This document shows, piece by piece, positions 1 to 64,000 of a stretch of 64,000 nucleotides of DNA; the stretch's first letter is position 1; every line of letters begins with the position of its first letter. Made by a program: the position numbers and the translations under genes. Origin of the DNA: Desmodesmus armatus (taxonomy: Eukaryota > Chlorophyta > Chlorophyceae > Sphaeropleales > Scenedesmaceae); contig VIIQ02000600.1 in assembly GCA_007449985.2 (NCBI GenBank), positions 1 through 64,000 of the forward strand. The letters are read 5' to 3'. The notes beneath the pieces were generated by a model. It was not told where the DNA came from. It saw only the letters and a program-made list of their open reading frames with translations, and ran no database searches.

Positions 1-124
1 CCCCCCTTGCGAGGCCATGACGCAATGCTCAGCACAGCGCGCCACTGCCAACAGTACCTACAGGCTCAGACGAAGGCCACATGTCACCTTTTGAGGAGGC
101 CAGAACATCAATGGACAGGCCATT

Positions 125-180
125 TACCCCCCCCCCCCTCCACCCCCCCCCCCCCCCCCCCCCCCCACCCCCCCCCCAAA
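125..180. repeat. Poly-C tract
   Basis: A near-continuous run of C, interrupted by single T and A bases, just inside the left edge. Similar runs of 9 to 24 C or G recur through the window (for example 44136-44157, 55786-55803 and 57053-57074). No coding meaning; the proline-rich reading frame across it is an artefact. Confidence 0.9.
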
Positions 181-530
181 CACCCCACACACACCACCCT
201 TTGCTTGCAAGCATTGCTAGCAGCATTGCGGCCACGCCAGCGGGTTTCTGAGGATGCACCCCCCTACAATGTTTGTGTCATAGGGGCATGGAGTAGGGTT
301 GTGGGTTTTCAGAGCCCTCAGGGTTGGTGCTGGCTGTTTGTGGCGGTTGCAGGCCGCAGCTTGCAATGCTTCAGATACGCCTCGCCGCGGGCGTGCAAGC
401 TGTTCTACTGCTGGCCGCCTCCTTGCAAACACACAGCTTTTGTGTGTGATGGCTGTAATCTATGGTGGTTCAGTGTCTTGCATTGACCCATGACAGAAAG
501 GTGCTGATTGTACGTCACAGACAGTATGGT

Positions 531-1010
531 TGCAAGCTGCTGTGCATGCAATCTGCCGTCAGTGCTGCATGTGAAGCCGGCTGCTGCTGATGCTGGATAC
601 CTGCGTGAACACCTCATCGCATGGGGCCGTGAGCTGCTGATGTCTGCTCCTGCTATGGATATAACTGCTTCTCTTGTACTAGGTTCTCAAAGGTTTACAC
701 TCTATGATTCTGCCCCCAAGGGATTTCTGCCCCCTCCTGAGCTGCTTGACTCCACAGCAGCACTACACTCTCCCTACAAGAAGGGAATTTAGGCATGCCC
801 TACCAGGCACGCACCCCGGCGCATGACCCTCGCACGGTCAGAGACTCAACAGGCACATGACACAACTGTCATGCCCTTTTGACCACTGGACAAGTGGCCA
901 TTCTCATGTGGCACACTCACCCCTGCTGCTCAAGCTACTCTCAGCACTAACAACAACTCCAACAGTCCATCCATTGGGCAGCTGCCGGAATCAGTCCTGA
1001 CACTGCCAAG
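531..1010. repeat. Dispersed repeat, copy A
   Basis: About 480 bp that match 51283-51745 along their whole length with scattered substitutions and small indels (by eye roughly 80 percent). Shared landmarks are a GCAAGCTGCTGTGCATGCAA-type start, a CATGACCCTCGCACGGTCAG block and a CATTCTCATGTGGCACACTC block near the end. No convincing open frame. The other copy lies inside an intron, so this is an interspersed, probably non-autonomous mobile repeat. Terminal repeats or target-site duplications were not identified. Confidence 0.75.
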
Positions 1011-1089
1011 CAGTGGATCAACCAACACTTGAGATCGAGGCATCCCTGCACTTGGTGTCGTCAGCCCTCAACGTGAGGCCCCCTCACCA

Positions 1090-3071
1090 ACTACAGCAAA
1101 GACCCTGCCACGCCACTCAACCGGCTGTTTCTGCGCCTGCTGCTGTTTCTGTCTCTGTCTCTGCGGCTGCGGCTGCTGCTGCTAGTGCTGCTGCTGCCTC
1201 GCTTATGCGCAGCAAGATACCACTTGGGATCTTGGTGTCGTTCTGCACCAACATCAGCTGCGCAGGTGGCATGCTGCCCAGCTGCTCTACAGTGACACGC
1301 TGCTGCCAAGCTCTGCTGGTACCTGGCACGGTCTGACTCCTCAAGGCCTTCCACACTCAGCAGCAGCTCCTTTAGCGCATCCCCGCTGCCTGCTGCCCCT
1401 GCTGCGCTGCCTTGGCGTCACGTTCCATTGCAACCATGAACTGCTTGACAAGCCCATTGATCAGCTTGTGATCCCTGATCCTGTCGCCCAGCTTGCCATA
1501 GCCTGCAAGTTTGAACAACACACCACACACATCAGTTGGTTGATTGAATACCTAGTGTTCAGGCCCGCCCAGAACCGTGTGATAGCAGCAGTGTCAGCAG
1601 TAACCGACTGCGGGAGACTTTGCAGGGGCTCCAAGACTTGGTGTTGTAGGCGGTGCAGCACAACACAACCGAGCGCTGGTGATAGGGTCTCGCCTGTGTT
1701 TGGCCGCAGTGTGACAGCTGCCTGGTAATTTGATGCATACCGCCGTAACTAGCACTACATATCTCCCAGAGCTTGGAGCTATTGCAGCAGAGACTGCACA
1801 CAAACAGAGGTGGTTGCCTGCATGCCTCACCCAGGACGACCAGCTTGTTCTTGGAGAGGCCCTGCCTGTACACCACGAGGCCGATGTGGGTTTGGCCGTT
1901 GTGGCGTTGTACACCTGTTGTGCCTTCTCCCTCAGCACACCCAAGGACCTGTTGGGCTGCTTCCAGACGCCCCTGTCATTGGAAGCCGCCAGCATCGCCC
2001 GGAACTTCTTCACATCAACGTCACACACCCGTCGCACCTCCCCTGCACAAGCAAGCAGCAGCATGACCAGCATTTCAATGACTCTTCCTCAACCACTGTG
2101 CTGCAGCTGGTCATATATGCGAGCATGCAGCAGCTGGGTGATGCACCAGCAGCACCCACAGGTGCACCAACAGCGCGACATGCAGCCTTCCTGCCCCCTG
2201 CTCCCCTGCCCCCACGCACATGCACGCACCCACCCACATGCGCGCGCGCTGCCAGACATGTACAGTACAAGTAACACACAAAAGCCGGTGTGCAGGCCAG
2301 AGATGCATCGGGCTTGGAACGCTGGCCCTAAAGGCCAGGGTGACATTCCACCCACCTGGTTGGGAGCCAGCTCTTTGCCGCAGCCTGCGGGGCATGGCGT
2401 CTTGTTCTGGCCAGCGCCCGTGCGACCTGGCGGTGCCTTGCAGAAGGGGCGCGCGCCGTTCTGCTGTAGAGGTTTCAGCGCGCGCTCTGCCTCCCCCTCC
2501 TGCACTTCCCCCGCTGCTACTGCTGCTGCTGCTGCTGCCGCCACTGTTGCGGCATTCTTTGCCTTCTTGGTCACCCTTGGTGGGAGTACATCCACTGACC
2601 GTACTGGCTCCTCCTCAGGCACATCATCATCTGCTGCTGCTGCTGCTGCTGCTGCTGCGTTCTCATCACCTGCTGGGCCCCTACCACCCCACGCTGCTCT
2701 GCCCCTGCCGCCGCCCCTGCCGCCGCCCCTGCCTCCGCCCCTGCTGCTGCCTGCACGTCCTCCCCGACCCCTGCCCCCAGCAGGGACTTCAGCAGAGCCT
2801 CCACGTAGGCCATGCCAGCATTGCTACCTGCTGCTTCCCACATGGCGGAATACATGCCGGCTGAGGGCCCATTGCTGCGTAGCCTGTCCCAGCAGGGGCC
2901 GCTGCTGCAGCACCTGGCACCCCACCTGCAGCTGCTGCAGCAGCACCTGGCACCCCACCTGCAGCTGCTGCTGCTGCTGCTGCTGCGCCAGGCACCCCAC
3001 TGCAGCTGCTGCGGCACCCTCCACGCCACCTGCTGCCCCTGCTGCCCCTGCTGCACCAGCAGCTGCTGCCC

Positions 3072-3108
<37 letters not shown>

Positions 3109-3593
3109 CAGGGTATTTAAGAGGCGAATCAGCGCTTTCTGTCTATCCCATAGTAACTGCTGCACATGAGGGTGGAGTTTGTCGCTGGACGCCGCAACCA
3201 GCAGTTGCCCGATCTGGGTCGGAGTTGCCCACCAGCTGACAACAGTAGAGCCTCCTCAGCTTGCTGGGTGGTTAAACCCCATTTGGACTGCAGCTCCAGC
3301 ACGACCTCATCCCCTCGCATGAAGCGCAGGTTCTTTGGGGTGCTGGGATCGTATCCACCCCCAGTGCAAATGGTCATCTGCATGGGAGCCAGGGCACTTG
3401 TGTCAGCGAAGGCAGAAGGCTTAAGTGAGTGAAGGAAAGTATATGTGACATTTGTACCTGATCCAGCATCAGGTGGCGGTGCAGCCATTGCTGTACTGAT
3501 CTGGGGGCTGTACTGGGGGCTGTACTGATCTGATCTGAAGAACACTGTCGATACAACGGGCGGAAGCAACGAAGAGACCGGCCTGAAACTCAA
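1090..3593 (-). pseudogene. Broken mobile-element-like gene with Gln/Ala-rich middle
   Basis: Reading leftward, an N-terminal block starts at a Met at 3494 (MAAPPPDAGS) and contains FMRGDEVVLELQSKWGL. The frame must then shift near 3230 to continue with LLVAASSDKLHPH and QQLLWDRQKALIRLL, which leads into poly-Gln/Ala (3110-2630). A block ending in CPAGCGKEL (2622-2350) runs into a GTGGGT donor. After an acceptor near 2040 comes VKKFRAMLAASNDRGVWKQP, and the frame must shift again to read THIGLVVYRQGLSKNKLVVL. Two apparent frame breaks in coding-looking sequence point to decay. No family was recognised. The neighbours (dispersed repeat, RPA-like gene) suggest a transposable element, which is inference. 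Confidence 0.45.
2515..3115. repeat. CTG/CAG-rich low-complexity stretch
   Basis: Several uninterrupted CTG runs (near 2632-2655, 2964-2985 and 3076-3108) separated by CCT/CCG-rich sequence, encoding poly-Gln, poly-Ala or poly-Leu depending on frame. It forms the middle of the broken minus-strand gene. A 30-bp unit carrying GCTGCTGCAGCACCTGGCAC is repeated at 2901-2950. Confidence 0.8.
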
Positions 3594-4320
3594 TCAAAGC
3601 CGATGCAAGCTTGAACAGACCCGTTCGGCTGTTTACGTGCAGATTTGAGGGTGCTGAGGTTTCAACTGACGTTTCAAACAAGCGAAGTCAAGGCTCGGTT
3701 GTTGAACGCCATCGTCCATCTTGGGGGGGGCCAGCTTGAACGTACTCATGCAACTTGGTGGCACATACTCATTGCATACATACATGCAACCTCCTCGTTG
3801 CACACATACATACACATACTACCCCTTGACCCAATGCGTTGAAGCAGACATCACGCCAAGGAGTTGACACGCAGCAGCAGTAGTCGCAAAGTCTCAACCT
3901 ATATCAGGTATGTGGTGAGCTTAACCTCAGGTCAGGAGCTGCTACCGCCAGCATGCACCTATGGTGTACCTGGGTCAACCCTGGCATGTATGTATTATAG
4001 GGAAAAGGTCGAGGATACAGATGAGTGCATATACGGTGTATGTCCGAAGATTCACGTAGTGATATAGGGGACTTTGCCGATAATTCAGGCACCCAGCAAA
4101 GTCAACAAACGGCAGCTTTTCAAAACAAAAGCTCAACAACAGCCGGCCAGATCGCACAGCCCCTTGCACTTTGCTTTATCGTTGATGGGTTCTCCTGGAT
4201 CGGTCAGCTGTCAGCTCATCTGCTCAGCTCCGCTTTTGAACAAACCAGATCACCACCATCAGGCACTTCTGTCTATGTGACCACAGCAGCAGCTGGAACA
4301 AGCAGCTACCTTATTCTGCG
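3594..4320. other. Gap between two divergent element-like genes
   Basis: No supported coding sequence. Just left of it, at 3488-3537, is a small tandem array of CTGTACTGATCTG and GGGGGCTGTACT words. 3770-3830 is rich in CATACATA words. The region separates the minus-strand broken gene from the plus-strand RPA-like gene and would contain both promoters if they form one element. Confidence 0.5.
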
Positions 4321-5554
4321 ATGTCTTCAGTCACAGATCCGTCAGATGCAGCAGTTGACGGCCCCCTGCAACCTTCCAACCAGAACAGCCAGAACCTGAC
4401 CGTGCCAGAGGAAGATGGGACTGTAACCAACTTCAAGAGCAAGGAGTGTCCATACATAGACCCAGAGACTGGCCAACAATGCAAGCAACCACTCTATGGC
4501 AGGTATGCATGATCACTCAGGCCGAACAGGCTGAGTGTGCACAACAAAGACAAGCAGCATCAACCCAACCACCCAAGCACTGACACACCCCCTCCCTCTG
4601 GTGCTCACAGGAGTGTCCAGTGCAGAAAATGCCTGCAAGAAGTTCCTGAGGGCTTGTTCCAGCGGAAGAGGACCAGAACGCAGCAGCAGCAGCAGCAGCA
4701 GCAGCCAGCAGAGGAGGCACCAGAAGGGCAGCGGAAGAGGCAGACCACTTCTACTGTGGTGTTGGCCAGCCCCCCCCAGGTGTCAACAGAAAAGCAGCCT
4801 ACAACTACAAAAGCCACCTGAACGAGGTCCTCTACAGCAAACAGGTGCGCGCCACAGCAGCAGCACGAACAGTGATGCACAGCTAGTAGGACCTCTGCAA
4901 GCTGCTTTGGCACCCAGTGACAGACGCAGTGCATGGGATGCTGCCGGGACGCAGGCGCTGCCACCTGATGCAAGCTTCCCAGCATCAGTCCTGGTAGTCA
5001 GCGCCTATTTGAAGGTTGCAAGGACGTTGTTCTACCTCACTTGGACCTCACACCAGCCTTGGGTGCATTGGCCCAGCATCACATTGACGTTGCGCCGCCG
5101 CATGCCTTTGCTGATGTCTTGCAGATGAACGACTTGATGAAAGCCATGAAGTGCAGCGTCACCATCCAGCTGTCAGGAGTGATCCCCAGCAAGTTGCTCA
5201 CCAACGAGGACCAGATCGGCAGCAAGGCCAGCGAAGGCGTATATCTGCCAGTGAAGGTGCAAGATAAGCGCCTGGCCGGCACGCGCATCTTCACTGTGAT
5301 TGGCGCTCGCGGGCCAGCTGCGCGGCCTTGTCCCTGGCAGCAAGAGGAGCTTCATGGAGATGGCAGTACTGGCCGATGGCCAATTTGTGCGGGATGCCAT
5401 CCGGGTGGGTGGCATGGGCCATGCTGCTCGAACACTAGGCTTGAGATGTTGCAGCATCACTGATTTGCAATGGTGTCACGATGTTGGGGCTAGAATGTGG
5501 GAGGGATGGCAGGATCACCGACGAGGCCAAGCAGCACTAATAGGCATGAGTTAA
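4321..5554 (+). pseudogene. RPA large-subunit-like (C-terminal OB-fold) gene, frame-broken
   Basis: From the Met at 4321 the frame gives ECPYIDPETGQQCKQPL, then a GT donor after GGCAG at 4502. The next exon, from 4611, carries VQCRKCLQEVPEGLFQRK. Together they form a CX8C...CXXC zinc-ribbon pattern like that in the third DNA-binding domain of RPA70. A further block at 5000-5300 reads QRLFEGCKDVVLPHLDLTP, ALGALAQHHIDVAPPHAF and ADVLQMNDLMKAMKCSVTIQ, in the order of the RPA70 C-terminal region after its zinc ribbon. Near 5300 the frame must shift by one to continue with PGSKRSFMEMAVLADGQFV. RPA binds single-stranded DNA, and transposons such as plant Helitrons carry RPA-like genes. Whether this is an element gene or a host fragment is unresolved. 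The RPA assignment rests on pattern only. Confidence 0.45.
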
Positions 5555-5666
5555 CTCAATCAGGCTGTAGGCATGAGCTGTCATTGATATCATTGATGCT
5601 GCGGCTGGTTACGCAAATGGTTGCGCAAAGTGTTCTCTGCTTCATGCGATCTCACCTGCAAGACTC

Positions 5667-7125
5667 TTGGCGGCCCCAATCAGCTGCAATGACACTGAGG
5701 GCAGGTGGATTGTTTACTTGCAGGCACAGATTCCACCCCCACCTGCAACAGCGGCAAGCGCATCTGGTGCCGCCCAGCCAGCAGCAGCACCCGGGGACGA
5801 TGCAGCGGCCGCGGCGGCGGCAGCTGGTTCAGCAATGGGTGGGCAGTCAGCAGCAGCAGAGCCCTCCAGGCCAGTAGCGGCACCCGAGGGCGATGCAGCA
5901 GCCGCAGCGGCGGCCGCTGGTTCAGCAGTGGGTGGGCAGTCCGCAGCAGTAGAGCCCTCTAGGCCAGCAGCAGCACCCGGGGGCGATGCAGCGGCCGCAG
6001 CGGCGGCTGCTGGTGCAGCAGTGGGTGGGCAGTTTGCAGCAAGTGTGCCCATGCCATCACTTGCTGGCGCAGCAGGAGCAGCAGGGGCATCCATGCCAGC
6101 AGCGGCAGCGGCAGCAAACCCGATAGTTGCAGCAGCAGCTGCAGCCGCTGGCTTAGCACCAGGTGGACCCCCAGCAGCAGCAGAGGCGACAATGCCAGCA
6201 GCTGCACCCGAGGGCGATGCAGCGCCGGCGGCAGCGGCGGCAGGGGCAGCGGCAGCGGCTGCTGCTGGTTCAGCAATGCCATCACTTACCACCGCAGTAG
6301 CAGCAGATGGGCCACCCATGCCAGCAGCAGCACCGCCAGCAGCAGCGGCGGCAGATTATGTGACAGCAACAGCGGCAGCAGCTGCTGACTCAGCAGCAGG
6401 TGTTCACCCCCGCAGCAGTTGGGGCAGCGGCACACGACAGTGATGCAGCTGTTGGGCCGGCTGCAGCCGCGGCAGCACTTCTGCAGGCAGGCACCACAAC
6501 AGCAGGTGCCTTCGCGAGCGACCAGACGGGAGGCCGTGGGAGCATCCAGAGGGGCGGTGGTGGCGGAGGTGGTGGAAGGGGCAGCAGGGGTGGTGGAAGG
6601 GGCAGCAGGGGTGGTGGCAGAGGTGGCGGCCGGGGCAGCAGGGGCGGGAGGGGCAGCAGGGGTGGCAGGGGCAGCAGGGGCGGCAGGACTGCAATGTCAG
6701 CCGCAGTACAGGCCCCTTCCCTGGAGTCTCTGATGGGCCCATTTGCAGCAGCCATGGGAGCCACAGCAGCAGGGCTGGCAGGTGTTGCTGGTGCTGGTAG
6801 CATGGCAGTGCCGGCAACAGCAGAGATGCAGGCAGCTGCGACAGCTGGGATGTGGCAGCCTGCAGGCGGGGCTGCTGCAGCAGCTTGGCTGCCTGCGGTG
6901 AATGCCCTTATTGCTCATATGGGCGCCAGCGACTTCTTTCCTGTGGGGGGGGATCACTACGCCACACCTCCAGCGCAGCAGGCAATGATCATCGCACGCC
7001 GCATGGCTGGTGGTGCAGTAGCAGCTTTCCTGTTTGGGAACAGGGAGGGGTGCATTGTGGCAGCAGCACCCATCTGTGGTGCGGACGGGGCCTTCGCCAG
7101 TGCATGGATTGAGGCAGTGGAGTGA
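5667..7125 (+). CDS. Ala-rich repeat protein segment with RGG tract
   Basis: An open frame of about 240 residues, then a second from about 6400, ending at a stop at 7123-7125. The first part has a roughly 30-residue unit repeated three times (GDAAAAAAAAG plus VGGQ and EPSRP or a variant; 5790-6040), then looser Ala/Pro repeats. The second part has an RGG/SRGG tract at 6540-6690, typical of nucleic-acid-binding low-complexity regions, then a non-repetitive C-terminus (WLPAVNALIAHMGASDFFPV; MIIARRMAGGAVAAFLFG). The two frames differ, so a splice or an indel lies near 6400-6440. It probably continues the RPA-like gene upstream, but no clean join was found. Function unknown. Confidence 0.45.
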
Positions 7126-7698
7126 TCAGCTGACTCTGTTGTCCAACTGCATGCATTTGGTTATGACCTATCACGCATGCAGTTGCGAAGGTGATGTGAG
7201 CATGCTTACCATGTCTGATTCCTTGCAACCCTACCCATTGCCCGCGCAGCAGCTCCAAGCCACCCAGTGCGGGTCTGGGTGCGTGTGTGTGTGTGTGTTT
7301 GGCCATGGAATGGTGGCACGAGTGCGGCTGGATGAAGGGAATGATTCTGGTTGCTGCCTTGGAGGGTCTGGGAGTTGCGTGTTGATGCTTGAGAGTCGGT
7401 TGGTGAGTGCCACATGAAGATGGCCAGTTGCTGATTGGTCAACGGGTGCGGCACTTGTTGTGTCATGTGCAAGTTGTACGTTGCTGACCGTGTGAGGGTG
7501 ATATGCAGGGCGCGTGCCCACCAAGGCATGACCTGACACTGCTGTATTGTGGAGTGGGTTATCCTGTTGGTGTGGACCAAGCCCAAGGGGCAAGCGCATC
7601 CCCTTATCAAGTAACCCAGTAAGATCTTAGACTCCAAGGAGCATCATGAGCAGTACAAGGTACAATAGCAGCAACCCTACAGCAGAGCTTGCGTGATG
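7126..7698. other. Intergenic, nothing recognised
   Basis: About 570 bp with a short GT run near 7281-7298. No coding signal, RNA gene or clear repeat seen. Confidence 0.5.
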
Positions 7699-9475
7699 GA
7701 GCTTGCAACAGTCCCAGACTGCCAGCCACAGGGCTGTGCACTGTCAGAACCCCACAACCCCACTCATTGACTCTTCTTACATAAATACTGTACGGGCGGC
7801 CATCTTTGAAATCATTTCAAATGATCATCCCACCGCCGAAGCTGCCGAGTTGCTTGCAAGCTGGGGGGTGAAGGGTGTGTGTGGTGTGTGTGTGTGTGGG
7901 GGGGGTGAATGGAGTCACACTGGATGTCTGACCTTGGCTGTGACCAGTAACCTCTAGACCAAGCCTGTAGGCCCCTGTTGGGAGTGTTGCGCTCTGCCAG
8001 CATTGCGGCTGTGGCCTCGTGGGGGGGGGGGGCGAGGGCCCAAACCAAGGCAATTTCAGTTTTGGGCCGATGTGGGGTAAGGGTGAAAATGGGCTGCTCA
8101 TGTACTTAACATCACTGCAAAATGCATGGCTTGAGACTTGTTTGGGCCCTGCAGCTGTCAGCGCCACGTCCCAATTGTTGCCAACTAGTGTGGCATAGGG
8201 AGTATGCCTAGGTTTGCCACATTGGAGCTTGCAACAGTCCCAGACTGCCAGCCACAGGGCTGTGCACTGTCAGAACCCCACAACCCCACTCATTGACTCT
8301 TCTTACATGAAATTTGTACCCCAGATACTGTAGGGGGAGGCATCCCTGAAAACCCGCTGGAGTGGCCGCCTTCGTCTCTGCAACATGCGGGAAGGCATTG
8401 TGTGTGTGTGAGAGAGGTGGTTGGGGGGGGGGGGGGTCAGTACAGTGCCACTGTGACTCACATGCTGTCTGGCCTTTGCTGTCTGGCCTGCTGCCTCCAG
8501 TAACAGCTTGCACATCCCTGCTGACTGTGTCATGCTTCGCGCACTGCGGCTGTGGCCTCGAGGGTGGGCTTTGGGGGCTCCAACAAGGGAAATTGACTTT
8601 TTCACCCGATGTGAGTTGAGTGTGGGAATGGGCAGCTCCAGTGATAGGAATCACTGCCTGGGCATCATATGATGCAGAATGCTTGATATGAGTGTTAGTT
8701 TGAGCCTTTGAAGCACCAGGGAGACATGCCGCTTGGCGCAATGTGCTTGAAACTGTGCCGCACCTCAACTACCGCATGTGCGGCTCATGAGAGTCACAGT
8801 CAGCCGGTAACATGTCTGTCAAGCCTGCCAACCCCACAGCCCATTCCTTGAACCATATACCCCAGATACTGTAGGGGGAGGCATCCCTGAAAACCCGCTG
8901 GAGTGGCCGCCTTCGTCTCTGCAACATGCGGGAAGGCGTGTGTGTGTGTGAGAGAGGTGGTTGGGGGGGGGGGGGTCAGTACAGTGCCACTGTGACTCAC
9001 ATGCTGTCTGGCCTTTGCTGTCTGGCCTGCTGCCTCCAGTAACAGCTTGCACATCCCTGCTGACTGTGTCATGCTTCGCGCACTGCGGCTGTGGCCTCGA
9101 GGGTGGGCTTTGGGGGGCTCCAACAAGGGAAATTGACTTTTTCACCCGATGTGAGTTGAGTGTGGGAATGGGCAGCTCCAGTGATAGGAATCACTGCCTG
9201 GGCATCATATGATGCAGAATGCTTGATATGAGTGTTAGTTTGAGCCTTTGAAGCACCAGGGAGACATGCCGCTTGGCGCATTGTGCTTGAAACTGTGCCG
9301 CACCTCAACTACTGCATGTGCGGCTCATGAGAGTCACAGTCAGCCGGTAACATGTCTGTCAAGCCTGCCAACCCCACAGCCCCATTCCTTGAACCATATA
9401 CCCCAGATACTGTAGGGGAGGCATCCCTGAAAACCCGCTGGAGTGGCCGCCTTCGTCTCTGCAACATGCGGGAAG

Positions 9476-9542
<67 letters not shown>

Positions 9543-9710
9543 TGTGTGTGTGTGTGTGTGAGAGAGGTGGTTGGGGGGGTCAGTGCAGTGCCACTGTGAG
9601 TCACATGTGTCTGGCCTTTGCTGTGACCTGCTGCCTCCAGTAACAGCTTGCACATCCCTGCTGACTGTGTCATGCTTCACGCACTGCGGCTGTGGCCGCG
9701 AGGTGGAGTG
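7699..9710. repeat. Tandem repeat block, period about 540 bp
   Basis: Two nearly identical units, 8321-8860 and 8861-9400, followed by a partial third unit to about 9710. All start at CCCCAGATACTGTAGGGG. A more diverged copy at 7699-8223 shares the 85-bp flank GAGCTTGCAACAGTCCCAGA...TTCTTACAT with 8224-8308. Each unit holds a short TG run, a poly-G run and a GTGGCCTCGAGGGTGGGCTT-like segment. No frame is conserved between units beyond chance, so this is non-coding satellite-like DNA. Confidence 0.85.
9477..9560. repeat. Expanded TG microsatellite
   Basis: About 40 TG dinucleotides with one GGG interruption near 9537. In the two complete 540-bp units the same position has only 5 to 7 TGs, so the third copy has expanded. 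This (TG)n can form Z-DNA. Confidence 0.95.
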
Positions 9711-10143
9711 CTGTGCTGCGCCTGTGTCAGTGGCAGTGTTGAGGCCGGTTTGATGCTTCAATTGACTAATCCAGTACGTTGGCTGTTGTAGGGAACAACT
9801 GGCTTTGCATGGCCGTAGTGGTGTGTAGTGTCATCACAGTATCAGACAAGCCCATTGTTGTTTGGTGGTTGTCTGGGCCCTCGTGCAGCACAACAGCAGG
9901 AGTGTTTTTCAACGGCAACTGTCGGGGCGGGTTGCTGCTGCTTGTATTGCTTGCATACTTGTGAACATGGTACGCCACTGCCCCTCCTGATCACCCAGCA
10001 TGCACTGAATCAAGATACCACCTGCACATTGATGCATGCATCATGCTTGCTGCAATTCTTGGTGTGGATGCCTATGGTACTCACAAGGCCCACTATGGGA
10101 TGCGCAGTCAGCAACATGCCAGTTTGGTGCACTTGATGCTCTT
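9711..10143. other. Intergenic, nothing recognised
   Basis: No supported gene. This is the left flank of the KDZ element and may include its end, but no terminal repeat was identified. Confidence 0.4.
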
Positions 10144-10160
10144 GTAACACCTAGTGTTAC
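10144..10160. terminator. Palindrome carrying TGTAA on both strands
   Basis: GTAACAC CTA GTGTTAC is a perfect 7-bp-arm inverted repeat. With its flanks it supplies TGTAA on the plus strand (10143-10147) and on the minus strand (complement at 10157-10161). TGTAA is the poly(A) signal of volvocine and related algae. The minus-strand copy lies about 350 nt past the KDZ stop, so it is a plausible 3' end for that gene. Confidence 0.4.
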
Positions 10161-10514
10161 ACCTTCACACAGCATTGACATACTCATGCGCAGTGAATGC
10201 CCTTGCCCTGGAGCATCGCATCACAACAGCAACATGTGGCTTTCGAGCACACGATATGCCAATCGCGCACGCAAGCACGCAACTTTGGCACCCTGCTCGC
10301 CGCGCCACCAGCCTAGCTGACCGGTGCAGCTGCTCACTGCAGTGCATCAGCTGCCGCTTTTAGCACGACCCTACTTGCTCCCACGTGCACACTTCTCACA
10401 GTCAGCATAAGCCAGTCGCAACTTGTTGCCTGCACAACAACCGCTTCATCTTGAGATGGGGAAAGAAGCAACCCACACACCAAACTGCCCGACCCAAAAA
10501 CACCACCATGATTC

Positions 10515-13500
10515 TCAACCATCACCATCATCAGACGCCACAGGTGGTGGCAGGTCACCATCCTCGCTGTCTACATCTGCTGCCTCCCCAGAGCGCCCAA
10601 ACTCATCACCCAGTTGCTCGACAGCCACACCAACTAACTGCAGCTGCTTGGAAGCATCAGCCAGGCGCTGACGCACCTCGGTCAGTGCCAAACCCACAAA
10701 CACCATGGCCCCACTGCGCAAGCTACCGCTCAGCTCCACAGCTTGCACACTCGGCTGGTACCTGCCTGAGCCCTGCAACGCTGTGTAGCCTGCTGCCTGC
10801 AACTGCTCAGCTGTGTTGTCACCTGCCAGCGCAAGCTGCAGCTGCTGCAGCCGCTGCAGAAGGCCTGTGTGGTAGCTCAAGTACGCCCGCATCTCCTGAG
10901 GCAGCAAGGCGAGCTCCTCCTTAATGCGCGCAACCTCGTTGTCAGCCTCACACACCTCCATGGCACGCGCAACGCCGTAGATGCGCAACGCACTGCCTTG
11001 TTGCACTGCACAGCGAACAACACAGGTGTTGAATGCGTCAGCATCTTAGCAACCTGACATGAGCAACTATCTGCTAGGCATGCCTGATGACAGTCTATTG
11101 CACCAATCATCAGGACGTGGCTGAAGTCCCTCAAAACCTCAGCACGTGCTAGCTGACCCAGCCCCCCCATCCCAAGGAAACAAGCAAAAAGCTTACATGA
11201 GTACTCATTGACCCAGCAGAACTGCTGCTTGCGGACATCCTCCACGTTGGTTGTCGAGCGAACACCATTGGCTGGGCCTGCAGGAAGGCCTCTGTTGTAC
11301 TCCAGCACCAGTGTGTTGTACTGCTCCACCCGCTGCGCAAGAGTGGCTACCAGCTCCTTGCACTTCTTGTTGTGGCGCTGGCGCTCCTTGGGCAGCGCTG
11401 CGTGAGGAAGCAAGTGGCGACAACAGCATCATCGTCTTTCTTAGTACACATGTTTCCAGCAGGCTCTTCGTGCACGTAGCAACACGTCTATCCAGGTGCC
11501 AGTATGACACACCAGACCAAGTCAGTGCTGCGCAATTGTAGAACACTACAAAGCCTGGGCTGGCGGCCTCCTAAGCCAACAACACATCAGTAGACAACAT
11601 GGCGTAGCGTTCAACTTCTTCAGGTGACACACCGTGGCCTAGCAGCAAGAACATCATGAAGCGGGTTGTGGCATGGCACCATGATGTTGCATGCCACCAC
11701 ATGAAGACATGCGATGGCTAGGCTGCCTTGACTGATGTTGCATTCCGCACTTGAAGCAACTGGCTGCGTGTTGATGAGGGGCACCCAGAACCCACCTGCA
11801 GGGGCCTCCCGCTTGCGTTCCTGCTTCTTCAAGTCATGGCAGAGGCCCTCCATGACATTCTGCAAGCGCACAATGCTGGCATCCAGGGCTGGCGTAAACT
11901 GGTCCCTGATGATGTTACCAGCTTCCTCCGCTTCGTCACTGCAAAGTCAACCCGCAGCAAGCGTGTTCGCAAGCAACCCTTGTTGTGTTGCATAAAAGCG
12001 CTTCAACGGCCAAGGCGGCTGAGCAGACATGCTCCGCGACAGTGGAAAAAGTCACTGCACTGGCCAACCTTGCAGAACTGCAGACTAGATGCCATGGCAG
12101 CAACAGTTGCCCACCTGCTCGCAGCTGCTGACTCAAAGAGCTTGTTGGTGATGTCGACTAGTGCTGCCACCCTGGCGTCAGTCAACCCAGCCATGATGCG
12201 CACAGCTGCAAGGCGCTGCGTCTGCAAGCCCAACGCCGCCATTGAAGAGCTGATAGCTGCCCGCATGTCATGCGCTTCCCTCAAACTCACGGCTGCGCTG
12301 TACTTCTCCAGCAGCTTCTTGTTGGGATCACGGGAAGTGCTGACCTCACCTGTGGGCAGCAGGCCAGCAGACAGGACATCACACCTTTCATTGCTGCACT
12401 GCCGTGCTGTCTAGTGAAGGGGTGACCGACAACCGCGTTTGAGGCTTGGTGTACTTGCCACGAACAATACGTGCTGCCGCAGGATGTGCATGCTACATCA
12501 CTACAAACATGTTGTGTGTACCTCCACCCAACTGTAGCACCCACACCAGACTCACTGGTTGCAAGCTCCTGCAAATCCTGCCGCATCCTGCAGACCAAAG
12601 CAGGCTTCTCCTCAGCGGGTGTGCTTGTAAGCAGCTGAAGCTGCTTAGCCAGATTGCTCTTTGCTTCTGGCAGCAGCCCCTGGAACTTGATGAGCCGCTT
12701 CATGAGCTGCTTTGCTTGGCCGCGCACCTTGTCCCAGCCAAAGTGGACAGCTGCATGCGTGAGCTGGTCCACAGCACCTGCACGGTCATGACAGCAGGGA
12801 GGTCAAAGACAACGTACTTAAAAACACCTTGTACTGCACCAGCTGCTGAAGGCACCATGCAGCAACTGACACTCCACGGCTGTGCCCACGCCTGGCTTGT
12901 GTTCCCACCTGCAAGGCTCTGGTTGCGAGTAGTGTTCGAGAACTTGGCCCAGTAGGCAAAGAACTGCTCTGCCTCTTCACCCAGGGTTTTTGCGCACTGC
13001 TCCGTCCAGCCAGGCTGCCAGAGGATCTGAAAGAGCAGGAAGCAGGTTGTGAGCACCGCGCTGAAGGTGGGACCCCTAGCATGTGCCCTTGCAGTTCAGG
13101 CATGATCTGAGAGCTGCAGACATTCAACCATGCAGGTATGTCCGAAACTGTCAAGGGCGCTGGGGGCTGCCGATGGAATGCGGTAAGGCAAAGCCATGAA
13201 GAACCCTGCAGTCGCATGACCGACCTGGCAGTTGAGCGCATGCAGATTGCCGTGTGCGTGGGACAACACCGTGCGCAGGGCGTGGAAGTTGCCTGCGTCC
13301 GCTGCAAGCTGTTTCAGCTCAGCGATGCGTGCTGCAACCTCTGGGGGTGTATCAATCGGTGGCGCATCAGACAGGCTCTCCACTACCCTGCGCAGCCAAG
13401 GGCCCCACTTGCACATGATGTCAATGTGCAGCTGCTTGCAGTCCTTCAAGTAGTAGGCCAGGAGGTGCAGAGCGTAGCCGTACCGCTCGCCGCTGCCAAC

Positions 13501-16048
13501 AAGGCTGACACCCTTCCGAGGCATGCCATGGCGGGCATCCACAGCTGTGGGGGCAAAGCACAGACGTCGGCAGAAAGGCAGATCACAAAACTTAACAGCA
13601 GCACATAGCTTACCAGCAATTGCACTGCATCTGCTTGTGCTATTGGGTGTGCTGCAGGCACATGTGTGTCACTGCTTGAGACATGCTACAAGAACCTGTT
13701 AAAGAATGTTGTGCGGCGGTGACGTTACCCACCGACGACACGCCCAGTCACTGCTTGCTTGCTCTGACGCCGCTGCTGCCCATCGCCTGCCGCCGCCCAG
13801 ACGCCGTTGCAGGTTCTGTCCTCACGCTCTGAAGGGTTTGCAGATCCAGGCCTGCCCTCGCCCTACGGGAATCACGCGGCACACACAGGCAAGTTGGTAG
13901 CAGCCACAGCTGGGCGTGGGGAGCTGCCATACTGTATCCAGAACGTCGTACCCAGACAAGCGGCTGCAAGCACGACATGAAACACAGTCCACAGGACATA
14001 GCATGCACACCCCCTATGACATCCCACCCATTTGCGGCCTGCTTACTCTGGCCCAATCCACAGCTTGGATTGTCAGCTGCACATCCCCATCGTCAGCAAA
14101 GAACAGCTGCGAGTGTGGAGCTCGCCACACCTCCCGTAGCCGCTGCCAGATGAAGAGCTTCATGTTGCCGTCAATGTGGTATGCACAGTTGCCACCACTG
14201 CATGCAGGGCATACCAGGTCATCCAGGAGCTGCACGCCCAGCCGCAGGTCCAGCTGACAGTTGCTGAACTAAGAAGCAGCGCGGCTGAAGGCGCTGGTGC
14301 TGATGGCGCGCAACGGCTGCAGCATGCAACAAGCACAGCACCCTGGGTTGTCTTGGCGCCAACATCTATTGCAGCCCTAGGTTGGTTGATGGTGTGCACA
14401 GCCAAGCAGTGCCGGTGTGCTAGTGAAATGCGGATGGAGCGAAAGCTGATCCCCCCCCCACCCCGCGGGGCCGCACACCCCCTCCCAAAGCCGATCACCG
14501 ACCTGCTGCAGATTGTTGCGCCATGCCGACTCTGAGATTGCCTTGCAGAAAGCAGCCAAAGACAGTGTAGGGCTGCTGAGCTTCAAGCAGTCGTACAGCT
14601 GCAGGACGTCTTGAGCCACGATGGTCCTGCGGCATTACAGTACACCCTTGAGCGAGGTCCAATGCTACGCCGCACCTTGACGGCAAGCACTCCAGGTGCT
14701 ATGTTAGACGGCGCCTTTACCTGCAGTGGTCGTAATCCAGCGATGCTGGCCAAGCCCCCATGCTGATGAAGTCCTGAGGCCGCTGCCAGACGTGTTTGCC
14801 GCAAGTTGGGTTGAGGCACTGGAACGCAGCCCGCTTGGCCTGCACCACTCCATCTGCGGCCAGAACATCCACACATAGTAACCCCATGCAAGAGTTTGGG
14901 TGGGCCTGGATGCTACGTCACTAGGCAGCAGGCACAAGCAGTTGCAAAGGATGCATAATGCTGGTTGCGCACCCCTGGTGATGTAGTCCATGGCCTGCGT
15001 CTTCACTGCTGCGCTGCCAATGTCGGTGCCGTGGCAGTGTCGGCACTCGCCGGGTATGCACAGGAAGTAACCTGCAGCGCGCACAAGCATTCAGTTACAG
15101 GATGTCGCAGCACACCAATGTGTGCTGACCAGCACCAACCACGACCCACCCGCCACAGGGTCAGCCCTTGGCATCTCCTTCCAGCAGCTGTCCTCATACT
15201 GCTGCCGTTTGTGCAGGTGCAGGTGCTGATGTGCTGCCTGGTCGCAAGCACTACACAGCAGAGCACACCCTGCAGCTGGTGAGCAAGACCAACACCTGCA
15301 GACAACAGACACACAAGAGAATGACTGTAGGGTGCATACTCAGCACATGCCTCATGATGGACTGCGTAGCTGTTGACGCCTGGCTGCTGCTTCCGCATGC
15401 AAACATGTAAGCAACTGGTTGGCTCCACACATACCGCACAGTGCACCCTTGCTCTGTGCTGCACACACTGCAGATCTGCTGGGGGTCCGGCGCAGCTGCC
15501 GCCTGCAGCACCGCTGCACCCAGGAGTGGTGCTTGCTGACGCCATCCTGCTTCTGCACGCGCACTGCGTTGGCTCCATTCACTGGGCTCTTCTCCCTCTG
15601 ACACAAAGCCTGGTTCAGTTTCTGCTGCTGCTGCTGCTGCTGCTGCCTCTGCAGCTAGCTGTGCTACAAAGCGCTGTACATCTATCACATCGTCCTCTGC
15701 TTCTAGCCCCTGTGGCACTTCAGCAGCATCCATGGCCTCTTCACCAACAGCCCCAAAGCTGTGACTGCCTGCTGCATCTGCAAGGCTGCTTGTGTACCGC
15801 CGACGCTGCCTGCGCTGTGACTGAGCTGGTTCACCAGCAGCACGTCGTGGGGCTGCACGCCCCCTGCCTGGGCCTGTTGCTACACTGTGCCTGGCCCTCG
15901 ACTGGAGCACTTCTTCCTCATGCTGTTGCCTGTCCTCCCTGTGCTGTGCATACAGGTGCCTGTACTCCTGTAGTAGCTCTGGCCTTATGTCAGCTTCATC
16001 CTCATCATCCTCTACATCTGCAAAGCAGAGCTGCTCATCATCATCCAT
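10515..16048 (-). CDS. KDZ (Kyakuja-Dileera-Zisupton) transposase, about 14 exons
   Basis: Start at 16048 (MDDDEQLCFADVEDD), stop at 10515-10517, about 1,100 residues. Exons: 15435-16048, 15150-15295, 14973-15071, 14721-14905, 14503-14626, 14047-14268, 13733-13862, 13225-13544, 12909-13026, about 12547-12777, about 12061-12349, 11796-11938, 11197-11397, 10515-10996. The acidic, Ala-rich N-terminus is followed by Cys clusters typical of the family (LCSACDQAAHQH; CIPGECRHCHG; CLNPTCGKHVW), then LVCPACSGG with HIDGNMKLFIWQRL, CNGVWAAAGDG with RHGMPRKGVSLVG, ERYGYALHLLAYYL, HALNCQ, LGEEAEQFFAYWAKF, and a long coiled-coil C-terminus. KDZ proteins are cut-and-paste DDE transposases. Splice phases match at almost every junction. 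The exception is exon 3 to 4 (14973 to 14905), where one base is out of register. Family assignment is strong; whether the copy is active is unknown. Confidence 0.85.
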
Positions 16049-18065
16049 GGCTGCTATCTACGTTGATCTCTATTGCGATGGTGCGGAATCACACGTGGGG
16101 GCCATATCAGGCACAGGAAACAGCGGCTGTGTGCCTGGCAGACTGTGCTGTTGATCTGGGTTGTTGAGTTTGCTGGTGGCCTGTAAAATCGACTTCAGGT
16201 CAAAAGTACAAGAATGTATGATCGACAATATGTCGAAATTGCACTGGTTAACATTATCGGGCTTTACCCTAATTTACCTTCGTGCCACTAGTGACCTGGG
16301 TGTACAACATGTTGCTGCAACCACTTAAGTGGTTGCGGAAAGCTTTCCGCAGCCACAGGGGGTGCACCCAGGCTTGCTGCTTTGGAGACGGTTGTGCCAT
16401 TCACAGGTTCTGACATGCGTTTTGGCCCTCATTTTGCTTGCAGGCGAGGCAAGTCCAGCCCTTACTCCAAAGTGACACCCTCTGCCTGGCGACCCCACAT
16501 CAGCAGCGCAGGAATGCACAAGTAAGTTACAGTGTCTGGTGTACACCTCAGTTAAGTTGAATACAGCTGACGGTGCAGAACAACAGCAAACAGCAATGCC
16601 AGCGTCTGAGCCTCCATGCGTGGTAAAGTTGGCACAGTGCACGTATTGGGTTGTCGCCTTGTTGCCGTTGGTGTGCGCGTGTGTGTCGTGTGTGAGGGTC
16701 TGGGTGACTTTGGGACAGGTGGCAATGCTGGTGCCCCCCAGGTTGGAATCCGGGGCAAAGACATGCATGGAGGCTCAGCAAACATGAACATAGACAGGAA
16801 AGAGCGGTTGACCCTGGCAGTCACTGTATGCCTGACACACAGCCAACTGCCAGCCCTCTTTGGGAGTATGCCTTGCATGCTGCATTGCTATGAACGAGCA
16901 TGCTTATCTGGCATGGCACTGCACCACTGGACTGGCTTGACTGGTTTTACAAGCACCCTCTGCTGCCCCTGCTGTTGCCGCACCTGCCTGCTGTCCCATG
17001 CTGCTTGCTGGTGCTGCTGAGGGTATTTGTTTTATGAGCCATCATGCTGGTTCGTGAGGTGGCATGGCAGTGGCGGCCCCCTCACAGGTGTTGGCAGCAG
17101 CAGGCGGCACAGCAGGCGGCTGAGCTTTGCGCAAGCAGCTGCTGTAGCCAGCAAAAGCCATTGGATGCGCTGTTATGGTCCTCACTGGTGGTTTGGATAC
17201 CGGGGGGCCGCTGGAGGATGGAAAGAAGCCTAAGTTTCTCTTTGGTTCTGTTTTCATGTGTCAACATTGCTTGTAACACATGCCCCATATCGACGCTTAT
17301 GACTTACTGACAAATGTTATTATGTTTTCGGTGGTGGCGCATCAGCATGCTGGTACTACCAGGCCTTGAGGGGTCAGAGAAGTTCAGCAGTACTGCTCAG
17401 CTGGATCATGATATGATGTTGACTGTTGTGGCTGCGACTGCCAACTTTGTTTGTGATCGTTTGGGCTTGTTCCGTGAGTCATCTCTGCACCACAGCAGTC
17501 GCATTGACCGCAGGGGTAGTGAGCACCGTTCGTCCGGGCCTATCATCAGCGAACAGCATCCTGCGGCACACAGGTGTGGATAGTGTAGCAGATCTGCTGA
17601 GCAAGCATCCCCCAAGTGTACTGTAACAGCCTAGGCTCAAGGAGACACTGTACAACAGAACAGAAAGTACAAAATTGAGGGGTCAAGGGTGGTGCCAGCT
17701 TTCAGCACACTCACTACAAGTACAGAACAATACAAGGCTCGGAATCGAGCGCAAACCAAAACAAAGCACAACTGACGATGTGTAAGCAAGGTTATACCGG
17801 CAGGCACCTCGCAAGGCACCCAACTGCCCCAATCAATCAGCAGGCAGGTAAGCCATACAAGATTGGTCAACAACACAGTACAAATGCCAGGGGCAGGGAC
17901 CCGAGTCAGCACACGTCTAGTTGATACAGTACAGGCAGCTGGCAATCACCTGCTGCTGGCAGCTTGTCAGCCCAGTACAGTCACCCAGGAGTCTTGCATT
18001 GCACCACAAGCTGCACGCACAGTGTCCACGTCCAAAGGGCAGTGCCAGCATTCTTACTAGCGCCC
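16049..18065. other. Intergenic, no supported gene
   Basis: Two kilobases between the KDZ start and the BTB gene 3' flank. It contains a TGTAA at about 17273 and another at about 17622 on the plus strand but no coding sequence I can support. Short open frames (for example 17027-17233 plus and 17042-17257 minus) have no recognisable motif and conflict with each other. Confidence 0.4.
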
Positions 18066-18218
18066 GTCATCGCATCATTCTGCTGCTATACTGGCTCCAT
18101 GCGTAGCTCCAGGTACGGCCAGCATCGCCACAGTTCCAGTGGCTGCATGCGTCCCCTAGGTACTGTGCGACGGCTGAGGCAGCATTGCCACAGGGCTAGT
18201 GGCTCCATGCGTAAGTCC
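18066..18218. repeat. Triplicated end of the BTB gene
   Basis: On the minus strand the last coding bases and stop (ACGCATGGAGCCACTAG at 18196-18212) plus following sequence are repeated twice downstream as ACGCATGCAGCCACTGGA (near 18150) and ACGCATGGAGCCAGTA (near 18100), with GGCAATGCTG-like spacers. These are tandem copies of about 55-65 bp that span the stop codon. Confidence 0.65.
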
Positions 18219-21200
18219 AGCCCCATTCGCTGTCGGGTATGGGTGTGATATGGTAGCCGTCACTTGACCTGCTGGCCTCTGACATGGTGGCCATGCAGCT
18301 GGCCATGCTGGCAGCCAGCCGGGCACTTGTCTCGGGGCGCAGCACTGACATAGCTGACACCAGGCGGTCATGACCAGTGTACCTGCAGGGCAGGTGATGA
18401 GTGTTTGGAAGATCTATAAGTTGGGTCAGAGCTGAAGGCAAATTCAAACTTGAAGGCCCCAGATTGTTATCACAACACAGCATAGTGTGGTAGTGTGTGC
18501 CAACTCCAACCCAACGACGTGTGCGCTGCACCTGACGTTTTTAGTATGTGTGGCAGGCGGTAAAGTAGTGGCAGCCAGGCCTGTAAGGTAGGCATGATGA
18601 GAAGATCACTGCTGGGGTATTGGGTTCTGACATGTACACACCTGGACTTGTCAGTTGCCCGTGGTGCTCTGCCGCCGCCTGCAGTGGTGCTGAGGACAAT
18701 CTGCTGTATGCAGCGGGACACTACGGCACCAAACCCAGGAACACCCTCTGCAAAAAGAGCAGCAGCAGTAGCCATGACGGCAGCAAGCAGCAACCCTGAG
18801 GGCGAGCCATGATCAGCATGGGGCGCGCAATGTCATCCTGAGCAGTGTTCACCAGCAGTGTTCACGTTCTGGTGGACCACACCAGCACCACCATCCGGAT
18901 TTATGATCCATCAATGTGACGCCAAGCGGTCGAATTCTACTTGTATAGCAACCACCCCAGCTTCCCCTCCCTCACCTGCAATCTTGATCCATTCAAATGC
19001 ATCCAGGTCTATGCTGCCCTCAGAGCCTGTCACTCCCACCACACCACATGTGTAGCGGGGGTTGAGCAGCACGTCCCTGCAGAAAGGCAGCAGACCCTGC
19101 AGCACCAACAGCACCAGCAGCACCAGCAACATTGGTGGCAGCAGCAGTGGCAACAGCAGCGGCAGCAGCACAAGTGAGTCACAGTGTGCGGCAACAGAGT
19201 CGCAGCCCGACCCTACGAACCAGCCAGCAAGCTGCGGGCTCATGTAGGCCTGTATACCCACAGTCCTAGTAGCCTTCATGGCCGCGCATTCGCACCCTGC
19301 TCACACATGCACCCAACACATGCCTCGCAACCCCTAGCCTGCATTGCATGCTTTGTTGGTTCACACTCACACCCTCCCGCCCTCCCCCTCCCATCCCTCA
19401 GGCGGACAAGTACAACCAAGCCCATTTGCATCTTATACTTGCCACCCTGCTGTCATGTGCACCCCAAACGTGCCTTGCAACGCACAACCTGCATTGCATG
19501 CTTTGTTGGTTCGTGCACTACCCCTCCCCCCCTTCTGGTCCAGAATGGCGGCCCAATTTCCCACCTGCATGTTGAACTTGTCAGCCAGGCGCAGCAGTTC
19601 TTTCACAATGCCGACGGTGACCAGGCTAGAAGGGCTGCAGCCCTTGGCAGGGTTTAAGGGGTGCATCAGGCACAGCGCAACACCCCAAGCGTCCGCCTCA
19701 CTGCGACCCTCAACCTGCATGTGCAAGGGGCGCACAAGATGGTTTGTGTAAGGCGCTTGCGGTCATTCAGTTGCATCAGGCACAGTGCAACACCCCACGC
19801 CTCTACCTCACTGCAAACCTCAACCTGCATGCACAAGGGTGATGCCCGGGCAACTTGCTGAATCAGAGGGGCTTGGAATGATTTGTTGTATAAGGCATAT
19901 GTGGTGCTTGAATTGCATCATGCACATCACAGCACATCATGCCTCAAACTGACTGTGCCCTCAACCTTCATACACAAGCGGCGCACAAGGGAAGAGAGGG
20001 TTTACTCCAACGACAAGATAGCTCATGTGGCTTAGGGAGGCGACCCACAGGACATGAGTGCTGTGAGGGAGATTTGATGCAGGAATTGACTTGGCCGAAA
20101 GCATGTTTTTCTGTCTTACGCTTGTCTATGATAGTAGTTGTAAGCCAATCAAGCAACGCACTTGGACTGTTCCACCTTATCAGTTGTTACTCACCTGATT
20201 GTGTGGCAGTTGCCATTGGTGGTGTTTTTTTTGGGGGGGGGGGGGGTGGTCTTGTTTGCCGGTCTTGCTGCAGGTTTTTCTTGCAGGTGTGTCTTCCCAG
20301 TTCATTCCGTGTGGAGAGTACCGCTCAGCGGTGAAAGTATCCACTTGTAACAACCTCCCCCCCCCCCCCAAAAAAATGCCTTACCTGCAGGGGTAGCTCC
20401 GGCCAGTCGCTGCACTCCATCGCTCCTCTCAGCACAGGAGACCACAGCGCCAGCGTGGCCTTGACAGCCTGGGGTTGGGGACAAACACAAGGGTGTGTAG
20501 GAGGTGTACAAGCTACCGTGGATGGTCACCCTCAGTGCGAGGAGTGTGTGACTGTTGACCGCAAGCATGCAAGCTGAGTGACACCCCAGCACACCCCATT
20601 GGTGTCCTGGTCCGCAGTAGCTTGGTGAAACACTAATGTGTGACCCCGTCCCTCCTCGTAACCTCCCCGGCCTCTCCCTCAACTACACCTGCAGCCGTGC
20701 CTGCCAGAACTCCTGGCTGTCATCTGAAAAAACATACATGCCAAGCATATAACCGCACAGCAGTGCCCCTATCGAGTGGGTGGCGCCAACTAGGCCATGG
20801 CCCTAGTCCACCTGCTGGATGTACACGTGCGCGCACTACCACCCCTTACTGACAAACCACCGGGAGTCGTGCCAGACGGACCCCTTGACTGTCATTCAGC
20901 ACCAGATGGTAGTCAGGGGTGCAGCCTGCACACGACACACACAGCCCGGGGGGTTGGGGGGACAGGGCCCAGACACAAGGGCGTGTGGCAGGGTAGAAAC
21001 AAACATGATTACACAAACGCGTGCCGGTCACCCTATCTGTGTGCAGGGGTAAGCTTGAAATGAACTTGATGCAGGCAATGCGTGTGTACAAGCCTGCTTG
21101 CCTGCCCTTCGGTCAATTTGCAGGCAATCTACCACTGCAACATCTTGCCGCTTTATTGGTTTCATACATGTGTCATTCATCGGGACTGTAGTTTGTCAGC

Positions 21201-21266
21201 TCAATGGCACACACCTTCTGCATACTGCGACATTGACTCCATGGCTATGCCAGATGTGCCTGCCAT
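18196..21266 (-). CDS. BTB/POZ-domain protein
   Basis: Eight exons: 21215-21266, 20854-20925, 20689-20723, 20385-20468, 19565-19714, 18976-19096, 18642-18747, 18196-18382. They sum to 807 nt, an open frame of 268 residues, with all phases matching. The core reads TLALWSPVLRGAMECSDWPE, then LVTVGIVKELLRLADKFNMQ and GLLPFCRDVLLNPRY, the classic BTB order of helices (resistance of the body to exposed surface, then the LADKY-type helix). The C-terminus (VPGFGAVVSRCIQQIV; LVSAMSVLRPETSARLAASM) is helical and not recognised. BTB domains dimerise, and many are adaptors for cullin-3 ubiquitin ligases; the partner here is unknown. The first two exons are less certain (start chosen at the Met of MAGTSGIAMESMSQYAEG). 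The gene is divergent from NOC4, with starts 388 bp apart. Confidence 0.75.
19297..19513. repeat. Intronic tandem duplication, about 148 bp apart
   Basis: The block 19297-19365 recurs at 19445-19513, sharing CCTGCATTGCATGCTTTGTT and a GCAACRCMYARCCTGCATTG-type approach. It lies in the intron between BTB exons 5 and 6 and has no coding meaning. Confidence 0.7.
19663..19990. repeat. Copies of a BTB exon head in the upstream intron
   Basis: The first 50 or so bases of BTB exon 5 with its acceptor (minus strand, 19663-19730) are repeated at about 19772-19850 and, more decayed, at about 19914-19990. The copies keep the TGCAG/CATGCAGG acceptor-like border, then GAGGT-like exon sequence. They sit in the intron upstream of the real exon. 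Confidence 0.65.
20342..20360. repeat. 19-base word shared with a paladin intron
   Basis: CACTTGTAACAACCTCCCC occurs here and again at 35442-35460. On the minus strand both lie just inside the 5' end of an intron (after BTB exon 4 and after paladin exon 25). Poly-C and A runs follow in this copy. A shared intronic sequence family is possible. Confidence 0.6.
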
Positions 21267-21654
21267 GCCAGAACAGCGCAGGGGCCACGTGATCTGTTGG
21301 GATGCGTAGCTCAGCTACTTAAAAACTTGTGCAAATCTGTTGCTAGTGCTGGTGCAACTGCAATAACAGGGAGAACTGGCAGGGGACAGGGCAACACAGA
21401 GATCAGCAGAACAGCAGAACAGCACTTGAGCCAAATGCCGGGGAAAAGTGGACGGGGGACAGTCGCCAGCGCTTGACAACCACATTAACTTGTCTGAGCT
21501 GGTAGTGTACGTACTTTTCTACCGGAGGACTGTCCTTGTTGCCTGGTTTGCCAAACCCTGGACACACCTCGCCGAATGTGTATGACAGAAGCAACCACAG
21601 CAGAACTAGTTTCATGAAATTGATGTAATAGAAGTATTGGGGTTCCTGGACACG
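21267..21654. promoter_or_regulatory. Shared divergent promoter region of BTB gene and NOC4
   Basis: The 388 bp between the two inferred start codons must hold both promoters and 5' UTRs. No TATA box or named element was identified with confidence. This reading depends on the BTB first exon being right. Confidence 0.4.
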
Positions 21655-24600
21655 ATGACGGTCTTGTCGGTGAAGGAAGTTCGTGCTCTGGGCGATGAGC
21701 TGCAGCGGGATCCTTTGCAGCACGCGAACCACTGCGTGTCGCTGTTGAACTGCTTCAGTCAGGAATCACAAGAGGTGCGTTTGCAGCAGCAGCAGCAGCA
21801 ACCGAAACCGTCACGCATACCGCAGCTGCAACAGCAGTAGCAGTAGCAGCAGCAGCAGCAACAGCAGCAGCAGACACCAGGCAGCAGCAGCGACATGCTC
21901 AGTTTGACGCAGTACCCAATGCTGGGTCTATCTGATCAGCTTCAATCCATCTCAACATGATGATGTTGTTGTTACCTGCTTTCACCCTGCTCAACCAACC
22001 TATATATGTCCACCAGCCTGTTGCCAAGGCGGCGATCCAAGCCTTGAAGCTGTTCTTCATCGCCCAACACGATGAAGGAGCGATAATCAGAAGCAGCAAG
22101 CGGCAAAAGGTGAGATGCAGGTCGATCAGCAGCAGCAGCAGCAGCAGAAGCAGAAGCAGCAGCAGAAGCAGCAGCAGGCGGCAAAACGTGTTGCGCAGGC
22201 TTAATTAGCAGCAGCCAGCCAGCAGACGATTGCGCTGGGATCCCCCTCACCTCAGTATACAGAGCTGTTATTGCTATGTGACCGTCCACTGACCAGTGCT
22301 CCGCCCCCTATTCCCCTCAGCCTGTGAGATGCATGCCTGGGGCAGCGTCCGGAACTGCAGCATGGTGATGCTTTCTATATGGTGATACTACCTAATATGG
22401 TGATACTATATGATATACTTTGTGGAGTTTGCAGGACTTCAGAAGGCATAGCAGGTTGCGTCACACCATGCTTCCTGTTCGGAAGGCCTAACAATCGCCC
22501 TTGATGACTCTTTTGTTTGCGCGTTCTTTGTGCAGCTTGACCCCTCAGCAGCAGTAGCGGCAGCTGCAGACCAGCAACACCAGCAGGAGCAGCAGCAGAG
22601 CGAGGATGCAGCCCAGCAGCAGTACAGTGACTGGCTCACTCGGCAGTACAGCAGTTACACCGCGCAGCTGCTGCAGCTGATCAGCAGCGGCAGCAGTGCC
22701 TCGCTGCAGGTGGCAGCAGTGGCAGCAGTGCTGGAGTGTGTGAGGCATGAGGAGGGGCCGGCGGCCTTCAGCAACAGGCTGTATGCTCGGCTACTGGTAA
22801 CACTGGTGCTCAGCCCTCACACACAACCTGAGGTAAGGGGTTTGAGAGTGACACTCTTGTCGCACAGCTTGCATTTACAGTACAGTACAGTACAGTGCAT
22901 GTACAACCCACCCCTAGGATTTGGTTGTCGTTTGACGGTGGAATCAGATATGGACTGCGCGACAAGCATCCCAGCAGCAAGAGTGAACAGTGGTTGGGTT
23001 GTGTTTTCATGTGGCATGTGTGATGGATGTGCGTTGGACAGGGGCTGGCCAGGGTGCAGAAGTTGCTGGGTGCAGAGAGATTGCGGTAGTGGCAGTAGGT
23101 GCCACAGGCTGTGCCACCTGAAAACGTAGGTGTGACGCCTCACCCTCCCTCCCCCTCCCCACCCATCCCGCAGACACACAGTATTGACCTACCGCCAGGG
23201 GAGGGGCAGTTACAGTGGGTGGGGTCCGCATGGGTGCATCATGTCCTCTTGAGAACGTCCTCGCCACAGTCACGCTGCTCCTCCTGCTGCTGCTGTCGCT
23301 GCTGTTGTTGCCTGCTTAGGTGTTTGCATTGTTAGCCACCCGCTACCTCTCCTGCTGGGATGTGCGCTACCACACACTGCGCACCCTCACACGCCTTGCA
23401 CAGCAGCGGGCAGTACGCAGCGAATCAACCGCAATAGCAGCAGCAGCAGCAGCAGCAGGATCAGCAGGGGCTGCAGCAGCAGGCAGTGATGATGAGGATG
23501 AACAGCAGCAGCAGCAGCAGTTACCCAAGTCGGCGGCTGATGTATCACGTGCCATGTTTGATGTACTAGCAGCCGTGCAGCCCATCATGCAGCAGCAGAA
23601 GCAGCAGCAGGAGGAGGAGGAAGAGGAGGAGGTGCCTTCCTGGTGTGGGGCATCAGAGGTGGGTGGAAGGAAAGGAGGGGTTGACAAGGACATGGGTGGG
23701 GGAGGCTCTGGCAGTCGTGTGGGCGGAGAGGGGGGGGGTGCATGCATCTGAGGGAATTGGCAGGGAGCATGGAGGGGGGGGGGCAGGGGAGTGTGGATGA
23801 GGATACAGAGGGGGTTGCTGGTGGGCGGGGCAGGTGATGGGATAGGCTGAGGTCAGGATGAAGGAGGCATGATGGCTGTCCGAAGGTCCAATCTCAACGA
23901 ATGACAACCAGCAGCAGCAGAACTTTGACATAGGCATGTGGAGCCAGCAGGGAAGTCTTCCCACAACAGCACAAGCACATTATAGTCACCAGCAGCACGC
24001 GGCTACTTTGCTCACATCGTTTGTCTTTGCCGCGCTGCCTGTTGCGCCCCTGCAGGCCGGCTTGGTGAAGGCAGCAGCAGCATCTGGGTCAGTATCAGCC
24101 AAAGCCCGCCGCAAACGCAAGCAGCAGCAAGCTGCAGACACCATTGCTGCCGGCAGTGCTGCTGCTGTTGCGTGGGCGAACCGGCGGCTGCAGCAGCGGG
24201 AGTACCAGGCGGCTTGGCTGGCTTTCCTCAGGACTGACCTGCCCAGTGACATTTACAAAAAGGTGAGGGATGGTTCATCAACCCTCAACCCAAACCCAAA
24301 CCTACACCCTGAACCGAAGTCTGCAAAAATGTGACGGATGGTTCCTGTATCCTGAGGGGATCCATCCACATGGGCCAGGTATGATCGGATAGTGGCAACT
24401 TCTCTTTTGGGCAATCCAACAGCACACTTTGTCATCTGCAGGGTGCTGCACACCAGTGCTGTCTTGCCTTAAGTGCATTGCGCTTGCCGGCATCTGTAGC
24501 TTTGGCAGCAAGCACAATGCACGTGGGTCTAGGCTGCAGTGGTGTGCAGCATCCTGATGACACAAGGGTATGTTCACATTGGGTGTTTCCAGTCATCCCT

Positions 24601-27600
24601 GGGTACGCACACTGTCTGAATTTTGTCAGGCTGGTGCTGCGGACAAACATAATGCTCATGGGCCAGGCAGCACTGGTGTGCAGTAACCTGAGGACAAAGG
24701 GTGGGGTCATTCTGGAAGATTCGAGACATGCACTGTGTAGTTTTCTCTGAGCTGTTGCCAACAGCAGTGCTGCTCGCAAGCGTAGCGCATGTAAGCCTAG
24801 CCAGCACTGGTGCACAGCACCCTGATGACAAAGCATATGTTCAGATAGAGAAATCTCAGGCGTTTTCAGAAGCAAAGCATAATCAGTCTGGTGGCTGGTG
24901 TGGCAGCAGCAGCAGGGCGGTATTGGGTTCAGACTTGTGGTCTGGGAAGGTACGAGTGCAAAGTGGGCTGTGCCACATGCCTCTGATTTTGTACTGTCAG
25001 TCAGTGGGGCAACCCCCCCCTCCCCCCCCCCCATTGGATGCTGCTTTCAGCACACAAGCCTGTTTGCATCCCGGGTAAGGCAATTCTAGGCGTCGCTCAC
25101 GCCCAGAGTCGCCTTAGCCGACATGGGAGCAGGCTTCTGTGCGGGAAGCAGCATCCAAGGGGCAGGCCTGGAGGCATGCATTTTCTGCTTATTCAACGTT
25201 GGTTAATTCAACAAAAATAATCAATAAGAATTCAACAAGAATATTCAATATAAATTTACAAGGAGAGCAGTAATGTACACCAGGGTGACATGTTCATATC
25301 TCCAAGCAAATATCTGCGAGCTCATTGAGCCTAGACCAGCCCAGCCGATGTGTGCACTCCATTTCCCACCACCACTGCTACCGCCACATCCACACTCGGA
25401 AATGGCTGCTTTGTTTGCCCCCCTCGTACAATGCACAGGTGCTCCTGAAGGTCCACTCCGATGTGCTTCCAGCCATGAGCAGCCCCCTGCTGCTGAGTGA
25501 CTTCCTCCCCCCCCCCCTTGCATTTGTTGCAATTGTAGGTCAAGGGGAATGCTTGTAAGTTGTGCATGTGCATTGAGCATCATGCACAACTTACAAGGCT
25601 CCCTGAATGGCTGAAGGCTTGTTTGCATCTTCACCACGGTACCCCCCCACACCCACCCACACACCCACACACACACACACACAAACTGCATGTCCCCTCC
25701 CGCAACAAACAGGTGCTCTTGAAGGTCCACTCAGATGTGCTGCCAGCCATGAGCAGCCCCCTGCTGCTGAGTGACTTCCTCACCCACGCCCTGGACCAAG
25801 GAGGCTTTGAGGGCATGCTGGCCCTCAACGGCTTGTTCACACTCGTCACACGGCACAGCTTTGAGTACCCAGCATTCTATGCGCGCCTGTATGGACTCAT
25901 ATCACCAGAGGCCTTCACCAACAAGCACAGGTAAGCTAAGGGTAAGCTGGGGTTATGTGAGCGTGCTGTTGGGTGGCTTAGGTACGGGGTGGTGGTTGGG
26001 CTGGGGGGGTGGGGCATGGAGGCCTGTGCTGATGCTTCAATCGTTGTCACAGCCTCTCAGTGGTCCTGGTGGTGCTGGCACCTTGTTGTAAGGGTCTGGC
26101 GTGGAGTGCGTTGCATTGCCTGCGCACTGGGCTTAGGCTGAGCAGCCCTCAAGCCCTCAAGCCTGAGCAACTTTCAAGCCCTTCCCAACAGGCACGGCCT
26201 CACAGTGCCCTCTGTTGACCTGCTAGCTCAGACAAGATCAGCTTCATTGCCTGAGGTTGACCGGGTTGTCAGTTTTTGAAGGCACATTGAACCCCCCCCC
26301 TCTCTTTCTGCGATATAATGTTCTATGGAAGCAGGATCTTCCCAAAATAGGTCTTTTCCCCTTCCATTTCCTTTTCCACAGGAAGACATGTAAACGGGAA
26401 TACTGATACATGGCAGGAACACTGCTGACGCTTCCCACTAGTATGATGTCAGGCTTCCGTGCCTTCCTTCCCTTCCTGCCTTCCCTACACCTCGAGCTTC
26501 CCTCCTTCCTTCCCCCCCTTCCTGCCTTCCCTCCACCCTGCCCCAAGGGCCCCTTCCCAACCTTCCCTTCCTTCTTGCCCCCCCCCCCTCCCCAAGCCCC
26601 CTTTCCCAGCCTTCCTTCCTTTCCTGCCTTCCCTCGCCACCCTCCCCTGGCGCCCTTTCCCAACCTTCCTTCCTTTCCTGCATTCCCTCGCCAGTCCCCC
26701 CCCCCCCCATCCCTTTGCCCCCTTTCCCGGCCTTCCTTCCTTCCCTAGCTTCCTTAGCGCCCATTTGCGGCTCATGTAGGCGGTGTGCAGTCACAACTAC
26801 TGCTGCAATTGACAGCTAACCAATGACTGGGTCGCCAAGTTGACACTGCCCAATGTTCCAGCCCAGTGTGCTGCTTGCAATGCTTGCTTGGGAACAGTGC
26901 AATGTGGTGTGAGCGACCTCAACGCCAAGTACTGCTGCACAGTTGTACAGGAATCCGCAGGTTACAAGGCGACAGAGTGTCAAACATGTCAAACAGGGTC
27001 ACCCTGGGCCTTGTGCAGGCCATGACAGTTCTGCCTGCAATGGTGTGTGCATCATTGACCCCACTACAAGCTATTGCAGCAGGCGGCACGTGCCTACTGT
27101 TACAAACCAGCAGCACAGAATTAGAGCAAGTCGCAGAATAGGCTGAGCAAACCAGGGAGAAAATTCGCCAGAGGTGTCACACCCACTACAAGCTAATGCA
27201 GCTGGTGCCGTGCTGCCATGCGTGCCCCTTAAAGTATAAGCCCCACAGTGGGCCCAGTGTACGTCTCAGGGGGGCTCCTCCCCCCCCCCTCCCCGCCCAA
27301 CCCCCCCTTGACCCAGGGGGGCTGCGTCCCCCCGCACCCACCCCCCCCGCCTCCCCCCACTTGCCCCTTCTGCACCTTGGGGGGGCTCAGCCCCCCCAAA
27401 CCCCCCCAAACCCTAAACAGGGGGGCTGCGCCCCCCCGGACCCCCCCCCGCTCTAATCCCTCAACCAGAAATCAGCAACCCTCACAGCTAAACCCCAACA
27501 CCCTCTAACCCCTCCATGGTGTGCGGGTCTGCCAGCCTGGAGTCCGCCGAGCGTCGCAATTCTTGTTGCAGCATGTAGCCAATGCGCCTGGTGGAGGGCA

Positions 27601-30600
27601 GTGGTAGTTTGAGTTTGGGGTGGACCCCTTTCACTTTCATGGTGAAGCTGGGACAATGTCGTGGCCGGTGGAAGTGTGGTTTGTGGACAAGCTGTTCAGC
27701 GTGTATTGTGGTGAAGACATCTCATTCTCACCGTTTTGGCAGCCGTCCGTGCTATGCATGTTGATGGGGTTTGCAATTCATGCATGGGTGAGGCCTAGCG
27801 ACGAGATAGTCGTACAGGCTGCTCCCAACATCTGGGTGTGTTGAGACAACAGCAATGGGTTGCTGCACGATGATTCTCCCATGCTGACTAGAGGAAGGAG
27901 AGAGTGTGGTGGAGTTGGCAATGAGACGGCCACCTACATGTGTGCACACTAGTGACTTGAGTCACGTGTGTGGTGGTGCTGGCGTGCTGCCTGTTGCAAG
28001 CCTTGCCAAGTTAGCGGCATGCCATGCCTGAGGTGCACGTACTGTGTGGTTCTTCAAGTAACCCCCATCTTGCACGCACAGCGCTGGTGTGCCTGACCTG
28101 CTGCCTGCTGGTGGTTTGCAAACATTTTGTCAGCCTGAGTGGGTGGTGATCCATACCATGCACCCCCAATAGGTGCTGCTGGGCGTGGCAATCAAAGCAT
28201 GGATGTTTATAGCCAGGCACAAGCGCAGCTTCAGATACATGAATGAGGCTCGGTTCAGGTTCATGCTGGCCATGCTGGTTTGGCTGGACCACGAAGCCAG
28301 GAGGGATGGTTTCCTGTGAGAGGCTGATTCAGCCTACATGATTACTGGTGGAGGACGTGCCATACTTGATTGGTGGCTGTATCTCAGCGGGGCTAGTAGC
28401 CTAGAGCAGAGTGCTGGGAGGTTGGACAGTGAGGAGCAGGGTGTTGGGAGCTTGGACAAGGAGGGGGATGCTGGTTGCTTGCGTTGTTTGTCTGTGGATA
28501 GTATGTATTATCTATCAGGAATGAAATATCGGCGAAGTATGCTGTGTGGTCTTGTGTGGTCGAGTCTGTGAGATGGTGAAGAGTTGTGCAGAGTCCTGGC
28601 AGGTGCGCGTGCGTGCGTGAAAGACATAGTTTTATGTTGGAACGATGCCAATGTAAGTTTCTGTAATTGTTGACGTACGTGGGAAGTTTGCGTTTCAGGA
28701 ACGTGGGAAGGCAGGAAGACCGGGAAACGCTGGGACCACGGGGCAAGGAACTTCCCGTCTTCTTTCTCAGGATTCTACTTGCTTGTAATCATCCGTCTTT
28801 CTTTCCAAGGAATCAGAACACCAGGAATAGGACGGGACGGAAGGGGATTGGGGAAAGAGAGGCTTCCCTGCAGGCAGACAAGCTTCCCTTCTGCATTTAA
28901 GGAAAAAGACGAGTTCCCCTCTTCCAGAAGGAAATTCAGCCTTCCATAGCTCTATTTGTGCTTTCTGCCCCCGCACCCCGCATCTGGTTTACTTGCAGGT
29001 CTCAGTTTTTCAGGCTGGCCGACATTTTCCTGGCGTCAGGGATGGTCCCAGCCTACACTGCAGCAGCATTTGCCAAGAGGATGGCACGCCTGGCCCTCAC
29101 GGCACCACCAGCAGGTGGGGGGCTGATGGATGCCGTGTGGGGTCAGCAAGCATGTGCTAAAGCAGAATTCAGCATTCAGCTGGTCAGATATTTTAGCATT
29201 TTTGATATCGTGGGGTTTGTCACCCTCACCAAGCAAACCTGCACTAGCCCTCACGGCACCACCAGCAGGTGTGGGGCTGACGGGTGCCTGTGCTCTTGGG
29301 CTGAATGCATGCGGCAAGTTCACCGACACCGGGTATTAGTTTGGGGGAGAGGCACTTGGGTTATCCTAGGGCAGAATACCATACCCAATGCGCACATGCA
29401 TGCTGGTTGCCAGCACGTGTGGCTGGCCAGCAGCCGTGGTGAGTTCGCTAACCTGCTCTGACAACCCAAACCACCGACTTGATTGTTTGCCTCAGGTGTC
29501 CACTGGTTGAAGTTTGTCAAGTGTCGCCTGACATTCTCTTACTGTGTTTGCTCTCCCCCTGTCTCCCTCCGTGTGTCTGCAGGTGCCCTGCTGTCTCTGG
29601 CCTTTGTGCACAACATCATCAGGCGCCACCCAGCATGCACGGTCATGCTGCACAAGCCGACAGCCGCCACTGCTGCTGGCAGCAATGCCGGTGACACCAC
29701 AGCAGCAGCAGCAGCAGCAGCGGCGGTGGCGGGTGTGGATGTGTATGACCCCAGTGAGGCGGACCCTGCCAAGAGCCGTGCTGTTGAGAGCAGCTTGTGG
29801 GAGCTGGAGGCACTCAGGAACCATGCAAGCCCACAGGTGGGTGTGCCTAGCTACCGTGGCATTTTGTGTCTGGTTGCCTCCTTCCTGCGTCCCAACCTCC
29901 GCTCCCACCCTGTCCCTGCTCCGGCCCTCGTCTTTGTTCCCGTGCCTGTTTCCGTCACTACTGTGTGGCTGTCATGTGGGATCTGTGGGTTGGCTACAGC
30001 GTCTTTGTCAGCACACATGACACTGCATCTCCTGCATCACGGTATCATCTGTGTGTGGCAGCAGTGCACACAAAGACGTGCAGTCTGACAACACAACAAC
30101 CCCACAAACGCATTGCTTCCCTGCCATATCGTCCTGCCGCTCTTGCCCTCCACAGGTTGCTGCCATGTGTTAATCTTGGACAAGGACCTAATAGACTGCA
30201 TTCGCACCCATAAGGTTGACCCAGTCTGACACCCATACGTCTTCCTTGTCCTGCCGTACTGTCCTCCTGCTCTGCGTCTACTGGTCGCAGCCATGTGCTC
30301 CATCCTTGACAAGGACCCTGCCGCCTGCCGCTCCATAACCTCCTGCTGCACACATCTGCAGTACACTCTCAAGCTACTCCCGGTCTGAAACATATCCATC
30401 TTACATGTCCTGCTGTACCTCCCTCTGTTATCTTGCCTGCACAGGTTGCAGCAATGTGCTCCATCCTTGACAAGGACCTGTCAGACCGCGTTCGCACCAG
30501 TGAAGTTGACGTGACCCCCCTGCTCACCGCCAGCTACACCTCACTGCTGCAGCAAGAGCTGGGCCGCAAGCTGAGGAGGGGCGTGCCGGTCGCTTTCTAC

Positions 30601-30675
30601 AGCAGCATGCCTGCAGGGCTGTTTGATGCGGGGTTGGTGGGGGAGGACCTGGCTGGGTGGGACTTAGCTGCGTAG
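21655..30675 (+). CDS. NOC4: Nucleolar complex protein 4 homologue
   Basis: Nine exons: 21655-21774, 22017-22109, 22536-22832, 23320-23658, 24056-24262, 25713-25930, 28999-29114, 29583-29836, 30445-30675, summing to 1,875 nt (624 residues), with every splice phase matching. The CBF/Mak21-type domain is clear: LALNGLFTLVTRHSFEYPAF and YARLYGLISPEAF, then FFRLADIFLASGMVPAYTAA, AAFAKRMARLALTAPP, HNIIRRHPACTVMLH, DVYDPSEADPAKSRAVESSL and WELEALRNH. NOC4 works with NOP14 in nucleolar maturation and export of the 40S ribosomal subunit. Algal additions are Ala and Gln/Glu stretches in exons 3, 4 and 8. Intron 1 carries a long CAG repeat (21830-21890) with in-frame stops. Intron 6 is 3 kb and holds several unrelated repeats. 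The start is the Met of MTVLSVKEVRALGDEL. Several introns contain copies of adjoining exon edges. Confidence 0.93.
24330..24850. repeat. Degenerate intronic repeats, period about 130 bp
   Basis: In NOC4 intron 5, variants of CTGGTGTGCAGCAYCCTGAT followed by GACAAAG and, in two cases, CATATGTTCA or GTATGTTCA occur near 24535, 24670 and 24805. The copies are decayed. Confidence 0.55.
25439..25508 (+). repeat. Partial copy of NOC4 exon 6 in intron 5
   Basis: Seventy bases nearly identical to the head of exon 6 (25713-25782), with an intact acceptor (ATGCACAG before GTGCTCCTGAAGGTCC). It reads VLLKVHSDVLPAMSSPLLLS in frame, then runs into poly-C. It has no matching donor, so it is a decoy or pseudo-exon. 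Confidence 0.85.
25552..25597. repeat. Perfect 17-bp-arm hairpin in NOC4 intron 5
   Basis: CTTGTAAGTTGTGCATG at 25552-25568 and its exact reverse complement at 25581-25597, with a 12-base loop. It lies between the exon-copy and the true exon 6. It could fold in the pre-mRNA; function unknown. Confidence 0.85.
26430..26760. repeat. Polypyrimidine tract (CCTTCC family)
   Basis: About 330 bp almost purely C/T on the plus strand, built from CTTCCTTCC and CTTTCCCA words with a loose 50-60 bp periodicity (CCCCTTTCCCAGCCTTCC variants). Homopyrimidine mirror repeats of this kind can form triplex DNA. It lies inside NOC4 intron 6. The frames across it are artefacts. Confidence 0.85.
26825..27150 (+). 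other. Coding-like Cys-rich fragment inside NOC4 intron 6
   Basis: One plus-strand frame gives NVPAQCAACNACLGTVQCG, NAKYCCTVVQESAGYKATEC and QTCQTGSPW. A different frame at 27015-27145 gives ACNGVCIIDPTTSYCSRRHV. Regular cysteine spacing suggests remains of a secreted or extracellular-matrix-type gene. No start, stop or splice structure is clear. Family not recognised; it may be a nested gene fragment. Confidence 0.3.
27265..27450. repeat. GC palindromes of G-run/C-run type
   Basis: Several imperfect hairpins in which a run of G meets a run of C: GGGGGGCTGCGTCCCCCC near 27315, GGGGGGCTCAGCCCCCCC near 27379 and GGGGGGCTGCGCCCCCCC near 27420, embedded in C-rich sequence. These form strong stems and the G runs could form quadruplexes. 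Located in NOC4 intron 6. Confidence 0.8.
29091..29297 (+). repeat. Copy of NOC4 exon 7 tail and donor in intron 7
   Basis: The last 24 bases of exon 7 with the donor and following intron (29091-29140, CTCACGGCACCACCAGCAGG) recur at 29246-29296 with a few changes, including the GCAGGTG donor. The copy is about 155 bp downstream. Confidence 0.75.
30156..30444 (+). repeat. Two decayed copies of NOC4 exon 9 head in intron 8
   Basis: The intron end plus exon-9 head (from 30445) is preceded by copies starting at 30156 and 30284. Both keep a CAG acceptor-like border and GCAGCCATGTGCTCCATCCT or a variant. The first copy has an in-frame stop. The flanking TGTCCTGCCGTAC-like intron sequence is also repeated, so the unit is about 130-160 bp. 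Confidence 0.75.
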
Positions 30676-30742
30676 CCGGTGATGGTGTTGTGTGAGGATG
30701 TGCCGGTCGCCTACTATAGCAGCATGCCTATATGCAACTATA

Positions 30743-30747
30743 TGTAA
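30743..30747 (+). terminator. NOC4 poly(A) signal TGTAA
   Basis: TGTAA 68 nt past the NOC4 stop, at the spacing usual for green algae. Just before it, 30694-30733 repeats part of the last exon (GTGCCGGTCGC...AGCAGCATGCCT). Confidence 0.6.
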
Positions 30748-33587
30748 CGAACTCTGGTTCGGTCCAAGGTTTCAGGGCACAGGCATCTACCGTCACAAGT
30801 CAATTAGGATACCGTTTTTTTTGCAGTTTTTTGTAATGCTAAAGAGGCAGGGATGCTGGCTGACTACGAATGACTGCTGGTTTGGTGGTGTGCTGTATCG
30901 AGTGGCCGCAGCTGCAAAGCCATACCAGTAAGGCCCTTACTGGCCATCGGATGGCCGCAACTGGAGAGCGTCGTTCAGGACCAACATGTCCTTACAGCTG
31001 TTGTCACAGTGTGTACGCAGACAGCATGTTGTCACGATGTGCCGCTGGTTGTGAAGTGCCCTCATGTATTGCGTCTGCCCCTGTCTCTGCAGCTGCAACT
31101 TTGCCACATTGTCTCACGACTCTCTCTGTACACCTATGGAAAAGGACATCTGCACCAACAACATCCAGTAATCTCAATCCTTCGTTTGACAAGCACATGC
31201 TAGATGCTGCTGGCGCTGCATGAGACAGTGACCTGGCTGCTACCGCTGCTGCTGCGCAAATCCTGCAACGCCCCCCGGATTGCCAGCACACCTGTGAGGG
31301 TTCAACTCCCAGCCATGGCCAATGGCGCTAATGTGGTACACGTTACACAAGCGGCACAGTAGCTGCCTTCACGCCCTGATTGACACATACACACGCCAGG
31401 CTCGGCCAGGCACCTGCAGCCAATGGGCCGGCATGCAGGCAGACCTTGCAGACGACACGGCTTGAGGTACTGCGCTCCACTGCAGTGCTACACGGCTTGT
31501 TTGCAGCCAAAAACTGCAAGCATGCTTGAATGGATACAGGGCAGCGGCTGTTTGCGGCGCGCTGTGCTGAAACAATGGGCTGCCTTCTCAGTGAAAGGCA
31601 GCAGGCGCAGTGCGAGCAGCACTCCACACACCCATGACCAGCGGCCAGGTCAGCGACACGATACTGAGGCTGCAGCTACTGTCATGGCAACACTTGCACA
31701 TGCAGGCATCATGAGCCCTCAACCAAAGAACGCAGGGTGAAAAGCTCCATCTAATGTGTGCAGCACAAGCCCCAGTTGTGCAGAGCAGATATGCACGGTT
31801 CTGCCGGGCTAGCAGTACCTACAGCACCTACAGCACACCCCTACCGCTGCACTGGATGCTTGCATAACACTATACACTGGAAGTTCCAAAGCAAAGGGAC
31901 AAGCAAGCACCCCAAGCCCCTACAGGCGATACAAGTCAACCTCGTGTCTGCCCTTCCACCAGCCAGCATGCTAAGAACGGAGCATGCAGTCGGAGCATGC
32001 AGTCGTGCAGGAGTTGCCTCCAGACCAATAAAGTGTCTTGCTGTCACAGCAACGCATCTTCGCCCCTGTCCACAACCACTGGAGCAAGGTACTGACACTC
32101 ATGCGCTCTGGTATGCACGCTGTGAGGTGGCATGCAGAAGTATACAGCAGCGGACTGCTGCGGGCGCAGGGGGAAACACCTGGCTACATGAGTGCTGTCA
32201 GTAAACAACCACGACATGCATGACAATGCCCTGGGCCCAGTTCCCTGATAGCCCATAGCCAGAAATCAGGCATCAATGCGAGTATCATGGGACAACACAT
32301 AGGACAACACTGACTCGACAACATGCAGGCTGAAGCTGCTGCACCTGAAATGTGCATGATTCAGCTAAACGTACACTCACCATCGTCACTGGGATGTGAT
32401 GCACTACGGCTTGTACCATGTCCCTACTGTACTGTCTGCCTTCTCACATACACACACCACTGATGCTACAACACACTGACAATCACTCAAGAGCAAGAGA
32501 GGGAGGGCGGCAGCCCTAGACAACCCTGCTGCTGCTGCTGCCAAACACAGCATAAGCCATTCAGGACAAATCACCCATCGAGTCGCCCCGCCCCAGACCC
32601 CCCCCCCAAAAACACACGCACTGGCAATGACACTCCGCTGTGCAGCTGCAGCTTGACTATCCCTCCCTAAAGGATCCTTGACACAGCAGGAGAACACATG
32701 TAGACAAACAGACACTGCGCAATGAAGCATGCCCAGGAAGTGCACAAGCCGCCACACCACGTAACTGCACCCTATGTGTGTGGTCAGCAGCCTCAAAGCA
32801 ATTGCACTACAAGCCATGCAAGGGCTTGAAAAACAACAGTGTCTGACATACAGATTCACAACACCAACATGCAGCCCCCAGGGCGTTGTGCCCAGGCACA
32901 CGAGCCACACACACATCACACATTACAGCATCACACTCAGCCGCTTGAATGCTAGTTGAATGGCCCTGATCCCTCTCTGCTGAACCACAACATCGATGCC
33001 AAGACTTCTCAGGACTTGGTGAAGCTGAGTATGGCAAAGACCAATGCAGCTGCACTGGCAGCAGCGCAGCAGGGGGCTGCGTATATGGGATCCAAGCCAC
33101 CTGCAGACTCACGCCCTCACATACACACAGCAAGCAAGGCCTCGCATGCACACAGTAACCAAGCAGCTAGCTACCTGTTGGCACAGGCTGCAGCTAGTTG
33201 CTGCAGCCAAGCACTGCGACGTTGCGCAAACCGCACAGCCTCACTGTGCCCCACTACAGCACCTAAACCTGCTGGTTTCTGCTGCAGAAAGAATGCACGC
33301 AAGGTGCAGAGGTACACATCACACCGGGCAGGACTTCCTGCTGGTGATCTGCAGATGGTTGCATGCACTGCACGGTTGCTGCCACAAGTCTGTGCTCACA
33401 ACAGACTGTGAGGCCAGCCTGCCACTGCAGCTGCCGCACCCATCCTGCACAGCAGCCTTGCAACAGAAGTGCACACACACTTCCTGATGCTGCCACCGCA
33501 CTGGCTGTTGCTATCACTGTGATGCCCATTCCACTCCTTCGCCAGCAGCAGCTGCAGCCATTGTCAACAGCCACACCAAAGCCACAG
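30748..33587. other. Gap between convergent NOC4 and paladin genes
   Basis: About 2.8 kb with no supported gene. A minus-strand TGTAA (complement at 32923-32927) could serve the paladin gene, giving a 3' UTR of about 760 nt. The plus-strand frame at 32956-33107 (NIDAKTSQDLVKLSMAKTNA) is the most protein-like stretch and may be an eroded exon or element fragment. Confidence 0.4.
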
Positions 33588-33717
33588 GTGCGGAGCACAG
33601 TAGCCTCAGCAGCCTCAGCAGCTCAAGTGTTGAGGTTGGCGTGGCAAACCCACAGGTGCAGGGCACTGCAGCCTCAGCAGCTGCTGCTCATGTGTTGAGG
33701 TTGGCGTGGCTAAGCAG
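33588..33717. repeat. Tandem duplication spanning the paladin stop codon
   Basis: Two units of about 65 bp (33588-33652 and 33653-33717), both containing GTTGAGGTTGGCGTGGC and a CAGCCTCAGCAG-type segment. The real last codons and stop (33688-33722 on the minus strand) lie in one unit; the other is a downstream copy. Confidence 0.7.
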
Positions 33718-36700
33718 GTGGCTGAGCTCCCTCCTGTCCTCCACCCAGCGCGTGAAGCCAGGGACTGACCGGCCCAGCTGCTCCGCACGCTGGCGCTGCA
33801 CCAAGTAGCACCTGAGCACAGCACAGCATAGCACAGTGGTTTGGTTCATGTCAATAATGAAACATGCCCATAACGCTATGGCACAGCACAGGTCGCCCAG
33901 AGATAAGGGTTGCACTCACTGCAACGAGTCCACTGTTGGTGCCCAATTGTGATGCCGGACAGTGGAAAAGCTAGGTAGGGGGTGTGACACAAATTCATGT
34001 GCTCAGCGGCACAACCAAGCTCGCCATTCAACTGTGGGAGGAGCAGCTTCCCTGCTGATAACACCATCTTGAAATGACCCTTGGCACTGCTGCAATCTGA
34101 TACCCGTCCTCACCTGAAGGCGATCAGCAGGAAGTAGCGCTTGAGGTAGTGCACACCCAGCTGCCTCGCCGCCCATGCAGTGCTGCCAGGGTCGTTGCTG
34201 CTGGCCTGAGGGGCTGCCTCTGCAGTGTGCTTGCACTCGGCAATGTCAGCCCTGCAGCAGTAGAGGCAGAGACAGACAGCACCAGCCGTGCTGATTGAAC
34301 AAGGTTACCTAATGCAGCAACGCACACAAAAGAGGCCATCCAGCAAACCAAAGCTGGATGAAGCGATTGCTGGTGGCATGTGGCAGGCCTGCTTTACTAG
34401 TGCTCCACCAAACGGGTTTGCTTTGGGTGTTGACCCACCCCGCCAAAGCTCAACGCATGTCTCAACACACCTGAGGTTGCCAATAGCCGAGCAGCGGTCA
34501 ACAGCACCATCCACCGCATGCTTCACCTCCATGCCGCCAGGCAGCAGCCGCACCAAGCTCATGATCACTCGGTACTCCCCAAGGTCACTCATAGTGCGGC
34601 GCATGCGCTTGGCGTCTGGTGACTTTGGACTGCTGCCGCCACTGCTGCCGCCATCGCTGCCACCGTTGGCGGCGGCTGGTGTGCCTGGTGTGCCGGCGCT
34701 GCTGCCGTTGGCGAGCGTGCTGCCAGCCATACCTGCAGGGGCTGCAGCAGTGCCTGCTGCTGCGGCAGCAGTGGCAGCAGCCGCCGCTGCGCGGCGGCGG
34801 CTGGATGGCTGCATGACAGGGCTGTTGGGGGTGCCGCTGGCTGCTGCTCTGCTCTCAGACACAGTATGCTGCGCAAGGAACGTTGCAAATGCCGCAGACG
34901 CAAAGCGCGCACTACTGCCGGTTGCTGTTCGGGACACCACCAGATGCACGATGCTGCGCTTCTTCAGCTGCTGCTCCTGCTGCTGCTGCCCTTGCTGGTC
35001 CCCGTTCTGCTGCTGCTGCTGCTGAGGTGCAGACCAGGAGGCCGCACTACCGCTGCCGGCCCAGCCTGATGCTGCTGCTGCCGCCTCCTGCATCATCGCT
35101 GCTGCATTCTCACTAGCACCGCCCCCTGGCGTTGACTTGTCAGCCACCCCTGCCGGCAGTGCCAGCATCTGCTTCAGCATGTCTGACAGGTCGCTGGGCA
35201 CAGGCGTGCGCTCACGCGAGAGAGGAATCCTCCTGTATGTCAGGTGCAGCCCCTTGGCCTGCAAGCACAAAAGCAGAGGTGCAGCGTACATCAGTGAGCA
35301 GGCATTGAGGCATGTGTAGATACACGAATGCCCTTGCAGCTGCTCCCCAAGACTGGACACGTTCACGCAACAGCTACACGTGGTTTTCACAATTGACCAG
35401 TCCGACCAGTGTGGAAAGCATCACCCAGAGGCAATAGTCTTCACTTGTAACAACCTCCCCGGTTACCTGTAGCGCCTTTGCAATTTCCAGGCACGTCCCC
35501 AGTGCAAGCTTCCCATTGCTGCTGCTGCTGCTGCCGCCAGCCCCTGCCCTGCTGTTGCCGTTGGCCGGCTCAGCTGCATTGTTGCTGCCAGCAGGCTGGC
35601 GGGGGGTGCTGCTGCTACCGCCCCCGCTGCCACCCCCACCGCCGCCGCTGCTGGTGCGAACGATACCAACAGCATCCAAGTCCACTGGCTCCCAGAACGG
35701 CACTACTGCAGCTCCTGGCCGCACATCAACAGGCGCAGTGATGACATCACCCGCCGCATTGTCCGTCGCGGTGATGGTACCCGCCGCATCTGCTGCTGCT
35801 GCCGCCCCAAGCAGGATCTGACTGCCAGACACCCGCATCGCCGCCGCTGCTGCGGCCAAGTCCCCACCAGGCCCTGGCGACAGCTGCTGCTGCTGGCGTG
35901 CAGCCGCCGCTGCTGCGCCCCATGCTGCTGCAGCTGGGGAAGCCATCACACCCGCTAGCTTCACCGCTGCAGGTGCTAGGGGGCCTGCAGGTGGGGTCAG
36001 GAAGGACCCGGAGCCTAAGGGCGCTGGCAGGATGCTGCTGATGCTGCCAGAACGTGCAGAGGCGATGCTAGCTGCTGTCTGGCCGCCCAGGGTGCTGCCC
36101 ATCGCGCCACCGCCGGTGCTGCGGCCTGCTGCTGGGATTGCGACTTCCTGGTGTAGCAGTACCTTGCCACCCCACTTGACGGCCTCGTTGACAACATCCT
36201 GCAGGCAGCAGGGGTCAAGCAGCAGGGGTCAAGCAGCAGCGACAGCGACAGCAACAACAGGTCAGCGACAGCCTCAGAAGCAGAGACAGTGACAGCGCAA
36301 CGAAAGAATGCAGCTGTATCAAAGTCCTGTAGATTGGGATGCACCATGCTCAGCCAGCAGCAACCAGCCGCCCCAGCACAGTACATAAAGTTTTGCAGAC
36401 AAGGCCAGAGAAATTGCTACGTCTTTTCGGATTCCTACAGTGTAGTGTAGTTGCCACACACCGATCAAGAAGTATGCAACATGAATGTACCGACTGGCAT
36501 ATCTGAAATTTCTGCTCAAACCACAAATCCACAAGCCCTGGCTCCACACAAGCGCACCTCCTTCAGCGCCATCTCCAGCGTCTCCAGCTGCCTTGCATGC
36601 ACACCAGCATGGTGCATCGCCGCTGCAGGCATCTCCAGCTCTCTCCTGATGTAGGGCATGCCGTTGATGTACACCACCAACTCCTCACGCACATCAGTCA

Positions 36701-39700
36701 CAACCACGTGTGTGTCGCCGTCGTCGCCGGCACCCAGGGTCTCCAGCAGGCGGGCCAGGGCAGCAACGGGCACGTTGCCGACAGCGAAGATTGGCAGGCC
36801 TGTATCATTAGTAAAGACGGAAAAATTTGAATTATCAACAGATACTGAGGTGCATGCTGTCACAAGGTTGTGCCAAACTGCCGTACAAGACGCAACCTGT
36901 TGACGCCGGGCAGAGAGCGCATCTGCACCTACATTGTTTGGCCCTCAACAACTGTTCTGGCGACGCCCATGCGTCAAGCTGGGAACTGCAGCGATATGGT
37001 CTGACTATTGTAAAGACCATATTGCTTTCTTTCTTCATTTTGTTCGTCTTATTTTGAAACACAAAAAACACTGTGAAAATTACATCCTGCCGCCTCACCT
37101 TCAGCCTGGCGCACTTCTGGGGTGCCAGCTGGCAGGGAGGGGTCAGCTGCACGGGCCAGGTAGGACTTGAGGATGATACGCTTGGTCAGCGTGCGACCAC
37201 GGCGCTTGCGCAGCACCTGCAGGGAATGTTGAAATACATGCTGGTGGTTGGTAGATGGCGGACTACCAGAGGATATGCTATGCTTTGGCGGGACCCAGGC
37301 ACAGGCTCCAGACTGACGCAGCGAAGACGTATGCCCCACGTGTGAAGCACATGTGTGAACGTGCCTGGCAGCAGCCGGTGCTACCGCAGCGGCTGTACGC
37401 ACAAAGCTGCACCCGCCCAAAAGCTCAATCACGTCCACATGGACAACGTTGCTCACCTCCTCCTGCTCTGCCGGTGTGACCTGCTCACTGCCGCGCAGGC
37501 TCCTGTACACTACTGGCAGGGATGTCACCGGGATGGGTGCCAGCGCCAGGGCGGGGTTCAGGTGGATGGCACCAATAGCCTGCAGCAAAGCAGCACATAC
37601 AGCAGGCAGCAAGCAACAGTGGGCGATGGAGTTGTCGACAGCAGCAATTTACTTCCGGCGCCGAACTAAAGACACAACTGAGGCTTCCACGTGTCCCATG
37701 CTTCCTGCGTTTTGCCTGCAATAGAACCTCGGACCAAAGTCAGCAGCCCCAACAGCAGTGTTACCACTCTTCAATAGCAGCACTGCACACTCCCATCAAA
37801 CAACAAGCTTCACACATCTTTGTCCCACGTACATACCTGGCTCAGTTCAGGGCGTGGCCTCAGCCAGTCAGCAAAGGAGGGAAGCGTGCCATCCCGGTAG
37901 CTGGACAGCCCTGCAGCCATGCCTGAAGTCACCTCCTCCAGGTATGCACCAAACGCAATCAGCAGGCAGTAGCGCTCAAGGTAGGCGCTGCCGCGGGTGA
38001 AGGCTGAGTGGCGGGAGGCCACCTCGCTCTTGTGGTGCTGGTAGCTGTGCTTGGGCTTGCGGAACCTGTGCAGGCCAACATGAGCAGTGGAGGAGTTATG
38101 AGTACATTATGCTGGACAATCTCTGTTCAGCACTCCCAGTCTGAGCATAATTGGTCCAAGCTATGCCACAACAAAGCCATTGGGGCAGTGGTTGTAAAAG
38201 CTAAAGAAGGCAGCAACAAGCCTAACAGCATGGGATAACAGGCCGTCAGCTTGCCCTAGATGCTGCCTGTCCCGCAATCCCGTGTGAAACCACACACTGC
38301 TGTGAAATGCAATAAGCCAGTGCAGCAAGCCTCCACCGACCTCATGATGCACACGCGCAGGTTAAGCATGGCTGCGTTGGCGTCAATGGCAGCGTCCACC
38401 TGCCGCTTGGCCTGGTCACCGTGCTCCAGCAGCCGCACCACTCGCCGCACACCCACATAGCCCCCACCTGTACGGGTACACACACCAGGACACATGTGCA
38501 TTGCTGAGTGATACAGTCAAACAGTGTCAAAGAACATGGTGCACTTGCACGTCTGGTGCACAATGGTGTGATTGCAGACGGGACGTGTCTTTGCAGATTG
38601 TCTACTCTCAGCAGCATGCTATGCATCGAGGTGGCTTCCTTGCAAGCTTGGTGCAATTGGCAAGCCTGCATTGAGGCCACCTCGATGCACAGCATGCTGC
38701 TGACATTTCACAACTTGCAAAGACACGCACCGTCTGTGCAACAACCTCTTCCCTCGACAGCATGCTTTGGCTGCTGCAAGCCTGCATTTGTGTTCAGATG
38801 TGTAGCACCCGGTGCAATGAACCCTCCCTGCTGCCCACACACAGCGCAAGATCCACGCCTGGCCAGATTCCCCACAACCCAACAGCCCTACCCCCTACCC
38901 ACCTGCAAGGCTGATCCTCTCCTGCACCTCCTCTGGTGACAGCTGCCCCCACAGCTCCCTCAGCGACGTGAAGGAGGGGGTGCTCACCATCGCCCTGCTG
39001 CCTCCCTCACCCCCCACCGGCGTCCCCACCCCCACACCCCCTGCTGCTGCCGCCGCCGCTGCCGCCACTGCCCCAGCGCGTGTGAAGCTGGTCTGCGGCG
39101 TGCCAAAGGCCCCCTGCCGTGCTGGGGGCTGGGCAGTATCTGCAGCTGGAGTGCCGGCTGCCACTGGGGTTGAGGCTGCCATAGCGGCTGCTGAGCTGCT
39201 GTTGGCGTGGTGGAGGGGTGCACCCCGGGTGTGAGAGGGGTGGTCATGGTGGCGGACAGGGCTGCATGGGGCAGCTCGTCCCTCTCGTCATCTGTGCAGG
39301 ACAGGAGCAGCACGATTGCAGTTGTGATTGAATGCTCAGTGCAGAAACTTTGTGTGACGAGTACTGTCCAGTGGCAAAAGTAATCATTTGTGCCAGCCTA
39401 CTTACAACCGCTTCCAGAAGGGGCACGGCAGCGGCATGCACATGGGACCCAGGCAGCTAGGTAAAATACCATTTTCAATCAAGCGCAGCAGGGCACAGGC
39501 AGCCAACAGTTGAGCAGCAAAACCTGGCACCACAAGCAGCTCAAGTGTGCATGAATGCGCGCACGCTTGCTGCATCACTGTCCATGACAACACCCACCTG
39601 AGCAGCGGGGTGAGTCTCCTCCAATCTCCTCACGCAGAATGTCCCTGCTCTGTTCCTCATTCAGCCCCGCAACCAGCCCCTCCGCACCACGGCCTGTGCC

Positions 39701-42131
39701 GCCACCAGCCGCCATCCCCTGACCCTTCAAGCCCCCAGCCCCTCCTGTGGCAATGGGGGCAGGCCGAAGGGCAGTCGGCGGCAGGGCTACACTACCGCGG
39801 CCACGAGCAGAACCCCCAGCAGCCCCAGCTCCAACCCCAACAGCAGCAGGCAGGGCAAGGCTGCCTCCTGAGGACAGCCCTCCACCGGGTAGCACTGCTG
39901 AGGGGTTGCCTGTGCCAAAAATGGCCAGCAGGCCGCCAATGACAGTGCCTGTGGTGGTGCGGCCGGCACCCATCTGGCAGTTGAAGACCATGGGGGAGTC
40001 GTAGCCTGCGGTACGGACCTGCAGGATGGTGCAAAAGATGCAGTTGTGGTCAGTCAGTTCTCTGATCTCAAACAGGCATATTCAAGCTGAGCAGCCCGTG
40101 GGAGGACCGTAGGAACGTGATCATTGCTGCCGAAAGACTCGTTCAGACAATACGCTTGAAAGTGCAACATTGCCCAGTAAACACACGTGCAGCAACATCT
40201 TTCAGCAGGACACACACAACATGCATGCAAGCATGCCTTTCAAATTTACTAAGGCTTCATTATTGACACACACGATGCAGGATTGCATACAATCCGACGC
40301 AAGCATGCCCACCTGCTTGACAATCTCGTCAATGTCACAGGGCTGAGGTGCCTTGCCGTCTGTGACAGGCACCCGCAGGTAGCGCACCGCCAGGCCCTCA
40401 CGTGCCAGGCTGGCATACACCTCGGCAGGCGTCTGCACAGCATCGGACCCCTTGATGGGCTCCCACATGTCCACCAGCTCGCCTGCAGGGCAGAGTATCA
40501 ATCAGGGTTTTGCATCAAGCCATTTCAGGTTAATCCTTGGTGCCATGGGCCGATTTGAGGTGGGCGGCGTTCAAACAGGGCATGGGCGATGATTTCCTGC
40601 AGACGGCAGCACTGACTGCATCCCAGTGTTAAACACAATCTGGGCGCCTGCCTACCTGTTGGGTTGTCGATGGGTTGGTCGTCAGTGCTGCTGAAGGTGC
40701 TGCGGCTGCCAGGCTTGCCAGGGGCTGCAGCAGACTCGCGAGCCACCAGGATGCGGCCCCCACATTGCTCTACACAGCACAGCACACCACAGCACAGCAC
40801 AGCATGGTGACTAACCTCTCGTCAAAAGCGCGATCAGCACACGCAAGTGACAGCATCAGTGACACGACTACAGGCATACTAATACGCTTGCTGGACAAAG
40901 CAGGATGAGCATACACATGTTCAATCAGGGTCAGCAGCATTGGAGCCTGTGTCCCCAGCCAGTGCTGGCTTCACATACAAGTTGTCAAATGTCGAGTCCT
41001 ACCTGCTTCTGCCAGCACGTCAGCCTTCAGCCGAGCCTCCATGCGCTCCAACCGCTCAGCATCAATGCCGGCATACTCCTGCAGAACAGCAACATGCAGC
41101 ACCACAATCAACCAAGAAAATGTTTGACATAAGCAGCACCGATTCAACAGAAGATTGATCGCAACACAGCTGTTGCATGGACGCCTGCCATAGCATGCAT
41201 TTTTGACAACCACAGCAGCAGAGTGTGCCAGTCAACACAGCCAAGACAACCAAACTACAGCCACACAGACCAGCACCCCCCAGCACACAGTCATGACCAG
41301 GGTCAGGGTCCCACCTGCAGGTTCTTGAGGGGCCTCCGCTGCTCCCTCAGCACAAAGGGCAGCCCGTTGACATACACCACTGGCTCCTCACGCATGTTGA
41401 ACCACAGCACAGCCTGCGCATGGGCCGGTACAGCGCACAGAAGCAGCGGCAGGGTGGATGAGGGCACACACGCGCACCACTGTTGCTGTGATGCTCACTC
41501 CTGAAATCTGCAAGACTGGCTGGCATATGGAGCTACACATGATGATGATGGATTGGCTATTACTAATGTGGCAGGGGTGTCAGCAGAGCCTGCAGCCAAC
41601 TTCAAGGGCCGCCAAAGCTGGCGTCAACCAGGGTGAAAGGCTTGTGGCATATCATGACACATGCAGCAGGATTCTCACTGCGAGACGTGTTGCTGCAGAC
41701 GCACCTTGGACTTGCCATTGGGCTGTGCATCCGCCACTGCATCCAACACATTGCGGATGCCCTGCACTGTGCACATAGCCACGCCGTACACAGGAGGGCC
41801 TGCCATGCGCCTGAAGTTGCCAGCACCTGCAAGCGGCAGCCACAAACAACATCAACTCCAAGCCTGGCCCTGCATTTTTGCTTCGCCATTCATACAAAGG
41901 GCCACAACCCTAAAAGGATGTGTCGCAGTGACTGGGCTAAACCACATATATACCGACAAGAGCAACACACGCGTCAACAGAACCAAACAGCATGCACACC
42001 CACCTGGCAGCAGCTGTGGCAGTCTGCTGCTCTTCATGCCTGGGAAGTAGTCCTCCTTGAGGATGGTGAGGGCACCCAACACGGCACCACCCCGCGATTC
42101 GATTATCACATCAGCACGCTCCTCAGCCTGC

Positions 42132-42177
<46 letters not shown>

Positions 42178-45100
42178 GGCAGATGGACAGGGCGCACTCA
42201 GCACACAGCCACACTGTTGTCCAAACCTAGGACTAAGTATCAAAGATGCTGCTGGTGCTTACAGGCAAGGCTGACAAAAGGCATCCAAGCGGCAAACCCC
42301 TCAGATTGGGCAGCAGCAGGCAGCAACACATAGCACTGGTTGGGGCAAGGGGAGCTGCTCTTGCAACTGCTGCAGCGTCCGCCCATTCACAACAGTAAAG
42401 GCAGCAGCACTGTCAAGCTCAGGACACCTGCTCGGCACCGCCTGCCCCTCCCATATGAATGTTCGCCTGCCCTCCCCTCCCCCCCCAAAAAGCCCTAACA
42501 GCTGTCCCTGACTGAGGCTCCAGCTGTCACCTGGGCTACGTTGCAAGCTCCACACCCACCTGGTTGTGCACCTCCTCCTCCTCCTCCTCAAACTCCCTGT
42601 CCCTGTGAGCACTGTCCAGCATGGTGGGGGGCAGCGTGGCTGCAGGAATGTGCAGCTCCAACGCAGCCAGGGGTTGCTGCAAGGAAAGGGATGCACAGCA
42701 GGCATGGACATGGACAGGTCAGCAACACTCAAGTCATCAGATCAGCAGGCGGTAGGCGGGCACCGCGGCGGGGAATACGGCAGCGTGTAAAGCTCGGCCC
42801 GTGCGTACCAAGGGGCGACGTGCAATTATGCAGCCCAGCACGCAGGCGCAGGCACCAAAATACAACCTATGAACGATGCACAGCCCTGCTCTGAGATTGA
42901 CACACCCCGCCCGCTACAAAATGTAACCCGCCACAGCACGCACTGCAGCAATCCAAGACCGCTGCCTCGTCCTCCACATACTCCTTGCATCAACATATAC
43001 AAAGCACACACGGACACATCCACCTTCCCCCTAGCAGTAGCAGCAGCAGCAGCAGTAGCAGCAGCAACAGCAGCAGCAGCAGCACTCACCGCCGTAGCAT
43101 TCTGCTGAACACGCTGCGCAGCTCAGGGCGCCTCTCCATCCATGTCTGGAAGGTACAATGGCTGGGGCTGCAGGGGTCAAAGTGGCCCGACCAAGACAGG
43201 TAGGCTGAGAAGGCTATCAGCATTGCGTACCTGCACACAACAAAACACACAGGGGTCAGCATGCGGTGCAGCAGCCATGAAATCACAGAGTTGGTCTGTG
43301 ACGAATGTTTCACTTTCTTTCTTTCTAGAAACACAGCAGAAACAGGCATACACACCCGCATTCTTCCACATAACTGACTGTAAGGGATATTTAAAAAAAG
43401 AGCGAGCACTCGATGCAGCAATGTCGTACATTCTCCCCCCCTCCCCCCCCCAGACCAATCACTGTGACATCCTTGCAACCACACCTCCCCTGCCCCCCCC
43501 CCCTTCTCCCCCCTCACCTCTCCAGGTACTCAATGCACACAGCCATGAGTGTTGCCCTCCTGCTCTCCTTGGTCTCAGCCATCAGCCGGCCACGGTAGGT
43601 AGCTATGGCCTCACGAAGGTTCTACACACAGCCACACGCGCACATGCAACACAGGGTGGGGGTGTCATGCAGATATGGACAAACACACAGGACATGGAGA
43701 GTTGGCAACTGTGTTGTGAGCACGTCTGCCACAGCAGCCGTTGCCAGTGGCGTCTCTCTGCCAGCAGTAGCTGCCAGTTGGGACTCTTTCTGTGCCAGCT
43801 GCATCACAGCAGGATGTATGCTGAGCCCCACAGTCATACTGACCCATGGCCTGCTGCTGTCTAGGAGGTGTCTAGGAGGTGTCTAGGAGGCCACAGCCCA
43901 CTTGATCCCCTCCCGCAGCACTCCCAGCTGTACAGACACACCCTCTGGACGTTCGACATGCATCCAGCATGGTGTGCAATGCGATCCTGCGCCCCACCCA
44001 CAGCCTTCACAACACCTCCCCTCCCAAACCGCACTCGTGATGTGGGCCCCACGTCACGACCCACCTGCATTGCCAAGCAGGCATCCAGGTGTCCAGGATG
44101 TCCATGCCATTCAACCATTCAACCCATCACATGCCCCCCCCCCCCCCCCCCCCCCCGCGCGCACACCCACCAAGCCCCACCCCCTTTCTGTACATCACTT
44201 CCCTTCAAAAAACCCACAGCAACCCCCAACCCCGAATACAGTACAGCACAGGGATGGGGGACATAGTCCCATCCTCTGCACTAGCCAGCTAGCCAAGGAG
44301 TCATGAGGGTGCCCGCAGGGCAATTATGTCGTACCCCAGTCTCTCAGGTCAGTACATGTGTCCACAGCTGCCAAGCCCACCTGCATTGCTGAGCAGGCAT
44401 CCAGCACAGTGTCCAGAATGACCTTGCCGATCACCCCCTTCTCCAGCACCCTCAGCAGGCTGCGCACCACGCCATACAGACCCGCCTTGAGCTTGGCATC
44501 CACACTGCCTGCTGCTGCTGTGGGGGTCACTGCACCACTGCTGCTGCTGATGCGGGTGCTCTTCAGAGACGAGGTGAACCACTCGGGCACAGGGATACTG
44601 GGGAGGGGAATGTGGCAGAGCAGGGGGGGGGTGTCAGGGTGTGACTATGCAGGGGCAAGGTGAACAAATCCAGAACAGTGACTAGGTGGAGGAGAAGGGA
44701 GGGCTATAAGCCCAGAGGGCATCAAACTTGAGAGGGAGTATGAGCAATGCGTGGTCAAGCTTTTCAACAACACCCACCTGTACGCGCCCCCATCTGCTGC
44801 TGCATCAGAAGCCGCATTCCCATTAGCACCGAGGCCTGATGCATGTATATTCAGCTCCTGCTGCTGCTGGTACTCAACACCCTCCATAGCCTCTGCCCCC
44901 TGCTGCTGCTGCTGTAGGCGCTGCTGGTGCTTGACGTGTGGTGGGACTGCAGAGGGTGCCTGGCTGCCAGTGGGGAATGCACCCAGACGCTTCAGCAGCA
45001 CAAGGGTGGCGATGACCATACCTGCAGCAGCAGCAACCAAAGCAGAGGCAGCAGCAGCAGCAGCAGTCAAAGCCAAAGCATTCAGCAGTGTGACAACCCC

Positions 45101-48100
45101 ATCCTGCTTATCATGTACAGGAGCGTTGTCAATAGGCAGATGGCAGCTGCCAGTCATGCTGCTTGCTCAGCCAGCAGCTGTTGAGCAGCTATTGCGCATT
45201 CCAGCTGGCCCGCCTTCCCGCCCCAGTGGTGCATTCACAGTGCATTCACACCGTCTTTCCAACCCCCGCCCCCCAGCCCCACCCCCAGATTTTACCAGTG
45301 GTGGTGCGTCCGCGGCCCATCTGGCAGTTGAACATGAGTGCTGCATTGAGGGGCACGTCCCACAAGCGGCGGATGAGCAGCTCAAAGTCTGACTCCTTAG
45401 GGGCCTTCTCATCAGTGATGGGCACACGCGTGTAGTCCTGCGCACACATACAACCAGCAGTGAAGTTACTTATGTCAGCTGGGTGCCAAACTGCTGAAAG
45501 CAGCAAACTATCTGGAACTACTCTCCCTCAGCGTCATCCTCTTTAGCAGCGGCAACGTCCCCTGTCCTTCTCGCCTAATCCACTTCTCCGACCCTTCCCC
45601 AGAACCAGGCTGAAGCTACTGCTGCAGCTGTTGCTACTTGTGCTGGTGTACGTGCACAAGGGAGGAGAGGCACCAATCAGCAGCTGAATTCACTGCTCAG
45701 CAGCTGCGCTATGTCCCGTGTGCTACTGGGTGCTGCTCCTACCACGTCGTATCCATCCTCCTGCAGCTCCTTGTACACCTCCAGGGTGTCTGCACGTCAC
45801 TCTCAGTCACAGGCACCCACACGTCAATCACCTGCAGCAGTGGCGGCAGCGACAGTGGCGGCGGCGGCAGAGGCAGCGGCAACAGCATGAGCATCGGGGC
45901 GGCGCCAGCAGCTGCAGCATTGGGCCCCAGCTTGCTTGCATGCTCTCATGCCCCCAGTACCCATGCCCTGTGCAAACATACTGCCCATATTCTAAGCCTG
46001 AAACATCTGCTCCCCATACCACCGCTGTAGCAGCAGCTGCTGCGCATTCATGCCCCATGCGTTCATGGCCCATGCATGTGTCTCACGTTCATGTCGTCGT
46101 CCTCCTCAGTCACCAGGATGTGCTGCTCATATCGTGCAGCCTCCCGCAGCACATCCGCCTTTAACCGAGCCTCCATAGCCTCAACACGGCTGCGGTCAAT
46201 GCCTGCAGCACAAGACACACAAGGGAACAGAGAGCAGTTGGGTGAGTTGAAAAAATGCAAATTTTGCACACCTGGCCTCCACAGGGGTGCGGTCGATGCC
46301 TGCAGCATGACACACAAGAAACAAGAAGGCAGATAGTTCGATTATCAGCACTTGAGTCACTTTTCTGCACCCACGGTCTCGACATTGCCTGCCGGGGACA
46401 TACAACGAACACAAACATGAGGACCAGGACATACAACAGTGTGGTTGTCTGACGTTTGAAGATCACTCCTGCACCCATGGCTTCCACAGTGCTGCAGTCA
46501 ACCCCTCCTGGAACCAGGGACGACGACATTTCAAGCAACATGTACAGCAGCGTGGGTGCAAAAACAGGCAATTCCGAGGAGGCCCAACAGCCCACCATCC
46601 AAATCGAGACTCGACCATTTGCCTTCTAGCTGCACCCAAGTGCCCCTCAGCACTGGGCGCGCCTGCGTACACCACCCAAACCAACACCCCACTACTTGCC
46701 TCTCTACTTGCCCTCTGTCTGCACCCATGTGCCCCTCAGCACTGCACGCACCTGCATACCCCACCACCCAAACCAACACCCCACTACTTGCCTCTCTACT
46801 TGCCCTCTGTCTGCACCCATGTGTCCCTCAGCACTGCACGCACCTGCATACCCCACCACCCAAACCAACACCCCACTACTTGCCTCTCTACTTGCCCTCT
46901 GTCTGCACCCATGTGCCCCTCAGCACTGCACGCACCTGCATACCCCACCACCCAAACCAACACCCCACTACTTGCCTCTCTACTTGCCCTCTGTCTGCAC
47001 CCATGTGTCCCTCAGCACTGCACGCACCTGCATACCCCACCACCCAAACCAACACCCCACTACTTGCCTCTCTACTTGCCCTCTGTCTGCACCCATGTGC
47101 CCCTCAGCACTGCACGCACCTGCATACCCCACCACCCAAACCAACACCCCACTACTTGCCTCTCTACTTGCCCTCTGTCTGCACCCATGTGTCCCTCAGC
47201 ACTGCACGCACCTGTGTACTCCACGTTGCAGAAGGGCTGGTCTGCCTCGCGCACCACGTAGGGCTTGCCGTTGATGTACAGCACAGGCTCCTCACGCATG
47301 TTGTGCCACAGCACACGCCTCTGACCTGCAGGAGCACAGCACGACACGACACAGCGCAGCACAGGAAGGACGCAGCCTGATGTCACTAACATGATCAGCT
47401 AGGTGGGCAGCACTAGAGCATGAGGCCAATACAGCATGCCAAATCCTCACAGGTGTCCAGCACAATGCCACCTGCTGCGCGCGGGAGCACCCCCACCCCC
47501 CTCGCTCAGCCCGGGCGCTGCCAGCCTGCCAGATGCTGACAACTGCACAATCTGCAGGATTGCACGATTGCCACAGCAGCCCTCAGATCAGCAGCTGCGC
47601 AAAGGATGTGCGCTGCTGCTCCAGGACGCTGTGTACAGCAGAGCATTTGTAATCACTGGGTGCCTGCATTGGCCCTTATATCACCCCATCTGCTAGGAAG
47701 TGAGGTGAGAACGCTGCTGTGATGCCCCTGGAGCAGCCATGCTGCACTCTGCACCAGCAGACACTGCTGTTGCATGCAGTTCACCTTGCAGGAGTTGAAC
47801 TAGGGTTGCAGAGCACTGCTCGTGACCACATGCACTGCACCCCAAGGTCCTGCTGCTGCCACAAAAATTGCAGGACGACAGCAGTGTACTAGATTGTTGG
47901 TTTGCATTACATGCAACCTCGTCAAGGTGACCTGACAGCTGCCATGCATGCCCATGACCATGCTACTGCTCTTGCTGCAAGGAAACAACAGCGCCCAGCA
48001 CAACCCTACGAGACAATCTGGAGAAAACGTTGCTGTATGCGCTCCAACCAGCCGACACTGCTTCAAAGCTCGCATGCCTGATGATGATCGACTTAATTGG

Positions 48101-48614
48101 GGTGGTAGTGTTTGCTGTCCCGTCCTCAACTGCCAATGGTACTGTCCCAAGCATGTTTTCCACAAAGGAAAGCCATGGAGCCAGTCTGGCCGTCTCGTTA
48201 CGCTGCTTGTGTCCATATCAGACCGTCCTCACCGTTTGCTGCCCCCAGCTCATCCAGCACATTGCGCAGGCCGCGCACTGTGGGGATGGCCACACCATAA
48301 ACTGGCAAGCCCTGCACCTGCCTGAAGTTGGGTGCCCCATCCAGCAGGGGCCTAAGCTTGGTGTTCTGACAACTGCGTAGTAACAGTTTGCAGGCAGGTA
48401 ACGCGCTGGGTGCTTGCTGTTTGGTCACTGTTCACTGGACAGCAACTGGACCAGCAGATGCCCTTCAGATACGATGCCAATGCCCCTAGCGCAACATGCG
48501 GGCTTACTTTGGGAAGTGATCTGCCTTTAAAAGCGTTTGCTTGATCAACACATCACCCGAGCGGGTAGCTATGACTTCTTCGCTCTTTGGAAAACTTGGA
48601 GTGTCGAGCTCCAT
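33688..48614 (-). CDS. PALD1: Paladin-like protein with three PTP/phytase-type repeats
   Basis: Twenty-eight exons, from 48508-48614 (MELDTPSFPKSEEV...GDVLIKQTLLKADHF) to 33688-33811 (stop 33688), about 1,890 residues. Main exons include 48233-48372, 47212-47325, 46087-46202, 45296-45437, 44778-45021, 43090-43230, 41705-41826, 39598-40018, 36558-36799, 35467-36198 and 34471-35258. Three repeats are visible. Each has a NFRxV/xGLPVYGVAIPTVRG start, an MREEPVLYINGKPYV-type block, a WEPxxSDAVQTPxEVY block and an RYxLLIAFxAYL...RPEL end. Repeats 1 and 2 have the CX5R loop (CQMGRGRTTTG at 45310; CQMGAGRTTTGTV near 39975). Repeat 3 has VVSRTATGSSAR instead, with no cysteine. Ser/Gly/Ala inserts enlarge repeat 3. 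Vertebrate paladin is a phosphoinositide phosphatase; substrate here is unknown. The frame needs one extra base in exon 5 (45746-45831), exon 11 (42560-42676) and exon 19 (38903-39291). Confidence 0.85.
35442..35460. repeat. 19-base word shared with a BTB intron
   Basis: CACTTGTAACAACCTCCCC, identical to 20342-20360, directly after the donor of paladin exon 25 on the minus strand. Confidence 0.6.
38572..38741. repeat. Foldback (MITE-like) element in paladin intron 19
   Basis: Arms of about 75 bp: TTGCAGACGG...GTGTCTTTGCA and CAGCAGCATGC...CATCGAGGTGGC on the left match the reverse complement of the right arm (GCCACCTCGATGCACAGCAT ... TGCAAAGACACGC ... CCGTCTGTGCAA) with several mismatches and small gaps. 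The centre is short (about 20 bp). Size and shape fit a miniature inverted-repeat element. No target-site duplication was identified. Confidence 0.7.
43859..43893. repeat. Three tandem GTGTCTAGGAG units
   Basis: Eleven-base unit repeated three times in the paladin intron between exons 8 and 9. Confidence 0.9.
44059..44106 (-). repeat. Copy of paladin exon 8 tail in its downstream intron
   Basis: The exon tail with donor (44376-44420: GCATCCAGCAC...CTGAGCAATGCAGGTGGG on the coding strand) is echoed at 44059-44106, including the GCAATGCAGGTGGGT donor. It lies about 320 bp further into the intron. Confidence 0.65.
44136..44157. repeat. Poly-C run of about 22
   Basis: Uninterrupted C run in a paladin intron, followed by GCGCGCAC. 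Confidence 0.95.
46267..46507 (-). repeat. Decayed copies of paladin exon 4 head in intron 3
   Basis: Exon 4 begins at 46202 with GCATTGACCGCAGCCGTG. Upstream, minus-strand copies start near 46300 (GCAGGCATCGACCGCACCCC) and near 46507 (GGTTGACTGCAGCACTGTGG), with another weak copy near 46370-46400. Each follows a G/CAG-type border. Translations IDRTPVEA and VDCSTVEAMGA echo IDRSRVEAMEA of the true exon. Confidence 0.7.
46645..47211. repeat. 92-bp tandem array abutting the paladin exon 3 donor
   Basis: Seven borders spaced 92 bp apart (46645, 46737, 46829, 46921, 47013, 47105, 47197). Units are almost identical. One site alternates GTGCCCCTCAG and GTGTCCCTCAG in successive units, which points to recent duplication of a 184-bp dimer. 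On the minus strand each unit carries TGCAGGTGCGTGCAGTG, a near copy of the true exon 3 donor (ACACAGGTGCGTGCAGTG at 47205-47220), so the array seems to have grown from the splice-donor region. Confidence 0.92.
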
Positions 48615-50627
48615 GCTGTGGTACCGTCTCGCGTGCTTTGATTGAAGGTTGCATCAGCAGCCACATCCTTTCCTCAGCGATCGCGTTCTGGTGTGATGTG
48701 GGGTTTGGACGGCAGCACGTGTCACGGTTTGACGCGCCGTGGTTGTTGTGCCTAGTAGCAGGCCAGTTGATATCAAATACCAAATGTGTTCAAGCGTGTA
48801 GGGACAAAGTAGCCCTCGCTTGCAGACACCCAGACATGAATGCAAGCCTTGGACGTGGGTCCAAGTTGGACCCACGCTTGACTGTCGCTGTGAAAGCTTG
48901 TGGAGTAATGCGTTTGAGTCATTCAATGTTGTTTGGGATGCAACGAGGGCCTGACTGACTTGCTGTGACAGGCCCTCAGCTTTGTACTGCAGCACCAGCC
49001 AGCTGCGTAGTGAGGTACACCTCAAGACCACACTAGCTGGTGAACAGCTGGTCAGCTCCTCTGATATCCCCTTATGTGGCTGGTGCTGGACCGATCTGCA
49101 TCACACATGAGCCAATGCGAGTGTCCCCGGGACTGCGCGGCGCAGGGAAGCCTGCAGACTGACTCCGTAACTGACTCCAATGCAGCGCAAGCACTCCTGC
49201 GTGCTCTATAGCGTTGATAGCCCCAAGTCCAGGGTGCGCATGTGCACAGCGGGCCAACAGCTGGCACATCGCTTGTACAAAAGATGCTGGCCTGTTTGCG
49301 GTGTTGTGGTTGATCATTGAGTTAATTCTTTGCCAGAGCAGATTGCCAGAGCAGGGAGAGCCACTATAGCTTCACCAAAAGCACATCCAAAACAGGCAAC
49401 AGCAGCATGCCTAGGCAGCTGGCAGAGGGCATGGCAGCATATGCTGCCATGCATGGCGCGGCACGCACACCGTCTGCGCGGGCCGCGGCGCCGCGGCGCG
49501 AGGCCCCCCTCCCGCTTTGACCACACCCCCAGACACAAAGGAGGTTCAAACTTGCAATATCGGGCCGCCATGACTATGACATGCCCAAGGCAGGCAGACA
49601 GTGATGCGCACAACAGGCAGCCACATGCCACCTCTTGACTCCTGCCTCTTGAAAGACGCTCAACAAACACCACGTGCAATGAGTGGCTTTGGTGACACTG
49701 GCAAGCAAGCAAAAGGTGGTGCAACTCACCCGATACAATATGTAAGATGGTTACTACATATGTCTTCACAGCCAAAAAATGCTAATTGAATAGGAACCCA
49801 GCAGTGCGCCCTGATTCCCAAAACAGAGCCCCTCTATGGCAGGCTGCTACTGCTGCCGCTGCTACAGGCTTGGCAGCGGCTGCAAGCACTTTCCCAACGC
49901 CATGCACCAGCAGCAGCAGCAGCACCACCACCACCGCCTCCACCTCCACCACCACCACCAGCCAGGCTCTTGCCATGACTGCTGTCGAAGGGTGCTAGTA
50001 GGTGGGCTGGCAGCTGTTGTGTTGTGTGTCTACTGATGTTGGTGCATCAATGCTTGGTACTGCTTGCAATGCATCGCAAGCAAGCATGCCAGCTGAGTAC
50101 TATCAGAGGGTGTGTGCACACCGTGTAGGACCTTGTTGTGCTTGTGGAGGTGCACCAGCTGCGCAGCTGCTGCACCTCACCTGCCCCTGGCTTGTCATGT
50201 GTTGCAAACAACACATCGGACTACTTCTGTTTGGTGTTTGTTCAACAGGTGCCTGCCCAGCTGAAATCTTGTGGCTGGCGCCAGAACTGCAAATGCAGGT
50301 GGACCTTGATCAGGTGAATGGCAAGTCTCAGCCTTGGCTTGGGAGCGAAACACAACTGGAACACGTGAAAGGCATTACTTGCAACATCTGCAACCCACAT
50401 CCGCATGCGAGACAGGATGTCTAGTCTAGTCACCCTTGCACCCTTTCAAAGCCCTGACACCCTGTCCACGTCACTTGCCGATTCATCTGCGCGATCTGGC
50501 CCGTCAGCACGACAGAACGTTTGTGCATGATACTTGTTGCTCAAAAATCCTGTTGATCCTGTAGATCGTCGTGTCCTTCGCGAGTTCTGTCGTTCCGTGA
50601 TCTCCAGCAGAAGCATCAGCTGTCCCG
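48615..50627. promoter_or_regulatory. Divergent intergenic region, paladin and plastid-protein genes
   Basis: Two kilobases between divergent start codons. It must contain both promoters. No core promoter element was assigned. It contains a 16-bp GC palindrome (49482-49497), a CAC/CCA repeat (49918-49965) and a plus-strand stretch at 50240-50312 with exon-like borders (VPAQLKSCGWRQNCKCRW) that I could not join to anything. Confidence 0.4.
49482..49497. repeat. Perfect 16-bp GC palindrome
   Basis: GCCGCGGCGCCGCGGC equals its own reverse complement. It lies in a GC-rich patch (49460-49510) in the divergent promoter region and could be a protein-binding site or simple low-complexity sequence. 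Confidence 0.9.
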
Positions 50628-52294
50628 ATGGCCCTGATTGCACGTCAGTCCGTTGTCTCCCAGAGGTACTGCAGCCCCGCAACCGTCAAGGCTGCCCCTG
50701 CTCCACGCTCTGTCCGATGCAAGGCATATGTTCCGCTTGAGCTGATCGCTGCTGGTGAGTGCTGAATATGGTTACGTACAGCTGCTTGGCTGGTGAAATG
50801 CTGCCACAGAGTCATATGTGCTGCAGTTTAGTCCCTCCTGGCCGCTTGTAGGCCGTCAGCTGTCAATGAGGGTGTGCAGCGGAAGCACACCACTTGCATG
50901 CCTTACTGTGCACACTTGCTGCCTGCTGCCCCCTGCTTGCTGCCTGCTGCTTACTGTAGCTGGTGACGTGGATGCACCCATCGCAGTGCCTATCGTTGCT
51001 GCCATAGTCGTGACGGCAGCCATCACCTTTGCTGTGCCTGCTTACCTGAACCGCGGTGAGCCCTGCCCGGTCGAGAGCTCGAGACAGCATAGATGCAGCA
51101 GCTTTTGCCAGTCAGCTCAAGCATGATTAGCAGCTACGTTAATTACTTGACCTGGTTCAAGCTGCGCCATCCAACACATGCAGACTGTTGTTGCATTGCA
51201 GCAACTGTTGTCCCCCCCCCCCCCATCGCACCGTTCTTTGGGGACTGTGACCAATACTGCATCAGCATTGCTGAACAGTTTGCAAGCTGCTGTGCATGCA
51301 AGCTGCCGTCAATGCTGGATGTAGCCGGCTGCTGATGTTGCTGGATCCCTGCGACAACGCCTTATCACCTGGGCCGTGAGCCTTCTGCTGCCTGCTGCCA
51401 CTATTGCTGTTCACTTCTCTTGGACTAGAATCTCAAGGTATTACAAGCTATGGGGATTCCTGCCCCCTGGGGATTTCTGCCTCCACCTGCGCTGCTTGAC
51501 ACTGACAGCAGGTACTCACTCCACAAGAAGGCAATTCTAGGCGTGCCTTGCCAGGCACACACCCCGGCACATGACCCTCGCACGGTCAGAAACTCAACAG
51601 GCACATGGCACAACTGCCATACTCATTTGACCACTTGACAGCTGGCCATTCTCATGTGGCACACTCACCCACTGCTGCTTAAGCTACTCTCAGCACTGAC
51701 AGACAACTCCAAGAGCCAATCGGGCAGCAGCCGGAATTGGTCCTGACACCAGCAGCTGCAACCCCCGCTGCAGAGGCAAAGTTCCCAAGTGAACCCGTAA
51801 CCTCCACACCTAGCACCATTGACAAAGGCCACGCGAGCAGCAGAGCAGGCCAGCCTTACTCTCACGATCAGGCCGCTTCAGCTGGTGGCTGTTGCACTGT
51901 GCTATGTTGTGCCGTCACAACTCTCATTCTGCTGTTGTGTTGTCACGGGGTACCTTTGCCACTCCCTCCCCCCCCCCCCCCAGGCCACGGGGCACCTTTG
52001 CCACTCCCCCCCCCCCCCCCAGGCCAGGAAACTGCTGACACAATGAGGCTGCTGTAGCTCAGCTGGTGACGTTTGGTGACGGTTGGACTGGCCTATGTTG
52101 TGTCTGATGACTGATGACTGATGTTGTTGCTGTTGTGTTGTTTGTTGCTACTGTGTGCCCCCTCAACAGGCCAGAAGGCTGCTGACCAGATCTTTGCCTC
52201 CAAGGGCAGCCCCACCAGGCAGCCCCTGAAGAATGCCAAGGGCAAGGCAGCCGCAGCAACCAAGGGCAAGACCACAGGCAACAAGAGGCGCTGA
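50628..52294 (+). CDS. Small plastid-targeted single-pass membrane protein (putative)
   Basis: Three exons, 50628-50754, 50960-51055 and 52170-52294, with matching phases give about 115 residues. The N-terminus (MALIARQSVVSQRYCSPATV, then PAPRSVRCKAYVP) has the basic, Ser/Ala-rich look of a green-algal chloroplast transit peptide with a VRC-K cleavage-like site. One hydrophobic segment follows (IAVPIVAAIVVTAAITFAVP) with a short acidic GDVDAP before it. The C-terminus is a Lys/Ala/Gly-rich basic tail (GQKAADQIFASKG ... KTTGNKRR). This suggests a thylakoid or envelope protein with one membrane span and a charged tail. I do not recognise the family. Intron 2 is 1.1 kb and contains dispersed repeat copy B. 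A TGTAA signal follows the stop by about 200 nt. Confidence 0.75.
51283..51745. repeat. Dispersed repeat, copy B, inside an intron
   Basis: Matches copy A (531-1010) from GCAAGCTGCTGTGCATGCAA through GTCCTGACAC. It occupies much of intron 2 of the small plastid-protein gene, in the same orientation as copy A. Poly-C runs follow at 51969-52020. Confidence 0.75.
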
Positions 52295-52496
52295 ACCCGC
52301 AGCACTGTCGCACAAGACTTTTCCAGAGCCAACTCTGGAACTGCACGCTTTATGCATCACCAGCATGTTGCGGTGGCATAATGCACCCCACTGCAGCTGT
52401 GCAGTGGGGTGTTGGGATGGCCGAAAGAGCTGCTCATGAAGTGCTTGCCTTGGGCTTTGTTCTGTATGACATGCACTTATGCAGTTGATGTTGTTG

Positions 52497-52501
52497 TGTA
52501 A
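52497..52501 (+). terminator. Poly(A) signal TGTAA
   Basis: TGTAA 203 nt downstream of the small plastid-protein gene stop, in TTGTTGTGTAACATGG. Confidence 0.55.
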
Positions 52502-54658
52502 CATGGACGATGGCATCTGTCATGATGCAGCTTGCATACAGTACCTCGGAGGCCTGGGGCTGTGCGGAGTCTGTACTGCTCAGGCTTGGGCTGACAATCA
52601 GCACCGGTTGTGTGCAGCCTTTGCTGCTTAGCTGGCAGATGCTTGGCTGGATTGCATGCCGCTAGCTAGCAAGCGCGTGCAAGGTCTCATGTTGGCCACA
52701 GTGCATTTTGGGGAACCTGTCCACAGGGTGGTTGGCAACCAGAACTTGTGGCAGTGTGCTGTTGGCATTTACATGACAAGATTTGGCAGCATACACATCA
52801 CACTGACCTGCACCTGGTTTGTGCGGATGGCCTTGGTAACAAACAGCTGTGTCATGGTTGCGGGTGAGGGTAGTACAATGACACACCATGGCAGGGCCGT
52901 TCGGCATTTCTGTCAGCAGGCACACACAACCACCATCAGTTGAAGGATGATATGGACTGAGCAGACGTCCTCGGTGTCTTGCTGACAACTATTACAACAA
53001 AACAGAATCGGCCACCTGCTCACCAACGCCGGCAGGCCGCCCCATTTGGATTGACAAATGGTATCTGCAATGGTCACACATACTACCGTTCACGAGTCAC
53101 ACTTGCTGCACCAGGGGAAACAACCTCCTGCCGCACTCGCAACGCACATGAGGGATCACAAGCAACGAACTACTAAGCTGGGCAACAGGCGCTGTCCAGG
53201 CCAGCACTTGCTGGCATATGCTGCTCCCTCCTCTCCCCTTCACTGTCATAGATACCCTGCAAAGCTGCCACACCGTGACACCACAACCTTTACTGCCATG
53301 CCAGACCCTGTCACACGTTGACTGCACTTCCTAACAGCAAGACACCACTGCTTGCACCAACAACATCACTGGTGTGTGCTCCCCTCAACAGCCGGTTGGC
53401 AACCGCACAGTACGCTCCTTCCTCAGGGGCGACTGGGCAACACTCAAACTCACAAAACAAGCTTTACTCACTGGAAAGCCCCCTCAGAAACCTGCACTGC
53501 TGCTTGTTGCAAACACTCTTCCAAATAGTATTCACTACAACTCCACCTTGCAACTAGATGCTGCATCCCGACATGCATACATGATTGCATTGCACCCCAC
53601 AAAACGCTGCAACACCACCATTTGCCCAGTGCCGGGCTGTACTGAGTGTGTTGAACGGACTCCACAGGACCAACCCCTGGTGCATGCTTCAACCAAATGC
53701 GCCTGACCGCAACTTGGTGACCTAGCCAGTCCGCCCCAACACTCCCTATTACTGCTGTCAATACTGCTGTCGAATGAGAGCCGAGGTGTCACAGCGAAGC
53801 ACAACAGGGTCTGGGTGCTCTTCCTCCGTCACCACCCAGCTGGCTTTCATTCTGCGCCATGTAGAAAAGAGATCTTCCTCGATCTGGTGTACTGCTGGGT
53901 GCAGTACACCATGCAGCACAACACAAAAAGCAACAACGGGCACTGGAATGCATCCCATTAACATACAACCTATCAGAACCCACTCATAAGCTACTGTCCC
54001 TCACTGCACCAGCCATGGCCAGAAACAAACGCTTGATAGGCCAGAAACAAACGCTTGATAGATAGGGGACATCCCCATGCGCTGCTGGAAGCACCATGCG
54101 TTAGCGAGGGATGCCCTCATGTCCTGTTGTACAATGACCTCCTGTCACAGGCCCCGACACACAACCCCCAGACAGCCATCAAGCACACTTCGGCACCTGC
54201 ACACCAAAACCTCGTCCTGTTGGCTGCACCAGCACAGCGCCCCAGATGCTGACCAGCAGGCGCAGGGAGCAAGTGAAACATCGCGCGACCCCCGGCAGAT
54301 GGGCTTGCCTGATTGCGCTGTGTGTGGCCAGCCGGTGGGAGTCCGCCCTCCCCTGGTAAACCAAAACATACATATCTCGCGGCCAAGACGTGCACACACA
54401 CAGAGGCACTTGAGCAATGCATGCTGCGTTGACAGCAGCACGTCAACCCAGAGTGCTGAGACAGGTGCTGATCACTGCGCAACAGCACGTGCGCACGCAA
54501 ACGCACCCACACACGACGTGTGCCGTACATGCTGCACCAAGCGCAGATGCTCCTACACAAATCTGAGTCACCTCACAGCTTGAGGCTGTGCCAAGCCAGC
54601 TGCAGCTACTACTAGTACTACTAGTAGGACCTGAGCTTCACTGTGGAGGCCACATTGA
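52502..54658. other. Mostly unassigned region with coding-like fragments
   Basis: A plus-strand frame at 53058-53120 (GLTNGICNGHTYYRSRVTL) and a longer one at 53336-53706 are protein-like. A minus-strand stretch near 53760-53900 (HQIEEDLFSTWRRMKASWVV) is also protein-like. No joined gene model was found. 54005-54052 holds a 23-bp tandem duplication (GCCAGAAACAAACGCTTGAT). Nothing else recognised. Confidence 0.4.
53336..53706 (+). CDS. Cys-rich coding-like open frame, unrecognised
   Basis: About 120 codons open up to a stop at 53704-53706. The sequence includes TNNITGVCSPQQPVGNRTVR, SFLRGDWATLKLTKQALLTG, ALLLVANTLPNSIHYNST and CNTTICPVPGCTECVE. Several NxS/T sites and paired cysteines suggest a secreted protein, but there is no start codon in this frame near the 5' end. 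It could be the last exon of a gene whose earlier exons I could not place, or a remnant. The motif style (NGIC/NGVC) resembles the fragment in NOC4 intron 6. Confidence 0.3.
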
Positions 54659-57600
54659 TCATCTCAGCACGTTGACCAGCAGCTCCTGTCCCTCCAGCAC
54701 CATATCCGCCGCCTGGTGGCTGAAGTTCTCCCCAATGAACTTGAACAGTGGGCTGTTCTCCTCCCAGGGGGCCAGCAGCTCCACCCCCTTGGCAATGACT
54801 GTGGCCCAGGCCAGGATGGACAGGTTGTGGAACAGCTTGGTGATGCCACGGTCACCCAGACCCTCCAGTAGGTGGGCAACATCACAACCCTCAGTGTAAA
54901 GTGCCTGCGGCAACACATCAAGCACAAATGCGTCACTGCGAGCTTGTGTGTGGGGGTGAGCAAATGTGATTGGCATGCTTACTACATGCTAGCTATTCAA
55001 ACAATCCCTGTGCTAACACATCAAGCACGAGCATGGGCGTCACTGCGTGCGGGTGTAGGGCGTGTGAGGGACGGCTGGGAAAGAGTGGAAGGCACACCCT
55101 CACGTGAGGGGTGCACCTTGTCCCAAGAGCCATGGTGGCTGCACAGTCACTGTGTGCGCAATTTCGCTCTCAGCGCAACCCTTCTGTACCGCTCTTCCAG
55201 CTTTCTCTCTGCCCCCCGTGCGCCCCCCAGCCCGTGTTCTGTGATGCGAAATCACGCAGACCAAAGCTGCTGGCCCCGCACCTGGTCAAAGTTGGTGGTA
55301 GCCACAAAGATCAGCTCAGCGGCAATGGCCTTGTTCACCACCTGCAGCACCAATGGCACGCAGCAGCAGCAGCAGCGCTCAAGGGATCCACAGCTCAGGG
55401 CCAGGCGCAGGCTTGTGTGGGGAGGGATGGTAAGGGGCACGCTGCTGCACGTGTTGCCTTGCCAGCGCAGCAGCGACACACCCTGTCGGGCTGCAGCGTG
55501 CAGGCAGGAGCGGCAGCTAGGGCTGCTGCTGCACTACATAATCACTGTGCCGCAGCCGTGATGCAAACCCAACAAAGCTGCACCAACAACATGCCTCTGT
55601 TTGAGTGGAACTGAGCCCAACGCCTCTACAGCTATTGCAAACGCAATGGCACACCTGAATGCCGTCACCCAGGGCCCCACTGTAGTCCTCGTTAGCAATG
55701 CAGGCAGTCACCAGCAGCCCAGTGGCCACTGTCTGCATGATCAGGGCCAGGCCGGCTGTGTTGAGGGAGCTCTGACAGGCCTGCGGGGGGGGGGGGGGGG
55801 GGGCAGACACCAAGCAGCAAACAGGGGTAGCACCAGCAGCCAGTAGGTAAACCAATGAGGAGGAGACGCTGCTCAAACTCAGGCATTGGTGTAGGCGACA
55901 GCAGCAACTATAACTGGCCTGTGCGCAGCAACTGAATCTCAATCTGCTGCACAGGCAGCTACAAAGCACTGTGCAGGGGTGCTATACAGCCCCCTACAGC
56001 CCATTCAAATGGCTTCTCCTTGTAGCTTCAGCATCACACTGCCCACCTGCACAAGCCGCTCCTCTGCCTGTGTCAGCACATACTGCTGCTGCTGCTCCTG
56101 CTGCTCCTCCGCCGCCGCTGCCTCCTCATCATCCGTCGACCTGCTGAGAATCGGCAGCGGAATCTTCTGCAGCATCTCAATCCCCTTCCGCGCCGCTACC
56201 GACGCTGCCTCCGCAGACCGCCCCCCTGCACGCTTCGCAACCGCAGCTGTCGTCGTGAAGATACTCTGCAACGCGCTGCCATCCCTGCTGTCCGTCGACC
56301 CTGCTGCTGCTGTGCCGTTCGCACCGTCCGCACCGCTGGCACCGTTCGCGCCGTTGCTGCCGTATGCTGCAATCACGGTATCCGCTGCGCTGCTGAGTGC
56401 TGCTGCTGATGGTCGTCGGCCTGCTGCGGAGTACTGTAGGAGGTAGCTGAAGGCGAGGCGGATAGCCAGGCGGTCGATCATGGGGAGCTCCTCGTCATGT
56501 GCTGCTTCATAGGCGCGCCGTTGGGCTTCCAGTGCACCCTCCACATCATCCAGCGTGGTCCCGTACTTGTTGAGCACATACCTGCAGGGCAGCAGAGCGG
56601 CACACACAGGGTCAAATTTGTTTGTCAACAGGGTTGTGCGCACACATTGTGAAGAATGGTAGCTGTGCGCACCAAAGTTCATATCTTATATTTGCTGTGA
56701 GGAAGAGTGGCGATGACGGGTGGCAAGCCACCTGCGCAGGCGCATGTGCTGATTTGCAGGGAAATCTAGAGTGCAGCAATATGTTATCCCCTGAGTTGGA
56801 TGCCAAATCAAGGGATTACCTCAGTGACTCACCACATGGCTGTTGAGCGCCCCACAGCAGCAGCAAAGAACAGCCCAGAGGCCAAGGTCACCAGGGGGGG
56901 CCACTTGCTGGCAGCTTCCTGCACATGACAACAGAGAGGGGGTAAACAGACAGGCGCCACATGTTGGGATGAAACAAGGAGTGGGCAATGTGCATGTGTG
57001 CGCGCTTTGCTGATGATGAAATGTGCTGACCATGAGGTTCAGGCTCATCCTACCCCCCCCCCCCCCCCCCCCCCTTGACCATGTGCCGCGGCTGGACACC
57101 AAACACAGCAGCAGATGCCCCCCCCCCACACACCCAATAGAAGCATGCACGTTGGAAGGAGCATGTTGACATTCCCGCATTGACATTGCCCAGCCCTGCC
57201 TCCTGACACTCGTTGCACCACCTGCTGGGGAGCCACAGACGGGGGCTCAGCACCCCTCCCGCGTGTCCCAAGGCTTACCAGAGTGGACACGATTGACACA
57301 GTGGTGGCAGCGATGGAGAACTGAGTGAACATCAGACCCAGGCGGTTGATCCCCTGCAGATACAACACCAGGAAATATCATGAATCAACACACCAGGAAT
57401 CACCAGGAAACATCAGGTATCACCAGGAGATAGCAGAAAAAGACTGGATGTGCATCAGGCCCAGGCGTTTGATGCCCTGCAGACAAAACACCCAGAAAAT
57501 AAGAGGGACAGGGAGGAACAATTGGACCAACCGTGAGGGACTAGCACATGACAGCCATTGACACAGACCAGCATAACGCACGTAGGTACATGCCTGATGC

Positions 57601-59850
57601 CTGCATACTCTGAACCGCAGTGCATCAGGCCACCAAATGCCTAAACCCTGACACCCCCACCCCCTACCTGGAGTGTGTGCGCCAGCTGCCACGCAGCCCA
57701 CACAGACCACACCAAACAAAGCTCAGTAACTCATCACCATACAGCACAGCACACAACACCCACCCGTCCCCTCAACCCACAGTCCACATACCCCCCCCCT
57801 CCAACACACACACCTGGAATGTGTATGCCAGCTGTCTGTCCTTGCATGTTGTTGTCTCCACCCTGCTGAAGCTGCTGGCACCAAAGCGCAGCAGGTAGGC
57901 AACCAGCAGGCTGTCAACCCAGCTGGCAACATCACCCACGGTGATGCCGTTGAACAACACCTGCGGGGAAAAGGCGTGTGTGTGTGTGGGTGGGGTGGGG
58001 TGGGGTGGGAGGGGTGCAGGATACGGTACATGTCAAAGGCTTGAAAAGTTGGAAGGCATCACCAATGTGTTGGAGTGTGCGCGCATGCGTGTGTGCTGTC
58101 TGTGAAGGGGTGGGCAATGGGTGCAAATGCACGACAGCACTTGTCGCAACATGAATAGCATGGGTGATGTGAGACCTGCACTGTGCGTAACCGTCAATTT
58201 TGAAACCCCAACTACCCCAACCCTGAATGTGGTAGTCACACCCAGCCGCATACCTCTGGTGCATCCTCCATCTCCATACCGCTGCTGGCTGCCACTGACA
58301 GCGCAATGCCGGCCACTGCCACAGCGATGAAGGCAGTGCTGCAGCCCTTCATGCCCTCAGACAACTCATGGATGATGTCCAACTGCGCATCACAACAGCC
58401 AGCCAGGCACAGGTAGTGGGAGGGTGAGCCATCCGGGACATACACTGCCAGCACTGAATGACACACACGCCTACGCCCTGCCTGCCAGTCTGAACCCTTC
58501 AGCCCTGCCGATGCCACCCGATCATACACATAGTAAACAGTATGCTAGCTACACATGTAACCTCTGTGCCTAAGACATTGCAATGAAGGCAGTGCTGCAG
58601 CCGTTCATGCCCTCAGACAGCTTGTGAATGATGTCCAACTGAAACATACAGCAGCCAACAAGGCAAAACACGGGGGACAGGGTGAGCCAGGCGACAGCAG
58701 AACGAACGCTGCCAGGATAGGAGATCAGGCAAAGCAGGCGCTTCCTGCCTGCCTGTCTGCCACCGTTGTCCCCTGCCAAAACAACCCACCACCATCTTGC
58801 TCCTGTTCCCCTAACCTGGGACCCTTATATTCCTTCACATTCATGCAGAGCACTTCTCAGTGAGGATTGTGTTGTGGTTGGTGTGGTGATATACTTCCTA
58901 CCGTCGTAGCACATCTGACCCAACCCAGCACAGTCGACGCCACCCCAACAGCTGCCTTTACACTGTGCAGTACCCGAAACATGTGGGGTATGGTGGTGAG
59001 GTGACCGAGTGGTATGCTGTGCTTGCCTTCATAGCGTACCACGCAGTCACCCCACCACCAAACCCACATGTTCCTTCCTGCACTTGTCACGCCCCACGTG
59101 CTTGCCTCTCCAGAACTTAGAAGCAGGTGTGCAGCCATGACAAAAGCGCCGTCCCACTGCTTGTCCTTAACCAACACCAAGCACAGGCTTGCGCGGCACC
59201 TTCAACGTGTACCCAAGGTCAGCCAGTGCCCCCCCCCCCCTTGTGACCCACTAACCAAAGGACAGACCCTGATCACCCCCACCCCACCTGCTGCTTCCGG
59301 ACCTGCACCGTACCATAAATACACCCCCCGCCACATTGCCATCCCCCATCACCCTTCTCTTCAGCCCAACAGCTACATAACCCACCTGCTGCTTTTTGAA
59401 CTTGTAGGGGCCCACAAGCTCCCTCTCCAGGAACTCAGCACTCATGATGAGGCTGTCTCCATCAATGCTGCTGGTGGTGAGGTAGGGCCCAGACACACTG
59501 ATGGCAGCAGTAGGCGCCATCCACTGGGGTGGCTTTTTCGGCGCTTTGATGCCATTGCCGCTGCTGCTGCTAGAGCCGCTGCTGCTGTCTGCTGGTGGCT
59601 GTCCGCTGGACCTGCTACTGCTTGAGGAAGATGCTTGAGCACTGTTGGTTGTGAGCTGCTGCACGTTCTGGTACTGCTGCTGTTGTTGAGGGGCTTGCGC
59701 TGCAGGAGGGATGGGTGCTGTGCTGGGGGTGGTTGTGCTGGGCTGCTGCTCCTTTGCTGCTGTCTTGCAGGACACTGCTGGCACCCTGACTGGCCATGTG
59801 CTGAGGGGAGCAGTGGGAGGCTTCCGCCTGTAATGCACAGGTTTCAACAT
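54659..59850 (-). CDS. Multi-pass membrane protein, family not recognised
   Basis: Nine exons: 59386-59850, 58254-58382, 57814-57960, 57279-57353, 56833-56918, 56047-56581, 55655-55780, 55282-55341, 54659-54904. They sum to 1,869 nt (622 residues) with all phases matching. The first 130 residues are Ser/Gln/Pro-rich and start MLKPVHYRRKPPTAPLSTWP, possibly a plastid transit region. Then come LIMSAEFLERELVGPYKFKK, LDIIHELSEGMKGCSTAF with a hydrophobic stretch (VAVAGIALSVAA), LLVAYLLRFGASSFS, FSIAATTVSIVSTL, LVTLASGLFFAAAVG, a long hydrophilic insert (exon 6, poly-Gln and SNGANG repeats), TAGLALIMQTVATGLLVTAC, and a C-terminal LGDRGITKLFHNLSILAWAT with LVNVLR. About four to six membrane segments. 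The start could lie in an upstream exon (about 59900-60020). Function unknown; a plastid location is inference. Confidence 0.7.
55786..55803. repeat. Poly-G run next to a splice acceptor
   Basis: About 18 G on the plus strand, so the minus-strand intron ends in a pure C tract followed by GCAG. It serves as the polypyrimidine tract of membrane-protein exon 7. Confidence 0.9.
57053..57074. repeat. Poly-C run of about 22
   Basis: Uninterrupted C run in the intron between membrane-protein exons 4 and 5. Confidence 0.95.
57451..57481 (-). repeat. Copy of membrane-protein exon 4 head in upstream intron
   Basis: Thirty-one bases with three mismatches to 57329-57359, including the CTGCAG acceptor and GGCATCAAACGCCTGGGCCT. 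It reads GIKRLGLMH where the true exon reads GINRLGLMF. Confidence 0.75.
58578..58644 (-). repeat. Exon-like copy of membrane-protein exon 2 head
   Basis: About 60 bases matching the head of exon 2 (58326-58384). It has a strong acceptor of its own (TATGTTTCAG) and an open frame LDIIHKLSEGMNGCSTAFIA, against LDIIHELSEGMKGCSTAFIA in the true exon. It lies about 260 bp upstream in the intron. Lacking a clear donor it is probably a pseudo-exon, but it could be spliced. Confidence 0.8.
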
Positions 59851-60985
59851 CGCAAACGTATGTTATAACATGCCTCAGCAACACTGTCTGCACCAGCTTG
59901 CTGTGCGCTCTGACAGCAGGTTTGACAGCAGTCCCTCATACGCAACGTCCAGGGACCAGTCAAGCCCCAGGCAGCAGCACATGCAGCCATGCCTCCTGTG
60001 AAGCATAGACCAGCTGTAACATGCAGACGTTCTTGCAAGAAGGGCAGTGCAGCTCGTCACGTGTTGTACCCTCTGTGCCCACTTACCCTTTTGCTGGCAA
60101 GGAGGTACTGCTAGTGGCAAACGGATGCCAGGCCCGGCTCCTCATGGGTGCTATGGATCCTGTGCTATACGTATGATGTGCCTATCACAGCCTAGCAAGG
60201 CCTCAGCGGAATTGTACGTCGGTATACAGGGGGTCTGCGTATATCTTCAAGGATTCAACGGGCTTGCCAGCACCAGGAAGCAACTGGGGTATTTGCAGCA
60301 TCACTCATGCCACGGCTGAAGAGCAATGAAAAGTATGGGAGGCCCTACAACATACGTCACACCTCACTCCCTCGAACCAACAGATGCAGAGCAGAACGTG
60401 GAAGAATCATCAAGGCTGATGATGAATCCGGTTACAACAGAGTTAACAGTGCTGTTTGCATGTGTGATAAATTGCAAGGATGGATGCTGGGGCAAGCTGG
60501 GTGTGAGAGGAATGGCACTGCGTGTGAGGAATGGCAGGCAGCTGACAGGCTGGCATTATAATTATGACTGCAGTCACCAGATGCCACAAACTGTTCAGCA
60601 GACTGTACAGGTGGCCATATCATGGATATCTGTTAGTTCTACAGCAGACTCGACATTGGTGCCAGCTCAGGTGTTTGGTCAAAGGTGTGACGGTGAAAGT
60701 GGCAGAGAAGGTGCATTACATGTTATCAGCAACCCGTAAACGCCACGGGGTGTAGCTCTTGGATGAAACTCAACACAGCACCTGGCAAATGCGCAATCAA
60801 TTCCACCGGCACTACGGGTTTTGACGGTTCAAACAGGCAGCTGACATTGACAGCAGTCCGTGTTCTCTTGGTGGGAGCTCCAAACCATACCTCGTGATAC
60901 AGCTTGCTTGCCGGGACAGAAATACAGTGCTTCATATGACTTTTCGCTGAGCGCTCAGCAACCATCACCAACCAACGTTGTCATC
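59851..60985. promoter_or_regulatory. Divergent region, membrane-protein gene and GH31 gene
   Basis: About 1.1 kb between divergent start codons. It may include an untranslated or N-terminal exon of the membrane-protein gene (minus strand, about 59900-60020). No named regulatory element recognised. Confidence 0.4.
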
Positions 60986-63900
60986 ATGCGTTCATTGCCG
61001 CTTCTACTGCTTGTCATAGCAAGTTTACTGGCACCGCATTGTGTCATCGGTACGGCCTGGGCATTGCTGCGAGGAGCAGGACATCTTTGGCTGCAACTGC
61101 TGTTCAGCCAGCTGTATGCTTGCCAGAGTCTGCTGGAGCCCATTGCAGTAACCAACGGCTGAAAACAACCTGTTTCATGCAGGGTCATATGTAACGTCAG
61201 CGTACACTGCAGCCACGGTATCAGGCAAGGGCAAAGCAGACGGTAGGTGCAGGCCATGGTGGTTTCAACGCAAATGCCGCCGCCAACCTCCAGTGTGCAT
61301 GTATGCCCCTCAGTCCAAGCAACATGGACATCACCAGCAGCATCTGTGGTGCAGTTTGCATGCTGCCACCTGCCTGCAGTTGCACAAGGCAGCAGGCATC
61401 TTGACAACCTAGGCCGTGCAAACTGTGAGTCACGCCCCATATGATCATACTGGCCCAGCAGCACGCAGCCCTGGTCCTGCATACATGGCAGCGCGCATGT
61501 CAACAGCAACACTACTGCTGCACGTGCTGTGCTGTGCTGGGCTGGGCATCTGTGCAGGACAAGGCCCTGGTTTTGTGGTCCACATGACGCTTGATGACGA
61601 GCAGCTGCCGGAGTACGGCCCCAGCTTCAAGAAGCTTGATGTGGAGGTCACCCCTGAGACAGTGGAGCGCCTGCACGTCAAGATTAGGCCCAGCGACACA
61701 CCCAGATGGGAGGTGCCCGAGAGCATCATACCCAGGTAGGGAGAGGGAGGCGGCGGGGCAGTTGGGCCCCAGTCTGGCTGAGCGAATGCACGCAGGCCTG
61801 GTGGAAGTGCAGGTTTGGGCGGCTGCCTGCCTGGCTGGGATTGATATCAGTTACACGGGAGGACAAAGCATGTGGATTTGAGGGTACTTGCGGGGGTGGT
61901 TGACAGGGTGGGAGCAGTTGGCTGTGAGCCAAAGCTCCAAAGGACATGCATGCGTAGCATGGTCATGCAACACAAGTGACAGCTGCAGTGACAGCAGCAG
62001 TGGCAGCATGACTGATGCTGGGCAGCACTTGCCGCAATGCGGCATGCTCAGCTGCTAGCCACATCCGTATGAGGGTGCACGGCAGCACCAGGATCACCGG
62101 GAGCATCACAACACGCAAGATGCTGTACTAAGGCCCGAACGGCATCCACTGGTCCATGTGCACTGTCCTTGCAGGCCCGGTTGGGATGAGAGCATTTGGC
62201 CCAGCGACCCTGCCCAACAGCAAGGTGGTGTGGTGGCGGCCCCTACCTCATCAGAGCCGCAGAGTACCCACATCATAGGCAACATGCTCTACTCTGTGCA
62301 CCAGCCCTTCGACAGCCCTGGCAACCCCTTCTCACTCAAGGTTATCCGGAAGGCCACAAACCAGCCCATCTTTGACTCCCATGGACACAGGTGTGCTTAG
62401 GGCTTCCGCTTTACAGCACAAGGCACTCAACAGAAGCGGCAGAGTACTGTAGTTGTCAGCTGTTGGGTGTATCAAATGCTGCACACAGGCGTGCAGCTAT
62501 GCTTGCCTGTGATATCCAACACTGGTGCTCGATTAACTGCTGGCGAGACTCTTTGCGAGGGTGCCCATCACCAGCATTAGAGCGCTGTTCATTACCACTG
62601 TCACCAAATGTCAACCGCCAACTGTGATGTGTCTTACTGCCACTCCCAGGTTCCTGTTCAAGGATCAGTACATTGAGCTCAGCACAAACGTGCCAGAGGA
62701 TGCAGACCTGTACGGCCTGGGGGAGGTGACCATCCCCACTGGTCTGAAGCTGCCCCGTGACAACCGCATCATCACTCTGTTCAACGCTGACACGTCATCC
62801 CTCGTGCCCTACAGAAACCTGTATGGTTCACACCCCTTCCTGCTGCAAGTGAACAAAGGTGTGCGAGGGGCAGCCTCCACTGGTGCTGTCTGCCCAGCAG
62901 GTGCAGGTGTCACTGAGCAAGGAAACCCTACACTCTGAACCCATCAACAACGACGCAAGGGTGTGTTGTGGGACCCTTGCACATTGCCCCTGACATGAGC
63001 CCGTTGGGGCATGGTCCGGACCCAGGGATCCCTGGGTGTTGGCCAAAGCAGCGCCTGTGTGCGAGGGCCCATGCCTGATGCTGCCCTTTTTTCCTGTGCA
63101 GACGGCACCTCCCATGGTGTGTTTTTCCTCAACAGCAACGGCATGGACGTGTTGCTCAACAAGACATCACTCACATACAAGTGAGAGGAGAGAGGGGGGC
63201 AGCAGGGCTGGCTGTTGGGGCATTACCTGCGAGTAGCCACAGCAGCGGCAACAACCCCAGGAGTGGGCAAAGCGGCAGCAGCAGCAGCATTGAACAGAAG
63301 GGGCTGGCTGAGAGGCTTGCACGGCAGGAGGGCATAACAGCAGCAGTGTGGGGAGGGCGAAACGCCAGTCAGACGGTGTGCTTGGAGTGCAACAGCAACA
63401 GAAGCTCCAGCAGCAGCAACGGCGGGTGCCACCGCAGGATTCACTTGGTCCTGAGGAACATCAGTATCCTCAACCCTGCTCAACTGCCCCATCCATAGCC
63501 CCTGCAGGGTGACCGTCTCTGTTAATCTCAGTGGGTAACTATCCTGAAACCAGCCAGCCCCTCAACCCCCTGCCACACCAGCAGACATCCACTTGCGTTA
63601 TGTTGTGCTGCCTGTTGTGCTCCCCCACCCCCCCCCCTCCACCCCCTGCAGGGTGATTGGTGGTGTTGTTGACCTGTACTTCTTCCTGGGTCCCTCCCCT
63701 GAGGCTGTGATCAGGCAGTACCACCAGGTGGTGGGGGCACCAGCCATGCCACCATACTGGGCACTGGGAGTGCACCAGGGAAGGTGAGGAGGGCCAGGGG
63801 GTGCTGATACTTCAGGATGTAGACGAGTTGCTGTCCCCTCCAACACAGTGGCGATACTGTACTCCACTGTTCTGTGTGCTCTATGCAGTGCGGCTGCATT

Positions 63901-64000
63901 TCTTAATCTACACAGGTGTTTCTGCACCAATCCCATCGTTGCTCAGTGAGGGTTGTGTGCTGCCACTGGCATTGTTGGCACTGCTGCTGCTGCAGGTGGG
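60986..64000 (+). CDS. GH31 alpha-glucosidase-type glycoside hydrolase, 5' part
   Basis: Runs off the right edge. Exons: 60986-61049, 61183-61242, 61558-61735, 62175-62390, 62650-62858, 63102-63180, 63652-63783, with matching phases. Exon 1 is a signal peptide ([20 protein letters not shown]), so the protein is secretory or vacuolar. GH31 N-terminal landmarks follow: [99 protein letters not shown] and [14 protein letters not shown]. These match the N-terminal beta domain and the entry to the catalytic barrel of acid alpha-glucosidases. The catalytic aspartates lie beyond the window. The expected activity is release of glucose from alpha-1,4-glucans or oligosaccharides. A Met at 61484 or 61499 could look like an alternative start with a hydrophobic N-terminus, but the upstream exons splice in frame and fit the family better. 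Confidence 0.9.

Follow-up and report, generated by a model that had tools for sequence, protein, structure and literature searches.

Short direct duplications across exon edges in the green alga Desmodesmus armatus, probably an ordinary process made visible by exon conservation

Intron sequence can be added by duplication. Introners do this, and they have many dispersed copies in a genome. Small tandem duplications are said to have been described in rice by Vaughn and Bennetzen in 2014, and in plants by Schiml and colleagues in 2016. According to the parts of Schimmel et al. 2021 (PMC8355091) that bear on the subject, such duplications arise when staggered breaks or paired nicks are repaired. 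What is reported here for an alga resembles the duplications treated in those parts: they are short, in direct orientation and not confined to genes, and some of the algal junctions have an overlap of 2–4 nt or a small gap. There is also no tie to one class of sequence, as algal rates are similar at splice borders, in introns and in far intergenic DNA, and lower near genes and in exons. The alga differs from that account, as far as it extends, in that most of its pairs have a spacer. In addition, the algal case is known from sequence, with no break induced or observed.

Tandem genomic duplication can also lead to intron gain, as set out in the relevant sections of a review (PMC3443670) and of a study of Drosophila cases (PMC2891723). 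These sections likewise deal with tandem duplications that carry splice signals within genes, where one copy becomes intron. The algal unit, in contrast, spans a border that already exists, and it lengthens an existing intron.

A third relative is tandem exon duplication. The portion of Ivanov & Pervouchine 2022 (PMC9013439) with the coding figures puts its share of coding nucleotides near 2% for human, at 0.08% for fly and at 0.06% for worm. Exon sequence is copied into introns of the same gene in both cases, and the copies are unannotated. Compared with what that portion describes, the algal copies are partial, include one edge only, are neutral, and in none of 24 pairs take in a whole exon. 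In the alga, 1071 of 76,938 coding nucleotides (1.4%) are matched by a nearby non-coding copy of at least 80% identity, a figure that comes from a different method and a small sample including a chosen window, with the retrotransposon ORF of stretch L015 omitted and the exons in the L014 array retained. At most, this suggests that exon-edge copies are plentiful in the alga, despite a median intron length of 341 nt in the predicted gene models. A text search, with most of the literature behind paywalls outside its scope, listed no publication that describes such copies as a widespread trait of an alga's genome.

The window is a stretch of 64,000 nucleotides, the first 64 kb of a contig of 797,750 bp, from an assembly of 115.8 Mb in 831 contigs. 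An earlier note on this window listed 11 places where an exon edge appeared to be copied into nearby non-coding DNA. Ten of these align clearly, and one, at the last exon of the gene labelled BTB, is weak. The window was selected for showing the pattern, and 9 of the 22 exon-derived clusters described below lie inside it. The counts were therefore redone without it. The extra DNA amounts to 252.7 kb, made up of 18 stretches of at most 10 kb (at a fixed position, on 18 contigs) and two blocks of 40 kb. Together with the window this gives 316,719 bp (316.7 kb), 5,000 of which are N in stretch L020.

Gene models come from a self-trained gene finder, with the sample alone as training set and without external annotation. 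It predicts 40 genes with 220 exons, 78.1 kb of coding sequence and 87.0 kb of intron. Splice signals are strong in these models (donor CAG|GTGAG, acceptor TGCAG|G), and the NOC4 exons read by eye are reproduced. Some exons are missed, and two genes in L010 are fused. Pfam supports several parent genes: malic enzyme (L008), Utp12-type and acyl-CoA dehydrogenase (L010), SecA (L011), a paladin-like phosphatase with a PTPlike_phytase domain, and NOC4 with a CBF/Mak21 domain. The L018 model and the L020 exon have no Pfam match. For the 'BTB' and 'membrane' models there is no Pfam match at 1e-3 either, and both names are labels taken from the earlier note.

In NOC4, on the plus strand, the acceptor and head of exon 6 (predicted at 25713–25930) are copied into the upstream intron at 25435..25506. 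This copy is 96% identical over 72 nt to 25709–25780, with a spacer of 202 nt. The tail and donor of exon 7 recur in the downstream intron at 29244..29292 (90% over 50 nt versus 29090–29139). Exon 9 has two copies of its acceptor and head. The one at 30141..30220 is 78% identical to 30431–30510. The other, at 30220..30317, is 77% identical to 30379–30478 and comprises 66 nt of intron and 34 nt of exon, with the AG lost. The end of copy 1 is the start of copy 2, which makes 30219/30220 a head-to-tail junction of units. An internal piece of the last exon (30583–30612) has a copy 3' of the stop at 30700..30729, with 90% identity over 30 nt.

The best match of the NOC4 protein is from Tetradesmus obliquus, at 70% identity over the region searched. 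Exon 6 is continuous in orthologues. Across the five orthologues compared, the tested junctions are continuous and without copies; the exception is P0048, which has a gap at the junction of exons 8 and 9.

The remaining copies of exon edges in the window are on the minus strand. In the BTB-labelled gene, an acceptor and exon head are copied at 19772..19839 (87% over 68 nt versus 19662–19729). A second, more diverged copy of this edge lies at about 19914..19989, with a local score of 57 that none of about 500 random genome stretches equals. The possible copy of the end of the last exon, at about 18089..18112, consists of a 24-nt match (p=0.002).

In the paladin gene, the end of the terminal exon with its stop codon is duplicated in a contiguous tandem: 33577..33648 is 83% identical to 33645–33713, at an offset of 68, with an overlap of 4 nt at the junction. 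The tail and donor of exon 8 are copied at 44060..44116 (80% versus 44376–44436), and the acceptor and head of exon 4 at 46275..46318 (85% versus 46178–46223). The interval noted earlier for exon 4 was longer, and a further copy in the rest of it, 46320–46560, is unsupported (p=0.10). A predicted paladin intron also contains a 92-bp minisatellite of 6.5 copies, at 46619–47224.

The gene labelled as a membrane protein has a copy of the acceptor and head of exon 2 at 58580..58689, 81% identical to 58324–58431, and here the intron homology goes on, on the side predicted for a tandem. The acceptor edge of exon 4 (parent at about 57330–57377) is copied at about 57453..57501, with a score of 61 that is again reached by none of about 500 random stretches. 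The spacer adjoining the exon 2 copy holds a 39-nt dispersed repeat, at 58539–58577, which is found in at least 20 other places at 77–97% identity. Some spacers may thus contain insertions.

Duplications of the same kind are also found without any exon. Within intron sequence, 19443..19533 is 81% identical to 19293–19383. An intergenic tandem duplication at 8317..9477, with an offset of 541, is 98.7% identical over 623 nt and ends in a GT repeat.

Over the whole sample, 216 local pairs reach 45 bits or more, versus 0 in three order-2 shuffles. This confirms that local duplications, the exon-edge copies included, are real and far above chance. With a cut-off of 40 bits, 68 clusters are obtained. 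Twenty-two of these are exon-derived, which means that one member is coding, at or near an exon edge, and the other lies in adjacent non-coding DNA; 18 of the 22 cross the edge. From the comparison between exons, introns and intergenic DNA, 16 clusters are excluded (9 coding-coding, 7 low-complexity or array). This leaves 52, with 8 intron-intron and 22 intergenic clusters next to the exon-derived ones.

Exon-derived clusters turn up in 7 of the 21 sampled stretches, 9 in the window and 13 elsewhere. Divergence between copy and parent is graded, from 0 to 23%. Of 39 predicted genes, 11 carry one or more exon-edge copies with an identity of 80% or higher (the retrotransposon ORF in L015 omitted, and one of the 11 sitting in the L014 array). 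The view that duplication of graded age recurs therefore holds, also beyond the window. It also holds that the process adds intron DNA.

The copies are local and direct. The search in direct orientation yields the 22 exon-derived clusters, and the matching inverted search yields 23 pairs, none of which touches predicted coding sequence. The inverted pairs are 14 palindromes, 7 pairs in one array in L019 and 2 in an intron of the window. Some palindromes in predicted introns are long (window 38575–38736 and 24430–24562, L010 9157–9276, L021 4936–5053), with 118–164 nt aligned and 72–87% self-complementarity; the one at 38575–38736 matches only itself in the genome.

For four regions queried, no other genomic copies of the exon pieces were found, with a search that skips very common words. 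The NOC4 exon 9 region and the L018 pair match only themselves. The NOC4 exon 6 region matches elsewhere only through its (CA)n stretch and a hairpin, the matched stretch being judged by eye. So intron sequence is gained by duplication here as with introners, but unlike introners, the algal regions queried show no dispersed family.

Mismatches between copy and parent are unevenly spread over the codon. In 24 exon-derived pairs (the best of each of 22 clusters plus two second-best, L015 included), they number 26/377, 27/380 and 57/375 at parent codon positions 1, 2 and 3. This is about 7% at the first two positions and about 15% at the third: the copies drift neutrally beside constrained parents. 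The excess at third positions is to be expected if the copy is neutral and, in the parent, it is mainly the third positions that move. No pair among the 24 copies a whole exon. Of 16 evaluable copies, 13 keep their GT or AG, so that splice-site-like decoys are indeed left behind, as had been proposed. By our estimate, this is roughly what neutral drift at such divergence leads one to expect.

It had also been proposed that duplication is biased towards splice borders, with mid-exon and intergenic controls set as the refutation. The test uses windows of 80 bp, with arrays omitted. In the whole sample, a match is found for 20 of 318 splice borders (6.3%), 67 of 1554 windows in intron interiors (4.3%) and 91 of 2364 in far intergenic DNA (3.8%). 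The rate is lower in intergenic DNA no more than 600 bp away from an exon edge (18/808, 2.2%) and in exon interiors (15/1148, 1.3%), the latter as expected from selection against insertions in coding sequence. By type of border, the matches are 11/157 for acceptors, 9/161 for donors, 2/25 for stops and 0/30 for starts. A decoy control, in a smaller run, gave 1 decoy match in 1949.

Expressed as ratios, splice borders stand at 1.63 relative to far intergenic DNA (95% interval 0.66–3.59), 1.46 relative to intron interiors (1.09–2.18), 2.82 relative to near intergenic DNA (1.16–7.3) and 4.81 relative to exon interiors (3.27–7.75). Some of the intron windows are the copies themselves, and border and intron counts are therefore not independent. 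Outside the window, the rates are 12/209 (5.7%) for splice borders, 46/1079 (4.3%) for intron interiors, 87/2108 (4.1%) for far intergenic DNA, 16/613 (2.6%) for near intergenic DNA and 11/978 (1.1%) for exon interiors. Borders thus differ little in rate from introns and from DNA far from genes, and still less outside the window, which does not bear out the proposed targeting. By this test the duplications are not specific to splice borders, or only weakly so; a weak border bias may exist.

The exon-derived share can also be compared with a simulation of random tandem duplication followed by decay, which gives about 0.25. With the window, the share is 22/52 (p=0.006), or 21/51 (p=0.01) without L015. 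If apparently missed exons are relabelled, a one-way correction made by eye, it becomes 26/51 (p=8e-5, window included). Outside the window, it is 13/39 (p=0.15), or 17/38 after relabelling by eye (p=0.006). Leaving out the window removes most of the exon-derived excess. Among the nine coding-coding clusters, the offset is divisible by 3 in seven, in line with selection inside exons, although seven of the nine are low-complexity or array.

A tandem unit that crosses an exon edge includes intron past that edge. Faint homology is therefore expected beyond the aligned block on that side only. Residual homology at p<=0.1 is present in 8 of 18 spaced pairs on the side predicted for the intron (Fisher 4e-6), versus 2 of 19 on the opposite side (Fisher 0.25). 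These values use position-matched introns as control. The initial control was random genome stretches, which G-rich introns could inflate; with the matched introns, single p-values are weaker and the contrast between the sides is kept. At the level of the group, then, the homology is there. Several high-identity pairs lack it. In two of high identity that cross the edge and have a spacer, no intron homology is found: NOC4 exon 6 (96%) has p=0.23 and L018 8475 (94%) has p=0.99. The copy at L010 4099 is 100% identical over 53 nt; about 100 nt, the donor among them, are then missing, and beyond this gap the intron homology picks up again. Loss of this donor by deletion between two 9-bp repeats was considered and dropped, as the gap in the alignment does not show that end point.

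Eight of the 52 pairs are contiguous; five of these have an overlap of 2–4 nt or a gap of 3–12 nt at the junction, and three overlap further. A spacer of at least 30 nt separates the copies in 43 of 52 pairs, among them 19 of the 22 with an exon-derived member and 24 of the 30 that are non-coding. Simulated plain tandems with decay have such spacers in 7–73% of cases, depending on class and identity. The intron part is at most 25 nt in 17 of 22 exon-derived pairs, versus 22–46% when simulated. Plain tandems would have fewer spacers and a longer intron part, and the excess of spacers is found in non-coding pairs too. Faster intron turnover, later indels, filler at birth and missed exons could each be part of the cause. 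A heavier indel model, with power-law lengths, moves in the right direction and is insufficient. Runs of poly-G/C were also tried as breakpoints and rejected: a run of 8 or more lies within 40 nt of the edge in 6 of 22 copies, versus 4.8 expected.

The best account is probably one of ordinary short direct duplications at random positions, which become visible at exon edges through selection and the slow evolution of exons. Such head-to-tail duplications, with offsets of about 60–680 bp, would arise anywhere in the genome, most likely as staggered breaks or paired nicks are repaired. Within exons, selection would mostly remove them unless they are in frame. If a unit lies across an exon edge, one good splice site would be retained, and the second exon fragment would join the intron or the 3' flank, where it would drift neutrally and presumably go unused in splicing. 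Conservation of the parent would keep the exonic portion of an old duplication recognisable for longer than the intronic one. Therefore it would look as if exon edges and their splice sites were copied on purpose. Points that speak against this account are the surplus of exon-derived pairs over the simulation, the 2.8-fold rate at borders relative to near intergenic DNA, the frequent spacers and the short intron parts.

A duplication process that acts on splice borders as such, perhaps through a link to transcription or splicing, appears improbable. It could explain why, in 17 of 22 cases, similarity reaches no more than 25 nt into the intron, and why exon-derived clusters exceed the simulation, which outside the window they do significantly only after relabelling. 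Against it, border rates are near those of introns and far intergenic DNA. They are nearer still without the window, where the unrelabelled excess is not significant. The same pattern is also found at ends of terminal exons with a stop codon (33577, and L015 2865), and residual intron homology indicates larger units. There is likewise a small chance that a short piece of nearby exon was pasted into a break in an intron, the spacer being original sequence. The high frequency of spacers that measure at least 30 nt, among exon-derived and non-coding pairs alike, would fit such templated insertion. However, none of the 23 inverted pairs contains coding sequence, the residual homology is solely on the side that a tandem predicts, and 18 of 22 parents cross an exon edge, where random pasting would give about one third by a rough estimate.

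That the copies are alternative or mutually exclusive exons under selection is very unlikely. Among the 13 that keep GT or AG, the site score exceeds that of the parent in 7, but no whole exon is covered, the 7% difference at codon positions 1 and 2 is neutral-like, and the NOC4 segments are single in orthologous proteins. An assembly artefact can hardly be credited: the graded divergence and the spread over a third of the stretches (7 of 21) speak against it, and no point in its favour was found, all contigs being from one assembly. It also seems rather doubtful that this lineage duplicates short DNA so frequently that exon-edge fossils, recognisable at about 6% of borders, are a main source of intron growth and decoy splice sites, with a true extra edge bias and an unexplained spacer.

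The duplication is then of an ordinary, known kind, and its density seems high. Exon-edge fossils form a neutral clock within genes, in which every pair records one duplication; the exon serves as the slow reference, and its copy in the intron runs fast. Should the whole genome prove equally dense in copies, the alga would be suited to measuring how much tandem duplication contributes to intron length. It would equally suit the study of how the spliceosome deals with intact decoys a few hundred bases away. Gene annotation is at risk of false extra exons from such copies.

A few places in the sample deserve mention in their own right. The densest 10-kb stretch outside the window is L010, where 3500–9800 holds four exon-derived copies, or five if one relabelling by eye is counted, in a neighbouring pair of genes (acyl-CoA dehydrogenase and Utp12-type). 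In L015, an ORF at 2974–6797 has a reverse-transcriptase domain, and its stop-codon end is duplicated in tandem. The exon without a Pfam match in L020, at 3618–4389, is an ORF that looks like a last exon and is presumably 3-dehydroquinate-synthase-like; its tail is copied on one side, and its head on the other.
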